A DNA stretch of 64,000 nucleotides from Pseudomonas parafulva. GTDB taxonomy: Bacteria > Pseudomonadota > Gammaproteobacteria > Pseudomonadales > Pseudomonadaceae. The DNA is taken from assembly GCF_002021815.1 (NCBI RefSeq), contig NZ_CP019952.1, positions 4,309,001 through 4,373,000 on the forward strand, given 5' to 3'. Below, one piece after another: positions 1 through 64,000 of the stretch. The notes below the pieces were generated by a model. It was not told where the DNA came from. It was given only the letters and a program-made list of their open reading frames with translations, and ran no database searches. How positions within the stretch are numbered: the stretch's first letter is position 1; every line of letters begins with the position of its first letter. A program made the position numbers and the translations under genes.

Positions 1-1295
1 GGCTGGCCTACACTGACAACCTGACCAACCTGGGTAACCGTCCGGCGTTCATCCGCAGCCTGGACGAATGCTTCGCCCGGGATGTGCAGAATCCGATGTG
101 CCTGCTGCTGGTGGACATCGACAACTTCAAGCGCATCAACGACAGCCTGGGCCATCATACGGGCGACAAGTTGCTTATCAGCCTGGCCAGGCGCCTGCGC
201 AACAGCCTGCATGCCGGCGGCATCCTGGCCCGATTTGCCAGCAACGAGTTTGCCGTGTTGCTCGACGACACCAGCCTGGAGGCCGGCCAGGGGGTTGCCC
301 AACAACTGTTGCGCACCCTCGACAAACCAATGTTCGTCGACAACCAGCTGATCAATGTCACTGCATCGGTGGGCCTGGCCAGCGCTCCCCAGCATGGTGC
401 CGACCCCACCAGCCTGATGAAAAACGCCGGGTTGGCACTGCACAAGGCCAAGGCCAACGGCAAGCACCAGGTGCAGGTATTCACTGAGGTCCTCAACGCC
501 GAAGCCAGCTACAAACTGTTCGTCGAGAACAACCTGCGCCGCGCATTGACCCAGAACGAGCTGGAGGTGTTCTATCAGCCCAAGCTGTGCCTGCGCAGCG
601 GCCGGCTGCTGGGCTTGGAAGCCCTGCTGCGCTGGAACCATCCCGAACGGGGCATGATCCGCCCTGACCAGTTCATCAGCGTGGCCGAAGAAACCGGTCT
701 GATCATTCCCATCGGCAAATGGGTGGTGCGCCAGTCGTGCCGCATGAGCAACGATCTGCGTGCAGCAGGGCTTGGCAACCTGCACGTTGCGATCAACCTG
801 TCGCCCAAGCAGTTTTCCGACCCTGATCTGGTCGCCTCGATCAGTAGCATCATCGGGGAAGAAGGCTTGCCTGCGCACCAACTGGAGCTGGAGCTGACCG
901 AAGGGTTGCTGCTCGAAGCCAGTGAAGACACCCATCGGCAACTCGACGAGCTCAAGGCATTGGGTCTGACCCTGGCCATGGATGACTTCGGCACCGGTTA
1001 CTCCTCGCTGAGCTACCTGAAGAAGTTTCCGATCGACATTCTCAAGATCGACCGCAGCTTCATCAAGGACATCCCCGACAACCAGGACGACATGGAAATC
1101 ACCTCGGCGGTGATCGCCATGGCCCACAACCTCAAGCTGAAGGTGGTGGCCGAGGGCATTGAAACTCCTGCGCAGCTGGGTTTCCTGCGTCGACACCGGT
1201 GTGACATCGGGCAGGGCTATCTGTTTGACCGGCCTATCCCGGGGCGAGAGCTGGCAGAGCGCCTGCAACGCTACCCGCGAGGCCCAGCCGCCTGA
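1..1295 (+). CDS. GGDEF/EAL domain protein, 5' part outside the window
   Basis: The reading frame is open from the window edge, so the start and any sensor region are missing. It begins in a GGDEF domain ([10 protein letters not shown], then [14 protein letters not shown]). The signature loop reads RFASNEF instead of GG(D/E)EF, so diguanylate cyclase activity is unlikely. A complete EAL domain follows, with [36 protein letters not shown] and VVAEGIET, i.e. the metal and c-di-GMP binding residues of active phosphodiesterases. The inferred role is hydrolysis of cyclic di-GMP, with the degenerate GGDEF domain perhaps acting as a GTP-binding regulatory module. Confidence 0.93.
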
Positions 1296-1446
1296 CAGCA
1301 GCGCAAACCTCGGGCACACTAGAAACCATTCGGGCTGCATCGCAGGCTGGTCCGTCCTCACAGATCGCGCAGGTCATGTGATCGGGAACGGACTTGGCGG
1401 CGATGGCCCTGACGCTATCCAACTGAATAGACACAGAGGAACGGCC

Positions 1447-2112
1447 ATGGTCCTGCGTTCGGAAATACTGGTGAACAAAAATGTCATGCCTACTGCGGAG
1501 CAGGCCCTGCCCGGCCGCGAAACGCCGATGAGCCTGCCCGAGTTCCACTACGTGTTCAAGGAGACGCCGCTGCTTGGGCCATTCTTCGAGGACGTGGATT
1601 TCGCGATTTTCGGCCTGGGGTGTTTCTGGGGCGCGGAACGCCGATTCTGGCAGCGTGAGGGGGTGGTCAGTACCGTTGTGGGTTATGCCGGCGGCTTTAC
1701 GCCGAACCCTACCTACGAAGAGGTCTGCTCAGGCCTGACCGGGCACACCGAAGTGGTGCTGGTGGTCTTCGACAAGAGCAAAGTGAGCTACGGTGAACTG
1801 CTGACCATGTTCTGGGAACTGCACAACCCGACCCAGGGCATGCGCCAGGGCAACGATGTCGGCACGCAGTACCGCTCGGCCATCTACTGCACCAGCCCCG
1901 AACAGTTGGAACAAGCCAAGGCCAGCCGCGACGCTTTCCAGGCCGAACTGAGCAAGGCTGGCTTCGGCGAAATCACCACTGAAATCGACCAGGCACCGAC
2001 GGTGTACTTCGCCGAGGCCTACCACCAGCAGTACCTGGCCAAGAACCCGGACGGCTACTGCGGTATCGGCGGCACGGGCGTGTGCATGCCGGCCAGTTTG
2101 CAAGGAAACTGA
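1447..2112 (+). CDS. msrA: Peptide-methionine (S)-S-oxide reductase MsrA
   Basis: Reduces methionine-S-sulfoxide in proteins and free methionine using thioredoxin. The catalytic motif [11 protein letters not shown] lies near residue 59, followed by the family blocks [22 protein letters not shown] and [10 protein letters not shown], and a C-terminal resolving-cysteine region ([12 protein letters not shown]). The start at 1447 follows an AGAGGA ribosome site and gives 221 residues, usual for Pseudomonas MsrA with its N-terminal extension; a frame open further upstream has no such signal. A glutathione S-transferase starts 2 nt after the stop, so the two are probably cotranscribed. Confidence 0.95.
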
Positions 2113-2114
2113 GC

Positions 2115-2738
2115 ATGAGCACCATGACCCTGTTCCACTCGCCCCTGTCGCCATTCGTACGCAAGGTCATGGTGGTGTTGCACGAGACCGGCCAACTGGA
2201 CCGAGTGGCACTTGAGCCTGTGAACATCAGCCCGGTCAACGGGGACGAGCTGCTCAACGCCGGCAATCCGATTGGCAAGATTCCGGCGCTGCGCCTGGCA
2301 GACGGTACCGTGCTGCACGACAGCCGGGTGATCTGCGAGTACCTGGATCAGCAACATGTGGGGTTGCCGCTGCTGCCCCGTGAAGGCTCTGCTCGCTGGC
2401 GACGCATGACGCTGGCCTCTCAGGCGGATGCCATTCTGGATGCGGCCGTCTCGAGCCGCTACGAAACATTCGTGCGACCGGTCGAGAAACGTTGGGATGG
2501 GTGGCTAGAAGCGCAGGGGGACAAGATCCGCCGCAGCCTGGCCAACCTTGAGCGAGCCCACCTGGCGGAGCTGACGTCAGGGTTCGACTTGGCCGCGATC
2601 GGCGTGGCTTGCGCATTGGGGTACCTGGACTTGCGCCAGCCTACGTTCGGCTGGCGTGAACGCCAGCCTGGCCTGGCGGCCTGGTATGCCGAGGTGAGCA
2701 CGCGGCCTTCGATGGTGGCAACGGCACCGGCTGCCTGA
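2115..2738 (+). CDS. Glutathione S-transferase family protein
   Basis: A 207-residue protein with the N-terminal thioredoxin-like GST domain (LFHSPLSPFVRKV, then GKIPALRLADG and DSRVICEYL, the cis-Pro and glutathione-binding segment) and an all-alpha C-terminal domain. The substrate cannot be told from sequence; family members conjugate or reduce electrophiles with glutathione. The ATG lies 2 nt after the msrA stop codon, so the pair looks like an oxidative-stress operon. Confidence 0.88.
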   Translation: MSTMTLFHSPLSPFVRKVMVVLHETGQLDRVALEPVNISPVNGDELLNAGNPIGKIPALRLADGTVLHDSRVICEYLDQQHVGLPLLPREGSARWRRMTLASQADAILDAAVSSRYETFVRPVEKRWDGWLEAQGDKIRRSLANLERAHLAELTSGFDLAAIGVACALGYLDLRQPTFGWRERQPGLAAWYAEVSTRPSMVATAPAA

Positions 2739-2789
2739 CAGACGGCCAGTGGAGCGGCCGCACCGATGCGCCTGCTCAGGCAACGATGA

Positions 2790-3296
2790 TCAGCAGTCAG
2801 GCTTGCCAGCGGTGAATCGTTTTGCCGGATTCACCGCGCCCTTGAACTCGCGCAGCGCCTTGGCACCCACCAACAGCGGGTAGTTGAAGTTGCTGCGATC
2901 CACCAGGTTGACCTCCACGGTTCGCTTCACGTCTCCCAGGCACAGTTCCAGGTCTACCACCGGGCGCTTGGCACTCTCGGGTGTATCGCCCTCATCCTCG
3001 TCATCGGCACGGCCCTTGATCTTGCTGATACGCGAGACCTGGTGCTCGTAAACCTTGCCGTCGGCATCCTTGGTCGCCAGGCGGAAACGTACCCACTCCT
3101 GCCCATCGCGGGTGAACAACTCGATGTCCTTGGCCGACAGCGACGCCGTATAGGCGCCAGTATCCATCTTGGCCTTGAGCGTCTGGCCAATCTCCGGCAG
3201 CGCGATATTCTCGTAGCGCCCGTACAGCGTAGGTTCGGCGGCCATCACCGGTAGCGTCAACAACGTCAGCACGGCAAACAGTGATTTCACAAGCAA
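2790..3296 (-). CDS. Secreted retropepsin-like (ATP-dependent zinc protease family) protein
   Basis: A 168-residue protein with a signal peptide (MLVKSLFAVLTLLTLPVMAA). The mature part has a retropepsin-like aspartic motif, KMDTGAYTASL, and the LVGAKALREF segment typical of the family annotated as RimK-associated or ATP-dependent zinc protease (PF05618). The annotation name is historical: the visible active-site motif is DTGA, as in aspartic proteases. It probably acts in the periplasm. It faces away from the acyltransferase gene at 3473, and the 176-bp gap should hold both promoters. Confidence 0.82.
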   Translation of the reverse strand: MLVKSLFAVLTLLTLPVMAAEPTLYGRYENIALPEIGQTLKAKMDTGAYTASLSAKDIELFTRDGQEWVRFRLATKDADGKVYEHQVSRISKIKGRADDEDEGDTPESAKRPVVDLELCLGDVKRTVEVNLVDRSNFNYPLLVGAKALREFKGAVNPAKRFTAGKPDC

Positions 3297-3472
3297 GCTT
3301 CCTTGATCGATTTACGGGTTAGACCGCACAAGCAGCCCAGGTTCGCGGTCCAAAGCCTAACCAACATAATGTGAAACATTTGTCCGTGCCGCCGGGCATT
3401 GGAGGTTTGGCGTAGTCTGCAAGCCTGCTTATCATTGCCGATCGTTATGGTTCTGACAGAAAGAGTCTCCTT

Positions 3473-4354
3473 ATGCGTCGCGTGCTGACCGGCATACTCA
3501 CAGCCACCTTGCTGCTGCTCAACACCTTGGTGTTGATCGGGCCCCTGCTGGTGTTCGCCTTGTTCAAACTGGTGCTACCTGGCCGTGGGCGCGACCGTGC
3601 ATCAGGGGCCGTGATGTGGGTGGCCGAAACCTGGTCGGAAATCGACAAAGCCATCTTTGCCTTGTGCACACCCACCCAATGGGACATTCGCGGTATCGAA
3701 AACCTGCGTCGTGACACCTCGTACCTTGCAATGAGCAATCACCAGAGCTGGGTGGACATTCCCGCCTTGATCGAGAGCCTCAACCGGCGTACCCCCTTCT
3801 TCAAGTTCTTCCTGAAAAAGGAATTGATCTGGGTGCCGCTGCTGGGCCTGGCGTGGTGGGGCCTGGACTATCCGTTCATGAAGCGCTACAGCAAGGCCTT
3901 TCTGGAGAAGCACCCCGAGCTCAAGGGCAAGGATCTGGAAATCACCAAGGCTGCCTGCGAGCTGTTCAAGCGCCAACCGGTGACCGTGGTCAATTACCTG
4001 GAAGGCACCCGCTTCACCGAGGCCAAGCGCCAGGCGCAACACTCACCTTACCGCCATCTGCTAAAGCCCAAGGCCGGTGGCGTGGCGTTCGTGCTCGCAG
4101 CGCTGGGTGAGCAGCTCGATGCGTTGCTGGACGTCACCATTGTGTACCCAGGCGACAAGGCGCCAGGTTTCTGGGACTTGCTCAATGGCAGTGTCAGCCG
4201 GGTAATTATCGACATTCAGGTGCGCGAGCTCGACCCAGCGCTGTGGGCGGGCGATTACGAAAGCGATCCTGTTTTCCGTCAGACAGTGCAGGCGTGGGTG
4301 AACCAGCTGTGGCTGGAAAAGGATGAGCGGATCGGGCGGTTGCGTTGGGAATGA
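3473..4354 (+). CDS. PlsC/YihG-type 1-acyl-glycerol-phosphate acyltransferase
   Basis: A membrane acyltransferase of 293 residues. An N-terminal hydrophobic segment (about residues 5-35) anchors it, then comes the catalytic NHQSWVD (HX4D) box near residue 89, the FFLKKELIWVP substrate segment and the EGTRFTEAKR box near residue 178. The length and the long C-terminal part resemble the YihG subgroup more than housekeeping PlsC. Probable role: transfer of an acyl chain to a lysophospholipid in the inner membrane. The exact donor and acceptor are not readable from sequence. Confidence 0.88.
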   Translation: MRRVLTGILTATLLLLNTLVLIGPLLVFALFKLVLPGRGRDRASGAVMWVAETWSEIDKAIFALCTPTQWDIRGIENLRRDTSYLAMSNHQSWVDIPALIESLNRRTPFFKFFLKKELIWVPLLGLAWWGLDYPFMKRYSKAFLEKHPELKGKDLEITKAACELFKRQPVTVVNYLEGTRFTEAKRQAQHSPYRHLLKPKAGGVAFVLAALGEQLDALLDVTIVYPGDKAPGFWDLLNGSVSRVIIDIQVRELDPALWAGDYESDPVFRQTVQAWVNQLWLEKDERIGRLRWE

Positions 4355-4571
4355 ATGCACTTTGTTGCTTCTGTGGCTCTAGCGCCGGCAAGCCGGGGCC
4401 TGAAGGATCATGATAGCCATCGGACATTAAGGCGGCCGGGCTACTTGACGCTGGAACAGCCTGCCAATGCCCGCCAAGTTTTTTTTTCGGCCTCCTGATA
4501 CTTCTTGTCACACACCCCTTTTGTGGATAAAGATCGATCACAGACAACTACAAAAAACTCTGGATCGATCG

Positions 4572-5924
4572 ATGACCCAACCATCAAGCTCAGCCCCACC
4601 CCAACTCCGTCGAGTTCTGGGCCTCCCTGCCCTGGTATTCTTCGGCCTTGTGTACATGGTCCCGCTGACCATTTTCACCACCTACGGCATCGTCACCGAG
4701 CTTACCGGTGGCCGCACGTCAGGCGCCTATCTGATCACGCTGATGGCCATGCTGTTCACAGCCGCGTCCTACAGTTTCATGGTCAAACGCTTCCCGGTCG
4801 CGGGTTCGGCCTACTCCTACACCCACATGGCTTTCGGCCAGAACACAGGCTTTCTGGCGGGCTGGTCGCTGCTGCTCGACTACCTGTTCCTGCCGATGAT
4901 CAACTACCTGCTCATCGGCCTGTTCCTGAATATCGCCTTCCCAGCAGTGCCGGCTTGGGCTTTCGTACTCGCCTGCATCGCCTTGGTGACCGTCCTCAAC
5001 GTGCTCGGTATCAGCTCGGTGGCCAAGACCAGCAACCTGATCGTGGGCGCGCAAATCGTCTTCATTGGGGTGTTCATCGCGCTGTCCTGGCAGACCCTCA
5101 ACCACGGCCAGCCCATCGACTGGCTGGCGCCGCTGCACGGTGACGGTAGCGCACCTGGCTTTGGTCCGATGATGGCAGGCGCGGCAGTGCTATGCCTGTC
5201 CTTCCTGGGGTTCGATGCCGTCTCCACCCTCGCCGAGGAAAGCCGCGATGCTCGGCGTGACGTGCCTCGGGCAATCATCCTCACCACGCTGTTCGCCGGC
5301 CTGCTGTTCACCGTGCTGGCCTATGCGAGCCAACTGGTGCTGCCAGGCAGCACCTTCGCCAATGCCGATGCTGCTGCGAATGAGGTCATGCTCAAGGCAG
5401 GCGGGCAGTTCCTGGCCAACTTCTTCACTGCCGCTTATGTCGCCGGTAGCCTCGGCTCGGCCTTGGCATCGCAGGCCGCAGTGTCGCGCATTCTCTACAC
5501 CATGGGCCGTGACCGGGTGCTGCCGCAGCGCACCTTCGGTCACCTGTCGCCACGCCTCGGTACACCGGTATTCGCCATCGTGGTGGTGTCGGCGTTCTCA
5601 CTGCTGGCGCTGGTGATCGACTTGTCCACCCTGGCCTCGCTGATCAGCTTCGGCGCCTTGGTGGCGTTCTCGGCGGTGAACCTGGCGGTGGTGAAGACGC
5701 ATCTGATGGACGATGCAAGCCTGCGCACTGCGAAAGGGCTATTGAGCTATGGCGTAGTGCCACTGGTGGGCTTGGGATTGACGCTGTGGCTGTGGACCAG
5801 TCTGTCGGCGCTGACCTTGGTGATTGGCCTGTGCTGGTTTGCGCTGGGGCTGGCATACCTGGCAGTGCTTACCGCCGGCTTCCGCCGCCCGGTGCGCCTG
5901 GTGGACTTCACCGAGGCTGCCTGA
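4572..5924 (+). CDS. APC-family amino acid/putrescine-type permease
   Basis: A 450-residue integral membrane protein with about twelve hydrophobic segments and the APC N-terminal pattern (LGLPALVFFGLVYMVPLTIF). The conserved SFLGFDAVSTLAEESRDARRD segment in the middle is typical of PuuP-like and related amino acid/polyamine importers. The start at 4572 is preferred because the frame open further upstream is AT-rich leader with no transporter homology. The substrate (putrescine or an amino acid) is inferred only from subfamily resemblance. It is the last backbone gene before the accessory block. Confidence 0.88.
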   Translation: MTQPSSSAPPQLRRVLGLPALVFFGLVYMVPLTIFTTYGIVTELTGGRTSGAYLITLMAMLFTAASYSFMVKRFPVAGSAYSYTHMAFGQNTGFLAGWSLLLDYLFLPMINYLLIGLFLNIAFPAVPAWAFVLACIALVTVLNVLGISSVAKTSNLIVGAQIVFIGVFIALSWQTLNHGQPIDWLAPLHGDGSAPGFGPMMAGAAVLCLSFLGFDAVSTLAEESRDARRDVPRAIILTTLFAGLLFTVLAYASQLVLPGSTFANADAAANEVMLKAGGQFLANFFTAAYVAGSLGSALASQAAVSRILYTMGRDRVLPQRTFGHLSPRLGTPVFAIVVVSAFSLLALVIDLSTLASLISFGALVAFSAVNLAVVKTHLMDDASLRTAKGLLSYGVVPLVGLGLTLWLWTSLSALTLVIGLCWFALGLAYLAVLTAGFRRPVRLVDFTEAA

Positions 5925-6092
5925 CCCAATCATCTCGCGGCCTGCGCGGCCCCTTGAGCGGCCTTGCCGGGGCGCCGGACCGGTCGGAAAGGGCCGCGTA
6001 GCTGTCCTGGCAGTCTCCACGGCGAAGCTGAAATTCCGGAGCCGCTACGCCAGGGCAGCTCCCCTGAAGTAGTCTGAAGCCAGCGGCGTGCA

Positions 6093-6108
6093 CTAGTAAT
6101 TCTGCTAG
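6093..6108 (+). promoter_or_regulatory. 16-bp palindrome upstream of RHS unit R1
   Basis: CTAGTAATTCTGCTAG, an inverted repeat with the pattern CTRNYA-N4-TGNYAG. It ends 59 nt before the GTG start of R1. The same dyad is found before six other RHS units in the window. Operator, promoter element or recombination site are all possible. Confidence 0.5.
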
Positions 6109-6167
6109 TTGTACCTGGCCTCGAAAGCGCCAAGACTCAGGCTTACCGACTTGCAAGGCCAAACCCT

Positions 6168-6866
6168 GTGTCAACAACGCTGCCTGCCTATTGCCCTTAT
6201 GGGTACCACCAAAATCAAGCAAGCCCTGCATCTATGCTTGGCTTCAATGGTGAGCGATACGACCCGTTTACTTATGGGTATGCCTTGGGTCAAGGCTACC
6301 GTTGCTACAGCCCGACATTGATGCGTTTCCAAGGGCCAGACGACCTCAGTCCGTTTCTAGAAGGAGGGTTTAATACCTATATTTATTGCAAGGGTGATCC
6401 CGTTAATTACCAAGACGACTCAGGGCGTGCTCCGACGCCCGCGCAACTGACTGCGGCCATCAATAAGCTGAAGCCTGTTTCATCGGCCCGTGCCGAACAG
6501 CAAATCTTTACCAAAACAAATAGGCACCACGAGCAACCCGCCGCCCGTGCGATTAAAATGAAGCAGAAGGCAAAAAGCGTGAGTTTTGCGGAAGACACCA
6601 TCTTTGAAAGGAACCGCTCTGCTCATTACAGGGAGTACCAAGAGCGAAAAAAACTTATCAACGAAATGAATCGGCTTCATACATTCAATGAGGAACTGAA
6701 TAACGACCTCAATCAACTCTGGAGCCCTGTCACTCGAAGCAACTATCGAGCGTATGACCTCTTACCCGATTATCGGCGCCGGCTTGAGTCGATCAATCAC
6801 AGCCTCCGTAAAGTGCAGTTGAAAAAGGAAGCAATCCAGTTACGCCTGCAACAAATCCGGCGATAA
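6168..6866 (+). CDS. Orphan RHS-core protein R1
   Basis: A 232-residue protein that is only the tip of an RHS protein. CPYGYH, LGFNGERYDP, ALGQGYRCYSPTLMRF, DLSPFLEGGFN and GDPVNYQDDSG form the conserved core (residues about 7-90). DDSG replaces the usual DPSG. The remaining 140 residues are basic and rich in predicted helix (ERKKLINEMNRL, RKVQLKKEAIQLRLQQ), without a domain I recognise; KSVSFAE recalls segments seen after the core in other Pseudomonas RHS proteins. The start is uncertain: GTG at 6168 is used, but the frame stays open back through the palindrome. No immunity gene follows; the next gene is convergent. Confidence 0.75.
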   Translation: MSTTLPAYCPYGYHQNQASPASMLGFNGERYDPFTYGYALGQGYRCYSPTLMRFQGPDDLSPFLEGGFNTYIYCKGDPVNYQDDSGRAPTPAQLTAAINKLKPVSSARAEQQIFTKTNRHHEQPAARAIKMKQKAKSVSFAEDTIFERNRSAHYREYQERKKLINEMNRLHTFNEELNNDLNQLWSPVTRSNYRAYDLLPDYRRRLESINHSLRKVQLKKEAIQLRLQQIRR

Positions 6867-6877
6867 AGCACGCTATT

Positions 6878-7453
6878 TCACACCGACGGAGTGGCTGCCG
6901 CTGCTGGCATAGTCCATAGACTACCCAGATTCTGCAACAACGACCCGGCAATCCCCTGCTGCCCCAGGTACTGCAGAATCAACGGCGCAAACTTCCCGAT
7001 CATCCCGGTATCCATCCCCAGCGCTTTGAACGCATTGTCCAGGTCGCTCCGGCTCTGCACATCGTAGCCCAACGCCTTGTTCAAGGCGGACTGGCTGCCC
7101 TTGTCATTGCCCAGCAATTCACCCAGCCCGCTCAACCCGCCCAGGACATTGGCGCCCGACAGCAGGTCCAGGCGCGGCATGACCTTGGTCAACTGGCCAT
7201 AGTCGTCGCTGCTCAGGTTGTTACGCGCCAGCCCCAGCATCGCCCCTGCCCCGCCCACGGCCTGCTCGGGGGTGATATTCAACCGGCTGCCCAGCGTGTT
7301 GAGCAGGTTGGCCTGCCCTTCAGGCGCCTACACCTGGCTTTGTTGCTGCGGGTTCTGCATGGCGGGGACGGCGTTGGCAGCGTCGCTGAGGTTGAAGGCG
7401 AACACAGGGCTTGCGGTGAGGGTCACCAGGGTTGCCAGGGTGAACGCTTGCAT
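6878..7453 (-). pseudogene. DUF2780 secreted protein interrupted by an amber codon
   Basis: From ATG 7453 the frame encodes a signal peptide (MQAFTLATLVTLTASPVFA), then a TAG stop at plus-strand 7328-7330 (after QQQSQV). It then continues in the same frame as a complete DUF2780 domain (GGAGAMLGLARNNLSS, YGQLTKVMPRLD, LGYDVQSRSDLDNAF, LGQQGIAGSLLQNL) to 6878, 192 codons in all. A CAG-to-TAG change would explain it. No other lesion is seen, so the inactivation looks recent, or the stop may be suppressed. The function of DUF2780 is unknown to me. It is convergent with R1, 11 bp away. Confidence 0.82.
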
Positions 7454-7572
7454 CGGGAGGGACCTCGTTGGCCGGGATGGCCTGGGAAACGACGATTTTG
7501 ACTCGGTAATTGGGAGATTGTTCCGATACTGTTGTCAGCGGGTGTTTTCCGACCAGAACCGTTAGCCACTCC

Positions 7573-7588
7573 CTGTTATTTCTGCCAG
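7573..7588 (+). promoter_or_regulatory. 16-bp palindrome with no RHS gene behind it
   Basis: CTGTTATTTCTGCCAG, followed by TAGCGG as at the R4 site. The next 90 bp encode nothing recognisable and then run into a truncated transposase. The module once driven by this site may have been lost when insertion elements arrived. Confidence 0.4.
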
Positions 7589-7675
7589 TAGCGGTGTGCG
7601 CAGATCGCCGAGATACTAAGCAGTACCCATGGTAACGGGGCGAAAAATATGTTCCGCCTTCAAAGCGAGCACAAC

Positions 7676-7902
7676 GGAACAAAGTACCCAAAGCACGCCA
7701 TCGAGCATCAGCCGGTCACTTACTCGAGGCCGACCATGCCTACGGGTTTCGATTAAAAGATCGGAAACCGCATCCCAGGCCTCATGCGAGATTTCGTATC
7801 GCTTTGCCATCACAGGATTCCTTTCCGTTGATGGCCGGGGAATGTACGAAATCATTGGGGATGCGTGGAGATAACTGGGTTTCTACGAATTTTGTACAGA
7901 GC
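7676..7902 (-). pseudogene. Truncated IS5-family element: 5' end of transposase plus terminal end
   Basis: Codons 1-45 of an IS5-family transposase (MAKRYEISHEAWDAVSDLL to DGVLWVLCS, ATG at 7810) closely match the transposase of the neighbouring complete element, then the match stops abruptly near 7676. The upstream end of the element, GTACAGAGC, lies at 7894-7902 and abuts the CTAG that is also the target duplication of the complete copy. The remnant and the full copy therefore sit side by side and share one CTAG. The divergence shows they are different, though related, elements. Confidence 0.75.
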
Positions 7903-8759
7903 CTAGGCTCTGTCTGAAAAAAGCCGTCGCATACACCGCAGGACACAAGCCAGCGAAACCATCGCGGCGTAACTTTTTGCGAGCTTGTCGAAGCGCGTGA
8001 CGATCCGGCGGTTCTCTTTCAACCAGCCAAACATGCGTTCGATGATGTTGCGCTGTCGGTATTTGGGCCGGTCGAACAGTCTGGGTAAGCCAGGCTTGGG
8101 CTTGCGCTTCATCGAGCGCAGCGGGATGACGGGTTGCATTCGATATTGATCGCAGTAGCGGCGTAGCGCTTCGGCGTCGTAGCCCTTGTCGGCAAGTAGC
8201 CATTTACAGCGCTTGCGCGGACGGCCACGTCGGCTCGATGGAATGCTGACCTCGTCCAGCAGTGGTTGTGCGTAGCTGATGTCACTGGCTTGACCGCCAG
8301 AGAGGAGAAAGCGCAACGGTATCCCGTTGGCATCGCAGAGCATGTGGATTTTGGTTGTCAGGCCGCCACGACTTCGGCCTAGAGCGTGATCGGCAGGCTC
8401 GTCAGGCCTCCTTTTTTCCGCGCTCCAGATGAAGCACGGGTTGCTCTAACAGCGGTCGAATCGATCATCCAGGTGTGGAGATCGATCAAGCCTTTGTCAT
8501 TGAGTCTGAGGTGCAATCGTCTGAGCATCTGATCGAACGTTCCGCGGTTTCGCCAGACTCGGAAGCGGTGATAGACAGTCGCCCAAGACCCGAAACGCTC
8601 GGGCATATCTCGCCAGGCTGCTCCTGAGCAGAGCACCCAGAGAACACCATCGAGCATCAAGCGATCACTGCTGCGGGGCCTGCCCCTGACGTGGACTGCC
8701 GTAAAGAGGTCGGCGACCACCTCCCATGCTTCATCAGAGAGCTCATAACGCTTTGCCAT
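7903..8759 (-). CDS. IS5-family transposase, expressed through a -1 frameshift
   Basis: The first frame (ATG 8759) encodes MAKRYELSDEAWEVVADL to WMIDSTAVRATRASSGARKK and ends shortly after an A6 run (8412-8417 read as T6 on the plus strand). The second frame, -1 relative to the first, is open across that run and encodes the rest: LLADKGYDAEALR and IIERMFGWLKENRRIVTRFDK. The DDE residues are therefore split between the frames (ID-ST in the first, DKGYD and the E of IIERMF in the second). A -1 shift gives a protein of about 285 residues. The stop codon TAG is not in the element: it is formed by the CTAG target duplication. Confidence 0.85.
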
Positions 8760-8851
8760 CACAGAATTCCTTTCCGTTGATGGTCGGCGACTGTACCGAA
8801 CCCAGGCTGTTCCGCGGCCACATTTCAGTTTCTTGGGATTTCAGACAGAGC
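7907..8851 (-). mobile_element. Complete IS5-family (IS427-like) insertion sequence
   Basis: 945 bp bounded by the perfect 11-bp inverted repeats GCTCTGTCTGA (7907-7917) and TCAGACAGAGC (8841-8851). It is flanked by the 4-bp direct repeat CTAG at 7903-7906 and 8852-8855, which I read as the target-site duplication. It holds one two-phase transposase gene on the minus strand. Size, ends, CTAG target and split transposase fit the IS427 group of the IS5 family. Confidence 0.88.
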
Positions 8852-8917
8852 CTAGAAGCAGACGTGCTTTGTGTTGGGACAGGTCGGCTTGTGAAACACA
8901 GCTTGAACGCGTGGCGT

Positions 8918-8933
8918 CTAGCAATTCTGCTAG
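8918..8933 (+). promoter_or_regulatory. 16-bp palindrome upstream of RHS unit R2
   Basis: CTAGCAATTCTGCTAG, with perfect 6-bp half sites CTAGCA and TGCTAG. It ends 59 nt before the GTG start of R2, the same distance as at R1. It lies 66 bp right of the insertion sequence. Confidence 0.5.
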
Positions 8934-8992
8934 TTGTGGATGGCCTTACTGTGAGGAACACTTAGCCGACACGTCCTTGCGGAGCCTACACG

Positions 8993-9770
8993 GTGACAAC
9001 GGCCTACAGCGCTTACGAGTACAACAGTCAATCTCACCAGCTCGCCATCCTTGGGCTTAACGGAGAGCGGTGCGACCTACTCAGTAGCTTACACATGCTA
9101 GGGCAGGGCTTTCGATCATACAGTCCCATGCTGATGCGCTTCAATGCATCGGACAGCTTAAGCCCATTTGATGACGGGGGGGTATCAATATGTACAGTTA
9201 TTGTTCTGGAGACCCTATCAACTATTCAGACCCAACGGGCAATTTTAGAAGTGTGGCGGGACGCCCAAGAAGCATCCTGAAAAGAACCTCGACCTCCGTG
9301 TCTATGTTTGCTGAAACGGGTACGCCACGCAGACAGGTTCAAACAGCCGACTGGGTTAAATTCCACTATTACGACGAGGAGGTTCGCATGAGATCTGCAA
9401 AGCTCTATACTGAGATGAAACCTATAAAGCTTGAGCCAGACATGACACAGCCCCCATTCGCGGCCCAACCTTATTACCCATACCTTCACGTCAAAAATTG
9501 ACAGAGGGTTATCGAGGATTGGTTACAATCTACAGTACAACAACCACTAAGCTTCATCGAGCAAGGTCATATCTTGAATATAAAGCGATCCGGCAGGAGT
9601 CAGTATCGCTAGACAATCTTGAGCGCATTGAAAAGCTGGAGTTCCGATACAGTACATTACGCAATCTGTATTATAGCTACCATACCGATTATAGGCGGTC
9701 GCCCCACAGCATGCGGCGGAAGTCCGGCAGTTTGGTTGACTGCTCGATGGTCAGAAACGAGCGCTCCTAA
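8993..9770 (+). pseudogene. Orphan RHS-core gene R2, out of phase at a G7 tract
   Basis: From GTG 8993 the first frame gives AYSAYEYN, LGLNGERC, MLGQGFRSYSPMLMRF and SLSPFDDGG, then leaves the RHS frame at a run of seven G (9176-9182). The -1 frame continues the core exactly: YSYCSGDPINYSDPTG, then a basic tail with SILKRTSTSVSMFAE, ending at 9501. A third frame, again shifted by -1, is open from 9498 to 9770 (HRARSYLEYKAIRQESVSL) and may be the original end of the tail. G8 or G5 in the tract would restore the first junction. It is either decayed or phase-variable. Confidence 0.7.
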
Positions 9771-9906
9771 AGGAACCGATGGCGTAGCCGGGAGTTACGA
9801 CAGTGACGTGCGTTTGCGCAGAAACTAGAGACACGATCTGGGCTTAATCGTCCTGATCAGGTTCTGGGGCCGCGCTCCGTGGTGAAACCCTGTATAAACC
9901 GGGGCC

Positions 9907-9969
9907 ATGAATTCTCTGTCTGGTGACCTTCCTGATGACCTTCTTTTGCTCAAGCAACTTTTGCTTTAG
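9907..9969 (+). pseudogene. Possible scrap of an IS66-type transposase start
   Basis: ATG 9907 begins MNSLSGDLPDDLLLLKQLLL and hits a stop at 9967. The wording resembles the first 20 residues of IS66-family TnpC proteins, which start with a similar PDD-LLKQLL segment. Only this short stretch is present. The rest of 9771-10018 shows no gene, only AT-richer sequence between R2 and R3. Confidence 0.4.
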
Positions 9970-10018
9970 CCCCTCAATCGCCAGGATGAAACCAGGTGCT
10001 GAGGCAGCGATCCTTCAC

Positions 10019-10034
10019 CTATCACTTATACCAG
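10019..10034 (+). promoter_or_regulatory. 16-bp palindrome upstream of RHS unit R3
   Basis: CTATCACTTATACCAG, a weaker copy of the dyad (half sites CTATCA and TACCAG), followed by TAG as at R4. It lies 78 nt before the R3 start codon. Confidence 0.4.
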
Positions 10035-10112
10035 TAGATGGACATAAACCAATCAAGATACTGATAGTCCATGGGACGCCAAGTACTCTCAAACATCCAG
10101 GAGGTCTGAAAG

Positions 10113-10892
10113 ATGGAGTTGATTGAAACACGTACTTATACTGCCTATGGGCAGTGGCGAGCGTTGTCATCGAACGCGACACGCCTAGGGTTCAACGGAG
10201 AGCCCATAGATAAGTCTTTAACACTCTACCTTTTAGGAAATGGCACCCGCGGCTATTACCCGGCATTAATGCGATTCATAAGCCCCGATACAGAGAGCCC
10301 ATTTTTCAGAGGGGGCCTGAATTGCTATTGCTTCACACTCAACGACCCGATTAACGGTAGCGATCCAACGGGCCACTTTACGATATTCAGTAAAAGCATA
10401 ACTTACAAATATCCATTATTGCCAGTCAAAAATCTCCCGGGCAAAGCCTTCTATGCCCCCTCCCCTGTTAACCCCGAGGTGAAGGCTCTAACGATAATGG
10501 CGCATTCTGGAGAGCAGGGCTTTGGCAATAGAACAACTGTAGACTATCGAGAATTAATGACGTTATTAACCAATGCCAAGGTACTCAAGAAAGGAATGCC
10601 CTTACATATCATAGGCTGCAGATCTGCACACTTGGCCGAATCAATCACAAAAGACTATAACATCGAAACCATTGCTTATAAAGACATTGTGAACGCCCCC
10701 TTTATCCGCGCACCCGCACTCCACTCCAATTTCAAACTCATCGAAAAAGAGTCTACGTTCAATAAGTTGACCGGCAGTAAATCAGCTTACTCCAGCCGGG
10801 TAGTTTTCGAACCCATCAGATCAGCTCGGAGGCATACTACAAACAGCCAAGCCATCAGAAACCCTAACCAACGGACTGATTTACTTTATTAA
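10113..10892 (+). CDS. Orphan RHS-core protein R3 with caspase-like tail
   Basis: A 259-residue protein started at an ATG with a strong AGGAGG site 9 nt upstream. Residues about 8-88 are the RHS core: YTAYGQWR, LGFNGEPID, LYLLGNGTRGYYPALMRF, ESPFFRGGLN and NDPINGSDPTGH. The tail holds LTIMAHSGEQGFG and, about 45 residues later, LHIIGCRSAHLAESI: a His followed by a Cys, each at the end of a hydrophobic strand. That is the layout of clan CD cysteine proteases (caspase, CHAT, C80). Unit R4 has the same arrangement. A protease effector is therefore inferred, not proven. The AT-rich composition and AUA/AGA codons differ from the backbone. No immunity gene follows. Confidence 0.72.
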   Translation: MELIETRTYTAYGQWRALSSNATRLGFNGEPIDKSLTLYLLGNGTRGYYPALMRFISPDTESPFFRGGLNCYCFTLNDPINGSDPTGHFTIFSKSITYKYPLLPVKNLPGKAFYAPSPVNPEVKALTIMAHSGEQGFGNRTTVDYRELMTLLTNAKVLKKGMPLHIIGCRSAHLAESITKDYNIETIAYKDIVNAPFIRAPALHSNFKLIEKESTFNKLTGSKSAYSSRVVFEPIRSARRHTTNSQAIRNPNQRTDLLY

Positions 10893-11087
10893 ACGAACGC
10901 TGCTACCGTCGCCATGACTCCATCCGCACCGGAGGTTGCTCAAATTCCCGAACATTTGAATGTGCATTATTCCCTGGTGGAGGCTTTTGAAAGATACTTG
11001 CCGGCGCTCTAGGTCGCTTTTACACTGGGCTGCATGATGGTCTCGGCCCGTCGTTGTGAACGTGCCGTCCGAAGGGCGCGGGTCGGC
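10893..11087. other. Spacer between R3 and R4, no clear gene
   Basis: Contains one 32-codon open frame (10914-11012, plus strand, MTPSAPEVAQIPEHLNVHYS...) with no recognised relative; it may be a scrap of a lost gene. The rest shows no gene, hairpin or repeat that I can support. Confidence 0.35.
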
Positions 11088-11113
11088 GTTCTAGGGATTC
11101 GTACAGCGCCTAG
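11088..11113. repeat. Degenerate IS5-type end abutting the R4 palindrome
   Basis: The segment ending in GTACAGCGCCTAG resembles the outer end of the truncated element at 7882-7906 (TTCTAC..TTGTACAGAGCCTAG). The final CTAG is at the same time the first four bases of the palindrome at 11110. This suggests that an element of this family once used the palindrome's CTAG as target and was later lost. Confidence 0.4.
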
Positions 11114-11125
11114 CATTTTTGTCAG
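11110..11125 (+). promoter_or_regulatory. 16-bp palindrome upstream of RHS unit R4
   Basis: CTAGCATTTTTGTCAG, followed by TAGCGG as at 7573. It lies 67 nt before the R4 start codon. Confidence 0.48.
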
Positions 11126-11192
11126 TAGCGGCTCCCCCCTCATCCGATCCATGATCGGTCACATCTCAGTGAATCATGACGGGAAGTCTCCC

Positions 11193-12115
11193 ATGCCAAC
11201 GAGTATGAATATCACTCAATTGTTCTACTCTGGTAGCCATTTGCATACCGTTTCAGGAGCAACTCACAGCGTCCTCCTGCGTGGCGGAGTCCTGCCACTG
11301 GCTGAACTCAACAGCACGCTCCCTACGGGATTGCTCGCAACCGATCAAAACGGCTCAGCCATGCACGCTGTTAACTCAGCTGACCAACTCAAGGTGTATA
11401 CCCCATACGGCTACCACCGCGCTGCGCCATCAGGGCTGCAACTCGTAGCCTTTAACGGTGAACGGCTCGATCCAATATCGGCAGGTTACCCGCTCGGCAA
11501 TGGCTACCGGCTATACAGTCCGGCACTGTTGCGTTACTTGGCGGCTGACAGCCTTAGCCCATTCGACATTGGCGGCATCAATCCCTATTGCTACGTGCTA
11601 GACGACCCCATCAATAAATCCGATCCTTCCGGACGTGCCCCAGGCATACCGCTGATAAACAAACTAGGTGTACTGGCAATCGCGAAAAAAAACCTTTTAG
11701 CAGGTCGCTTACCATCCAGGCTCATGGTGGGCCAGGCGAGGCGCTCGTGGGCAGTGAAAGACTGGGTGCAGCGGAATTTAATGCGTTTCTTCAAGAGAAT
11801 GGCGTGTTTGCTGAAAAATACAAAAAAATAACGTTATGCATGTGTTATTCAGCCAGCACCGCCGAGAATAATTCGATTTCTTTTGGGCAAACATTCGCCA
11901 ACTTTACCGGCCGTCCAATCAAAGCGTTCGATGGCATCGTATTTCACCTCGTGAGTGAATATAAAAAATCCGGAAAATTTGAAATTCAAATCTTGAAAAA
12001 GGACGCTCGCAATCACACCGATGCGCAAATCAGTGTCTCTCCGGACGTGCCCTTCAACTACCGCCCCAAAATATTCATGCCAATTGATCAACAAAAAAAG
12101 GTAAGGCAAGACTGA
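11193..12115 (+). CDS. Orphan RHS-core gene R4 split at an A8 run; caspase-like tail in the -1 frame
   Basis: Frame one from ATG 11193 encodes QLFYSGSHLHTVSG, GLLATDQNGSAM, VYTPYGYH, VAFNGERLDP, PLGNGYRLYSPALLRY, SLSPFDIGGIN and DDPINKSDPSGR, then runs into a meaningless end at 11831. The -1 frame, open across A8 (11685-11692), encodes LTIQAHGGPGEAL, AAEFNAFLQENGVF, KKITLCMCYSAST and PIKAFDGIVFHLV up to 12115. This is a His-Gly/Cys layout like that of R3. In frame one the run reads AAA AAA AAC, so it contains A AAA AAC, a classic -1 slippery heptamer. The tail may therefore be made by programmed frameshifting or slippage rather than lost. Whether it is expressed cannot be told from sequence. 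Confidence 0.7.
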
Positions 12116-12268
12116 CCAGTCGGAAATTTATAGGTTCGAGACAGCTCTAGTGCCACACTAAGAAATGTACAAAAATTTGAGCATGAAGAAAGCTTTAGCC
12201 TTTTCAAGACACAACAATGACGCCCCAACCGGCCTCAAATATCTTACGAGTAGTTGACCCATAGGGCA

Positions 12269-13262
12269 ATGGAGGCTTTCTTGCTTAATCTATTCTACCA
12301 ACACAGCACCTTGTGCACAGTCACTGACGCTCATCGTCAACGCTCCCTCTTTCGGTCCGATAAACATAGTCTGGCAGAACATAATTCCGATAGGAGTGGA
12401 GCACCTCTTCTGCTAGGCTACGGACCAAAGAAACATCATTCTGCATGACCGCTCTGGCCGGGATCTAGACGCTCACACCTATCTGCCTTTCGGATATTCA
12501 GTAAATTCCCCAGCCAGCGAATACTACAAGGCTTCAATGGAGAGTTCATTGAGCTACAGCTCGGCGCCTATCTACTAGATTTGGAATACCGCATGTATAC
12601 GCCTGCACTGATGCGCTTTCAATCGCCAGACAACCTAAGCCCTTTTAGGCGGGGGGGGGATCAACTGTTATGCCTACTGTAGCAATGCCCCCGTCAACTA
12701 CACCGACCCCACAGGCCATGCACTTGTCCACTTGAAAAATGGTCAAACACTGCAACCTTATAAGAACCACGCGGGGCCCCTGCCTAATGTGTTCAAGCTA
12801 TCCAGGCTAAGACGCACAACCTCTCATGCTAGCGCGCTGAATCCAAACCCACCCAAATATGTTCCTCCCACAGAAGACTATTACAAGAGGATCAGGGAGC
12901 CTGACATATTTGAATCAATCATCAGCAATCTTACTTTCCAAGATGCCGCCGCCTTTGCAAAGACCGCCCAATCCAATAGAAGCTATGCCGTGCCGGTCAT
13001 CGAGCGGTACATGTCAATAATCTCAGATACAGATGCCACCATGGAAGCCGTCCGGTCTGGCGTACTCCCCGGTGTCCCTAGGAGGTTTGGACAAAGCCTG
13101 GGCTTGGAGCTGAATCCCTATCTGCGAGACATAAACGCTTTAAGCTCAATTCATAGAGCAGCGCTTGGCGGCATCCGAAACGTTGTCCGACTTATAAGAT
13201 TTAACGGGGAGTATGATGCACACGCAAATCGTTTGCGTCGCGACAGTCTGCTGGGAGAATGA
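12269..13262 (+). pseudogene. Orphan RHS-core gene R5 with several frameshifts, one at G9; F-box-like tail
   Basis: Fragments in three frames rebuild one RHS unit: NLFYQHSTLCTVTD and RSLFRSDKHSLAE (from 12269), a shifted ATDQRN at about 12415, HTYLPFGYS (12473-12502), LQGFNGEF to NLSPFRRGG (12524-12658), then after a G9 run (12651-12659) INCYAYCSNAPVNYTDPTGH and a 170-residue tail to 13262. G8 would join the last two parts, but shifts near 12412 and 12505-12524 also break it, so it is decayed. The tail has PDIFESIISNLTFQDAAAFA, spaced like an F-box. No palindrome was found upstream. Confidence 0.68.
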
Positions 13263-13343
13263 ACCACGGTCGAATCAGCGTGATTAAATTAACTTGCTAT
13301 AAATACGCCTGGGATCAACTTACTTGTTCCCTTGATGCAGAAA

Positions 13344-13362
13344 GCCCCTCGAATTGAGGGGC
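13344..13362 (-). terminator. Hairpin between R5 and fdhA
   Basis: Perfect 7-bp stem GCCCCTC / GAGGGGC with an AATT-type loop, 20 bp after the fdhA stop. The minus-strand read-out continues TTTCTG. It may serve both convergent genes. Confidence 0.6.
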
Positions 13363-13381
13363 CTCCATTATTCGACGCTAA

Positions 13382-14581
13382 TTACGCCGCCCCCCACATC
13401 TTATGCGGGTCAATCACAAACTTCTTCGGCACACCCGCATCAAACTCGCCATACCCTTCTGGCGCCTGATCCAGGTTGATCACCTGCACGCCCACCACTT
13501 CGGCAATGTTGATGCGGTCCCACATGATTGCCTGCATCAGCTGGCGGTTGTACTTCATGGTTGGGGTCTGGCCGGTGTGGAAGCTGTGCGATTTGGCCCA
13601 GCCCAAGCCGAAGCGGATGCTCAGTGCACCGATTTTGGCAGCAGCGTCCACCGCACCCGGGTCTTCGGTCACGTACAGGCCCGGAATACCGATCTGCCCA
13701 GCCACACGGGTCACCTGCATCAGCGAGTTCAATACAGTTGCCGGCGCCTCGTGCTTGGCGCCTTCATGGCCATGACCGCGAGCTTCGAAGCCTACGGCAT
13801 CGACGGCGCAATCCACTTCCGGCTCGCCGAGAATGTCCACGATCTGTTCGTGAAGCGGCGTGTCCTTGGACAGGTCGACCACTTCGAAACCCTGGGACTT
13901 GGCGTGGGCCAGGCGCGCAGGGTTCAGGTCACCGACGATGACGCAGGCGGCGCCCAGCAGGCGGGCCGAAGCGGCAGCAGCCAGGCCTACAGGGCCAGCA
14001 CCGGCTACGTAGACGGTGCTGCCAGGGCCGACCCCAGCGGTCACCGCACCGTGGTAGCCGGTCGGCAGAATATCGGACAGGCAGGTCAGGTCACGGATCT
14101 TCTCCATGGCCTTGTCGCGTTCTGGCAGTTTCAACAGGTTGAAGTCAGCGTACGGCACCAGCACGTATTCGGCCTGGCCGCCCGTCCAGTCACCCATGTC
14201 GACATAACCGTAGGCACCACCAGCACGGGCCGGGTTGACGGTCAGGCAGACGCCCGTATGCATTTCCTTGCAGGAGCGGCAGCGACCACAGGCGACGTTG
14301 AACGGTACCGAGACCAGATCGCCGATCTGCATGCGCTCGACGTCACTGCCCTTCTCGACAATTTCGCCGGTGATTTCGTGGCCCAGCACCAGACCGACCT
14401 GGGCCGTGGTACGGCCTCGGACCATGTGCTGGTCGGAACCGCAGATGTTGGTGGAAACCACCTTGAGGATCACGCCGTGCTCGATCTTCTTGCCGCGTGG
14501 GTCTTGCATTTTCGGGTAGTCGATTTTCTGCACCTCGACCTTGCCCGCGCCGAGATACACCACTCCACGATTGCCAGACAT
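13382..14581 (-). CDS. fdhA: Glutathione-independent formaldehyde dehydrogenase
   Basis: Oxidises formaldehyde to formate with NAD, without added glutathione. The 399 residues match the P. putida enzyme in length. Catalytic zinc site: NICGSDQHMVRG and GHEITGE. Structural zinc site: ACGRCRSCKEMHTGVC. Rossmann motif VAGAGPVGLAAA. Here it removes the formaldehyde or methylene-THF-derived C1 units released by demethylation of betaine, dimethylglycine and sarcosine. It is the distal gene of the purU-sox block but is separated from purU by RHS unit R6, and its 5' leader appears duplicated at 14777-14900. Confidence 0.95.
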   Translation of the reverse strand: MSGNRGVVYLGAGKVEVQKIDYPKMQDPRGKKIEHGVILKVVSTNICGSDQHMVRGRTTAQVGLVLGHEITGEIVEKGSDVERMQIGDLVSVPFNVACGRCRSCKEMHTGVCLTVNPARAGGAYGYVDMGDWTGGQAEYVLVPYADFNLLKLPERDKAMEKIRDLTCLSDILPTGYHGAVTAGVGPGSTVYVAGAGPVGLAAAASARLLGAACVIVGDLNPARLAHAKSQGFEVVDLSKDTPLHEQIVDILGEPEVDCAVDAVGFEARGHGHEGAKHEAPATVLNSLMQVTRVAGQIGIPGLYVTEDPGAVDAAAKIGALSIRFGLGWAKSHSFHTGQTPTMKYNRQLMQAIMWDRINIAEVVGVQVINLDQAPEGYGEFDAGVPKKFVIDPHKMWGAA

Positions 14582-14596
14582 GCTCTTACCTCGCTT

Positions 14597-14900
14597 TATT
14601 TGTATTTATGCAGCGGTGGTGAACGCGCCGCCATCCATGGGCGGCATGTGTTACTGGATGGGGGAATTGTGGGCTCGATGGGCGATGTCACAGTGACTGG
14701 TTGCGACAGGGGTATGCCTGTTAGCGGCGCCTACCGCCTGGAGGGTGAGCGGTCGCAGCCAAGCCGCTACCTGACATTTATTTGTATGCAGCCAGCGGTG
14801 GTGAACGCGTCACCCTCCATGGGCAGCCCGTGTCATTGAAATGTAGGGGTGGTGGGCGTGTTAAGCCGCTGTGCGGTGACTGGAGACAGCAGGGGATACT
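14597..14900. repeat. Two diverged direct copies of the fdhA leader
   Basis: Copy 1 (about 14597-14720) and copy 2 (about 14777-14900) share TTATTTGTAT, CAGCGGTGGTGAACGCG, CCATGGGC, a GGTGGG/GTGGGC block and GTGACTGG in the same order, with many substitutions. Copy 1 is the leader of fdhA (minus strand). Copy 2 lies between it and the R6 palindrome. Apart from this, the 14582-14925 gap holds no gene that I can support. Confidence 0.55.
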
Positions 14901-14925
14901 TTTTCACCGTGCCCCGTTTGGCAAC

Positions 14926-14941
14926 CTATTAGTTTTGCCAG
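14926..14941 (+). promoter_or_regulatory. 16-bp palindrome upstream of RHS unit R6
   Basis: CTATTAGTTTTGCCAG, half sites CTATTA and TGCCAG, 73 nt before the R6 ATG. Confidence 0.42.
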
Positions 14942-15014
14942 TGGTAGAGGCACGGCGGGTGTTGAGAATGGACGTGTGTCAACCGCGCTCATCCGTTGCA
15001 CAGAGACGTTCATC

Positions 15015-15980
15015 ATGACGACAACGAACCGTTCACTTTATTTCTACCAGGCCAACAGACTCATCGCAGTGCAACAGAGTGGCGACCACCGCTCAGTTTT
15101 TCGCACCGCAGGCACACCCTTAGCCGAACAATTATCAGGACAACTGGGCACGAGCCTGCTCGCAGTCGAGGGGAGCGGCACCGTACTGCGGGCCGGCTGT
15201 GCTGGTCAGAACGAACCACACCACTACACAGCTTACGGGTACGATCCGAAACTGCCGTCCTACATGACGCTGCTGGGGTTCAACGGCGAAGTATTAATTG
15301 CGTTGCAAGATGACTACGCCCTTGGCCAAGGCCATCGCTGTTTCAGTCCGGTGAGGATGCGCTTCAATACGCCCGATAGGTTGAGCCCTTTCGAGGCGGG
15401 CGGTTTGAATACTTACTGTTACTGTGAAGGGGATCCCGTCAATTACATAGACCCCAGCGGGCAAATGAAACGCTTAGGGAGGAACGCCAAGCCGTCCGTG
15501 AGTGCTCATAATGCGAGTACCCGACGACCCCGCCACTCACCGCCTCCCACCACCGGGTTGTCAAACTTAACAAACAACAACAAGACGGTGGCGGCCGCAC
15601 AACCGCCTGCGTCAAGGAAACCCGCTGGGCTTTTACCCCGGCAGGCCGTATTACGTTCTGACAACCCCAATCCCAGCCCTAGGTCTGATTGGATAGAGGA
15701 CCCCAGAAGTGACTCATTTATATTCAACGTAAATATAAACCCAAAACCCACGGCCGTGGTCACACCCATTCAAACTTCACGGCCATCAAGCCCCTACCGG
15801 CAGCAGCCCCACTCCCCTGCATCTTCAGCGAACTCGTCAAGGGACTCGACGCCCGCTGAAAGTCGATCATCCAGTCCTCCATCTGGACTGATACCCGACT
15901 TCGTTCAGAGAACTATCGATATTCGCCAAAGCTCTTTTTACAGCCGTCGACATGATCCATCTAATTTCTATGGCTCATAG
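15015..15980 (+). CDS. Orphan RHS-core protein R6 with Ser/Pro-rich tail
   Basis: The best preserved unit, 321 residues. The N-terminal part has SLYFYQANRLIAVQQ, FRTAGTPLAEQLSG and SLLAVEGSGTVLRAG, a shortened form of the usual Pseudomonas RHS pre-core. The core (about residues 72-150) follows: YTAYGYDP, LLGFNGEVL, YALGQGHRCFSPVRMRF, RLSPFEAGGLN, GDPVNYIDPSGQ. The 170-residue tail is low-complexity, rich in Ser, Pro, Asn and Arg, and probably disordered, with a short ordered end (LIPDFVQRTIDIRQSSFYSR). No enzymatic motif is visible. It sits between fdhA and purU, converges with purU and has no immunity gene. Confidence 0.75.
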   Translation: MTTTNRSLYFYQANRLIAVQQSGDHRSVFRTAGTPLAEQLSGQLGTSLLAVEGSGTVLRAGCAGQNEPHHYTAYGYDPKLPSYMTLLGFNGEVLIALQDDYALGQGHRCFSPVRMRFNTPDRLSPFEAGGLNTYCYCEGDPVNYIDPSGQMKRLGRNAKPSVSAHNASTRRPRHSPPPTTGLSNLTNNNKTVAAAQPPASRKPAGLLPRQAVLRSDNPNPSPRSDWIEDPRSDSFIFNVNINPKPTAVVTPIQTSRPSSPYRQQPHSPASSANSSRDSTPAESRSSSPPSGLIPDFVQRTIDIRQSSFYSRRHDPSNFYGS

Positions 15981-16043
15981 CCAGCATGCCGGCTCCCACA
16001 CGGGCATCCACTGCCCTGATGTCCAAACAGCCAGCACAACCGG

Positions 16044-16901
16044 TCAGAGCACAACCGTCCGATTGGCGTTCAGAAACACCCGCCTTTCAATGTGGTACCC
16101 CACCGCCCGCGCCAAGGTCAGGCACTCGATGTCTCGCCCTTTGGCGATCAGGTCCTCGGGGTAATAGGTGTGGTCCACCACCTCCACGCCCTGGGCGATG
16201 ATCGGCCCTTCGTCCAGGTCGTTGTTGATGTAGTGCGCCGTGGCCCCGACCATCTTCACACCTTTGTTGTACGCCTGGTGGTAAGGCTTGGCGCCCTTGA
16301 AACCCGGTAGTAGCGAATGGTGGATGTTGATCGCGCGGCCATCGAGCTGGCGGCACAGTTCAGGCGAGAGCACCTGCATGTAGCGGGCGAGGATGACCAG
16401 CTCTGCGCCCGTGTCCTCGATCACCTGCAATACCTTGCGCTCCTGCGCAGGCTTGTCTTTGGGATCGAGCGCGAAGTGGTAGTAGGGAATCTTGTGCCAG
16501 TGTGCCAAAGGCTCGAGGTCGGGGTGGTTGGAAACCACCGCCGCCACGTCCATGCCCAGTTGACCGATGCGCTGGCGATACAGCAGGTCGTTCAGGCAAT
16601 GATCGGCCTTGGAGACCATGATCACCACCTTGGGGCGATGGTTGGGCGCCGTCAGCTCGAACGCCATGCCAAACGCCTCGCTGCGCTCGGCAAGGCCTGC
16701 ACGCAACCCGTCTTCGTCGAAGCCATCAGGCACGCGAAACTCCACGCGAATGAAGAAGCGCCCTGACAGCCGATCATCGAAGGAATGGTGCTCCGTCACG
16801 TAGCAGCGTTGCTCGAAGAGGTAACGCGTCACCACGTCGACGGTACCGAGCATGCTCGGGCAGTCGGCGGTGAGAATCCAGGTATCCGGTGCCCGACTCA
16901 T
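16044..16901 (-). CDS. purU: Formyltetrahydrofolate deformylase
   Basis: Hydrolyses 10-formyl-THF to formate and THF. An N-terminal ACT domain (TWILTADCPSMLGTVDVV) is followed by a formyltransferase-fold domain with NIHHSLLPGFKGAKPYHQAY, GATAHYINNDLDEGPIIAQ and the catalytic His/Asp pair. 285 residues, standard length. It is 11 bp downstream of soxG and belongs to the sarcosine operon, where it disposes of C1 units loaded on THF by sarcosine oxidase. Confidence 0.95.
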   Translation of the reverse strand: MSRAPDTWILTADCPSMLGTVDVVTRYLFEQRCYVTEHHSFDDRLSGRFFIRVEFRVPDGFDEDGLRAGLAERSEAFGMAFELTAPNHRPKVVIMVSKADHCLNDLLYRQRIGQLGMDVAAVVSNHPDLEPLAHWHKIPYYHFALDPKDKPAQERKVLQVIEDTGAELVILARYMQVLSPELCRQLDGRAINIHHSLLPGFKGAKPYHQAYNKGVKMVGATAHYINNDLDEGPIIAQGVEVVDHTYYPEDLIAKGRDIECLTLARAVGYHIERRVFLNANRTVVL

Positions 16902-16912
16902 GGTGTTTCTCC

Positions 16913-17545
16913 TTAAGCCTCGATGGCCAGTCCGTACTCAGCCGATGCGTCCTGCAGCCACAGCCACCAGTAATCGGAGAAGCTGCGGCGGATGACCAGT
17001 TCCCAGGTGTCTTCGGCGGTGCGCCGAATCACCAGTTGCGACTTGGCAAACACCGTGCCGACAGCCTTGCCGACCGGGAAGTTGTTCGGATGCACGTCAT
17101 AGCTGGTGGATTTCATCAGCACTTCGCGCACGTTCGGGCCGCGCAGTTCCAGCAGGCTCTGCCCACCGCTGACGTTGACCACCTGGATGTGTTGCCCTTC
17201 CAGGGCATCGCGCAACTTCTGCTCAATCGCCACTTCCTGCCCACCCGGAACGATCAGCAGCCATTCGTCAGGGCCGACCCATTGCAGCGACAGGTCGCCA
17301 TTGGCAACGACGGTCAGCGCCACCGGCAACTCCAGGCCCAGGGCCTTGTGGACGCCACCGGCAAAGGCGGGATCATGGCCGTTGCCACGCAGGGTCAGGT
17401 GACCGAGGAACTTGCGCTCGCGCAAGGTCACGCCGGCATTTTTGCGGCCCTTACCCACCAGGCTCGCCAGGTCGGCGTGGTGCAATGGCGACTCGGCCTT
17501 GGCCAAGGCACCAGGGTTTTGCTCGAAGACGTTGATAGCGCTCAT
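16913..17545 (-). CDS. soxG: Sarcosine oxidase gamma subunit
   Basis: A 210-residue subunit of heterotetrameric sarcosine oxidase. It has the family's GCV-T-like features (SPLHHADLASLVGKGRKNAG, ERKFLGHLTLRG, DEWLLIVPGG, SFSDYWWLWLQDA). The start at 17545 (MSAINVFEQNP) is chosen because this is the conserved N-terminus. It lies between soxA and purU; a perfect 15-bp hairpin separates it from soxA. Confidence 0.93.
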   Translation of the reverse strand: MSAINVFEQNPGALAKAESPLHHADLASLVGKGRKNAGVTLRERKFLGHLTLRGNGHDPAFAGGVHKALGLELPVALTVVANGDLSLQWVGPDEWLLIVPGGQEVAIEQKLRDALEGQHIQVVNVSGGQSLLELRGPNVREVLMKSTSYDVHPNNFPVGKAVGTVFAKSQLVIRRTAEDTWELVIRRSFSDYWWLWLQDASAEYGLAIEA

Positions 17546-17658
17546 TTCATACCTGCCTAGAATTCTTGTTCGTCGATGGGATGCAGACATCCGGTCCTGC
17601 AAACTCTGCCGGCCTCATCGCCGGCGAGCCTGCGCCGATCCTTGACATCTGCATCGCG

Positions 17659-17691
17659 CCATTAGGAGCAGGCCTGGCCTGCTCCTAATGG
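17659..17691 (-). repeat. Perfect 15-bp hairpin between soxA and soxG
   Basis: CCATTAGGAGCAGGC and its exact complement separated by CTG. It lies 10 bp after the soxA stop and has no T run, so it is more likely an mRNA-stabilising or attenuating hairpin inside the operon than a full terminator. Confidence 0.6.
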
Positions 17692-17700
17692 AGCCCGGAG

Positions 17701-20700
17701 TCAAACGTTCTGCCGCTCACCCTTCGGATCGAAGAACACCGAAGACACGATTTCCGCCTCGATCACGCTGCCATCGGCCTGAGGCGAGTAGACACGCTCG
17801 CCCATGCGCTTGAGGCCGCCCTTGACCACACCCATGGCGAACGAGTAGCCCAGAGAGTTGGCAGCGTAGCTGGAGGTAACGTGGCCAACCATGTCCATCG
17901 GGATGGGCTGCTTCGGATCGAACACCAGTTGAGCGCCTTCAGGCAGCCACTGGTTCGGGTCGATCGGTTTCAGGCCAACCAGCTGCTTGCGGTTTTCACG
18001 CACGCAGTCTTCACGGTTCATGCCGCGCAGGCCGATCCACGAATACGGCTTGTTGCGCCCTACGCACCAGCTCATGTTCAGGTCGTCCGGGGTCATCGAG
18101 CCGTCCGTGTCCTGGCCGACGATGATGAAGCCCTTCTCGGCACGCAACACGTGCATGGTCTCGGTGCCGTACGGGGTCAGGTTGTACTTCTTGCCTGCCT
18201 CGACGATCTGCTCCAGCACGCCCATGGCGTAGTTGGCCTGCACGTTGATTTCGTACGACAGTTCACCGGTGAACGAGATACGGAAGACACGGGCCGGCAC
18301 ACCGCCGACGTTGCCTTCCTTCCAGGTCATGAACGGGAAGGCTTCCTTGTCCATGTCGATGTCGGTCAACTCGCTGAGCAGCTTGCGGCTGTTCGGCCCG
18401 GACAAGGTCATGGTCGCCCAGTGGTCGGTCACCGAGGTGAAGTACACCTTAAGGTCCGGCCACTCGGTCTGGTGGTACAGCTCCAGCCACTGCAACACGC
18501 GCGCCGCGCCGCCAGTGGTGGTGGTCATGATGAAGTGATTGTCGCCGACGCAGGCGGTCACGCCGTCGTCGAACACCATGCCGTCTTCCTTGCACATCAG
18601 GCCATAGCGCGCCTTGCCCACATCGAGCTTGGTCCAGGCGTTGGTGTACACGCGGTTGAGGAACTCGCGCGAATCCGGGCCCTGAATATCGATCTTGCCC
18701 AGGGTAGAGGCGTCCAGGAAGCCGACGCTGTCACGCACGGCCTTGCATTCGCGGGCAACGGCGGCGTGAATGTCTTCACCGGCCTTGGGGAAGTACCACG
18801 GGCGCTTCCACTGGCCGACGTCCTCGAACTCGGCGCCGTTCTTCACGTGCCAGGCATGCAGGGCCGTAAAGCGCACGGGCTCGAACAAGTGCCCACAGTG
18901 ACGGCCCGCCACCGCGCCGAACGTCACCGGCGTGTAGTTGGGGCGGAACATGGTGGTGCCCATTTCCGGAATGGTAATGCCCATCGAACGCGCCGCAATG
19001 GCTAGGCCGTTGATGTTGCCCAGCTTGCCCTGGTCGGTACCGAAACCCAGCGCGGTGTAGCGCTTGACGTGCTCGACCGACTCGAAGCCTTCACGGGTAG
19101 CCAGCTCGATGGCAGCGGCCGTGACGTCGTTCTGCTGATCGACGAACTGCTTCGGCGCACGGGCGGTGCCCTTGTCGTGTGGCACCTGGAACAGCGCCAG
19201 GGTGGCGTCTTCCTTGCGCGAAACGGTTTTCGGCAAGGTGCCTACGCTGGCCTTGAAACCTGCTTCGGTGGCTGCACGCACGCCGCCTTCGAAGCCGTCG
19301 GCAATGGCATCGCCCAACGGGTAGACACCGTTGATGCCGCCAACGCACTCGCGCTTTTGCGGGGCATTGCCCGGCACGAAGCCCAGGATGTCTTCACGCC
19401 ATACCGGACGGCCGCCCAGGTGCGAAGCCAGGTGAACCACAGGGCTATAGCCCCCGGAGGTGGCGATCAAATCGCACTCGAGGGTTTCACCAGGGCTGGT
19501 GACCTTGTGGGCCTGCACATCGATGGCCGCCACACGAGCGCCGGTGACGTGCTTGCTGCCCTTGGCTTCGATGACGGCACTGGAAGTGAGGATACGAATA
19601 CCCTTGGCGCGCGCTTCTTCGACCAGCGAGCCACGTGGGTTGTGGCGCGCATCGGCGATGGCCACCACTTGCAGCCCAGCATCGTGCCAGTCCAGCGCGG
19701 TACGATAGGCGTGGTCGTTGTTGGTCGACAGCACCAGCTTGCGGCCAGGTGCTACGCCGTAGCGACGGACGTAGGTCGAAACAGCGCCGGCCAGCATGTT
19801 GCCCGGCACGTCGTTGTTGCCGTACACCAGCGGGCGCTCATGGGCGCCGGTGGCCAGTACGACACGTTTGGCCCGTACACGGTGCACGCGGTGGCGCACC
19901 TGACCAAGCGGAGCACGGTCGCCCAAGTGGTCGGTGAGGCGCTCATGGATGGTCAGGAAGTTGTGGTCGTGGTAACCGTTGACCGTGGCGCGTGGCAGCA
20001 AGGTCACTTCCGGCAGGCCTTCGAGCTCCTTGATGACGCCACTGACCCATTCAGCGGCCGGCTTGCCGTCGAGGGTTTCACGGGTGTCCAGCAGGCTGCC
20101 ACCGAATTCTTCCTGCTCGTCCGCCAGAATCACGCGAGCACCGCTGCGCGCAGCGGCAAGAGCTGCCGCCAGGCCCGCAGGCCCTGCACCGACGATCAGT
20201 ACGTCGCAGTGCTGGTTCATGTAGTCGTAGCTGTCCGGATCATTCTGCAGCGGCGCGCGGCCAAGGCCGGCTGCCTTACGGATGTACTTCTCGTACGTCA
20301 TCCAGAACGACTTAGGGTACATGAAAGTTTTGTAGTAGAAGCCCGGCGGCATCATGCTGCCGCCCACCTTGCCGAGGATACCCATGACGTCATTGTTGAC
20401 GTTCGGCCAGCCATTGGTGCTGGTGGCGACCAGGCCCGAATACAGGGCTTGCTGGGTGGCGCGCACGTTGGGGATCTGGGTGGCTTCGCTGGAGCCGATC
20501 TGCAAGATGGCGTTCGGCTCCTCGGTGCCTGCGGCAATGATGCCGCGCGGACGCGAGTACTTGAAGCTGCGGCCAACGATGTCGACGCCGTTGGCCAGCA
20601 GGGCCGCTGCCAGGCTGTCGCCGGCATAGCCCTGGTAAGTCTTGCCGTTGAAGGTGAAGTTCAACACCTTGCTGCGGTCGATACGGCCGCCGCTGGCGAG

Positions 20701-20718
20701 GCGATAGGTCTGGCTCAT
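17701..20718 (-). CDS. soxA: Sarcosine oxidase alpha subunit
   Basis: A 1005-residue subunit. Residues about 17-100 are a ferredoxin-like region that has kept the fold (NFTFNGKTYQGYAGDSLAAA). From about 172 there is an NAD-binding Rossmann domain (DVLIVGAGPAGLAAALAAA, VVLATGAHERP). The last 400 residues are a folate-binding GcvT-type domain (EDVGQWKRPWYFP, FLDASTLGKIDIQGPD, GTETMHVLRAEKG). Together with SoxB, SoxD and SoxG it demethylates sarcosine to glycine, giving 5,10-methylene-THF and H2O2. It overlaps soxD by 4 nt. Confidence 0.96.
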   Translation of the reverse strand: MSQTYRLASGGRIDRSKVLNFTFNGKTYQGYAGDSLAAALLANGVDIVGRSFKYSRPRGIIAAGTEEPNAILQIGSSEATQIPNVRATQQALYSGLVATSTNGWPNVNNDVMGILGKVGGSMMPPGFYYKTFMYPKSFWMTYEKYIRKAAGLGRAPLQNDPDSYDYMNQHCDVLIVGAGPAGLAAALAAARSGARVILADEQEEFGGSLLDTRETLDGKPAAEWVSGVIKELEGLPEVTLLPRATVNGYHDHNFLTIHERLTDHLGDRAPLGQVRHRVHRVRAKRVVLATGAHERPLVYGNNDVPGNMLAGAVSTYVRRYGVAPGRKLVLSTNNDHAYRTALDWHDAGLQVVAIADARHNPRGSLVEEARAKGIRILTSSAVIEAKGSKHVTGARVAAIDVQAHKVTSPGETLECDLIATSGGYSPVVHLASHLGGRPVWREDILGFVPGNAPQKRECVGGINGVYPLGDAIADGFEGGVRAATEAGFKASVGTLPKTVSRKEDATLALFQVPHDKGTARAPKQFVDQQNDVTAAAIELATREGFESVEHVKRYTALGFGTDQGKLGNINGLAIAARSMGITIPEMGTTMFRPNYTPVTFGAVAGRHCGHLFEPVRFTALHAWHVKNGAEFEDVGQWKRPWYFPKAGEDIHAAVARECKAVRDSVGFLDASTLGKIDIQGPDSREFLNRVYTNAWTKLDVGKARYGLMCKEDGMVFDDGVTACVGDNHFIMTTTTGGAARVLQWLELYHQTEWPDLKVYFTSVTDHWATMTLSGPNSRKLLSELTDIDMDKEAFPFMTWKEGNVGGVPARVFRISFTGELSYEINVQANYAMGVLEQIVEAGKKYNLTPYGTETMHVLRAEKGFIIVGQDTDGSMTPDDLNMSWCVGRNKPYSWIGLRGMNREDCVRENRKQLVGLKPIDPNQWLPEGAQLVFDPKQPIPMDMVGHVTSSYAANSLGYSFAMGVVKGGLKRMGERVYSPQADGSVIEAEIVSSVFFDPKGERQNV

Positions 20719-21050
20719 ACGTTGACTCCCCGTTCGTTTACAGCAGCCGAGCGCGCCGGTGTGTGTTCACGGGCGCTGACTTGCGGCTTCTCGCCAATCT
20801 TGTAGGTTTCCAGAATCTCGTAGGTTTCGGTGTTACGGGTGACGTTGAAATACTGACGGCAGCCGGCAACGTGATCCCACAGTTCGTGGTGGATACCGCG
20901 CGGGTTGTCACGGTAGAACATGTACGTGCCCCACTCCTGGTCGGAGCAGGCGTTGGGGTCCAGCGGGCGGGCAATGTGCGCCTGGCCAGAGGCGTGGAAC
21001 TCTTCTTCGGAGCGCAGCTCGCCGCAGTGGGGACAGAAAATATGCAACAT
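20715..21050 (-). CDS. soxD: Sarcosine oxidase delta subunit
   Basis: A 111-residue zinc subunit. The CPHC motif at residues 5-8 and the downstream HVAGC supply the known zinc ligands of the family. GTYMFYRDNPRG and WDHVAGCRQYFNVTRN are conserved. The start at 21050 gives MLHIFCPHCGE; longer starts read into soxB in another frame. ATGA overlap with soxA indicates translational coupling. Confidence 0.95.
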   Translation of the reverse strand: MLHIFCPHCGELRSEEEFHASGQAHIARPLDPNACSDQEWGTYMFYRDNPRGIHHELWDHVAGCRQYFNVTRNTETYEILETYKIGEKPQVSAREHTPARSAAVNERGVNV

Positions 21051-21064
21051 GACGGTGTCTCCGG

Positions 21065-22315
21065 TTAGTGGGCGACGGCGGCAGCGCCGTGTTCGTCGAT
21101 CAGGGCGCCGTTGTAGAAGCGGTCCATGGAGAACGGCGCGGCCAGTGGGTGCATCTCGCCCTTGGCCAGGCTCGCGGCGAAGACGTTGCCCGAACCTGGG
21201 GTCGCCTTGAAGCCGCCAGTACCCCATCCGCAGTTGAAGAACATGTTCTTGACCGGGGTCTTGGTGATGATCGGGCAGGCGTCCGGCGAGGTGTCGACGA
21301 TGCCGCCCCATTGGCGGTTCATGCGTACACGCGAGAGGTTGGGGAACATCTCGACGATGGCCTGCAAGGTGTGCTCGATCACCGGGTAAGAACCACGCTG
21401 GCCGTAGCCGACCCAGCTGTCGATACCCGCACCGATCACCAGGTCACCTTTGTCCGACTGGCTGATGTAGCCGTGCACGGCGTTGGACATGATGACGCTG
21501 TCGATGATGGGCTTGATCGGTTCGGAAACCAGTGCCTGCAAGGGGTGCGATTCGAGCGGCAGGCGGAAGCCGGCCAGCTTGGCCATGTGGCCGGAGTTAC
21601 CTGCCGTGACCACGCCCACGCGCTTGGCGCCGATGAAGCCCTTGGTGGTTTCCACGCCGATGACCGCGCCGTTTTCCTTGCGGAAACCCGTCACTTCGGT
21701 CTGCTGGATCAAATCCACGCCCAGGGCGTCGGCGGCACGGGCGTAACCCCAGGCCACGGCATCGTGACGGGCAACGCCGCCACGGCGCTGTACGGTAGCA
21801 CCCAGGATTGGGTAACGGGTGTTCTTGGAGCAGTCCAGGTACGGAATCTCGGCCGCGACCTGGGCGGTATTGAGCAGCTCGCCATCGACGCCATTAAGGC
21901 GGTTGGCGCTGACCCGGCGTTCGGAGTCACGCATGTCCTGCAGGGTATGGCACAGGTTGTACACGCCGCGCTGGGAGAACATGACGTTGTAGTTGAGGTC
22001 CTGGGACAGGCCCTCCCACAGCTTCATGGCGTGCTCGTAGAGGTGGGCCGACTCGTCCCACAGGTAGTTGGAGCGCACGATGGTGGTGTTACGGGCGGTG
22101 TTGCCGCCGCCCAGGTAACCTTTTTCGATCACCGCGACATTGGTGATGCCGTGTTCCTTGGCCAGGTAGTAGGCCGTGGCCAGGCCGTGGCCGCCACCGC
22201 CGACGATGACCACGTCGTACACCTTCTTCGGTGTCGGCGTACGCCACATGCGCTGCCAGTTCTCGTGGTGGCTGAGGGAGTGCTTGAGAAGGCCGAAGCC
22301 CGAGTAACGTTGCAT
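21065..22315 (-). CDS. soxB: Sarcosine oxidase beta subunit
   Basis: The 416-residue flavoprotein subunit that carries the catalytic site. DAO fold with [56 protein letters not shown] and [12 protein letters not shown]. It binds FAD and, in characterised relatives, covalent FMN at the interface with SoxA. The start at 22315 ([14 protein letters not shown]) is the conserved one. It lies 15 bp after glyA and 14 bp before soxD. Confidence 0.96.
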
Positions 22316-22330
22316 GGTGTGGGACTCCAC

Positions 22331-23584
<1,254 letters not shown>

Positions 23585-23966
23585 CTTGTATCTCCCGGCA
23601 GCGATCATTTTTTGTTCGGAGGGTTCACTTTGACCCTTTGTGGCGATGGTAGGGCTGGCCGGGGTGTGCCAGATGCCTGCGCACGCCTTGCAATGGCGCG
23701 TTTACGACATTGGTCAGCGTCCCGATCACACTGACCACACGTACGGCTTGCGTTGGGGGGCGCTGGCCTGAACACCCGCCAGGCCACGGCCCGTTTCTTC
23801 ATCGGGCCAAGCTCACTGACCTGACGCTTCGGCACGCCTGCCTGGATTTGGATACAGCGAAGCCCGTGAACAAGTGCGCTTGAAACGCATGGGTATCGGG
23901 GTTGTATAGTCAACCGCTGAATCGATGGTTTAGAGTGCTGTCCTGCGTCGTTCACAGGACAGTGTC
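23585..23966. other. Divergent glyA-ltaE intergenic region
   Basis: 382 bp between the two divergent genes, expected to hold both promoters. I see no RNA gene, no riboswitch-like fold and no convincing small gene; a minus-strand frame across it has no coding character. Confidence 0.5.
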
Positions 23967-25007
23967 ATGACAGATAAGAGCCAACAATTCGCCAGCGACA
24001 ACTATTCCGGCATCTGCCCGGAAGCCTGGTCTGCGATGGAAAAAGCCAACCACGGCCACGACCGCGCCTACGGCGACGATCAATGGACGGCGCGCGCCTC
24101 GGAATACTTTCGGGCCTTGTTCGAAACCGACTGCGAAGTGTTCTTCGCCTTCAACGGCACCGCCGCCAACTCGCTGGCCCTGGCCTCGCTGTGCCAGAGC
24201 TACCACAGCGTGATCTGCTCGGAGACCGCGCATGTCGAAACAGACGAGTGCGGCGCCCCGGAATTTTTCTCCAACGGCTCCAAGCTGCTTACCGCCCCAA
24301 GTACCAACGGCAAGCTCACCCCCGAGTCGATCCGCGAAGTGGCGCTCAAGCGCCAGGACATTCACTATCCAAAGCCCCGCGTGGTCACGCTCACGCAAGC
24401 CACGGAAGTCGGCACCGTCTACCGCCCCGACGAACTCAAGGCGATCAGCGCCACCTGCAAGGAATTGGGCCTTAACTTGCACATGGACGGCGCGCGCTTT
24501 ACCAATGCTTGCGCTTTCCTGGGCTGCAGCCCGGCCGAACTGACCTGGAAAGCCGGCGTCGACGTATTGTGTTTTGGCGGCACCAAGAACGGCATGGCCG
24601 TCGGGGAAGCCATCCTGTTCTTCAACCGGCAGTTGGCCGAAGACTTCGACTACCGTTGCAAGCAAGCCGGGCAATTGGCTTCGAAGATGCGGTTTCTGTC
24701 TGCGCCTTGGGTCGGGATACTCGAAGACGGCGCCTGGATGCGGCACGGCAAGCATGCCAACCACTGCGCCCAATTATTGGCATCACTGGTGAGTGATTTG
24801 CCAGGCATCGAGCTGATGTTCCCAGTGGAAGCCAACGGGGTGTTCCTGCAAATGCCCGAACCGGTGATCGAGGCCTTGCGAGGCAAGGGCTGGCGCTTCT
24901 ATACCTTCATCGGCAGCGGCGGTGCGCGGTTCATGTGTTCCTGGGACACTGAAGAAGAACGTGTGCGCGAGCTGGCGGCAGACATCCGGGCCATCGCCGG
25001 CACTTGA
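23967..25007 (+). CDS. ltaE: Low-specificity L-threonine aldolase
   Basis: A PLP enzyme of 346 residues that splits L-threonine and allo-threonine into glycine and acetaldehyde. The PLP lysine is in DVLCFGGTKNGMAVGEAILF; other blocks are NGTAANSLALAS, HMDGARFTNA and FYTFIGSGGARFMCSWDT. It is divergent from glyA and supplies or removes glycine. A degenerate copy of its last 120 bp lies at 25140-25262, in front of RHS unit R7, and its stop codon overlaps a weak copy of the RHS-linked palindrome. Confidence 0.94.
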   Translation: MTDKSQQFASDNYSGICPEAWSAMEKANHGHDRAYGDDQWTARASEYFRALFETDCEVFFAFNGTAANSLALASLCQSYHSVICSETAHVETDECGAPEFFSNGSKLLTAPSTNGKLTPESIREVALKRQDIHYPKPRVVTLTQATEVGTVYRPDELKAISATCKELGLNLHMDGARFTNACAFLGCSPAELTWKAGVDVLCFGGTKNGMAVGEAILFFNRQLAEDFDYRCKQAGQLASKMRFLSAPWVGILEDGAWMRHGKHANHCAQLLASLVSDLPGIELMFPVEANGVFLQMPEPVIEALRGKGWRFYTFIGSGGARFMCSWDTEEERVRELAADIRAIAGT

Positions 25008-25019
25008 TACTTCTGCCAG
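25004..25019 (+). promoter_or_regulatory. Half-conserved palindrome at the ltaE stop codon
   Basis: TTGATACTTCTGCCAG: the right half TTCTGCCAG is identical to the best RHS-linked sites, the left half is poor and contains the ltaE stop codon. It may be the boundary at which the R7 module joined ltaE. Confidence 0.35.
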
Positions 25020-25139
25020 TTTCTCCCTCCCGGACAGAACGATAGGCTGCTTGCACCTGGCCGGGGAATCACTCTTGTGAACTGGAGAAACGCGATCAAT
25101 GTAAAAAATACCTTCAGTCATTCAATAACGATAAAAAAA

Positions 25140-25262
25140 ATCGTGAAGGGCTTGTGGTTCAACACCCTCATCGGCAGCGACGGCGCAGGGTTCATGCGCG
25201 CTTGGGATAGGGAAGATGCGAGAGCTGGCAGTGGACATACGCAGCTTTGTCAGTCATTGACA
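25140..25262 (+). pseudogene. Degenerate duplicate of the ltaE 3' end
   Basis: GTGAAGGGCTTGTGGTTC, ACCCTCATCGGCAGCGACGG and GCAGGGTTCATGCGCGC match ltaE 24886-24940 base by base with scattered changes; TGGGATAGGGAAGATGCGAG and GCAGTGGACATACGCAGC continue the match to the ltaE end. Frameshifts make it untranslatable as ltaE. It ends just before the R7 palindrome. The intervening 25020-25139 is AT-rich and shows nothing recognisable. Confidence 0.75.
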
Positions 25263-25270
25263 CAGGCGTA

Positions 25271-25286
25271 CTGACAAATGTGCCAG
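25271..25286 (+). promoter_or_regulatory. 16-bp palindrome upstream of RHS unit R7
   Basis: CTGACAAATGTGCCAG, half sites CTGACA and TGCCAG. Its end is 58 nt before the ATG of R7, the same distance as at R8. Confidence 0.5.
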
Positions 25287-25344
25287 TAGGTGGGCCGGTG
25301 CAGGGTTGTTATGGTGGGCGTACGGTCCCACGAAAGCACCCCTC

Positions 25345-26202
25345 ATGCCAACCCGTTTATCACCAGCGTGTCCACGATCCACGTTGAGGCCCTCACCGGC
25401 CTTTACGCCATTCGGGTATAAGCCACCTCTGTGCAACATGCACATAGCCTTTGTCGGTGAAGTGCTGGACCCGGCAAGTTCTGCCTATTTGCTAGGTAAC
25501 GGACGGCGGGCCTACTCCCCTTTGCTAATGAGGTTCCGATCCCCCGATCCGCTCAGCCCGATGGGGGCCGGTGGCCCCAACTGTTATGCGTACTGCACCA
25601 ACGATCCGGTCAACTTCACAGACCCGTCTGGCCACGCACCGCTGCGCCGAAGTCCAGTAAATTCACAGCCTTCTCTTGTCCAGCATTACGCAGCGAGGGG
25701 GGCAAACGCGTTCGGCTCTGTGGTGGGTATGGGCATGTCATTCGCCGAGATAGCCATTGAGCACCGCCAACTGCAGCGTCAGCAGCCAGGGGCATCTTTT
25801 CCGGCCCTTCACAGGGCTCGCAGAATTGCGGGGTTTCATGCTCTGGCAACACCGGCAGTGTCGGATACCATCGAGTTGTTTTTGCCACCTGAGGCGGCGG
25901 ACCGTACAGGTTTGGTCGACAATCTCGGCCTGGCCAGCGCCGGACTTTTCACAACAGAAGCGGCAGTAGCGTTAGGTTCGACGCTGCGCACTGAGGGCGT
26001 CGCAGGGCTAATACCCGGAATGCAGTCGCTCATCTACGCTGCCGGGGAAGTGACCTTGATCGGGCCCATAAAAGATGCTGCCATGCATGTTGGCCGTTAT
26101 ACCGTGAGGCGGGTGGGGCAATTGCTTTCGAACAGAAGGCAGCCCCCCCCCGGTATCGTACTGCAAACTATCCGAGGCCTTCGGGAGCCTGCAGAGTCTT
26201 GA
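25345..26202 (+). CDS. Orphan RHS-core protein R7, C-terminus overlapping zapA antisense
   Basis: A 285-residue protein. Core at residues about 20-100: FTPFGYKPP, FVGEVLDPASSAYLLGNGRR, YSPLLMRFRSPDPLSP, GGPNCYAYC and NDPVNFTDPSGH. The tail has several Ala/Gly-rich hydrophobic stretches (AFGSVVGMGMSFAEIAI, VDNLGLASAGLFTTEAAVAL, MQSLIYAAGEVTLIGPI) that could insert in membranes; no enzyme motif is seen. The last 35 nt run antisense into the 3' end of zapA, so the final residues (IRGLREPAES) are zapA complement and not inherited RHS sequence. No immunity gene follows. Confidence 0.72.
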   Translation: MPTRLSPACPRSTLRPSPAFTPFGYKPPLCNMHIAFVGEVLDPASSAYLLGNGRRAYSPLLMRFRSPDPLSPMGAGGPNCYAYCTNDPVNFTDPSGHAPLRRSPVNSQPSLVQHYAARGANAFGSVVGMGMSFAEIAIEHRQLQRQQPGASFPALHRARRIAGFHALATPAVSDTIELFLPPEAADRTGLVDNLGLASAGLFTTEAAVALGSTLRTEGVAGLIPGMQSLIYAAGEVTLIGPIKDAAMHVGRYTVRRVGQLLSNRRQPPPGIVLQTIRGLREPAES

Positions 26203-26482
26203 CGATCGCCTCGACGGTCGCATCAACCTTGGCCTGAGTCTGCTCCAACACTTGCTGATGTTCACGCTGCTGTTCGATCTGCCGCGAACACAGGTTCAGT
26301 GCTGCCAAGACCATGAGCTTGTCGCCGATGAGTGTCGGAAACTGGCGCTTGGTCTCAGCCAGCACTGCATTGAGCATGCGAGCAGCCTGGGCCAGGGTTT
26401 CTTCCTGACCAGCGGGTGCCTTGAGGGAATAGTCATTGCCCAGAATGGAAACGACATTGACCGGGCTTGAGTGGGAGGTCAT
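26168..26482 (-). CDS. zapA: ZapA-like cell division protein
   Basis: A 104-residue protein with the ZapA pattern: an N-terminal beta part (VNVVSILGNDYSLKAPAGQEETLAQAARML), LIGDKLMVLAALNLCSRQIE, then a long coiled coil. ZapA bundles FtsZ at midcell. The canonical Pseudomonas zapA that I remember sits beside ssrS and ygfA, which are absent here, so this may be a paralogue kept near gbcAB. It overlaps the TIGR02449-type gene by 4 nt and is convergent with R7. Confidence 0.82.
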   Translation of the reverse strand: MTSHSSPVNVVSILGNDYSLKAPAGQEETLAQAARMLNAVLAETKRQFPTLIGDKLMVLAALNLCSRQIEQQREHQQVLEQTQAKVDATVEAIVKTLQAPEGLG

Positions 26483-26709
26483 GCGCCTACTGCACCCGCG
26501 TTGGCGCGTTCCAGCAGGGCCTGCAGGCGGGCGGCAGTGCTGCCGTTCTGCTCTTCCTGCTCCATCAGCGACAGCTGCAGGGTTTCGTTTTCTTCCTTTG
26601 CCTTGGCCAGTTCCTGGCCCAGGGCGGTGTTCTGCTCGGTGAGTTGAGCGTTTTTTTGCATCAGGTCGCTGACCAGCTGCTCGATTTGATTGAGGGAGGC
26701 TTCAAGCAT
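26479..26709 (-). CDS. TIGR02449-type coiled-coil protein, partner of ZapA
   Basis: A 76-residue, almost entirely coiled-coil protein (LEASLNQIEQLVSDLMQKNA with heptads of L, and ENETLQLSLMEQEEQNG). It matches the ZapB-like family that habitually precedes zapA in gammaproteobacteria. ATGA overlap with zapA indicates coupled translation; a division-related role is inferred from that pairing. Confidence 0.8.
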   Translation of the reverse strand: MLEASLNQIEQLVSDLMQKNAQLTEQNTALGQELAKAKEENETLQLSLMEQEEQNGSTAARLQALLERANAGAVGA

Positions 26710-26889
26710 GGGTCTATCTCAGGTTGTTGCGAGGGGCGCACACGATAAAGAAAAGTGCCGCCCATCGCCATTAAATATCGGATTCACAAGGTTTCCGCCC
26801 CGCAGATTGACAGGGTATCCACCTGCTTGTTCCGACCTGAGTCAACCACCGGTCAGTCAGGCTGCACAAACACAACCCCAGCCTGGCCC

Positions 26890-27990
26890 TCAATAATCGA
26901 TGCGCACATCCCCTTTCGGCACGCTGCAGCACGACAGGATGTACCCCTCGGCTTCATCTTCCTCGGTGATACCGCCGTTGTGCTCCATTTCGACTTCGCC
27001 GCCCAGCTTGAGCACCTTGCAGGTACCGCAAATGCCCATGCCGCAAGCTTTCGGGATCATCAGGCCGACCTTGGCCGCTGCAGCGTGCACGGTTTCGCCG
27101 GGGGCGATGCGGATGCTCTTCTCGCTGCCGATGAACTCAACCAGGTTGAGGTCGGCGGCGTCCACTTCGGGTGCCTCGGCGGCCGCTTCGGCGTGTTCGA
27201 CCGCATCGGCCTTGGCTTCGGCTGGCGTCGCCCCGAACGACTCCTCGTGGTAATTGTTCATGTCGAAGCCGACAGCCTCGAGCATGCGCTTGACCGCCGT
27301 CATGTAAGGGGTCGGGCCACAGCAGAACACCACACGCTCCATGTAGTCCGGCGCGATCAGCTCCATCAGCCGTTGGTTCAGGTAGCCACGGTAGCCCGCC
27401 CAAGGCTCGCCCAGGCCATGCTTCTCGCAGATGATGTGCAGGCTGAAATTGGGCACGCGGGACGCCATCTGCTCCAGTTCGCGATGGTAGATGATGTCCT
27501 TGGGTGAACGGGCACTGTGAACGAAGACCATGTCGACATTGGCGTTGGTGTCATAGAACCAGCGGGCCATGGACATGACCGGGGTGATGCCCACGCCGCC
27601 AGACAGGTACAGCACCTTGGCGCCTGGAAAATCGATGGCGTTGAACAGCCCCACAGGTCCGTGTACCGGCAGCTCGGCACCTTCGTGCATGGTGTCATGC
27701 AGGAAGTTGGACACCAGTCCGCCGGGTACGCGCTTGACCGTGATGGAGAAGCTGTAGGGCACCGATGGCGAGCTGGATATGGTGTAGGAACGCATCACCG
27801 GCTTGCCTTCGATTTCCAGCTCCAGGGTCACGAATTGCCCGGGCTTGAAGAAGAACATGATCGGCTGGTCTGCCATGAAGCAGAAGGTGCGCACGTCCCA
27901 GGTCTCCTGGATGACCTTGACGCAGCGCACGATGTGGCGGCCGTTGGCCCAGGTCTGGGTAGTGACCGGATTGAGGAAGGTTTCGGACAT
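26890..27990 (-). CDS. gbcB: Glycine betaine demethylase, reductase component
   Basis: A 366-residue FAD/2Fe-2S reductase that passes electrons from NAD(P)H to GbcA. Ferredoxin-reductase part: MRSYTISSSPSVPYSFSITV and YLSGGVGITPVMSMARWFYD. C-terminal plant-type 2Fe-2S domain: KACGMGICGTCKVLK and, later, SCCSVPKGDVRIDY. The start at 27990 is preferred over the ATG 6 nt upstream because the GGAG site is then properly spaced. It is divergent from gbcA across 294 bp that should contain both promoters. Confidence 0.94.
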   Translation of the reverse strand: MSETFLNPVTTQTWANGRHIVRCVKVIQETWDVRTFCFMADQPIMFFFKPGQFVTLELEIEGKPVMRSYTISSSPSVPYSFSITVKRVPGGLVSNFLHDTMHEGAELPVHGPVGLFNAIDFPGAKVLYLSGGVGITPVMSMARWFYDTNANVDMVFVHSARSPKDIIYHRELEQMASRVPNFSLHIICEKHGLGEPWAGYRGYLNQRLMELIAPDYMERVVFCCGPTPYMTAVKRMLEAVGFDMNNYHEESFGATPAEAKADAVEHAEAAAEAPEVDAADLNLVEFIGSEKSIRIAPGETVHAAAAKVGLMIPKACGMGICGTCKVLKLGGEVEMEHNGGITEEDEAEGYILSCCSVPKGDVRIDY

Positions 27991-28284
27991 GTTCATCTCC
28001 AGCAGCCGACAGTTGGCCTTTTTATGGCTCGGATGATGCTCAAGCTTGCGACCTTGAACATTCCTGCCAGCGACATCGGCGTACTTATCGCGACCAGCCC
28101 CACACGACAAGGGTTGCGGCGTCGTAATTCAAATCGGCCATGTCGCCCATGGATACGGTTCACGCCGCCTTCGGACGCACACTCCACCGCAAAACAACAC
28201 GCTGTTCATGGTTAACAGCCTTGCGGCACCACAACAACGATTAGCCACCTTTTGCCGGCCGCACACGGCCCCGAGGAATACACG

Positions 28285-29577
28285 ATGGACGTCACCGCAA
28301 CCCTGAGCCTGGGCGATCCACTTGAACCTGCACGCAAGGCGACTGCCCAGATGCTGCAGAACCGCGAGCGCACCTACTCGCTGCCCCAGCCGTTCTACAC
28401 CGACGAGCGTCTGTTCCAGATCGACATGCAGGAGATTTTCCACAAGGAGTGGCTGATCGCCGGCATGACCTGCGAGATCCCGGCGAAGGGCAATTACCTC
28501 ACGCTGCAGATCGGCAAGAACCCGATCATTGTAGTGCGTGGTACCGAGGGCAAGGTGCATGCGTTTCACAACGTGTGCCGTCACCGCGGCTCGCGCCTGT
28601 GCGTCAGCGAAAAAGGCAAGGTGGCCAAGCTGGTGTGCCCTTACCACCAGTGGACCTACGAGCTGGACGGCCGCCTGCTGTTCGCCGGCACCGAAATGGG
28701 CGCCGACTTCGACATGAACCAGTACGGCCTCAAGCCTGTGAACGTGAAGGTCGCTGGCGGCTACATCTTCATCAGCCTGGCGGAAAACCCACCAGCCATC
28801 GACGAGTTCCTGGCCACCCTTGACCACTACATGGAACCGTACGACATGGAAAATGCCAAGGTGGCGGTGCAGACCACCTTGATGGAAAAGGCCAACTGGA
28901 AGCTGGTACTGGAAAACAACCGTGAATGCTATCACTGCAATGGCTCGCACCCGGAGCTGCTGCAGACCCTGCTGGAATGGGACGACACCAACGACCCACG
29001 CGCCAGCCAGGAATTCAAGGACCACGTGGCCGCCTCTGCTGCCGCCTGGGAAGCCGAGAAGATCCCGTACCTGCACAAGAGCCACGGCCTGCGTAACCGT
29101 ATCGTGCGCATGCCGCTGCTCAAGGGCACGGTCTCGATGACCATGGACGGCAAGCAGGCCTGCCAGAAGCTGATGGGCCGCATTAAGAACCCAGACCTGG
29201 GCTCGATGCGCATCCTGCACCTGCCGCACTCCTGGAACCACTGCATGGGCGATCACATGATCGTGTTCACCGTGTGGCCGATCAGCGCCCAGGAAACCAT
29301 GGTCACCACCAAGTGGCTGGTGCACAAGGATGCCGTCGAAGGCGTGGACTACAACCCTGAGAACATGCGAAAGGTGTGGGACGCCACCAACGACCAGGAC
29401 CGCCGCCTGGCAGAAGAGAACCAGCGAGGCATCAATTCCACGGCATACCAGCCTGGGCCTTACTCGAAGACCTACGAGTTTGGCGTGGTGAATTTCATTG
29501 ACTGGTACAGCGGGCGCTTGCTGAACAACTTGGGGGCGGAGCCTGCTCCGTACTTGAAGGAAGTGCTAGCTCAGTAG
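28285..29577 (+). CDS. gbcA: Glycine betaine demethylase, Rieske oxygenase component
   Basis: Removes one methyl of glycine betaine as formaldehyde, giving dimethylglycine. Rieske 2Fe-2S ligands: CRHRGSRLC and CPYHQWTYELDG. The catalytic iron region is NNRECYHCNGSHPELL. 430 residues. The ATG at 28285 follows a GAGG site. RHS unit R8 and its own hairpin separate it from etfB and dgcB, which face the opposite way. Confidence 0.95.
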   Translation: MDVTATLSLGDPLEPARKATAQMLQNRERTYSLPQPFYTDERLFQIDMQEIFHKEWLIAGMTCEIPAKGNYLTLQIGKNPIIVVRGTEGKVHAFHNVCRHRGSRLCVSEKGKVAKLVCPYHQWTYELDGRLLFAGTEMGADFDMNQYGLKPVNVKVAGGYIFISLAENPPAIDEFLATLDHYMEPYDMENAKVAVQTTLMEKANWKLVLENNRECYHCNGSHPELLQTLLEWDDTNDPRASQEFKDHVAASAAAWEAEKIPYLHKSHGLRNRIVRMPLLKGTVSMTMDGKQACQKLMGRIKNPDLGSMRILHLPHSWNHCMGDHMIVFTVWPISAQETMVTTKWLVHKDAVEGVDYNPENMRKVWDATNDQDRRLAEENQRGINSTAYQPGPYSKTYEFGVVNFIDWYSGRLLNNLGAEPAPYLKEVLAQ

Positions 29578-29599
29578 TTATCAGATGGAGCAGTAGCGC

Positions 29600-29622
29600 G
29601 CTCTGCCTTTCACCGGCAGAGC
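29600..29622 (+). terminator. Hairpin after gbcA
   Basis: 8-bp stem GCTCTGCC / GGCAGAGC with a TTTCACC loop, 22 bp after the gbcA stop. It has no T run, so termination may be inefficient or Rho-assisted. Confidence 0.5.
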
Positions 29623-29649
29623 GTGCTTGGCCTCGTGGCATTCTTAACG

Positions 29650-30477
29650 CTAGCTCTGCACGTCATAGGGGCGAGTACCCCAGGACCTTATCTTGGCCGC
29701 AGCTGATATGAACCCACGGCCAACAGTGGATAGCATCTCGTCCACCATCGTGACATCCATCAGCGTCTCGAAGGCTACTGTGGGAATTTCTCGCGGGTTA
29801 GCCCGCAAATAACCGACTACCTCGCGAGCAGCCGCAAAGTTACCGATCGAGCCGCCGCTCAGATTCGTGACTGCGTTCACGACGCCCAGTACATCCGTGG
29901 CCGATTGAAAAGTGGCAGTTGCACCTGTGAACGCGGCAGTGAGCTGACCCGCCACCCCTGCGCTTCCAGTGATGAAGAATTGCTGGTTTGCAACCCTGGA
30001 AGCCTGCGTCAACTCCGTATGATTGAGCGGACTTTCTCTGCTTGCATTGGTGCTTGCAGCCTTGAATGCGCTTCTACGCCCAACAACGTTCCTGGCGGTT
30101 CGCATCAATGAACCGAAGAGCGTTGCGCCGCTGGATGCAACACCAATGGTTCTGAGCAGAGCGCTCCAGAAAGCGCCATCCGGATCGTGGCGATTGACGG
30201 GATCACCACCGCAGTACCCGTATGCATTGATACCCCCCTTGCCAAATGGGCTCAGCGAGTCCGGGCTGGTGAAGCGCCCCAGCCTGGGACTGTAGAAACG
30301 ACGACCGTTTCCTAGCGGATACTTAGCCGTCAGCGCATCCCTGAACTCACCACAGAACCCTATGCAGGTGGCCTGTGCCAAGCACCGGGCACCGTAGGGT
30401 GTGTAGGCAAGTGGCTTGCGGTGACTTTTTCCCGATACAGAATAAAGTCGGTCGGTGCTATCCAGAAGGGTCGCCAT
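29650..30477 (-). CDS. Orphan RHS-core protein R8
   Basis: A 275-residue protein from ATG 30477. A short leader (MATLLDSTDRLYSVSGKSHR) is followed by the core: YTPYGARC, GFCGEFRDALTAKYPLGNGR, YSPRLGRFTSPDSLSPFG, KGGINAYGYCGGDPVNRHDP. Its G6 tract is in frame. The tail is Ala/Gly/Thr-rich with amphipathic or hydrophobic stretches (GSAGVAGQLTAAFTGATATF, TDVLGVVNAVTNLSGGSIGN), suggesting a membrane-active domain, without sequence proof. It lies alone between gbcA and etfB on the strand of the dgc operon and has no neighbour that could be an immunity gene. Confidence 0.75.
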   Translation of the reverse strand: MATLLDSTDRLYSVSGKSHRKPLAYTPYGARCLAQATCIGFCGEFRDALTAKYPLGNGRRFYSPRLGRFTSPDSLSPFGKGGINAYGYCGGDPVNRHDPDGAFWSALLRTIGVASSGATLFGSLMRTARNVVGRRSAFKAASTNASRESPLNHTELTQASRVANQQFFITGSAGVAGQLTAAFTGATATFQSATDVLGVVNAVTNLSGGSIGNFAAAREVVGYLRANPREIPTVAFETLMDVTMVDEMLSTVGRGFISAAAKIRSWGTRPYDVQS

Positions 30478-30535
30478 GATCACTCTGACTCGCTTGGCAT
30501 ACGCGTAGAGTAAGTGAGGATGCGGTGCTTGCGAA

Positions 30536-30551
30536 CTGGCAGAAATGACAG
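30536..30551 (-). promoter_or_regulatory. 16-bp palindrome upstream of RHS unit R8
   Basis: On the minus strand CTGTCATTTCTGCCAG, half sites CTGTCA and TGCCAG: the copy closest to the consensus. Its end is 58 nt before the R8 ATG. Confidence 0.52.
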
Positions 30552-30654
30552 GTAGTGAACGGCGCGTATCGTTCATTGTGAGAGCGGGCGAACCCGCGTT
30601 CACTGCCAGCTACTGCGCTGGATGCCTCGCGGGTTCAGTCATGTGGCATGCCCG

Positions 30655-31425
30655 TCAGCGCAGCACGCCTTCCTCCACCAATAGTTTCATGATGGCTTCA
30701 GCGCCTTCCTGCGGCGTAACGTCCTTCAGCACCTTGCCCCCGCCCCCACTGGCCTTGGCCGTTGCGGCCTTCATCCGGTCAGCGCCGCTCTTGGCCTTGA
30801 TAACCTTCAAGCGCTTGGGTCGTGGACGCGCCGGCTGAAGGGCCTCTTCGCCCAACAGCTCATCCTCCACCACCTGTACGTCCTGCGCCGCCAGCACACC
30901 ACGGCGCGCTGGCCCGAAGGCGCTTTGACGCGGCTTTGGCGCGGCGTTATCCACTGTCGCCACCATGGGTAGGCGTACTTTCAAACGCCGGCGCTGACCG
31001 CGCGGTAGCGCCTGCAACACCTGGGCAGTACCGTTCTCGATGGATTCCACCTCGGCCAGCCCCACCACCAACGGCCAGCCAAGTTTTTCGGCGAGCAGGA
31101 ACGGCAGCATGCCCGACCCCTCCCCCGTCTCGGCCTGGCTGCCGGTAAGTACCAGTTGCGCACCGGCACCGCGCAGGTAATCGCCTAGTACTCCCAGCAC
31201 ATCGGCGCCTGCGGGTTGCTCAAGCACATCCAAATGTTCCAGGCCCATCCCCAGGTAACCGCGCAACGCTTCCTCACGGGGATCCCCTGCGTGCACGACT
31301 TGCAGGTCTTCGCCGGCCAGTTGCAGGCCCAACTCGACTGCCCGCGAGTCCTGCTCGGCGCGCCGCGTGCGACCGGAGCTTGGATGCGCACCGATCGAAA
31401 CCAGGCTGATGACTTTCGTACTCAT
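30655..31425 (-). CDS. etfB: Electron transfer flavoprotein beta subunit (dimethylglycine pathway)
   Basis: A 256-residue ETF-beta-fold protein (SRAVELGLQLAGEDLQVVHA, LVLTGSQAETGEGSGMLPF, PMVATVDNAAPKPR). It follows etfA by 10 bp at the end of the dgc operon and presumably carries electrons from DgcAB to the respiratory chain. The start at 31425 is MSTKVISLVSIG. It differs from housekeeping ETF in length and in its Lys/Arg-rich C-terminal region (RPKRLKVIKAKSGADRMKAA). Confidence 0.9.
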   Translation of the reverse strand: MSTKVISLVSIGAHPSSGRTRRAEQDSRAVELGLQLAGEDLQVVHAGDPREEALRGYLGMGLEHLDVLEQPAGADVLGVLGDYLRGAGAQLVLTGSQAETGEGSGMLPFLLAEKLGWPLVVGLAEVESIENGTAQVLQALPRGQRRRLKVRLPMVATVDNAAPKPRQSAFGPARRGVLAAQDVQVVEDELLGEEALQPARPRPKRLKVIKAKSGADRMKAATAKASGGGGKVLKDVTPQEGAEAIMKLLVEEGVLR

Positions 31426-31435
31426 GCTCGTGCCC

Positions 31436-32668
31436 TTATGCCGCGTCACGCTGGGCGCCGTTGCGGAACTGCTCCACAGCGTCGATCAGTGCCTGAAGAA
31501 TCGCCGCGCTGTCGCCAATCACCGACAGGTCGGCCCGTTTGATCATGTCGCAACCCGGATCCATGTTGATCGCCACCACTTTGTCGCACGCACCGATGCC
31601 CTGCAGGTGCTGGATCGCGCCAGAGATACCCACCGCCATGTACACCCGAGCCGTTACCCACGTACCCGTGGCGCCGACCTGGCGATCACGCGGCATGTGG
31701 CCATCATCCACCGCCACCCGCGATGCACCTTGGGTCGCGCCCAGTGCCGTGGTCGCCTTGTGGAACAAGGCCCAGTCCTTGACCCCGTTACCGCCGGATA
31801 CGATGAACTCGGCTTCGGCCATGGCGATCTTGGCCGGGTCGACGGCCACCGAGCCCAGGTCCTCGATGCGCGAGATACTGCGCGCCACACTGCCGGACAA
31901 CTCGACCGGCAAAGCCTCGTGACGGGTTTCGCTGACAGGCTCTGCACATTCGGCCGCAGCCAGGATCAGGCGTGGCAGCGCGCGTTGCATGTCTTGCTGG
32001 CCCGCACCGGCGCGGCCGATGCACTGCCCATCCTTGACCTGCCAGACGCGTGTTGCCGGGCGCTCGCCCAGCGCAGCACCCAGGCGTCGGCCGAGCTCGC
32101 CACCGCCGGTGCGGCTGTCTGGCAGCAGCCAGTGGCGCGGAGCGAACTGGTTGTCGACAGCGCGCAGGCCCTGCACCAACTGCTCCGGTGCATACCCTTG
32201 ATACGCCTCGCCTTCGATGACCAGCAAGCGGTCCACACCTGCGCCGGCAAAGTTGGTTTCCTTGTGCTCGCCGAACACGATTGCCAGTACCGCACCGTCA
32301 CTGCCCGCCAGCCCATGGGCTAGGCCCAGCAGGTCGCGGTCATGGCTACCCAGGCGCCCGCCGATCATGTCCGGTACTACGGCAATGTAGAACGCAGGCT
32401 CTGGCACCTGGTGCAGCGGCAACTGCACTTCGACCGCAGCGCTACGGCGTGCGCCACCACTGGTGCCCTGCTGGGCCCCCGAGCGGTCGATGCGCTTGAG
32501 CCCATTGGGGCCGATGAAGCCCGCTGCACTGGCGTGAGGGTTCTTGCGCACGAGGCCGTTGGGCCCCATCCAGCTGGTCTGTTGCGTCTGCATGGCTGCA
32601 TGCAGCGGATGCAGGCGGTTACGGGCGATCCACTCGGCGCGAGGGTCGCGGCGGATGATGTCGCTCAT
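31436..32668 (-). CDS. etfA: Electron transfer flavoprotein alpha subunit with N-terminal extension
   Basis: A 410-residue protein. The C-terminal FAD-binding half is recognisable (IYMAVGISGAIQHLQGIGAC, VVAINMDPGCDMIKRADLSV). Residues 1-85 form an extension unlike housekeeping ETF-alpha, with two related segments, WMGPNGLVRKN and FIGPNGLKRID. It partners EtfB for dimethylglycine dehydrogenase. The start overlaps the dgcB stop (ATGATG over TGA), so translation is coupled; MSDIIRRDPRAEW from 32668 is used. Confidence 0.9.
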   Translation of the reverse strand: MSDIIRRDPRAEWIARNRLHPLHAAMQTQQTSWMGPNGLVRKNPHASAAGFIGPNGLKRIDRSGAQQGTSGGARRSAAVEVQLPLHQVPEPAFYIAVVPDMIGGRLGSHDRDLLGLAHGLAGSDGAVLAIVFGEHKETNFAGAGVDRLLVIEGEAYQGYAPEQLVQGLRAVDNQFAPRHWLLPDSRTGGGELGRRLGAALGERPATRVWQVKDGQCIGRAGAGQQDMQRALPRLILAAAECAEPVSETRHEALPVELSGSVARSISRIEDLGSVAVDPAKIAMAEAEFIVSGGNGVKDWALFHKATTALGATQGASRVAVDDGHMPRDRQVGATGTWVTARVYMAVGISGAIQHLQGIGACDKVVAINMDPGCDMIKRADLSVIGDSAAILQALIDAVEQFRNGAQRDAA

Positions 32669-34623
32669 CAATGCACCTCCGCAGGTTCACGTTTGGATTT
32701 CGCAGGCTTGGCAGCCGCTGGCTGGGCCTCTTCCTCGATCAGTACATCGGCCACCAGTTCGGCCAGGTCCTTGATCAGCGGCCGTGGCTCTACTACCCCT
32801 TCAAGCATGGCCGTGCACTGCGGGCAGCCCACGGCAACCACTTCGGCTTCGGTGGTGCGGATGTCGTCCATGCGCATGTCGGGAATACGCTGTTTGCCAG
32901 GGATGTCAGTGATCGGCGCACCGCCTCCCCCGCCACAGCAGCGTGAGCGAAAGCCCGAGCGCTCCATTTCGCGAACTTCGATTCCCAGCGCGCGGAGCAC
33001 CTCGCGAGGCGCCTCGTACTCGCCGTTGTAGCGGCCCAGGTAGCACGGATCGTGGTAGGTGACGCTGCCGCCCTTGTGCTGCCCCAGGTTGAGTTTGTTG
33101 GCGCCAATCAGCTCGGCAATGTAGGTGCTGTGGTGCTGCACCTGGTAGTTGCCGCCCAGTGCGCCGTATTCATTCTTGAGCACATGGAAGCTGTGCGGGT
33201 CGCAGGTGACGATGCGCTGGAACTTGTACTTGGCCAGGGTCTGGATATTGCGTTTGGCCAGTTGCTGGAACGTCGCTTCGTCACCCAGGCGGCGCGCCAC
33301 GTCGCCGCTGTCGCGCTCCTCCAGGCCCAGCACGGCGAAGTCCACACCCGAAGCCTTGAGTACCTTGACGAACGAACGCAGCGTGCGCTGGTTGCGCATG
33401 TCGAACGCGCCGTCGCCCACCCAGAACAGCACCTCGGTGCTCTTCACCTCGGACAGCAGCTTGAGGTTCAGGTCGGCAGCCCAGTTCATGCGGCCACCCG
33501 GTGCGAAACCACCGGGGTTGTCAGTGGCAATCAGGTTGTCGAGCACTTCGGCACCCTTGTTCGGGGTGGCGCCCTTTTCCAGGGTGAGGTGGCGGCGCAT
33601 ATCGACGATGGCATCGACGTGCTCGATCATCATCGGGCACTCTTCAACGCAGGCGCGGCAAGTGGTGCACGACCAAAGTGTCTCGGCATCCACCAGGCCG
33701 TTGACGATCGGCTGGTGCGGATGGCCACCATGCTCGCCAATCGGCTTGCCGGGGTAAGGGCTGCCGGCGAACTTGGCGTCAGTGCCACCGGCCAGGCCGA
33801 TGACCATGTCCTGAATGAGTTTTTTCGGGTTCAACGGCTGCCCAGCGGCGAAGGCCGGGCACATGGCCTCGCACTTGCCGCATTGCACGCAGGCATCAAA
33901 GCCCAGCAGCTGGTTCCAGGTGAAGTCCACCGGCTTTTCCACGCCAAGCGGCGCACGTGGGTCTTCCAGGTCCAAAGGCTTGAGGCCGGTCGAGCGGCCG
34001 CCACCAAAACGCTCGGCGCGCCGGTGCCAGGCCAGGTGCAGGGCACCGGCGAAGGCGTGCTTCATGGGCCCGCCCCAGGTCATGCCGAAGAAGAGCTCCG
34101 ACACGCCCCACAGCACGCCCAGGCCCAGAATGCCGACCATCACCCAGCCGCCCGTGTTGGCCGGCAGAATACCGGCCACCGGCAAGGTGGCGATGAAGAA
34201 GCTGGCAGCAAATACCAGCAGGCTCTTAGGCAGGCGCATCCACGGGCCCTTGGACAGGCGCGAAGGCGGGTTCAGGCGACGCTTGAAGACGAAGATGGCG
34301 CCGGTGAACATGATCACCGTGGCCAGCAGCAAGGCGTAACCCAGGACCTTGCTCTGCAGGCCGAAACCGTGCACCAGGATCGCCAGCAGCGCCGAGAGCA
34401 CGAAACCACCAGCGGTGGCCACGTGGGTGTTGGACATGTACTTGTCGCGCTCGACCACATGGTGCAGGTCCACCAGGTAGCGGCGCGGCATGGCCAGCAG
34501 GCCGCCGATCAGGTCCACCTTGGAGGGCCGGCCACGGCGCCACATGTTCACACGGCGCAGCGCACCGAGCACGGCAAGCCCGAGCGCGGCGAACAGCAGG
34601 ATGGGTAGAAGGGTGTTCAACAT
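32668..34623 (-). CDS. dgcB: Dimethylglycine demethylase subunit DgcB (Fe-S membrane protein)
   Basis: A 651-residue protein with several N-terminal membrane segments (LLPILLFAALGLAVLGAL, TATVIMFTGAIF-like region, LVFAASFFIATLPVAGI), then two 4Fe-4S clusters (CVQCGKCEAMCPAFAAG and CTTCRACVEECPMM), then CCG-type cysteine domains (DPCYLGRYNGEYEAPRE and SRCCGGGGG). It probably links DgcA to EtfAB at the inner membrane. The start at 34623 (MLNTLLPILLF) is chosen over an upstream in-frame ATG because it begins the membrane segment. Confidence 0.92.
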   Translation of the reverse strand: MLNTLLPILLFAALGLAVLGALRRVNMWRRGRPSKVDLIGGLLAMPRRYLVDLHHVVERDKYMSNTHVATAGGFVLSALLAILVHGFGLQSKVLGYALLLATVIMFTGAIFVFKRRLNPPSRLSKGPWMRLPKSLLVFAASFFIATLPVAGILPANTGGWVMVGILGLGVLWGVSELFFGMTWGGPMKHAFAGALHLAWHRRAERFGGGRSTGLKPLDLEDPRAPLGVEKPVDFTWNQLLGFDACVQCGKCEAMCPAFAAGQPLNPKKLIQDMVIGLAGGTDAKFAGSPYPGKPIGEHGGHPHQPIVNGLVDAETLWSCTTCRACVEECPMMIEHVDAIVDMRRHLTLEKGATPNKGAEVLDNLIATDNPGGFAPGGRMNWAADLNLKLLSEVKSTEVLFWVGDGAFDMRNQRTLRSFVKVLKASGVDFAVLGLEERDSGDVARRLGDEATFQQLAKRNIQTLAKYKFQRIVTCDPHSFHVLKNEYGALGGNYQVQHHSTYIAELIGANKLNLGQHKGGSVTYHDPCYLGRYNGEYEAPREVLRALGIEVREMERSGFRSRCCGGGGGAPITDIPGKQRIPDMRMDDIRTTEAEVVAVGCPQCTAMLEGVVEPRPLIKDLAELVADVLIEEEAQPAAAKPAKSKREPAEVH

Positions 34624-34678
34624 GGGAAGCTCCCACAACAGCTAGATTCTTGCGCCACCCCGAAGGCCAGCGCGGACC

Positions 34679-34797
34679 CCTGTAGGAGCGGCCTGTCGCC
34701 GCGAAAGGGCTGCGAAGCGGCCCCAGCATCCGTGGTACTGATCAAATGCTGGGGCCGCTTCGCAGCCCTTTCGCGGCGCAAGGCCGCTCCTACAGGG
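34679..34797. repeat. Pair of REP elements in inverted orientation
   Basis: CCTGTAGGAGCGGCC followed by GCCGCGAAAGGGCTGCGAAG is repeated as an almost perfect reverse complement after a short loop (about 34733-34745). This is the P. putida-type REP sequence, here as a BIME-like unit between dgcA and dgcB. The long hairpin could attenuate or stabilise the operon mRNA. Confidence 0.85.
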
Positions 34798-34829
34798 GGG
34801 CCAGTCCCGCTTTCAGAAAGGCGGTGCGA

Positions 34830-36890
34830 TCAGAAGTCCTTGCACAGCCGCAAGGCATCGTAGATCGCCGCATGCACGTTACGCTGGGCCACACAGTCGC
34901 CGATGCGGTACAGCAGGTAGCCTTCGCCTGGCTGGCTCAGGATCGGCTGTGGCTTGATGGCGAACAGCGCCTCCACGTCGATCTGGCCCTTGTTGCGCGA
35001 GCCGTCCTTGAGGGCGTAGTACAGCTGCTCGTCCGGACGCACGCCGTTTTCCACCACCACCTGATCGACCACCCGCTCTTCCTTGGCGCCGGTGTACTCG
35101 TTCTCCAGCACAGCGACCAGCTTGTCGCCCTCGCGATAGACTTTCTCCAGCATCATGTCCCCGGTCATGATCACTTCCTTGGGGTACATGCTGCGGTAGT
35201 AGGTCGGGAAGGTCGTACCGCCCATGGCCACACCCGGCTTGATGTCGTCGGTGACGATCTCGACCTGGCTCCCCTTGTCAGCAATGAAGTCGGCCACCGA
35301 CATGCCGGTGAACTCGCAGATGGTGTCGTACACCAGCACGTTCTTGCCCGGCGCGACCTTGCCATCGAGCACGTCCCAGCTGCTGACCACCAGCCCTTCT
35401 GCTGCACCCCAATGTTCGTTCTGCTCCAGGAACGAATGCCCGCCCACGGCCAGCACGATGATGTCCGGGCGCAGATCCTGGATGGTGTCTACATCGGCCG
35501 CGGTGCCCAGGCGCAGGTCCACCTTCAGGCGGGCCAGCTCCAATTGGTACCAGCGGGTGATACCAGCAATCTGGTCACGCTGCGGCGCCTTGGCCGCGAT
35601 GGTGATCTGGCCACCGATCTGGTCGCGTTTTTCGAACAGAGTCACATCGTGGCCACGCTCGGCGGCCACGCGCGCCGCCTCCATGCCGGCAGGGCCGGCA
35701 CCGACGATGACGACCTTGCGCTTGGCGCCGGTGGTCTTCTCGATGATGTGCGGCACACCCATGTACTCACGGGAGGTCGCGGCGTTCTGGATGCACAGCA
35801 CGTCCAGGCCTTGGTACTGGCGGTCGATGCAGTAGTTGGCGCCGACGCACTGCTTGATCTGGTCGATCTGGCCCATCTTGATCTTGGCGATCAGGTGCGG
35901 GTCGGCCATGTGTGCACGGGTCATGCCGACCATGTCTACATAACCACCTTCGAGAATCCGGGTAGCCTGGTTTGGGTCCTTGATGTTCTGCGCGTGCAGG
36001 ACCGGGACCTTGACCACTTCCTTGATGCCAGCTGCCAAATGTAGGAACGGCTCTGGCGGGTAGCTCATGTTCGGAATGACGTTGGCCAGGGTGTTGTGGG
36101 TATCGCAACCCGAGCCCACCACACCGATGAAGTCGAGCATGCCGGTGCCATCGTAGTAGGCAGCGATCTGCTTCATGTCTTCGTGGCTGAGGCCATCGGG
36201 GTGGAACTCGTCGCCGCAGATACGCATGCCCACGCAGAAGTCGTCGCCCACTTCGGCACGCACGGCCTTGAGTACTTCCAGGCCGAACTTCATGCGGCCT
36301 TCGAAGCTGCCGCCCCACTCGTCGGTACGCTTGTTGACGCGCGGGCTCCAGAACTGGTCGATCATGTGCTGGTGAACCGCCGACAGCTCGACGCCATCGA
36401 GGCCACCTTCCTTGGCACGGCGGGCCGCCTGCGCATAGTTACCGATCACACGCCAGATCTCTTCCACCTCGATGGTCTTGCAGGTGGCGCGGTGCACCGG
36501 TTCGCGGATGCCCGAGGGCGACATCAGGGTCGGCCAGTTGAAGCCATCCCAGCGCGAACGACGACCCATGTGGGTAATCTGGATCATGATCTTGGCGCCA
36601 TGCTTGTGCATGGCGTCGGCCAGGTTCTGGAAGTGCGGAATGATACGGTCGGTGGACAGGTTGACCGACGACCACCATTCCTGCGGACTGTCGATGGCCA
36701 CCACGGACGAGCCGCCGCAGATGGCCAAGCCGATGCCACCCTTGGCCTTCTCTTCGTAATACTTCACATAGCGGTCGGTCGTCATGCCGCCGTCAGTGGC
36801 GTAGACCTCGGCGTGCGCGGTGCTGAGCACGCGGTTGCGGACGGTCAGTTTGCCGATCTGGATCGGCTGGAACATTGCTTCGAATGCCAT
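34830..36890 (-). CDS. dgcA: Dimethylglycine demethylase subunit DgcA (FMN/Fe-S/FAD oxidoreductase)
   Basis: A 686-residue protein of the trimethylamine dehydrogenase/2,4-dienoyl-CoA reductase type. It starts with an OYE-like FMN barrel (FQPIQIGKLTVRNRVLSTAH, GGIGLAICGGSS, LDGVELSAVHQHMIDQFWSP). A cysteine-containing 4Fe-4S segment follows (CVGANYCIDRQYQG, VLCIQNAATS), then an FAD/NAD-binding part (RKVVIVGAGPAGMEAARVAA). It demethylates dimethylglycine to sarcosine. It follows the DUF5943 gene by 15 bp. Confidence 0.93.
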   Translation of the reverse strand: MAFEAMFQPIQIGKLTVRNRVLSTAHAEVYATDGGMTTDRYVKYYEEKAKGGIGLAICGGSSVVAIDSPQEWWSSVNLSTDRIIPHFQNLADAMHKHGAKIMIQITHMGRRSRWDGFNWPTLMSPSGIREPVHRATCKTIEVEEIWRVIGNYAQAARRAKEGGLDGVELSAVHQHMIDQFWSPRVNKRTDEWGGSFEGRMKFGLEVLKAVRAEVGDDFCVGMRICGDEFHPDGLSHEDMKQIAAYYDGTGMLDFIGVVGSGCDTHNTLANVIPNMSYPPEPFLHLAAGIKEVVKVPVLHAQNIKDPNQATRILEGGYVDMVGMTRAHMADPHLIAKIKMGQIDQIKQCVGANYCIDRQYQGLDVLCIQNAATSREYMGVPHIIEKTTGAKRKVVIVGAGPAGMEAARVAAERGHDVTLFEKRDQIGGQITIAAKAPQRDQIAGITRWYQLELARLKVDLRLGTAADVDTIQDLRPDIIVLAVGGHSFLEQNEHWGAAEGLVVSSWDVLDGKVAPGKNVLVYDTICEFTGMSVADFIADKGSQVEIVTDDIKPGVAMGGTTFPTYYRSMYPKEVIMTGDMMLEKVYREGDKLVAVLENEYTGAKEERVVDQVVVENGVRPDEQLYYALKDGSRNKGQIDVEALFAIKPQPILSQPGEGYLLYRIGDCVAQRNVHAAIYDALRLCKDF

Positions 36891-36905
36891 GACGCTATCT
36901 CCGGC

Positions 36906-37436
36906 TTACAACGGCTTCGTTACGAACAGGCCATCTTCGTGGCCTTCTTCCGACCCGCCATATACCTGCTCGGCAACAGTGCGGATCGAGCTGCCGCGGG
37001 CAGCGAGAATCTGGTCCATGGCACCGGCGAACCAGCCAGTGAACATGTAGTCGACCTTGCGGCCGCACTTGCCATAGACATAGACGAAAGCCGAGTGCTT
37101 GAGCTTGACGCTGCACGTGCCCTTGTCCAGGTCGATGTCCTGGATCTCGAACAGCCCCCAGCCGCGCTGGCTCAGGCGCTTCATGTAGTGCTCGAAGACC
37201 GCGACCCCTTCCAGGCCATGGCACTCGGCTTCCTTCTCGCACCAGTGCCACGCCGACTTGTAGCCCGCCTTGTAGAGAATTTCGGCGTACTTGTCGGCGC
37301 CCAGGACCTCTTCGATGCCCATGTGGTTGTTGACGAAGAAATGGCGTGGCACGTACAGCATCGGCAAGGCGTCGCTGGTCCAGACACCGGTCTCGCTGTC
37401 GACTTCGATTGGCAATTGCGGGGCGATCTTGGCCAT
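36906..37436 (-). CDS. DUF5943/4-vinyl-reductase-like protein of the dgc operon
   Basis: A 176-residue soluble protein (LPMLYVPRHFFVNNHMGIEE, GWGLFEIQDIDLDKGTCSV, YMFTGWFAGAMDQILAARGS) resembling the V4R-like DUF5943 family regularly placed in front of dgcA. Its role is unknown; co-occurrence suggests an accessory to dimethylglycine demethylase. It lies between the dipeptidase gene and dgcA with short gaps. Confidence 0.82.
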   Translation of the reverse strand: MAKIAPQLPIEVDSETGVWTSDALPMLYVPRHFFVNNHMGIEEVLGADKYAEILYKAGYKSAWHWCEKEAECHGLEGVAVFEHYMKRLSQRGWGLFEIQDIDLDKGTCSVKLKHSAFVYVYGKCGRKVDYMFTGWFAGAMDQILAARGSSIRTVAEQVYGGSEEGHEDGLFVTKPL

Positions 37437-37513
37437 GGAAACTCAACTCCAGAAAAAATTTTTATTGGGTTGCCCCGGCGATGCTGGCAGGGGCTTAAAG
37501 CTTGGAGAGCGGC

Positions 37514-38491
37514 TTATTCGCCCCAGACGTCTTTCAACACGTTGACCCAGTTCTCGCCCATGATCTTGCGAACCACGCGCTCGGAGTGGCCACGTTTGAG
37601 CAAGGTCTCGGTGAGGTTGGGGAACTCGCCCACGGTACGAATGCCCAGTGGGTTGATGATCTTGCCGAAGTTGGTCAGGCGACGGGCGTAGCCCTTGTCG
37701 TGGGTGAGGTATTCGAAGAATTCCTTGCCGTGACCTTGGGTGAAGTCGGTACCGATGCCGATGGCATCTTCACCCACGATGTTCATGGTGTACTCGATGG
37801 CCTCGGCATAATCGTCGATGGTCGAGTCGATCCCCTTGGCCAGGAACGGTGCAAACATGGTCACGCCAACGAAACCACCGTGGTCGGCGATGAACTTCAG
37901 TTCCTCATCGGACTTGTTGCGAGGGTGCTCCTTGAGGCCCGATGGCAAGCAGTGGGAGTAGCACACCGGCTTTTTCGATTCGAGGATGACTTCCTCGGAG
38001 GTTTTGGACCCGACGTGGGACAAGTCGCACATGATGCCGACGCGGTTCATTTCGGCAACGATCTCGCGACCGAAGCCTGACAGGCCGCCGTCGCGCTCGT
38101 AGCAGCCGGTGCCCACCAGGTTCTGGGTGTTGTAGCACATCTGCACGATGCCCACGCCCAGCTGCTTGAACACCTCCACGTAACCGATCTGATCTTCGAA
38201 GGCATGGGCGTTCTGGAAGCCGAAAAGGATACCGGTCTTGCCCAGTTCCTTGGCCTTGCGAATATCGGCGGTGGTGCGCACGGGCATCACCAGGTCGCTG
38301 TTCTCGCGGATAAGCTTCTGGCTGGCGGCGATCTGGTCGACGGTGGCCTTGAAACCTTCCCAAACCGACACGGTGCAGTTGGCGGCGGTAAGGCCACCTT
38401 TGCGCATATCCTCGAACAGCTCGCGGTTCCACTTGGCGATGATCAGGCCATCGATGACGATGCTGTCGGCGTGTAATTCGGCTGGGCTCAT
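37514..38491 (-). CDS. Membrane-dipeptidase family (M19) protein
   Basis: A 325-residue TIM-barrel amidohydrolase of the renal dipeptidase family (HADSIVIDGLIIAKWNRELF, VSVWEGFKATVDQIAAS, GIMCDLSHVGSKTSEEVILE, YSHCLPSGLKEHPRNKSDEE, AIGIGTDFTQGHG). The usual first zinc motif HxD at the N-terminus is not evident (IDGLI instead of DGHND), so the substrate may differ from dipeptides. It is the first gene of the dgc operon, and a role in betaine or dimethylglycine metabolism is inferred from that. Confidence 0.88.
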   Translation of the reverse strand: MSPAELHADSIVIDGLIIAKWNRELFEDMRKGGLTAANCTVSVWEGFKATVDQIAASQKLIRENSDLVMPVRTTADIRKAKELGKTGILFGFQNAHAFEDQIGYVEVFKQLGVGIVQMCYNTQNLVGTGCYERDGGLSGFGREIVAEMNRVGIMCDLSHVGSKTSEEVILESKKPVCYSHCLPSGLKEHPRNKSDEELKFIADHGGFVGVTMFAPFLAKGIDSTIDDYAEAIEYTMNIVGEDAIGIGTDFTQGHGKEFFEYLTHDKGYARRLTNFGKIINPLGIRTVGEFPNLTETLLKRGHSERVVRKIMGENWVNVLKDVWGE

Positions 38492-38776
38492 CAGGCGTCC
38501 CCTTTTATTGAATGGGCTGGCGCCAAACCTTGTGCCGGCGCTTTGGGGCCAGCATATGCCTGTGCCCCGAGGCGCCCCGATGCAAAAACGACAGGGGGTT
38601 TGCCGAAAGCGTCAATGCGCGACAACGCGCGCTCTGGCGCGGTCTGTGGCGATGAGACACAGTCTCGATAACGACCATGGAGGGTCCTTTGATGAACAAT
38701 TTGCCCAGGTGATACCGTACGCGCCGAGAGTGCGCGAGAATCGTCGGCATTCGTCAGTCGATGGAGGAAACAGCGA

Positions 38777-39178
38777 ATGAAAGCGATGGCAGCAGTGGTA
38801 CTGCTGGCGGTGGTGGCGGCAGCCCAGGCCGGTGAGGAGGAAAATACCCCATGCGATAACGTCGAGACAGAGGCGCAAGCCCATGCCTGCGCAGCGTTCA
38901 ACAAGCAAGCTTCCGAACGGGAGCTAAAATCGGCCTATGACGAACTTCTCCAGCGCGTTCACGACGCGTTTGACGACAAAGGCGGCATTGCAGCAACGAT
39001 GATCGAGCGCTTGAAACAGGCTCAGGGGCTATGGACGCAGCTTCGCGATGCCGATTGCAAGGCGGAAACCTTCGCCCTGCCCACCAACGGCAAGGCTTAC
39101 CAGGCAGCCTGGGACACCTGCGTCGCGCAGCGCACTGATGAGCGGTCCGAATACCTGCAATCGATTCTGCAACAGTAG
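38777..39178 (+). CDS. LprI/DUF1311-type secreted protein
   Basis: A 133-residue protein with a signal peptide (MKAMAAVVLLAVVAAAQA). The mature part carries the DUF1311 cysteine pattern (CDNVETEAQAHACAAFNKQA, LKSAYDELLQRV, LRDADCKAETF, WDTCVAQRTDER). Some relatives (LprI) inhibit lysozyme in the periplasm; whether this one does is unknown. It is divergent from the dgc operon. Confidence 0.8.
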   Translation: MKAMAAVVLLAVVAAAQAGEEENTPCDNVETEAQAHACAAFNKQASERELKSAYDELLQRVHDAFDDKGGIAATMIERLKQAQGLWTQLRDADCKAETFALPTNGKAYQAAWDTCVAQRTDERSEYLQSILQQ

Positions 39179-39295
39179 AGTAGGACTGCCTGGTTAGGAA
39201 AAGTTTGCGGCTTATTCATCAAGCTGGCTCGTATCAAAGTGAGTGCCAAGTGCCCTTATCCAAGGCGCTTCACCCACTTAACAGGAGTCGCAGAT

Positions 39296-40012
39296 ATGAC
39301 CGTGAACCTCACGAAAACCGACATGGACAGTGCCATCGCTGCCTTGAAGAAAGAAGGCGAAGAGCGGGCCGTCATGGTGGCAAACACTGTGTGCATCTTC
39401 GCACCAGACGTACCGGCCAGCGTCGCTGAAGACGTGCTGGACGGCATGCGCCTGATGAACCTGTCGGCGAACAAGAAGTTCGACAAGGAAACGCAGCAGC
39501 GCGAGTGGTACAACTTCTACAATGATGGGCTCGGCAAGTTCGGCTGGACGCTGACCGGCGCCGCCCATGTGGAAGAGGCTGTCGACAAGGACACCCATAC
39601 CCTGGCAACCCTGGTGCCAGAAATCGTCTCGGTGCAGATTGGCCACAACCATCGTCTGAACCGCTGCGTCAAACGCTCTTTCGAAGTGATCGTCAAGACA
39701 CCCAAGGCCCAGCAGTTGCTGGAAGAAAGCGCCGCGAGCGTTTCCGGTAAATCCAGCACCGTGCAGATTTCGACCTGCGAAATGTCGCCACAGGGGCTGC
39801 CGATCATGCACATGACCAGTGTTCAACTGAGCTACGACAAAGCCGAGAAGACTGCCGGCGCCACTGGCCGCACCCTCGACAAGTCCAATACCCGTGTGTA
39901 TCGCGCCTCGCAGCAGGGTTCCTTCAGCATCCGCCACTTCAATGCCATGCGCGAAGCGGTCAGGCTGAAACTGGCCAGCCAGGCCGTCGATATTCTGGCC
40001 CTGGACATCTGA
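39296..40012 (+). CDS. Unrecognised 238-residue protein
   Basis: I do not recognise this family. The start at 39296 follows AGGAGTCG. It is soluble, with no signal peptide or membrane segment; blocks such as WYNFYNDGLGKFGWTLTGAA and HNHRLNRCVKRSFEVIVKT give it coding character, and codon use is that of the backbone. It is followed by a strong hairpin and another unknown gene on the same strand. Confidence 0.75.
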   Translation: MTVNLTKTDMDSAIAALKKEGEERAVMVANTVCIFAPDVPASVAEDVLDGMRLMNLSANKKFDKETQQREWYNFYNDGLGKFGWTLTGAAHVEEAVDKDTHTLATLVPEIVSVQIGHNHRLNRCVKRSFEVIVKTPKAQQLLEESAASVSGKSSTVQISTCEMSPQGLPIMHMTSVQLSYDKAEKTAGATGRTLDKSNTRVYRASQQGSFSIRHFNAMREAVRLKLASQAVDILALDI

Positions 40013-40020
40013 ACAAGCCC

Positions 40021-40041
40021 TGGCGCCGCGCTGCGGCGCCA
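40021..40041 (+). terminator. Hairpin between the two unknown genes
   Basis: Perfect 9-bp stem TGGCGCCGC / GCGGCGCCA with a GCT loop, 8 bp after the stop at 40012, followed by AGCTTCCCTGTTT. Probably a terminator or attenuator. Confidence 0.6.
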
Positions 40042-40070
40042 AGCTTCCCTGTTTGCCGAAGGCCTATCTA

Positions 40071-40622
40071 ATGCCCATGGAAGTTGTCAGCCACCCTTAC
40101 GAGGACCTGCAGGGCTGCCTGCGCGTGGCGCAGTTGGAAGCCAACCTTGTCCACAATCAACACCTGGACAGCCAACGCTGGTTCGAGCATTTTCTAACCA
40201 ACCTGGAGCGCTACGGCGCCTTGTTATTCGAGCGGACCACCAGAACAATACCGTACGTGCCCACCGAGGCAGTTTTCGAAGACATCTTCTCAGGTTGGAT
40301 CCCCGCTCCCCAAGGCAAGAATCTCAAGTTCCAACGTGTGGGCAACGACATTCTGCAGGGACTGAAGCAGCCAGACCCGGCCTTGTTGAAGATTCGATCG
40401 GCAAGCTCACACATGCTCATCGACTTCGACACTGACGAGGCGGCACGGCCCGTGGCCATCGTTCTGCACATGGCCTGCTCGACCAACCCAGATACGAGTC
40501 GAACCAAGGCGTTGCTTGAACTGGATCACTTGGGTATCCGGCTTGTCGATGAATACGCAGCGCTGTACAGAGACTGCGTAGAACGACGTCTCGAGGCGCA
40601 TAGCAGCATCGATCACCTCTAA
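40071..40622 (+). CDS. Unrecognised 183-residue protein
   Basis: Not recognised. ATG 40071 (MPMEVVSHPYEDL) is used; a TTG at 40053 is possible. No signal peptide or membrane segment; the centre has IRSASSHMLIDFDTDEAARP and IVLHMACSTNPD. It overlaps the convergent cdhR by 4 nt. It may belong with the gene at 39296, but the hairpin between them argues for partly separate expression. Confidence 0.7.
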   Translation: MPMEVVSHPYEDLQGCLRVAQLEANLVHNQHLDSQRWFEHFLTNLERYGALLFERTTRTIPYVPTEAVFEDIFSGWIPAPQGKNLKFQRVGNDILQGLKQPDPALLKIRSASSHMLIDFDTDEAARPVAIVLHMACSTNPDTSRTKALLELDHLGIRLVDEYAALYRDCVERRLEAHSSIDHL

Positions 40623-41575
40623 TTCGGTGGAGACGACTTCACGAACTTGCGCTCTTCGCGTGGGCAGCACCCGAAGCGGCGCTTGTAACGTCGGGTAAAG
40701 TACGACGGCAGTTCAAAACCGCATGCCACGCTGACCTGGGTGATCGTCATCTGGGTCTGGCGCAGCAACTGGCGAGCCTTGTCCAGGCGCAGGCCAAGGT
40801 AAAAACCGCTGGGCGTATCGTTGAGATGCAACCTGAACAGGCGCTCCATCTGACGACGCGTGATCATCACGCGCGCGGCCAATTCTGTTGTACCAAGCGG
40901 GTGTTCGGTATGCTTTTCCATCTCTGTGATCACCTGCACCAGCTTGCGGTTGCTGATGCCATAGCGTGCAGCAATCTGCATGCGCTGATGATCTTGGCGC
41001 GGTCGAATACGGCTCAACACGAACTGCTCGGAAACTTGCACAGCGAGCTCGGCGCCATGCGCCTGGGCGATCAGATCGAGCATCAAGTCGATCGAAGCGG
41101 TCCCGCCCGCACAGGTGATGCGTTGCCGATCAATTTCGAACAGCTCCTGGGTGGCATGCAGGCTGGGATAGTTTTCCCTGAACGCATCCAGCGCCTCCCA
41201 ATGCACGGTCGCACGATGACCATCGAGCAAGCCTGCCTCGGCCAGCACCACAGCGCCGGTATCGATACCGCCTAGCATGACGCCCTCGTGAGCCAGGCGG
41301 CGCAGGCTTTGCTGAAGCTTTGGGGCGTAGCAGCCCAGGGGTTCGAAGCCTGCCACGATCAGCAATGTACTGCAGGGCGTTTGCGCGCCCAACGCTGCAT
41401 CGGCATTGACTGACATGCCGTTGCTGGCGTTCACGGCGCTCCCATCCAGGCTCAATACCTGCCAGTGGTATGCCTGGGCTTTGAACCTGTTGGCCACGCG
41501 CAGGGGCTCCAGGGCACTGATGAACCCCATGGCGGAGAAACCGGGTAACAACAGAAAGTGGATGATCTGCGCCAT
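40619..41575 (-). CDS. cdhR: GlxA/AraC-family regulator of carnitine catabolism
   Basis: A 318-residue regulator. The N-terminal DJ-1/PfpI-like domain (HFLLLPGFSAMGFISALEPL, GGIDTGAVVLAEAGLLDGHR) lacks obvious catalysis. The C-terminal AraC helix-turn-helix domain (TTELAARVMITRRQMERLF, ITQVSVACGFELPSYFTRRY) binds DNA. Divergent from caiX-cdhCAB, the same arrangement as in other pseudomonads, where CdhR activates the carnitine dehydrogenase operon. Two 21-bp-spaced direct repeats lie in the shared intergenic region. Confidence 0.92.
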   Translation of the reverse strand: MAQIIHFLLLPGFSAMGFISALEPLRVANRFKAQAYHWQVLSLDGSAVNASNGMSVNADAALGAQTPCSTLLIVAGFEPLGCYAPKLQQSLRRLAHEGVMLGGIDTGAVVLAEAGLLDGHRATVHWEALDAFRENYPSLHATQELFEIDRQRITCAGGTASIDLMLDLIAQAHGAELAVQVSEQFVLSRIRPRQDHQRMQIAARYGISNRKLVQVITEMEKHTEHPLGTTELAARVMITRRQMERLFRLHLNDTPSGFYLGLRLDKARQLLRQTQMTITQVSVACGFELPSYFTRRYKRRFGCCPREERKFVKSSPPN

Positions 41576-41593
41576 GGCATGCTCCAGCGAACA

Positions 41594-41628
41594 GGTCGCC
41601 TGCGTGCAAATGTTGGTCGCCGGCGTGC
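41594..41628 (+). promoter_or_regulatory. Direct repeats in the cdhR-caiX intergenic region
   Basis: GGTCGCCTGCGTGC (41594-41607) and GGTCGCCGGCGTGC (41615-41628): 13 of 14 bases identical, repeat period 21 bp, 90 bp before the caiX start. A pair of direct repeats two helical turns apart is the classical binding layout of AraC-type activators, so CdhR is the obvious candidate. Confidence 0.55.
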
Positions 41629-41717
41629 GATTTTCAATAGTGCCACCAGCGTAGCGTGTTCACACGGTCCGCAGAGGCCGCCCCCATAAAAATATGCACT
41701 GCCGATGGAGAGCCACC

Positions 41718-42662
41718 ATGCACAGCTTGATCCGCCGCAGCCTGTTGACCTTGGCCCTGACCAGCCTTGCTACCCCCTCGCTTTACGCCGCCGATGCCGC
41801 TGCTTGCAAGAATGTCCGTCTGGGTGTGGTCAACTGGACCGATGTGATCGCGACCAGCGCCATCGCCCAGGCTTTGTTCGATGGCCTGGGTTACACCACC
41901 AAGCAAACCAGCGCGTCGCAGCAGATCATCTTCGCTGGCATTCGCGACAAACGCCTGGACATGTTCCTGGGCTACTGGAACCCGATCATGACCCAGACCA
42001 TCACCCCCTTCATCGATGCCGGGCAGGTCAAGGTCATGGACAAGGCCAGCCTCGAAGATGCCCGGGCCACCTTGGCAGTGCCCAAATACCTGGCCGACAA
42101 GGGGCTGCGCACCTTCGCCGACATCCATAAATTCGAGAAGGAGCTTGGAGGCAAGCTCTATGGCATCGAGCCGGGTTCGGGCGCCAACACCCAAATCAAG
42201 GCCATGATTGCCAAGAACCAGTTCGGCCTGGGCAAATTCCAGCTGGTCGAGTCCAGCGAAGCGGGCATGCTGGCCGCCGTGGACCGGGCAGTACGGCGCA
42301 AGGAAGCCGTGGTGTTCTTCGGCTGGACCCCACACCCCATGAACGTGAACATCGACATGGTGTACCTCGGGGACAGCCAGGACGCGCTCGGCCCGGACGA
42401 AGGCCGCGCGACGGTGTGGACCGTCACCGCACCCGATTATGCAGCGCGCTGCCCCAATGCCAACCGCCTGCTGGCCAACCTGAGCTTCAGCGCCGAAGAC
42501 GAGAGCCGCATGATGCAGCCATTGCTCGATCACAAGGACGCGCTGGAATCGGCGCGCCAATGGCTCAAAGATCACCCCGAGGACAAGGCCCGCTGGCTTG
42601 AGGGTGTAACCACCTTCGATGGCAAGCCGGCCGCCGACAATCTCAAGCTTACCGCCAACTGA
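41718..42662 (+). CDS. caiX: Carnitine-binding periplasmic protein
   Basis: A 314-residue substrate-binding protein of the quaternary-amine ABC type. Signal peptide [22 protein letters not shown], then [47 protein letters not shown] and [10 protein letters not shown], the aromatic-box regions for a trimethylammonium group. It has no permease genes of its own; in related strains CaiX delivers carnitine to the core transporter CbcWV, present here at 50194-52214. The start at 41718 follows GGAG. Confidence 0.92.
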
Positions 42663-42781
42663 AACCGACCCATCACCGACAAACCAGCCCCTACAGATCC
42701 ACGGACACCAAGGTTCGTCCAGAACCTTGCAGGGGTCGGCTTGCCGGCGAAAAGCCCACAACAGATCGCACAGGATCCCCC

Positions 42782-43666
42782 ATGAACCACGACGTCATCA
42801 TTACGTGCGCCCTGACCGGCGCCGGCGACACTGCCTCAAAAAGCCATCTGGTCCCCGTCACGCCGAAGCAGATCGCTGCAGCGGCCGTGGAAGCCGCCAA
42901 GGCCGGCGCCACAGTGGTCCACTGCCACGTACGCGACCCGCAGACGGGGCGCTTCAGCCGTGATGTCGCCCTGTATCGCGAAGTCATGGAGCGCATTCGC
43001 GAAGCCGACGTGGACATCATCGTCAACCTCACTGCCGGCATGGGCGGCGACCTGGAAATCGGGCCCGATGAAAACCCCATGGCATTCGGGCAGGGCACTG
43101 ACCTGATCGGCCCGCTCGAACGCCTGGCCCACGTCGAGGCGTTATTACCGGAAATCTGCACCCTGGACTGCGGCACCCTCAATTTCGGTGACGGCAATTC
43201 CATCTACGTTTCCACGCCCGCGCAACTACGCGCCGGTGCCCGGCGCATTACGGAGCTGGGGGTCAAGGCAGAGCTGGAAATTTTCGATACCGGCCACCTG
43301 TGGTTCGCCAAGCAAATGATGAAGGAAGGGCTGCTCGACAACCCCTTGTTCCAGCTGTGCCTGGGAATACCGTGGGGCGCACCGGCTGACACCACCACCA
43401 TGAAAGCTATGGTCGATAACCTGCCCGCCGATGTCACCTGGGCCGGCTTTGGCATCGGCCGCATGCAGATGCCCATGGCCGCGCAGGCCGTGTTGCTCGG
43501 CGGTAACGTGCGAGTCGGCCTGGAAGACAACCTGTACCTGGACCGTGGCGTACTGGCGAGCAACGGCCAGTTGGTCGAGCGCGCGGTAGAGATCATTTCG
43601 CGCCTGGGTGCCCGTGTCCTGAGCCCCGCAGAAGGCCGGGCAAAGATGAACCTGAACCGTCGCTGA
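42782..43666 (+). CDS. cdhC: 3-dehydrocarnitine:acetyl-CoA trimethylamine transferase (BKACE)
   Basis: A 294-residue beta-keto acid cleavage enzyme. The zinc-binding [15 protein letters not shown] is near residue 47; other blocks are [22 protein letters not shown] and [14 protein letters not shown]. It splits 3-dehydrocarnitine with acetyl-CoA to betainyl-CoA and acetoacetate. It is the first enzyme gene after caiX, 119 bp downstream. Confidence 0.93.
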
Positions 43667-43684
43667 TCGCTTCTGGAGACCTGC

Positions 43685-44650
43685 ATGACCTTCATCACTG
43701 ACATCAAGACATTTGCCGCGTTGGGCAGCGGCGTGATCGGCAGCGGCTGGGTTGCACGCACCCTCGCCCATGGCCTGGACGTGATCGCCTGGGACCCGGC
43801 GCCAGGCGCCGAACAGGCCCTGCGCAAACGCATCGCCAACGCCTGGCCTGCCTTGGAGAAACAGGGCCTTGCGCCAGGCGCATCGCAAGCCCGCCTGACC
43901 TTTGTCGACACCGTTGAAACGTGCGTGCGCGAGGCTGATTTCATCCAGGAAAGCGCGCCTGAGCGGCTGGACCTGAAGCTCGATTTGCATGCACGGATCA
44001 GCGCCGCTGCCAAACCCGATGCAATTATTGCCAGCAGCACGTCGGGCTTGTTGCCCAGCGAGTTCTACGCCTCGGCCGTTCACCCTGAGCGCTGTGTGGT
44101 AGGCCATCCTTTCAACCCGGTGTACCTGCTGCCATTGGTCGAGATCGTCGGCGGCAAGCAGACTGCGCCGCAGGCCATCGAGGCGGCCAGCACTGTTTAT
44201 ACCGCCCTTGGCATGCGGCCACTGCACGTACGCAAGGAAGTCCCCGGTTTCATCGCCGACCGGTTACTCGAAGCGCTGTGGCGCGAGGCGCTGCACCTGG
44301 TCAACGACGGGGTCGCCACCACGGGTGAAATCGACGACGCCATCCGTTTTGGCGCGGGCCTGCGCTGGTCGTTCATGGGCACCTTCCTGACCTACACCCT
44401 GGCCGGTGGCGATGCCGGCATGCGTCACTTCATGTCGCAATTCGGGCCGGCACTGAAGCTGCCGTGGACCTACCTGCCGGCGCCTGAGCTGACCGACAAA
44501 CTGATCGACGATGTGGTGGAGGGTACGTCGCAGCAACTGGGTGATCGCAGCATCGCCGCGCTGGAACGCTACCGGGATGACACGCTGCTGGCGGTGCTGG
44601 AAGCGGTGACCACCAGCAAGGCCAACCATGGCATGTCGTTCAGCGACTGA
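43685..44650 (+). CDS. cdhA: L-carnitine dehydrogenase
   Basis: A 321-residue NAD-dependent enzyme of the 3-hydroxyacyl-CoA dehydrogenase fold: [20 protein letters not shown] (Rossmann), [44 protein letters not shown] (catalytic His) and a C-terminal HAD domain. It oxidises L-carnitine to 3-dehydrocarnitine. It lies 18 bp after cdhC and 10 bp before cdhB. Confidence 0.95.
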
Positions 44651-44660
44651 GGAGAGCACG

Positions 44661-45137
44661 ATGCCTGCATTGATCACCTACCGGACCCAAGTGCTGGAAG
44701 ACTGGGTCGATTACAACGGTCACCTGCGTGATGCGTTCTACCTGCTGATATTCAGCTACGCCACCGACGCGCTGATGGAGCGCATTGGGCTGGATGCCGA
44801 AAGCCGTGGGCAGGGTGGCAACTCTCTGTTCACGCTCGAGGCGCACATCAACTACTTGCACGAGGTAAAGCTCGGCACCGAGGTGTGGGTGCAGACGCAC
44901 ATCGTCGGTTTTGACCGCAAGCGCCTGCATGTCTACCACAGCCTGCACCGCGCGGGGTTTGGAGATCCATTGGCGGCGAGCGAACAGATGCTGCTGCATG
45001 TGGACCTCGCGGGGCCGAAATCCGCACCCTTCAGTCAGCGCAGCAGCGCTGCCCTGGCCGCCACCCTCAATGCTCAGGGGCCTGTACCGGCCAACGCCTA
45101 TACCGGGCGGGTGATCCGCCTTCCAGCGAACGGCTAG
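44661..45137 (+). CDS. cdhB: Betainyl-CoA thioesterase
   Basis: A 158-residue hotdog-fold thioesterase (VLEDWVDYNGHLRDAFYLLI, EAHINYLHEVKLGTEVWVQT). It releases glycine betaine from betainyl-CoA and so connects carnitine degradation to GbcAB. The start at 44661 has a GAGGAG site. Confidence 0.93.
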   Translation: MPALITYRTQVLEDWVDYNGHLRDAFYLLIFSYATDALMERIGLDAESRGQGGNSLFTLEAHINYLHEVKLGTEVWVQTHIVGFDRKRLHVYHSLHRAGFGDPLAASEQMLLHVDLAGPKSAPFSQRSSAALAATLNAQGPVPANAYTGRVIRLPANG

Positions 45138-45184
45138 GGTCTTGCGAGCGATTGAAAATGGATAGGTGATCTGCAAAAAAATAA

Positions 45185-45210
45185 CCCCGGAAAGCCGTGA
45201 GCATCCGGGG
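45185..45210 (-). terminator. Hairpin after cdhB with its T run on the minus strand
   Basis: CCCCGG ... CCGGGG stem. On the minus strand it is followed by TTATTTTTTT, the classic intrinsic terminator layout. On the plus strand, where cdhB would need it, the hairpin is preceded by A7 and followed by CCAAGAG. No annotated minus-strand gene ends here. Confidence 0.55.
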
Positions 45211-45437
45211 CCAAGAGCGAGCAACATCCACTGTGCACGAGTGAGGGTGACCAAACCCTCCGTAGCGGTAGATGACTAGAGTGTGCGCAGTTCCTGGGCA
45301 GCGGATTTAGCCGGAAACGACCTGTTCATAGCCAAAGCGGCCACTCTGCCCTTTCGAGGTTGCGAGCATGACGGCGGCGCCACAGAATCGGTCGTGATCA
45401 CTGCAGCACTCTCTATGCGATAAAAGGGACAACAGCC

Positions 45438-45695
45438 ATGATGCATGCCGATTTGATTGATCAAGACGACCTGGCGGGCCACCTGCGGGCACGCGGGTTC
45501 GACATTCCGGCCGGTGCCAGCGCCGAGCAGGCGTGTGAGGCCGTAGTACGCGGGCTCACCGAACCGAATGCGCGGGCGCTCAAGGGGATGGTCGAGCAGA
45601 TGTACGCGGGCAGCGCCACCCTGTTACCGGCCGTGCGGCAGGCGATTGATAAACAGCTGCTGCCAGCCTTGGCGCAATTCAACAAGCGCGCCTGA
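45438..45695 (+). CDS. Small conserved-type protein next to gbdR
   Basis: An 85-residue soluble protein (LAGHLRARGFDIPAGASAEQ, NARALKGMVEQMYAGSATLL). No domain I can name. A small gene in this position between cdhB and gbdR fits the known locus in other pseudomonads. It has good codon use, is 301 bp after cdhB and is convergent with gbdR. Confidence 0.72.
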   Translation: MMHADLIDQDDLAGHLRARGFDIPAGASAEQACEAVVRGLTEPNARALKGMVEQMYAGSATLLPAVRQAIDKQLLPALAQFNKRA

Positions 45696-45789
45696 GCGAT
45701 TGCTCCGATGCCGGCGTGATCGTCGGCAAGCCGGCCCCTAGAGGGGCCGCGCGATGCCGGCGAACGGGCTGCAGCGCAGCCCTGAACCC

Positions 45790-46896
45790 TTAGAGCCTTA
45801 CACTGGCAAACGTTGACTCATTACGCGCCTGGCTCAATGCCGCCATCGGACCACTGTGGGGCGACAGGGTGATGGCCTGTGGAATCGGCATCATCGCCAC
45901 CTGCTGGGTGGTATTGGAGCCAACACGCTCGTCGCGCGGTGGAATGCCGAAGTATTCGCGGTAGCACTTGGAGAAGTGCGGCGTGGACACGAAGCCGCAG
46001 ACCGAAGCCACCTCGATGATCGACATCGGCGTCTGCTTGAGCAACTGGCGTGCGCGTATCAGCCGCAGCTTGAGGTAATAGCGCGAGGGCGAGCAGTGCA
46101 GATACTTCTGGAACAGCCGCTCCAGCTGCCGACGCGACACGGATACGTAGACGGCGAGTTCGTCCAGGTCGATCGGCTCCTCGAGGTTGGCTTCCATCAG
46201 GGCGACGATTTCCTGCAGTTTCGGCTGATTGGTGCCCAGCATGTGCTTGAGCGGTACGCGCTGGTGATCCTGCTCGTTACGGATGCGCTCGTAGACGAAC
46301 ATCTCGGAAATGGCCGCCGACAATTCCCGACCATGATCGCGGCTGATCAAGTGCAGCATCATGTCCAACGGCGCGGTGCCGCCAGAGCTGGTGAAGCGGT
46401 TGCGGTCGAGCGTGAACAGGCGCGTGCTCATGTTGACCCGTGGGTAGGCCTCTTGCATGGCCGCCAGGCATTCCCAGTGCACGCTGCAATCGAAGCCGTC
46501 GAGCAGGCCGGCACAGGCCAGCGCCCAGCTGCCGGTGCACACCGCCCCAAGGCGGCGCGACTGGCGAGCCTGGGCTTGCAGCCAGGTCACGTGCTCACGC
46601 GTCACGGTGCGCTGGATACCCACACCGCCACAGACGATGACCGTGTCCATGGGGGGCGCGCTGTGCATGGCGGCATCGGGTGTGATCTGCAAGCCGTCGC
46701 TGGCCCAGACCTGGCCGCCATCGACGGTCAGGGTATGCCAGCGGTACAGCTCGCGGCCGGACAGCTGGTTGGCCATGCGCAGGGGCTCGACCGCCGACGC
46801 CAGAGAAATGAGGGTGAAGTTGTCCAGGAGAAGAAACCCGATGGACTGGGGGGTTGTGCGGTTCTGGGTTGGGTTCCCGGAGGTGTACGACGTCAT
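45790..46896 (-). CDS. gbdR: GlxA/AraC-family choline-betaine regulator
   Basis: A 368-residue regulator. The N-terminal DJ-1/PfpI-type domain (IGFLLLDNFTLISLASAVEP, GAVCTGSWALACAGLLDGFD) senses glycine betaine or dimethylglycine in characterised homologues. The C-terminal AraC domain has DLDELAVYVSVSRRQLERLF and IIEVASVCGFVSTPHFSKCY. Expected targets here are gbcA/gbcB, the dgc operon and cbcXWV. Compared with CdhR it has a 40-residue unstructured C-terminal tail. Confidence 0.94.
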   Translation of the reverse strand: MTSYTSGNPTQNRTTPQSIGFLLLDNFTLISLASAVEPLRMANQLSGRELYRWHTLTVDGGQVWASDGLQITPDAAMHSAPPMDTVIVCGGVGIQRTVTREHVTWLQAQARQSRRLGAVCTGSWALACAGLLDGFDCSVHWECLAAMQEAYPRVNMSTRLFTLDRNRFTSSGGTAPLDMMLHLISRDHGRELSAAISEMFVYERIRNEQDHQRVPLKHMLGTNQPKLQEIVALMEANLEEPIDLDELAVYVSVSRRQLERLFQKYLHCSPSRYYLKLRLIRARQLLKQTPMSIIEVASVCGFVSTPHFSKCYREYFGIPPRDERVGSNTTQQVAMMPIPQAITLSPHSGPMAALSQARNESTFASVRL

Positions 46897-47120
46897 CGCG
46901 ATTTCTCCTCACACAAATGCAGGGCGTGCCTCAGGCGGACACTGATTTCTTGTTATTGCCCCGGGGTCGTCCACGGGGCTTGGTTGTCTATCACTACGCA
47001 AACGCCGTGCCTGAAATTGAACAGCTATCCGAAAAAACCTGAAAACGACCTACTCCGTCGTCAAAATCAGGACTTTCCTACAAGTCTGTTACAGCCCTCA
47101 AACAGGCGTTCTAGGCGGCA

Positions 47121-47191
47121 TGCGTGTCACCCCTGAGCACTTTGGTGACACGCATTACCCAAGTTGCCCAGAAACGACACTCTTGAGTGTC
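47121..47191. promoter_or_regulatory. Two dyads carrying GTGTCAC upstream of gbdR
   Basis: An 11-bp perfect inverted repeat TGCGTGTCACC / GGTGACACGCA (47121-47131 and 47144-47154) and, 22 bp further, GACACTC-TT-GAGTGTC (47176-47191). Both lie in the 447-bp gap 46897-47343 between gbdR and sdaA, about 225-295 bp before the gbdR start. Neither has a T run, so operators are more likely than terminators. The rest of the gap shows no gene. Confidence 0.5.
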
Positions 47192-47343
47192 ACCGACAAC
47201 GCCTGCACCGATCGCGACATCCGACTGACGGTAGGCATCGTCTTGCACGTTTTAAGGTCACGAGGTGGTGCTTTGCACCGTTATGATGAGCGTGGTGCCA
47301 GCGCCGATCGCTCGACGATGACACCGCAGGTCGAAGAAGTGCA

Positions 47344-48720
47344 TCAGCACTCGATGGCGCTGACGGCAAGGCCGCCGCGCGAGGTTTCCTTGTACTTGTC
47401 GTGCATGTCGGCACCTGTATCACGCATGGTGCGGATCACCTGGTCGAGGGAGATGAAATGCTCGCCATCACCACGCAACGCCATCTGCACAGCGTTGATG
47501 GCTTTCACTGCAGCAATTGCATTGCGCTCGATGCAGGGCACCTGCACCAGTCCGCCTACCGGGTCGCACGTCAGGCCCAAATTGTGTTCCAGGGCAATCT
47601 CGGCTGCGTTTTCAACCTGGGGCGGGGTAGCGCCCAGTACCTGAGCAAGTCCTGCAGCGGCCATGGCGCAGGCCGAGCCCACCTCACCCTGACAGCCCAC
47701 CTCGGCCCCTGAGATCGAGGCGTTCTTCTTGCACAGGATGCCCACGGCGGCGGCCGCCAGGAAGAAATCCACCACGCTGGACTCGTCCACCTCGTCACTA
47801 AAGCGCATGTAGTAGTGCAGCACCGCCGGAATGATGCCGGCCGCGCCATTGGTAGGCGCGGTGACCATGCGCCCGCCTGCGGCGTTTTCCTCGTTCACGG
47901 CCAAGGCGAACAGGTTGACCCACTCCATGGCGCTCATGGTCGAGCCGATCACGTTGGGCTTGCCGATTTCCTGCAGGCTGCGGTGCAGCTTGGCAGCACG
48001 ACGACGGACATTCAGCCCGCCCGGCAGCGTGCCTTCGTACTTGAGCCCGTTGTTGACGCACTCCTGCATGGCATCCCAAAGCGTGTGCAGGCCGGCCCGA
48101 ATTTCTGCCTCGCTGCGCCAGACCCGTTCATTGGCCATCATCAATTGCGACACACTCAGGTCGTTTTGCTTGCACAGGCGCAACAGCTCGGCCGCGCTGT
48201 TGAAATCGTACGGCAGCACGGTCTGGTCGGCGTCCAGTACGCCACTGGCGGCCTGGGCGGCATCGACCACGAAGCCACCGCCGACTGAGTAGTAGGTATC
48301 TCGGTGAATTTCGCCCTGCTCGCCTTCTGCCACAAGGGTCATGGCGTTCGGGTGGTAAGGCAGGTTCTCGTCAAGCAGCAGCATGTCACGGGCCCAGATG
48401 AAATCGATGGGCAGGCGGTTATCGAGTTTGAGCACTTGGGTTTCGCGCAGGTCGGCGATACGCGGGACAATCTGGGTAGGGTCGATGGCGTCTGGCCATT
48501 CGCCCATCAGCCCCATGATGGTGGCGTTGTCGGTTCCATGGCCGATACCGGTAGCCGACAGCGAGCCATACAGGCGCACCTCGATCCGCTTAACCTGTTC
48601 CAGCTCGCCGCGCTCGCGCAGCCCCTGGACAAACAGGGCACCGGCTCGCATGGGGCCGACGGTATGCGAGCTGGAAGGCCCGACACCGATCTTGAACAGG
48701 TCGAACACGCTGATGGCCAT
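47344..48720 (-). CDS. sdaA: L-serine ammonia-lyase, iron-sulfur type
   Basis: A 458-residue single-chain enzyme (beta domain first: VFDLFKIGVGPSSSHTVGPM). The 4Fe-4S cysteines are in SGAEVGCQGEVGSACAMAAA and LTCDPVGGLVQVPCIERNA. It turns serine into pyruvate and ammonia, completing betaine to glycine to serine to pyruvate. The start at 48720 follows AAGAGG. Its place beside gbdR and cbcXWV supports a dedicated role in this pathway. Confidence 0.95.
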   Translation of the reverse strand: MAISVFDLFKIGVGPSSSHTVGPMRAGALFVQGLRERGELEQVKRIEVRLYGSLSATGIGHGTDNATIMGLMGEWPDAIDPTQIVPRIADLRETQVLKLDNRLPIDFIWARDMLLLDENLPYHPNAMTLVAEGEQGEIHRDTYYSVGGGFVVDAAQAASGVLDADQTVLPYDFNSAAELLRLCKQNDLSVSQLMMANERVWRSEAEIRAGLHTLWDAMQECVNNGLKYEGTLPGGLNVRRRAAKLHRSLQEIGKPNVIGSTMSAMEWVNLFALAVNEENAAGGRMVTAPTNGAAGIIPAVLHYYMRFSDEVDESSVVDFFLAAAAVGILCKKNASISGAEVGCQGEVGSACAMAAAGLAQVLGATPPQVENAAEIALEHNLGLTCDPVGGLVQVPCIERNAIAAVKAINAVQMALRGDGEHFISLDQVIRTMRDTGADMHDKYKETSRGGLAVSAIEC

Positions 48721-48971
48721 TGTCGAATCACCTCTTGCTGGGCTTGTCTGTACGCGCAATGCGCAGGGCGGGGCAGCTGCTAGGCTGGACTGCAGGCCGC
48801 CTTCAATGCACGCATCATCGGGCTTTTGCCACCCTGCTCGCCGTCTGCAACCGACGTAGTCTTGTCCAGCCGCGCCGCCTGTTTTGCAGGCTCAGTGCGC
48901 CGCTTTCCGGTGCCTTGGTGACGCAAAAAAGCGGCAGGATGGGTAGAAGAATCCATAAGCGACATTGCCCA

Positions 48972-49005
48972 TACTGGATGCGACCCGTTGCGTACTGGAT
49001 ACGAC
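48972..49005 (+). promoter_or_regulatory. Direct repeats upstream of cbcX
   Basis: TACTGGATGCGAC (48972-48984) and TACTGGATACGAC (48993-49005): 12 of 13 identical, period 21 bp, 156 bp before cbcX. The layout matches an AraC-type activator site, most likely GbdR. The rest of 48721-49160 shows no gene. Confidence 0.45.
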
Positions 49006-49160
49006 TCCACCAGTAGGCGATTGCCCGGCGCTGGAGGATTATCGAAAGCGACTCGTAAAGCACGGCCACGCAACCTGCCCTCTGCAGGCCTGATCGATCG
49101 GACCCTCAGAACGTCCGACGAACCACGCGAACCCGAAGACAAAATCACAGGAGTCCACCC

Positions 49161-50108
49161 ATGAAAGGTTCACCCTCGCTGTTGCTGGTCGCGTTGCTGT
49201 CCGCACCGGTACTGGCCCAGGCCGCAGAACCCGAGCAGTGCCAGACGGTGCGGTTTTCGGATGTCGGCTGGACCGACATCACGGTAACCACGGCCACCAC
49301 CAGCGCTGTGCTCGACGCCCTGGGCTACAAGACGCACACCACCATGATCTCGGTGCCGGTGACCTACAAGTCGCTGGCGGCCGGCAAGGACCTGGACGTG
49401 TTTCTCGGCAACTGGATGCCGACCATGGAGAACGACATCAAGCAGTACCGCGACGCCGGTACGGTCGAAACCCTGCGCGCCAACCTGGAAAACGCCAAGT
49501 ATACGCTCGCAGTACCGCAAGCCCTGTACGACAAGGGTTTGAAGGATTTCAGTGACATTCCCAAGTTCAAGGATGAGCTAGGCGGCAAGATCTACGGGAT
49601 CGAGCCGGGCAACGATGGCAACCGCACCATCCAGAGCATGATCGACAAGAACGCCTTCGGCCTGAAGGACGCCGGCTTCAAGATTGTCCAGTCCAGCGAG
49701 GCCGGCATGCTTTCCCAGGTGGACCGCTCGCAGAAACGTGGCGAGGCCATCGTGTTCCTGGGATGGGAGCCGCACCCGATGAACACCCGGTTCAAGATGC
49801 AGTACCTGACCGGTGGCGATGAGTTCTTCGGCCCCGATTTCGGCAAGGCGACGGTGTACACCAATACCCGCAAGGGGTATGCGCAGGAATGCAGCAACGT
49901 CGGCCAACTGTTGAAGAACCTGTCGTTCGAGCTCAAGGACGAAAGCACCATGATGGGCTATGTCCTGGACGACAAGATGAAGCCTGACGCCGCTGCGCGC
50001 AAATGGCTCAAGGACAATCCCGGCAAGCTGGACACCTGGCTGGCAGGTGTGACCACTGTGGATGGCAAACCTGGCCTGGAGGCGGCCAAGGCCAAGCTGA
50101 CGCAATAA
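49161..50108 (+). CDS. cbcX: Choline/betaine-binding periplasmic protein
   Basis: A 315-residue binding protein with signal peptide MKGSPSLLLVALLSAPVLAQ. ChoX-like blocks: FSDVGWTDITVTTATTS, LDVFLGNWMPTMENDI, YGIEPGNDGNRTIQSM, VFLGWEPHPMN. It binds trimethylammonium compounds and delivers them to CbcWV. It is a close paralogue of CaiX in the same window. Confidence 0.93.
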   Translation: MKGSPSLLLVALLSAPVLAQAAEPEQCQTVRFSDVGWTDITVTTATTSAVLDALGYKTHTTMISVPVTYKSLAAGKDLDVFLGNWMPTMENDIKQYRDAGTVETLRANLENAKYTLAVPQALYDKGLKDFSDIPKFKDELGGKIYGIEPGNDGNRTIQSMIDKNAFGLKDAGFKIVQSSEAGMLSQVDRSQKRGEAIVFLGWEPHPMNTRFKMQYLTGGDEFFGPDFGKATVYTNTRKGYAQECSNVGQLLKNLSFELKDESTMMGYVLDDKMKPDAAARKWLKDNPGKLDTWLAGVTTVDGKPGLEAAKAKLTQ

Positions 50109-50132
50109 CCGAACTACGCAGTAGCGCTACCT

Positions 50133-50156
50133 CGGGGCAGGACCGTGCCCGCCCCG
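50133..50156 (+). terminator. Intra-operon hairpin between cbcX and cbcW
   Basis: CGGGGC / GCCCCG stem with a partly paired interior, in the 85-bp gap between cbcX and cbcW. It has no strong T run and is plausible as an attenuator that keeps binding protein in excess over permease. Confidence 0.4.
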
Positions 50157-50193
50157 GGTTGATTTCAATCTACGCAGGTGGAAGCTCGCTATC

Positions 50194-51039
50194 ATGCTTA
50201 TCGATCAGAAAATACCCCTGGGCCAGTACATGTCCTCGTTCGTCGAGTGGCTGACCCAGCACGGCGCGAATTATTTCGACGCCATCGCCCAAGGCCTGGA
50301 GTTCATGATCCATGGCGTCACCAGTACCCTGACCTGGTTCAACCCGCTCGTGCTCATCGCCCTGTTCGCTGCACTGGCGCACCTGATCCAGCGCAAGTGG
50401 GCATTGACCGCCTTCGTCGGATTGTCCTTCCTGCTGATCCTCAACCTGGGCTACTGGCAGGAAACCATGGAAACCCTGGCCCAGGTCAGCTTCGCCACCG
50501 TGGTCTGCGTGGCTATCGGCGTGCCGCTGGGTATCGTCGCCGCACACAAGCCGATGTTCTACACCGCCATGCGGCCGGTGCTCGACCTGATGCAGACGGT
50601 CCCCACCTTCGTCTACCTGATCCCTACCCTTACCCTGTTCGGCCTGGGCGTGGTGCCTGGGTTGATCTCGACGGTCGTGTTCGCCATCGCCGCCCCCATC
50701 CGCCTGACCTACCTGGGCATCTGCGATGTACCCCAGGAACTGATGGACGCCGGCAAGGCCTTTGGCTGCTCGCGCCGTCAACTGCTCACCCGTATCGAAC
50801 TGCCCCATGCGATGCCGAGCATCGCCGCAGGCGTCACCCAATGCATCATGCTGTCGCTGTCGATGGTGGTGATCGCCGCCCTGGTGGGCGCCGACGGCCT
50901 GGGCAAACCTGTGGTCAACGCACTGAACACCGCCGATATTTCCCTGGGCTTCGAAGCGGGCCTGGCAATCGTGCTGCTGGCGATCATGCTCGACCGTATC
51001 TGCAAGCAACCGGAGCTGCCGGCCAGGAGTGAAGCATGA
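50194..51039 (+). CDS. cbcW: Choline/betaine/carnitine ABC transporter permease
   Basis: A 281-residue inner-membrane permease of the ProW/OpuAB type: six to seven hydrophobic segments and the EAA-loop region (CDVPQELMDAGKAFGCSRRQ). It overlaps cbcV by 4 nt. Serves CbcX and, in characterised relatives, CaiX and a betaine-binding protein as well. Confidence 0.94.
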   Translation: MLIDQKIPLGQYMSSFVEWLTQHGANYFDAIAQGLEFMIHGVTSTLTWFNPLVLIALFAALAHLIQRKWALTAFVGLSFLLILNLGYWQETMETLAQVSFATVVCVAIGVPLGIVAAHKPMFYTAMRPVLDLMQTVPTFVYLIPTLTLFGLGVVPGLISTVVFAIAAPIRLTYLGICDVPQELMDAGKAFGCSRRQLLTRIELPHAMPSIAAGVTQCIMLSLSMVVIAALVGADGLGKPVVNALNTADISLGFEAGLAIVLLAIMLDRICKQPELPARSEA

Positions 51040-52214
51040 GTATCATTCGATTCGAAGACGTCGACGTCATCTTCTCCAACAAGCCACGCGAAGCGCTGTC
51101 GTTGCTGGACCAGGGCAAGACCCGCGAAGAGATTCTCAAGCAGACCGGCCTTGTGGTCGGCGTAGAGAAAGCCAACCTGGACATCCAGAAAGGCGAGATC
51201 TGCGTACTCATGGGCCTTTCCGGTTCGGGCAAGTCCAGCCTGCTGCGCTGTATCAACGGGCTGAACACCGTGAGCCGCGGCAAGCTGTTCGTGGAGCACG
51301 AAGGCAAGCACATCGATATCGCCCACTGCACCCCGGCTGAACTGAAGATGATGCGCACCAAACGTATCGCCATGGTGTTCCAGAAGTTCGCCCTGATGCC
51401 TTGGCTCACGGTGCGCGAGAACATCAGCTTCGGCCTGGAAATGCAGGGCCGCCCCGAGAAGGAACGGCGCAAGCTGGTCGACGAAAAACTCGAACTGGTA
51501 GGCCTGGCCCAGTGGCGCAACAAGAAGCCCGATGAATTGTCCGGCGGCATGCAACAGCGCGTAGGCCTGGCACGCGCGCTGGCCATGGACGCCGACATCC
51601 TGCTGATGGACGAACCGTTCTCAGCCCTGGACCCTTTGATCCGCCAAGGCCTTCAGGACGAATTGCTGACCCTGCAGAGCCAGCTGAACAAGACCATCGT
51701 CTTCGTCAGCCACGACCTGGACGAGGCGCTCAAGCTGGGCAGCCGGATCGCGATCATGAAGGACGGACGGATCATCCAGTACAGCAAGCCCGAGGAAATC
51801 GTGCTGAACCCGGCCGATGAATACGTGCGCACCTTCGTGGCCCATACCAACCCGCTGAACGTGCTGTGCGGACGCAGCCTGATGCGCTCGCTGGACAACT
51901 GCAAGCGCGTCAACGGTTCGGTCTGCCTGGACCCCGGCGGCGACTCGTGGCTGGACCTGGGTGAAGGCAATTCGATCAAGCGTGCGCGGCAAGGCCAGAA
52001 TGGCCTGGAGATGCAGAACTGGGCGCCAGGGCAGGCAGTGGAAGGCCTGAGCCGCAGGCCAACCCTGGTGCATGCCGACATCGGCATGCGTGAGGCCCTG
52101 CAGATTCGCTACCAGACCGGCAACAAGCTGGTGCTGCAGGAAAACGACAAAGTCGTGGGCATTCTGGGAGACACCGAGCTGTATCACGCGCTGCTGGGCA
52201 AGAACCACGGTTGA
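51036..52214 (+). CDS. cbcV: Choline/betaine/carnitine ABC transporter ATPase
   Basis: A 392-residue ATPase of the ProV type. Walker [14 protein letters not shown], signature [15 protein letters not shown], Walker [15 protein letters not shown], and a C-terminal CBS-like region (residues about 285-390) that senses osmolarity in relatives. ATGA overlap with cbcW. Confidence 0.95.
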
Positions 52215-52220
52215 TTGCAC

Positions 52221-52248
52221 GAGGGCCGCACTCGCGGCCCTCTTCTTT
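52221..52248 (+). terminator. Terminator of the cbcXWV operon
   Basis: AGGGCCGC / GCGGCCCT 8-bp stem, ACTC loop, followed by CTTCTTTG, starting 7 bp after the cbcV stop. Confidence 0.8.
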
Positions 52249-52410
52249 GAGGAGAGCGGTTCGCGCTGCGGGCTGGCTTGCCTACATCTTCAGAAACGCT
52301 TTACAGGCTGCCAATTCATCAGGTTAGAATCGGTTGGCACGCGACCTGCTAGCAAACATCGAATACGCGCTACCACGTCTTCCCTCCTCGTTGTCCCGGA
52401 GTACCTGCCT

Positions 52411-54153
52411 TTGGATGCCAGTACCATCAATAGCCTGTTCCTGATCGGCGCATTGCTGGTAGGGGCAAGCATCCTGGTCAGTTCGCTGTCGTCGCGGCTC
52501 GGCATCCCGATTCTGGTCATTATCCTGGCCGTCGGCATGATCGCTGGCGTGGACGGGGGTGGCATCATTTTCAACAACTACCCGACCGCCTACTTGGTGG
52601 GCAACCTCGCGCTTGCCGTGATCCTGCTCGACGGTGGTCTGCGCACGCGGGTAGCAAGCTTCCGGGTTGCCTTGTGGCCGGCGCTTTCGCTGGCAACGGT
52701 CGGGGTCATGATCACCACGGCGCTGACCGGCATGGTGGCGGCCTGGTTGTTCGACCTGAGCCTGATCCAGGGCTTGCTGATTGGCGCCATCGTGGGCTCC
52801 ACCGATGCCGCGGCGGTCTTTTCACTGCTGGGCGGTAAAGGCCTGAACGAACGGGTCACCGCCACGCTGGAAATCGAATCGGGTAGCAACGACCCGATGG
52901 CGGTGTTCCTCACCGTGACCCTCATCGACATGATCGCCAGCGGCCAGACCGGGCTGCACTGGAGCCTGCTGGGCCACCTGCTGCGCGAGTTCGGCATCGG
53001 CGGGCTGCTGGGGCTGGGCGGCGGCTGGGTGATGCTGCAGCTGGTCAACCGCATCAACCTGGCAGGCGGCCTGTACCCGATTCTGGTCGTGGCCGGTGGC
53101 CTGGTGGTCTTCTCGCTGACCAACGCCCTGCATGGCAGTGGTTTCCTGGCGGTCTACCTGTGCGGGCTGGTGCTGGGCAACAAGCCGATCCGCAGCCGCC
53201 ACGGCATTCTGCACATGCTCGACGGCATGGCGTGGCTGGCCCAGATCGGGATGTTCTTGGTGCTGGGCCTGTTGGTGACGCCTCACGATCTGCTGCCTAT
53301 CGCCCTGCCGGCACTGGGCCTTGCCCTGTGGATGATTCTGGTCGCACGCCCCTTGTCGGTGGTCGCCGCACTGCTCCCCTTCAAGGCGTTCCACGACCGC
53401 GAGAAGGCCTTCATTTCCTGGGTGGGCCTGCGCGGCGCCGTGCCCATCATCCTGGCGGTATTCCCGTTGATGGCCGGCCTGCCAGACGCTCAGCTGTTCT
53501 TCAACTTGGCGTTCTTCATCGTCCTGGTTTCGCTGCTGGTGCAGGGCACCAGCCTGCCCTGGATGGCCAAACTGCTCAAGGTGACGGTCCCGCCAGACCC
53601 GGCGCCCATTTCACGCTCGGCACTGGAAGTGCACATCACCAGCGAATGGGAGATGTTCGTCTATCGCCTGGGTGCCGAAAAGTGGTGCATTGGCGCAGCG
53701 CTGAGGGAGCTGAAGATGCCAGAGGGCACGCGCATCGCCGCGCTGTTCCGTGGCGAACAATTGCTACACCCTTCGGGCAGTACGGTGCTGGAAGTGGACG
53801 ACATGCTGTGCGTGATCGGGCATGAGCACAACCTGCCTGCACTGGGCAAACTCTTTAGCCAGGCACCCCAGCGCGGGCTGGACCTGCGCTTCTTCGGCGA
53901 CTTCGTGCTCGAAGGCGATGCCGAACTCGGCGCCGTGGCATCGCTCTACGGTCTCAACGTCGACAGCCAGGATGCCCACATGCCGCTGGCGCAGTTCATC
54001 CGACAGAAGGTCGGAGGCGCGCCAGTGGTAGGCGACCAGGTCGAATGGCATGGCACGATCTGGACCGTGGCGACCATGGACGGGAACAAGATTCAGAAAG
54101 TGGGCGTCAGATTCCCCGAAGGATCGCGACCAGGACCAGGATTGTTCCTCTAA
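52411..54153 (+). CDS. nhaP2: Potassium (sodium)/proton antiporter, NhaP2/CvrA type
   Basis: A 580-residue CPA1-type antiporter: about twelve membrane segments in residues 5-390 ([72 protein letters not shown]) followed by an RCK-C/TrkA-C domain and a CorC-like end ([33 protein letters not shown]). A TTG at 52411 with a CCGGAG site is the best start; the longer frame overlaps cbcV and its terminator. Confidence 0.9.
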
Positions 54154-54188
54154 ACTTCGTTTCTGCCTGATCCACAAGTAGTCTGCCT

Positions 54189-57100
54189 ATGTCCTTTCGC
54201 CTGCACCTTCGCACAGCCCTGCTCGGGCTGTGCCTTTGCCTTCCCCTGGCGGTCGCCGCCGCTGAAGCCCCCACCACCGCCAGCGTCCAGGAAAGCCTCG
54301 ACAAGATCGCCGAGCGCAAGCTGCCCGAAGCCGATCAGAAGGCCCTGCAGCAAGTGCTCGAGCAGACCCTCGGCCTGCTGGCCAGCAAGGAAGACAACGA
54401 ACGCAAGCTGGCTGCCCTCAAGCAGCAACTGGCCAGCGCGCCCAAGGAAACCAGCGACAGCCAGAAAGAGCTGGCAAGGCTCAAGCAGAGTTCGGTGCAG
54501 TCGGTGGCCCAGCGCTACGCAAACCTAGGCGTGCCGCAGCTCGAGCAGATGCTCAGTGAGCGCACTACCCAGCAAGGCGAGCTGCAAAAAGCGCTGGCCG
54601 AAGCCAACAGCCTGATCATCAATTCGCAGACCCGTCCCGAACGGGCCCAGTCCGAGATCAGCAGCAGCCAGGCGCGGGCCCAGCAAATCAACAGCATCCT
54701 CAAAAGCGGCAAGGACGCGGGCAAGCCTGTCAGCCCCGACCTGCGCAACCAGCTCAACGCCGAACTGGCCTCGCTCAACGCCCTTACCCAGTTGCGCCGC
54801 CAGGAGCTGGCTGGAAACAGTGTGCTGCAGGACCTGGGCAATGCCCGCCACGACCTGCTGATCGAGCGCACAGCACGCCTGGAACAGGAAATCCAGGACC
54901 TGCAGACTCTGATCAATGACAAACGCCTGGCCCAGTCCCAGGAAACCGTCACGCAGCAGTCGATCGAAGCCCAGAAAGCCGGCGGCAGCAGCCTGCTGGC
55001 CACCGAAAGCGCAGCCAACCTCAAGCTGTCCGACTACCTGCTCAGAAGCACCGACCGGCTCAACGAACTGACCCAGCAGAATCTGCGGACCAAGCAGCAG
55101 CTCGACACCTTGACCCAGGCCGACCAGGCGCTGGACGAGCAGATCAGCGTGCTCAAGGGCAGCCTGCTGCTGTCCAAGATCCTCTACAAACAGAAACAGA
55201 CCCTGCCGCATCTCAAGCTCGACCGTGACTTGGCTGACCAGATCGCCGACACACGCCTGTACCAGTTCGAGGTCAATCAGCAGCGCGAGCAGATGAGTAG
55301 CCCGATCAGCTACGTGGACAAACTGCTGGCAGCCCAGCCCCCTGAAACCGTCACCCCCCAGTTGCGCAAGGCATTGCTGGAAGTGGCCATCACCCGCAGC
55401 GACTTGCTCGAACGCCTGAACCGGGAGCTGTCGGCCCTGCTCAACGAATCCATTACCTTGCAGCTGAACCAGAAGCAGCTGCTGGGCACTGCCCAAAGCC
55501 TGCGTACCACGCTGGACGAGCAGATGTTCTGGATACCCAGCAACAAGCCATTGGACTGGGACTGGCTGGCCTATGTGCCGCAACGCCTGGCTGACCAGGT
55601 GGCGGACCTGCCGTGGGGCTCGGGCCTCAAGGAGCTGGCTGACGGGTTGAGTCAGCGCCCGTTGCTGTTCCTGCCGCTGTTGCTGGTGATCGGCGCGTTG
55701 CTGTGGCGTCGCAAGTACCTGTACCAGCGCCTGGGCAAGGTGCACCAGGACATCGGCCATTTCCGCCGCGACAGCCAGTGGCACACCCCTCAGGCGATCT
55801 TGATCAACATCCTGCTGGCGATGCCGGTGAGCCTGGGTCTTGCGCTGTGCAGCTATGCCTTGCAGATCGACGCCCGCGGGCAGAACGCCAACCTTGGCGC
55901 GGCGCTGTGGCAACTGGCCCAGGCCTGGCTGGTGTTCTATACGGCCTACCGCATTCTCTCGCCTGGCGGGGTGGCCGAGATTCACTTCCGCTGGTACAAG
56001 CCGCAAGTGGAGTTCCTGCGCGGCTGGGTCCGGCGTCTTGGCACCGTGGTGCTGGCACTGGTAGGGGTAGTGGCGGTAGCCGAACACCAGCCCTCGGCGC
56101 TGGCCGATGACGTTCTGGGGATTGGCGTGGTACTGACTTGCTACGCATTGATGGCCTGGTTGCTCAGCCGCCTGTTGCTGAGCAGCCCTGCCCACCGCGA
56201 CACCTCGCTGTTTCGCAAGGCAGTGGGTGTGGCGTTCACGGCCTTGCCCATCGCCCTGTTCATCGCCGTGTGCTTCGGCTACTACTACACGGCGCTGAAA
56301 CTCACCGACCGCCTGATCTACACCCTCTACCTGCTGCTGTTCTGGCTGGTGATCGAGGCGGCATTCGTGCGCGGGCTGTCCGTGGCCGCCCGACGCCTGG
56401 CCTACCAGCGCGCGCTCAGCAAGCGGGCTGCGGCCAAGGAAGGGCTCGATGGTGAAGTCGTCGTCGAAGAACCGACGCTGGATATCGAACAGGTCAACCA
56501 GCAGTCCCTGCGCCTGATCCGCCTGGCCTTGCTCGGCGGTTTCATCGCCGGCCTGTACTGGGTGTGGTCGGACCTGCTCTCGGTGTTCGCCTACCTCAAC
56601 AACTTCGTGCTGTACGAATACACCAGCGGTACAGGCGCTGCGGCGAGCATGGTCCCCATCAGCCTCGGTGACCTGCTCGGCGCACTGGTGATCGTGGGCA
56701 TCACCTTCGCCCTGGCCGGCAACTTGCCCGGCCTGCTGGAGGTGCTGGTACTGTCGCGGCTGAACCTGGCCCAGGGCAGCGCCTACGCCACCACCACGCT
56801 GCTGTCCTACACCATCGTCGGCGTCGGCATCGTCAGCACCCTCTCCACCCTGGGGGTCAGCTGGGACAAGCTGCAGTGGCTGGTCGCCGCGCTGTCGGTA
56901 GGCCTGGGTTTCGGCATGCAGGAAATCTTCGCCAACTTCATTTCGGGCATCATGATCCTGTTCGAACGCCCGGTGCGTATCGGTGACACCATCACCATCG
57001 GCAACTTGTCGGGCACGGTGAGCAAGATCCGCATCCGCGCCACCACCATCACCGACTTCGACCGCAAGGACATCATCGTCCCCAACAAGACGTTCATCAC

Positions 57101-57497
57101 CGGGCAACTGATCAACTGGTCGCTCACCGATACCGTCACCCGCGTGACCCTGAAGCTGGGCATCGACTACGGCTCGGACCTGGACCTGGTGCGCGACCTG
57201 CTGCTCAAGGGTGCACATGAGAACCCCAGGGTACTCAAGGACCCCGAACCCCTGGTGTACTTCCTGCAATTCGGGGAAAGCTCGCTGGACCACGAACTGC
57301 GCATGCATGTCCGTGACCTGGGCGATCGCAACCCCACGCTGGATGAGATCAATCGCTACATCAACCGGGAATTCAAGGCGCACGACATCAAGATCTCCGT
57401 ACGCCAGGTCGAGGTGTTCCTGATGGACCCCAAAGCCGGCAAACAACAGTTGATACCGATGGACTCGCCAAAATCCGATGGCACTCCCCCCGTGTGA
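54189..57497 (+). CDS. mscK: Large mechanosensitive channel, MscK/KefA type
   Basis: A 1102-residue protein with a signal peptide (LLGLCLCLPLAVAAAEA), a long periplasmic coiled-coil region (residues about 30-470), eight or more membrane segments from about 500, and a C-terminal MscS core at about 890-1090 (VGLGFGMQEIFANFISGIMI, FERPVRIGDTITIGNLSG, IIVPNKTFITGQLINWSLTD). It releases solutes on osmotic downshift. Its position after betaine and choline uptake genes and an ion antiporter makes physiological sense but does not prove linkage. Confidence 0.94.
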   Translation: MSFRLHLRTALLGLCLCLPLAVAAAEAPTTASVQESLDKIAERKLPEADQKALQQVLEQTLGLLASKEDNERKLAALKQQLASAPKETSDSQKELARLKQSSVQSVAQRYANLGVPQLEQMLSERTTQQGELQKALAEANSLIINSQTRPERAQSEISSSQARAQQINSILKSGKDAGKPVSPDLRNQLNAELASLNALTQLRRQELAGNSVLQDLGNARHDLLIERTARLEQEIQDLQTLINDKRLAQSQETVTQQSIEAQKAGGSSLLATESAANLKLSDYLLRSTDRLNELTQQNLRTKQQLDTLTQADQALDEQISVLKGSLLLSKILYKQKQTLPHLKLDRDLADQIADTRLYQFEVNQQREQMSSPISYVDKLLAAQPPETVTPQLRKALLEVAITRSDLLERLNRELSALLNESITLQLNQKQLLGTAQSLRTTLDEQMFWIPSNKPLDWDWLAYVPQRLADQVADLPWGSGLKELADGLSQRPLLFLPLLLVIGALLWRRKYLYQRLGKVHQDIGHFRRDSQWHTPQAILINILLAMPVSLGLALCSYALQIDARGQNANLGAALWQLAQAWLVFYTAYRILSPGGVAEIHFRWYKPQVEFLRGWVRRLGTVVLALVGVVAVAEHQPSALADDVLGIGVVLTCYALMAWLLSRLLLSSPAHRDTSLFRKAVGVAFTALPIALFIAVCFGYYYTALKLTDRLIYTLYLLLFWLVIEAAFVRGLSVAARRLAYQRALSKRAAAKEGLDGEVVVEEPTLDIEQVNQQSLRLIRLALLGGFIAGLYWVWSDLLSVFAYLNNFVLYEYTSGTGAAASMVPISLGDLLGALVIVGITFALAGNLPGLLEVLVLSRLNLAQGSAYATTTLLSYTIVGVGIVSTLSTLGVSWDKLQWLVAALSVGLGFGMQEIFANFISGIMILFERPVRIGDTITIGNLSGTVSKIRIRATTITDFDRKDIIVPNKTFITGQLINWSLTDTVTRVTLKLGIDYGSDLDLVRDLLLKGAHENPRVLKDPEPLVYFLQFGESSLDHELRMHVRDLGDRNPTLDEINRYINREFKAHDIKISVRQVEVFLMDPKAGKQQLIPMDSPKSDGTPPV

Positions 57498-57510
57498 TTG
57501 GACTCCATAG

Positions 57511-59079
<1,569 letters not shown>

Positions 59080-59105
59080 AACCCACTTACTCGGACGGAG
59101 ATGAA

Positions 59106-59540
59106 ATGACCGATTCGCTGGTTGTCCCTTGCCCTCACTGCAACGGCCTGAACCGCTTACCCGCCGACCGCCTGGGCGATGCGCCCAAGTGTGGCCGCTG
59201 CAAGCAGCAGGTCGTGCTGCAGACGCCGTTCGTGCTGACCGAGAACAGCTATGCCAGCCAGGTCAAAGGCGACCTGCCCTTGCTGATCGATGTCTGGGCC
59301 GATTGGTGCGGCCCCTGCAAGGCCTTCGCGCCAGTGTTCGAACAGGCGGCCCGCCAATTGAGTGGCCGCTGCCGCCTGGCCAAGCTCGACAGCGAAGCCA
59401 ACCGCACCTTGGCCGGGCAACTGGGCATTCGCTCGATCCCGAGCCTCATCCTGATGCGCAACGGCCGCGAGGTCGTGCGCCAGGCGGGGGCTCTTCCCCT
59501 TCAGGCACTGCTGGAGTGGCTGCGCAGCAAAGGGGTTTGA
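59106..59540 (+). CDS. trxC: Thioredoxin 2
   Basis: A 144-residue thioredoxin with the N-terminal zinc module of TrxC (CPHCNGLNRLP and CGRCKQQVV) and the active site VWADWCGPCKAF near residue 66, then the cis-Pro loop IRSIPSLILMRNG. A cytoplasmic disulfide reductase induced by peroxide in relatives. Convergent with higA, 2 bp apart. Confidence 0.95.
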   Translation: MTDSLVVPCPHCNGLNRLPADRLGDAPKCGRCKQQVVLQTPFVLTENSYASQVKGDLPLLIDVWADWCGPCKAFAPVFEQAARQLSGRCRLAKLDSEANRTLAGQLGIRSIPSLILMRNGREVVRQAGALPLQALLEWLRSKGV

Positions 59541-59542
59541 CT

Positions 59543-59899
59543 TCAGGTACCCCCCAGCAGCGACTCATAGGGGATGCGTAGCCCCTCGTGCAGGCGTCTG
59601 ATCATGGAGAGGCTCAGCCTACGCTTTCCATTCAAGACCTCAGATACCCGGCCACTGGGCCCGATATAGGGCTCCAGGTCTCGCGGGGTGAGGCTTTGTT
59701 GCTCCATGCAGAATTTGATGGCTTCCAGAGGGGTAGCCGACTGAATGGGGTAGTACTTGTTTTCGTACACTTCAATCAGGGTTACGAGTACTTCCATTTC
59801 ATCAGCTTCGGGGGTGCCCGGTTCGGCTTGGAAGATAGCCTCAAGCCGCCGAAAGGCCGCGTGCAGATCCTCATCACTGCGAATAGGCTTAATATTCAC
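59543..59899 (-). CDS. higA: HigA-type antitoxin
   Basis: A 118-residue antitoxin with a C-terminal helix-turn-helix (LTPRDLEPYIGPSGRVSEVL, RLSLSMIRRLHEGLRIPYES). The GTG at 59899 overlaps the end of higB, the usual higBA toxin-first order. It should bind HigB and repress the operon. Confidence 0.87.
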   Translation of the reverse strand: MNIKPIRSDEDLHAAFRRLEAIFQAEPGTPEADEMEVLVTLIEVYENKYYPIQSATPLEAIKFCMEQQSLTPRDLEPYIGPSGRVSEVLNGKRRLSLSMIRRLHEGLRIPYESLLGGT

Positions 59900-60197
59900 A
59901 CACTGTCTCCACGTCAATTTCGTCATAGCATTCATGGGTGCCGACGAATTTCACCCAGGCGATGCCCGCCTTATATTGCATTTCCACGACGAGGCGATAT
60001 TTATTACCGCCAATGTTGAAAACAATGCGGTTCCTTCCACAGATGCGAGCGTTGCCGAGCTGATCTTTCACATCCTGCGGCGTTAGCCAAGTAGCTTTGA
60101 TCACTAAGTCATACCAGCTTTCCAATGCAGCCTTGGCATCGTGATTACCGGGCATCTCCCAAAATTTCACTAGACTGCTTTTGGCAATCACCCGCAT
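59889..60197 (-). CDS. higB: HigB-type mRNA interferase toxin
   Basis: A 102-residue toxin of the HigB/RelE-like family (PF09907 type): RNRIVFNIGGNKYRLVVEMQ, WVKFVGTHECYDEID. The ATG at 60197 begins MRVIAKSSLVKFWEMPGNHD. The family cuts ribosome-bound mRNA. The gene is paired with higA. GC content is lower than that of neighbouring trxC and parA, suggesting acquisition. Confidence 0.9.
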   Translation of the reverse strand: MRVIAKSSLVKFWEMPGNHDAKAALESWYDLVIKATWLTPQDVKDQLGNARICGRNRIVFNIGGNKYRLVVEMQYKAGIAWVKFVGTHECYDEIDVETVCEY

Positions 60198-60258
60198 TTC
60201 AAAAAATCTCCCGTTTTGGGAGATTATGATCAACACCAAACTTGCACGGAAGCTGCGC

Positions 60259-61032
60259 CTACCCCTCCCCACCCAGCAAATCATGCAGCGCCACGAATTG
60301 CTGGGTCAGTTTGTGGCGGGGGTCGAGGTGGATCAGGGGCAGGCTGGCGTGGTGCGACTCACGCATCTTCACCGAACTGCCCAGATACACCGGCAGCACT
60401 GGCAAGCCTTCGGCCAGTAGCGCGTCCAGCATCTGCTGCGGCAGGCTGGCACGGGGCTGGAACTGGTTCACCACGATGCCCTCGACGATCAGGTGTTCGT
60501 TGTGGTCTTCCTTGATGTCCTCGATCTCGGCCAGCAGCCCGTACAGGGCCTGGCGCGAGAAACTGTCGCAGTCGAACGGGATCAGTACACGGTCCGCTGC
60601 GATGAGCGCCGAGACGGCGTAGAAGTTGAGAGCCGGCGGGGTGTCGATGTAAATCCGCTCATAGTCTTCACTCAAGTTTTCGAGCAGTTTTCGCAGCTTG
60701 TTGATCTTGTGCTTGGCTTCGAGCTTGGGTTGCAGGTCGGCCAGCTCAGAGGTGGCGGTGACCACGTGCAGGTCGTCGAATGGCGTCTGGTAGATTTCGA
60801 CCTTGTTCTTCTTTGCTCCAGGTCCGCCGGACAGGCTTTGCTTGAAGAAATCGGCGATCCCCATGGGAATGTCTTCGCCCACCAGCCCAGTGAGGTACTG
60901 GGTCGAGTTGGCCTGTGCATCCAGGTCGATCAGCAAGGTTCGGTAGCCTTCATGGGCACTTACCGCGGCCAAGTTGCAGGCGATGCTGGACTTGCCCACC
61001 CCGCCTTTCTGATTGAACACCACGCGTCGCAT
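60259..61032 (-). CDS. ParA-family ATPase without adjacent ParB
   Basis: A 257-residue ParA/MinD-type ATPase: deviant Walker A NQKGGVGKSSIACNLAA, switch LIDLDAQANSTQYL, and ERIYIDTPPALNFYAVS. No parB-like gene or centromere-like repeats are seen. Similar lone ParA genes position chemosensory or other cargo, but no cargo gene is nearby. It lies directly before a truncated ketosynthase gene on the other strand. Confidence 0.9.
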   Translation of the reverse strand: MRRVVFNQKGGVGKSSIACNLAAVSAHEGYRTLLIDLDAQANSTQYLTGLVGEDIPMGIADFFKQSLSGGPGAKKNKVEIYQTPFDDLHVVTATSELADLQPKLEAKHKINKLRKLLENLSEDYERIYIDTPPALNFYAVSALIAADRVLIPFDCDSFSRQALYGLLAEIEDIKEDHNEHLIVEGIVVNQFQPRASLPQQMLDALLAEGLPVLPVYLGSSVKMRESHHASLPLIHLDPRHKLTQQFVALHDLLGGEG

Positions 61033-61124
61033 GACTGAGCTCCGGATAGGGACGAGGTACCGAGTATGTGGCGAGGTTGTGTCCATGACCAGCGCTGCTA
61101 CAGCGGCCATCCACCACGCCCGGC

Positions 61125-61370
61125 GGCCATACCCTGGGCGCTGCCGGTGCGCTCGAGGCGGCGTTCTGCTGGCTGAGCCTGAGCAGGCACAACCCGTTGG
61201 GCTTGCTGCCGCCGCACCTGTGGGACGGCCAGCCCGACCCTGCCCTGCCTGAACTGACCCTGGTCGACGGCAGCCAGCGCCTGGCAGCCCATGGCCCACG
61301 CCGACTGATGAGCAACTCGTTCGCCTTCGGCGGCAACAACGTCAGCCTGATTCTTGGAGACATCGCATGA
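61125..61370 (+). pseudogene. C-terminal remnant of a ketosynthase (ApeO position)
   Basis: The last 81 codons of a beta-ketoacyl-ACP synthase are open in frame: GHTLGAAGALEAAFCWLSLS, LMSNSFAFGGNNVSLILG. Everything upstream, including the catalytic Cys, is missing; the homology stops about 90 bp from the start of parA. The stop overlaps the dehydratase start (ATGA), as in an intact operon. Confidence 0.85.
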
Positions 61371-61834
61371 TCACCTGGCCCCTGGCCGAGCTGCTGCCCC
61401 ATGCTGGCGACATGATCCTGATCGATCACATCGAGCACTGTGACGAGGAGCAGATCAGCACCCGTACCACCGTACGGCCCGGCGCACTGTTCAATCGCGC
61501 CGATGGCAGCCTGCCGGCCTGGTTCGGCATCGAGCTGATGGCCCAGAGCGTCGCCGCCTACGCCGGTTGCCGGGCGCGACGCAATGGCCAGGCCGTCGAG
61601 CTGGGTTTTTTGCTCGGTGCCCGCAAGTACACGTGCGATGTCGAGTCTTTCCCGGCCGGCGCCCAATTACATGTCCACGCCCAACGCTCGCTCGAAGACG
61701 AGAACGGCATGGGCGTTTTCGAATGTCACCTGCGCGGCCCCGGCATCCACGCCACCGCCCGCCTGAATGTGTACCGCCCGCCGCAAGCGGCCAGCTACCT
61801 GGCCGAAGCGGGCCCTGAGGAGCCCCTTTCATGA
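61367..61834 (+). CDS. apeP: ApeP-type 3-hydroxyacyl-ACP dehydratase
   Basis: A 155-residue hotdog dehydratase (WPLAELLPHAGDMILIDHIE, WFGIELMAQSVAAYAGCRAR, ELGFLLGARKYTCDVESFPA). The order ketosynthase-dehydratase-ketoreductase-ketosynthase equals apeO-P-Q-R of aryl polyene clusters, in which ApeP dehydrates the growing polyene on the carrier protein. With the cluster's upstream part absent here its role may be residual. Confidence 0.82.
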   Translation: MITWPLAELLPHAGDMILIDHIEHCDEEQISTRTTVRPGALFNRADGSLPAWFGIELMAQSVAAYAGCRARRNGQAVELGFLLGARKYTCDVESFPAGAQLHVHAQRSLEDENGMGVFECHLRGPGIHATARLNVYRPPQAASYLAEAGPEEPLS

Positions 61835-62558
61835 CTGATACCATTCTGGTGACCGGTTCGAGCCGTGGAATCGGCCGTCCATCGCCCTGCGCCTGGCACG
61901 TTCGGGTTACGACCTGGTACTGCATTGCCGCAGCGGCCGGTCCGAAGCCGACGTGGTGGCCGATCAAGTGCGTGCTCTGGGGCAGCAGTCGCGCGTATTG
62001 CAGTTCGACATCGGCGAACGCGCCGCCTGCCGCTTGGCGCTCGAAGCCGACGTGGAAGCGCACGGTGCCTACTACGGCGTGGTGTGCAATGCCGGCCTGA
62101 CCCGCGATGGCGCTTTCCCCGCGCTGACCGACGAGGATTGGGACCAGGTGCTGCGGACCAACCTGGACGGTTTCTACAATGTGCTGCAGCCACTGACCAT
62201 GCCCATGATCCGCCGCCGCGCGCCGGGCCGCATCGTCTGCATCACCTCGGTTTCAGGGCTCATCGGCAACCGCGGGCAGGTCAACTACAGCGCTTCGAAG
62301 GCGGGCCTGATCGGGGCGGCCAAGGCCCTGGCAATCGAACTGGGCAAGCGGCGTATCACCGTCAACTGCGTAGCGCCCGGGCTGATCGACACGGCCATGC
62401 TCGACGAACATGTGCCGGTGGACGAACTGATGAAGATGATCCCTGCCGGGCGCATGGGCACCGCTGAAGAGGTAGCAGGCGCCGTCAACTTTCTCATGTC
62501 GCCGGAGGCCAGCTACATCACCCGCCAAGTGCTGGCGGTCAACGGGGGGATGTGCTGA
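61831..62558 (+). pseudogene. apeQ: FabG-type ketoreductase (ApeQ position), frameshifted
   Basis: Starts MTDTILVTGSSRGIGR, then the frame is lost at about 61879 where CGT-CC-ATC lacks one base of the expected Ala codon. The remaining frame is intact to 62558: VVCNAGLTRDGAFPALTDED, SVSGLIGNRGQVNYSASKAG (catalytic Ser/Tyr/Lys), RRITVNCVAPGLIDTAML. A single-base deletion or a sequencing error; otherwise a complete short-chain dehydrogenase. Confidence 0.85.
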
Positions 62559-63784
62559 TGCGCCGCGTGGTCGTCACCGGCATGGCCGGCATCACCTCGC
62601 TGGGCAACGACTGGGCAACCATTGCCGGTCATTTCGCCAGCCAACGCAGTGGTATCCGCCGCATGGACGAGTGGGACCGCTTCGAGGAAATGAACACGCG
62701 CCTGGCCGGGCCCATCGATGATTTCAAGGTCCCGGCGCACTGGACGCGCAAGCAGCTTCGCAGCATGGGCCGGGTGTCGCGCCTAGCCGTTGGCGCTGCC
62801 GAACAGGCCCTCGCCGATGCAGGCTTGCTCGGCGACCCGAGCATTCGCGATGGCCGCATGGGCGTTGCCTGCGGCTCATCCACCGGCAGTACCGACGAGA
62901 TCAAGGCGTTCGGCAACATGCTGCTCAACTCGGTGGCCGACGGGCTCAACGCCAATTCCTATGTGCGCATGATGCCGCACACGACCGCCGCCAACATCAG
63001 CATTTTCTTCGGCCTGACCGGGCGCCTGATCCCCACGTCCAGTGCCTGCACCAGCGGCAGCCAAGGCATTGGTTATGCCTATGAAGCCATCAAGTACGGG
63101 CGCCTGCCGATGATGCTGGCCGGCGGTGCCGAAGAACTGTGCCCGACCGAGGCCATGGTCTTCGACGCGCTCTATGCCACCAGCCTCAAGAACGACACGC
63201 CGCACCTCAGCCCGCGCCCCTACGACTGCGGCAGGGATGGCCTGGTGATCGGCGAAGGCGCAGGCATGCTGGTGCTCGAAGAGCTTGAGCATGCACGGGC
63301 GCGAGGCGCGAAGATTCATGCCGAGATCATCGGTTTCGGCAGCAATGCCGACGGCCAGCACACGACCCGACCCGAACAGTCGACCATGCGCCGGGCCATG
63401 GAACTGGCGCTCGAAGACGCAGGCCTGGCACCGGAGGCGATTGGCTATGTGAACGGCCATGGCACCGCGACCGAGCAAGGCGACATCGCCGAAACCCTGG
63501 CCACCAGCAGCCTGTTCGGCCCACGCATGCCCCTCAGTTCGCAGAAGAGCTTCCTGGGCCATACCCTGGGGGCGTGCGGTGCGCTGGAGTCCTGGTTCAG
63601 CATCGAAATGATGAACAGCGACCGCTATGTGCACACACTGAACCTGGACGCGGTAGACCCTCGCTGCGGCGAACTGGACTACCTGCGTGGTGAGTTCCGC
63701 CACATGAGCCACGGGTTCGTGATGAACAACAATTTTGCCTTCGGCGGGGTCAACACGTCGCTGATCTTCCGCCGCTGGCCCTGA
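62558..63784 (+). CDS. apeR: Beta-ketoacyl-ACP synthase (ApeR position)
   Basis: A 408-residue FabF-like ketosynthase with the full triad: TSSACTSGSQGIGYAYEAIK (Cys), NGHGTATEQGDIAE (His) and KSFLGHTLGACG (Lys, His). The start overlaps the ketoreductase stop (TGATG). It is intact although its partner ketosynthase upstream is truncated. Confidence 0.88.
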   Translation: MRRVVVTGMAGITSLGNDWATIAGHFASQRSGIRRMDEWDRFEEMNTRLAGPIDDFKVPAHWTRKQLRSMGRVSRLAVGAAEQALADAGLLGDPSIRDGRMGVACGSSTGSTDEIKAFGNMLLNSVADGLNANSYVRMMPHTTAANISIFFGLTGRLIPTSSACTSGSQGIGYAYEAIKYGRLPMMLAGGAEELCPTEAMVFDALYATSLKNDTPHLSPRPYDCGRDGLVIGEGAGMLVLEELEHARARGAKIHAEIIGFGSNADGQHTTRPEQSTMRRAMELALEDAGLAPEAIGYVNGHGTATEQGDIAETLATSSLFGPRMPLSSQKSFLGHTLGACGALESWFSIEMMNSDRYVHTLNLDAVDPRCGELDYLRGEFRHMSHGFVMNNNFAFGGVNTSLIFRRWP

Positions 63785-63805
63785 CCCTCAATAGGAGCGC
63801 AAGGA

Positions 63806-64000
63806 ATGTCCTCACTGCTACGCGCCGCTGCACTAGGGCTGGTACTGGCCGGCCTTGCCGGTTGTACCTCCAAGCCGGTGCTCAACCCCTCGGAACAACT
63901 GGCTGCTGCCACCCCTTACACCCAGCAGCAGGTCCAGCAGGCGATCCTCAAGGCCATCGTCGAGCGTGGCTGGACGGCCCGTTCGGTGGGCGCCTCGGTC
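63806..64000 (+). CDS. Putative lipoprotein, 3' part outside the window
   Basis: ATG 63806 with AGGA upstream; signal sequence SLLRAAALGLVLAGLAGC ending in an LAGC lipobox, then TPYTQQQVQQAILKAIVERG. It is open to the window edge. It follows the ketosynthase by 21 bp, so it is probably in the same operon. Confidence 0.8.
   Translation, partial: MSSLLRAAALGLVLAGLAGCTSKPVLNPSEQLAAATPYTQQQVQQAILKAIVERGWTARSVGASV

Follow-up and report, generated by a model that had tools for sequence, protein, structure and literature searches.

A 16-bp dyad with the core CT-N12-AG precedes many orphan RHS genes, and some other genes for secreted proteins, across Pseudomonas. It is probably a lux-box-type operator that occupies the -35 region of a promoter dependent on a class II activator and is bound by a LuxR-family dimer. 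The sequence data support well the view that it is a promoter element of lux-box type with a regulon wider than the RHS genes, and the class of the regulator is likely LuxR. The conservation of the dyad, its spacing, the -10-like element behind it and its co-occurrence with LuxR-type proteins were observed directly. Pseudomonas carries orphan RHS genes in abundance; we found no published account of how their expression is activated, nor, in the literature examined, a settled set of direct targets for the PpoR-type LuxR solos. A shared operator with fixed promoter geometry joins these two questions, and if the dyad is the docking site of an activator, these genes would share one switch.

Dyad sites in the window and their symmetry

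The window is the whole 64-kb stretch of DNA that was analysed, C1:4309001-4373000; the genome is one contig of 4,690,783 bases. A previous sequence-only reading had described a dyad before each of seven orphan RHS genes. All seven 16-mers were found at the coordinates it had given, and the re-measured distances to the start codons of R1, R2, R3, R4, R6, R7 and R8 agreed with it at 59, 59, 78, 67, 73, 58 and 58 nt (Table 1). With a matrix built from these seven sites, the weakest of which scores 23.1 bits, eight places in the window reached that score, compared with none in 20 first-order-Markov shuffles. The eighth is a full-strength dyad at 7573, not among the original seven, and the gene downstream of it has apparently been lost to IS insertions. 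A weaker dyad-like site at 25004 begins TT, and R5, an RHS remnant with stops, has no dyad close upstream (L020/L024).

Table 1. Dyads, -10-like hexamers and orphan RHS genes, in positions of the window
Feature	Sequence	Position	Strand	Evidence
Lux-box-like dyad of R1	CTAGTAATTCTGCTAG	6093..6108	+	Matrix and coordinate check
-10-like hexamer of R1	AAGACT	6132..6137	+	Promoter alignment
R1, orphan RHS gene		6168..6866	+	Rhs_assc_core TIGR03696, 7.8e-16
Eighth dyad, without remaining RHS gene behind it	CTGTTATTTCTGCCAG	7573..7588	+	Matrix listing
-10-like hexamer of the 7573 promoter	GATACT	7612..7617	+	Promoter alignment
Dyad of R2	CTAGCAATTCTGCTAG	8918..8933	+	Coordinate check
-10-like hexamer of R2	AACACT	8957..8962	+	Promoter alignment
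R2, orphan RHS gene split into two frames that overlap (8993-9280 and 9190-9501)		8993..9501	+	
Dyad of R3	CTATCACTTATACCAG	10019..10034	+	Coordinate check
-10-like hexamer of R3, offset -1	GATACT	10057..10062	+	By eye
R3, orphan RHS gene		10113..10892	+	
Dyad of R4	CTAGCATTTTTGTCAG	11110..11125	+	Coordinate check
-10-like hexamer of R4, offset +1	CATGAT	11150..11155	+	By eye
R4, orphan RHS gene (ORF opens at 11034)		11193..11831	+	
Dyad of R6	CTATTAGTTTTGCCAG	14926..14941	+	Coordinate check
-10-like hexamer of R6, offset -1	GAGAAT	14964..14969	+	By eye
R6, orphan RHS gene (ORF opens at 14976)		15015..15980	+	
Putative weak dyad-like site with A25/T29	TTGATACTTCTGCCAG	25004..25019	+	Matrix listing
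Dyad of R7	CTGACAAATGTGCCAG	25271..25286	+	Coordinate check
-10-like hexamer of R7	TATGGT	25310..25315	+	Promoter alignment
R7, orphan RHS gene (ORF opens at 25306)		25345..26202	+	
Dyad of R8 (minus-strand reading)	CTGTCATTTCTGCCAG	30536..30551	-	Coordinate check
-10-like hexamer of R8	TACTCT	30507..30512	-	Promoter alignment
R8, orphan RHS gene (ORF opens at 30603)		29650..30477	-	

The consensus first proposed, CTGNCA-N4-TGNCAG, had to be revised: it fits exactly just two of the seven sites from which it was drawn (R7 and R8), and another exact match, at 5850, lies within a gene and has a low matrix score. The corrected form is CTRNYA-N4-TGNYAG. Its core, CT-N12-AG, is present in all seven of these sites and in 152 of 154 distinct sites, the latter count arising partly by construction, because the matrix was built from such sites. 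The outer CT/AG and A6/T11 are nearly invariant. As for the compensating base changes also reported, they are clear for pair 3/14 of the 16-mer only: 65 of the 93 distinct sites have complementary bases there, where 42.5 would be expected (0/2000 shuffles). At pair 7/10 the excess is weak (39, expected 33.1; 123/2000 shuffles), the remaining pairs are nearly invariant or without excess, and the R8 dyad carries a mismatch at its fourth base.

Promoter geometry

The supposedly fixed distance between dyad and start codon does not hold, as it ranges from 58 to 78 nt, a variation in leader length; what is nearly constant is the distance from the dyad to a -10-like hexamer, at 24 +/- 1 nt. The 154 distinct sites that we aligned on the dyad came from 127 loci, of which 20 contributed more than one. 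Outside the matrix columns, strong signal appeared only at +25 (A, 71%) and +29 (T, 65%), accompanied by C28 (43%) and A31 (44%), and no -35 consensus was evident beyond the dyad itself. A25 and T29 occur jointly in 93 of the 154 sites, compared with 30 at the next best offset and a mean of 7.2 at the others; with one site per source, the count is 76/127. At RHS loci (118 sites) the frequencies are 76% for A25 and 70% for T29, and at the 36 other sites 56% and 47%. Both bases are found in six of the nine window sites, the weak one at 25004 counted; the remaining three have a hexamer that, judged by eye, is displaced by one base.

We take A25 and T29 to be the two most conserved positions in a -10 hexamer of the sigma-70 family, and the C at -8 with A-rich bases behind it is, we presume, reminiscent of sigma-S promoters. 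The usual place of a lux box is before the -10 element, with its centre near -42/-43. Since the -10-like element lies at A25/T29, the centre of the dyad would fall near -43, which is the position of a class II LuxR activator. At the level of sequence, the dyad overlaps the -35 region at a constant distance from the -10 element, as a lux box does.

Occurrence in this genome and across Pseudomonas

An RHS-core search of the genome returned 16 match rows. All five short RHS genes that it found outside the window have an upstream dyad (scores of 17.6-27.8, in gene direction), and the sole full-length RHS gene outside it has none. A dyad profile from 91 sites, run with strict filters, gave eight matches in this genome at E <= 0.05, a cut-off that misses several of its true sites. 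The matches listed (seven of the eight) include the R8 dyad, the 7573 site, an RHS gene at 394 kb and a truncated RHS gene at 2278651. The specificity for RHS genes that had been expected fails here, as three of the seven precede other genes. One of these encodes a 608-aa protein without a Pfam match and another an LPMO_10 protein (1.6e-40); the third is a short frame resembling, by eye, the start of the autotransporter at L226. An operator of RHS genes only is thus ruled out, since top-scoring sites also precede other genes.

To sample named genomes, the best 80 of 389 loci with RHS-core relatives were taken from a core-alignment query, 77 of them from Pseudomonas and three from Xenorhabdus/Photorhabdus; a named-genome scan with the whole R6 protein as query gave no matches. 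Among these best 80 loci, the seven-site matrix at threshold 10 placed a dyad before 55 of the 67 short (orphan) RHS genes, leaving 12 below threshold. None of the 13 full-length genes had one, and a hit appeared in 14 of the 319 control windows. A 13-site matrix gave 54/67 and 0/13. Five of the 13 short genes missed with this matrix have a same-strand ORF ending close upstream and so may be second genes of operons, and the missed loci L036, L058 and L086 score 12-20 with the larger matrix. Among the non-RHS genes with a dyad upstream are those for an LPMO, for GbpA-like proteins, for autotransporters, for SpvB and for an acyl carrier protein. The 40 dyad stretches retrieved from the profile matches were hand-picked, many because they lay away from known RHS places, and so yield no RHS fraction. 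Dyads at E <= 0.05 occur in 121 of 199 genomes.

Co-occurrence with LuxR-type proteins

Proteins of LuxR type were sorted into classes whose thresholds were set after the data had been seen. The PpoR clade was defined by E < 1e-55, and the set of mtnC-linked LuxR solos (A4) comprised 19 of 20 genomes, G140 with its 79-position match being left out. Stand-alone HTH proteins required E <= about 1e-23 and an open frame of up to 182 codons; G024 was added, with a 607-codon frame and an ATG 19 codons before the HTH, and G043 is a similar case. By these classes, a LuxR-type protein is present in 121/121 dyad-positive against 46/78 dyad-negative genomes (Fisher p 7.8e-16, ignoring phylogeny), and none of the 32 genomes without one has a dyad. 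At a loose cut-off of E <= 1e-12, 185 of the 199 genomes have a LuxR-type HTH match, so the label of lacking a LuxR-type protein depends on the classes.

The PpoR clade occurs in 31/121 dyad-positive and 0/78 dyad-negative genomes, and all 31 have at least two dyads (mean 9.0). Stand-alone HTH proteins occur in 47/121 against 3/78 (2/78 without G043). The numbers of dyads and RHS genes are correlated across genomes (Spearman 0.51). Among the 65 genomes with at least four RHS matches, dyads are present in 45/46 that carry a PpoR-clade or stand-alone HTH protein, compared with 10/19 that do not (p 2.4e-5, phylogeny ignored). The exception on one side is G115, with a stand-alone HTH protein and RHS genes and no dyad; on the other are ten dyad genomes, each with another LuxR-type protein. 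G043 and G192 also combine a stand-alone HTH protein with no dyad, and G043, together with the partial circularity of the CT-N12-AG count, weighs slightly against the lux-box reading and against the wider scheme set out below. Genomes without any LuxR-type protein are nearly without RHS genes (mean 0.1), so lineage may explain part of the association.

Candidate regulators

This genome encodes one PF03472 protein at E <= 0.001, of 235 aa (C1:838008-838712), with an AHL-binding domain and an HTH. Its length and its neighbours, by eye a ferredoxin-NADP reductase-like and an rRNA methyltransferase-like gene, suggest that it is the PpoR orthologue. A 94-aa stand-alone HTH protein is also present (HTH match at C1:1727075-1727275), of a family closest to the LasR DNA-binding domain. 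The luxI profile PF00765 found no match in this genome, and none in the control genomes either. Across the 199 genomes, PF03472 proteins occur in 162, PpoR-like proteins (E <= 1e-20) in 135 and the mtnC-linked LuxR solo in 20, one of these a partial match of 79 positions.

In a GerE scan of four dyad-positive genomes, each one turned out to encode stand-alone HTH proteins (77-98 aa) that lack a ligand domain. For the family of the one in G000, the protein database contains 135 homologues (E <= 1e-5), the named ones mostly from Pseudomonas, and the best solved-structure matches of its alignment are LasR (2.6e-29), RhlR and CviR. This conserved family of stand-alone LasR-like HTH proteins thereby gains a possible role. 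G180 has two such proteins. One lies at the PpoR locus, between methyltransferase-like and ferredoxin-NADP reductase-like genes, and looks as if it were PpoR minus its sensor; the second adjoins an orphan RHS gene.

Each candidate is ruled out as the sole regulator: PpoR by G145, G160 and G180, which have dyads and no PF03472 protein at E <= 0.001; the mtnC-linked solo by its presence in 20 of 199 genomes; and the stand-alone HTH protein by the several dyad-rich genomes in which it was not found as such (G141, G188, G133, G173 and others). In 20 genomes with at least four dyads, the only PpoR-like protein is a more distant one. We also rejected feedback by way of dyads upstream of the regulator genes themselves. 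Dyad-like matches were found at three of 30 stand-alone HTH loci (L325, L327 and L328), none in the main clade, and the one match among 30 PpoR and 10 mtnC-linked loci (L161) lies behind the gene, so that none precedes ppoR.

The dyad might instead serve a dimeric activator of another family, a CRP/FNR-like protein or a NarL-type response regulator, its likeness to a lux box being convergent, but we consider this unlikely. Class II placement near -41.5 fits CRP/FNR proteins too, and the three genomes without a PF03472 protein could be read in this way. The published tables for PpoR and PplR point in the same direction and do not support PpoR: no RHS gene is named among the 62 genes changed by PpoR overexpression, as printed (PMC2703642), or in the printed part of the table of 84 pplR-dependent genes (PMC11543582), each using KT2440 gene names and one growth condition, with strains and arrays that differ. 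Against this, a CT-N12-AG core placed near -43 is that of a lux box, the same three genomes carry LasR-like stand-alone HTH proteins, and the GerE reciprocal best hits common to G000, G145, G160 and G180 are ordinary response regulators of NarL type.

Proposed mechanism and remaining alternatives

Four observations support the suggestion that a common dimeric regulator uses the dyad as its operator: its genus-wide occurrence, the CT-N12-AG core, the constant -10 distance and the co-occurrence with LuxR-type proteins; binding, activation and the identity of the regulator are what we infer from these. A LuxR-family dimer would bind the operator, with its centre at about -43, and recruit RNA polymerase to the -10-like element 24 +/- 1 nt downstream, turning on orphan RHS genes together with other genes for secreted and surface proteins. 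The likeliest regulators would be LuxR solos, in this genome PpoR and/or the 94-aa stand-alone HTH protein. As no luxI match was found here (control genomes were also silent), the signal would be foreign or absent.

A wider scheme can be put forward more tentatively. A genus-wide contact-and-colonisation regulon might be read via lux boxes without a cognate signal synthase, with an interchangeable regulator: in some lineages PpoR, as a LuxR solo that eavesdrops, and in others a ligand-free LasR-like stand-alone HTH protein, sometimes arising by loss of the sensor domain. Its putative members are orphan RHS, LPMO, GbpA-like, autotransporter, SpvB and recurrent 600-aa repeat proteins.

The dyad overlaps the place of the -35 hexamer, as the operator of a repressor would, yet a repressor seems improbable: the constant distance to the -10 element (93/154) is instead expected of an activator that contacts polymerase, and no -35 consensus stands beside the dyad. 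A recombination or integration site of RHS cassettes, raised in the sequence-only reading and compatible with the clustering of RHS genes in the window, is very improbable, given the same constant distance and the occurrence of the dyad before unrelated LPMO, autotransporter and ACP genes. Least probable of all is a REP-like repeat or chance motif, for although the loose pattern with one mismatch fits 432 genome places (145 in a reversed control), the matrix gives 8 window places against 0 in 20 shuffles, the profile only 8 genome matches at E <= 0.05 under strict filters, and the dyads sit at promoters instead of in many copies away from them.

Relation to known systems

Some sites begin CTG and end CAG, as in the LexA SOS box, a 16-bp dyad of the form CTGT-N8-ACAG. 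This box is ruled out by the consensus, which differs at positions 3 to 6 (CTRNYA), and CTA...TAG variants are common. The lux-box reading finds closer relatives. CT-N12-AG is the core reported for RhlR and the las-rhl box, according to the part of that source covered (PMC2018727), and the conserved part of the las-rhl box in an excerpt of another (PMC4074388). The present dyad resembles these LasR and RhlR boxes in length, core and placement before a -10 element with its centre near -42/-43, and its candidate regulators have an HTH of LasR/RhlR type. It differs in a weakly conserved left half, in its orphan RHS and surface or secreted targets, in the lack of a luxI match in this genome (as in the control genomes) and in a regulator that is perhaps a solo or without a ligand domain.

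PpoR/PplR is described, in the sections covered, as the LuxR solo found in the P. putida group, which is subgroup A of the fluorescent pseudomonads, and it shares with the only PF03472 protein of this genome the 235-aa length and the ferredoxin-NADP reductase and rRNA methyltransferase neighbours (PMC8546723). The portions of the PpoR/PplR literature covered report neither a lux box nor an RHS target. The motif class, as lux box or las-rhl box, is well known, so the earlier statement that the dyad is undescribed stands for the regulon, within the literature searched, and not for the motif. In the open literature searched, no paper was found in which a lux box is connected with orphan RHS genes; the closest case is one Rhs-annotated gene in a phz-box operon. 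That gene belongs to COG3501, which we take to be the VgrG group, and is not an orphan RHS-core gene. In the parts of the source covered, the phz box of the PhzR regulon of P. chlororaphis PA23 is a lux-box-like element whose printed form looks different from the present dyad, and the PA23 table places this one gene in an operon with a phz-box candidate and shows it lowered in quorum-sensing mutants (PMC7048289).

Remnants of RHS units in the window

The promoter at 7573 seems to have lost the RHS gene behind it (region 7573-8860). R2 is split, with a G run at the switch of frame, and so may be a pseudogene or else contain a slippage site. No dyad was found near the upstream side of R5 within the window.

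Features and their coordinates in the window
Feature	Position	Description
Promoter	7573	Complete dyad and GATACT
Transposase remnants	from about 7640	Downstream of the 7573 promoter
IS5-like element	about 7885-8855	Downstream of the 7573 promoter; judged by eye
R2	8993-9501	Split into two frames
Seven-G run	9176-9182	Where the R2 frames switch
R5	12290-12682	RHS remnant containing stops

Dyads and LuxR-type genes at other loci

In the profile search, the top-ranked place of the P. parafulva genome was L201. A divergent gene pair is separated there by three dyads, the strongest of which lies 61 nt upstream of a gene encoding a 608-aa protein. At L201, L214, L221, L235, and L238 a recurring kind of protein was observed, about 600-650 aa long, repeat-like in sequence, and encoded by a gene with a dyad in front of it; the proteins of the two loci tested among these five, L201 and L214, had no Pfam match.

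The gene for the LuxR solo PpoR is split in genome G065 (L165) and reads as two pieces; this genome also has a stand-alone HTH protein and 10 dyads. Genome G195, in which the profile search gave no dyad hits at E <= 0.05, carries a LuxR-type frame of 314 aa (L177; 0.0118 to PF03472), and the gene next to it is possibly related to RHS or to effectors. In genome G180, two loci (L267, L298) encode LuxR-type HTH proteins of the stand-alone kind: one of the proteins occupies the PpoR locus, and the other adjoins an orphan RHS gene that is preceded by a weak dyad. Additionally, a stand-alone LasR-like HTH gene lies immediately 5' of a NarL-type response regulator gene in genomes G145 and G160 (L268, L281), adjoining genes that by eye were named ahpC-like and transhydrogenase-like.
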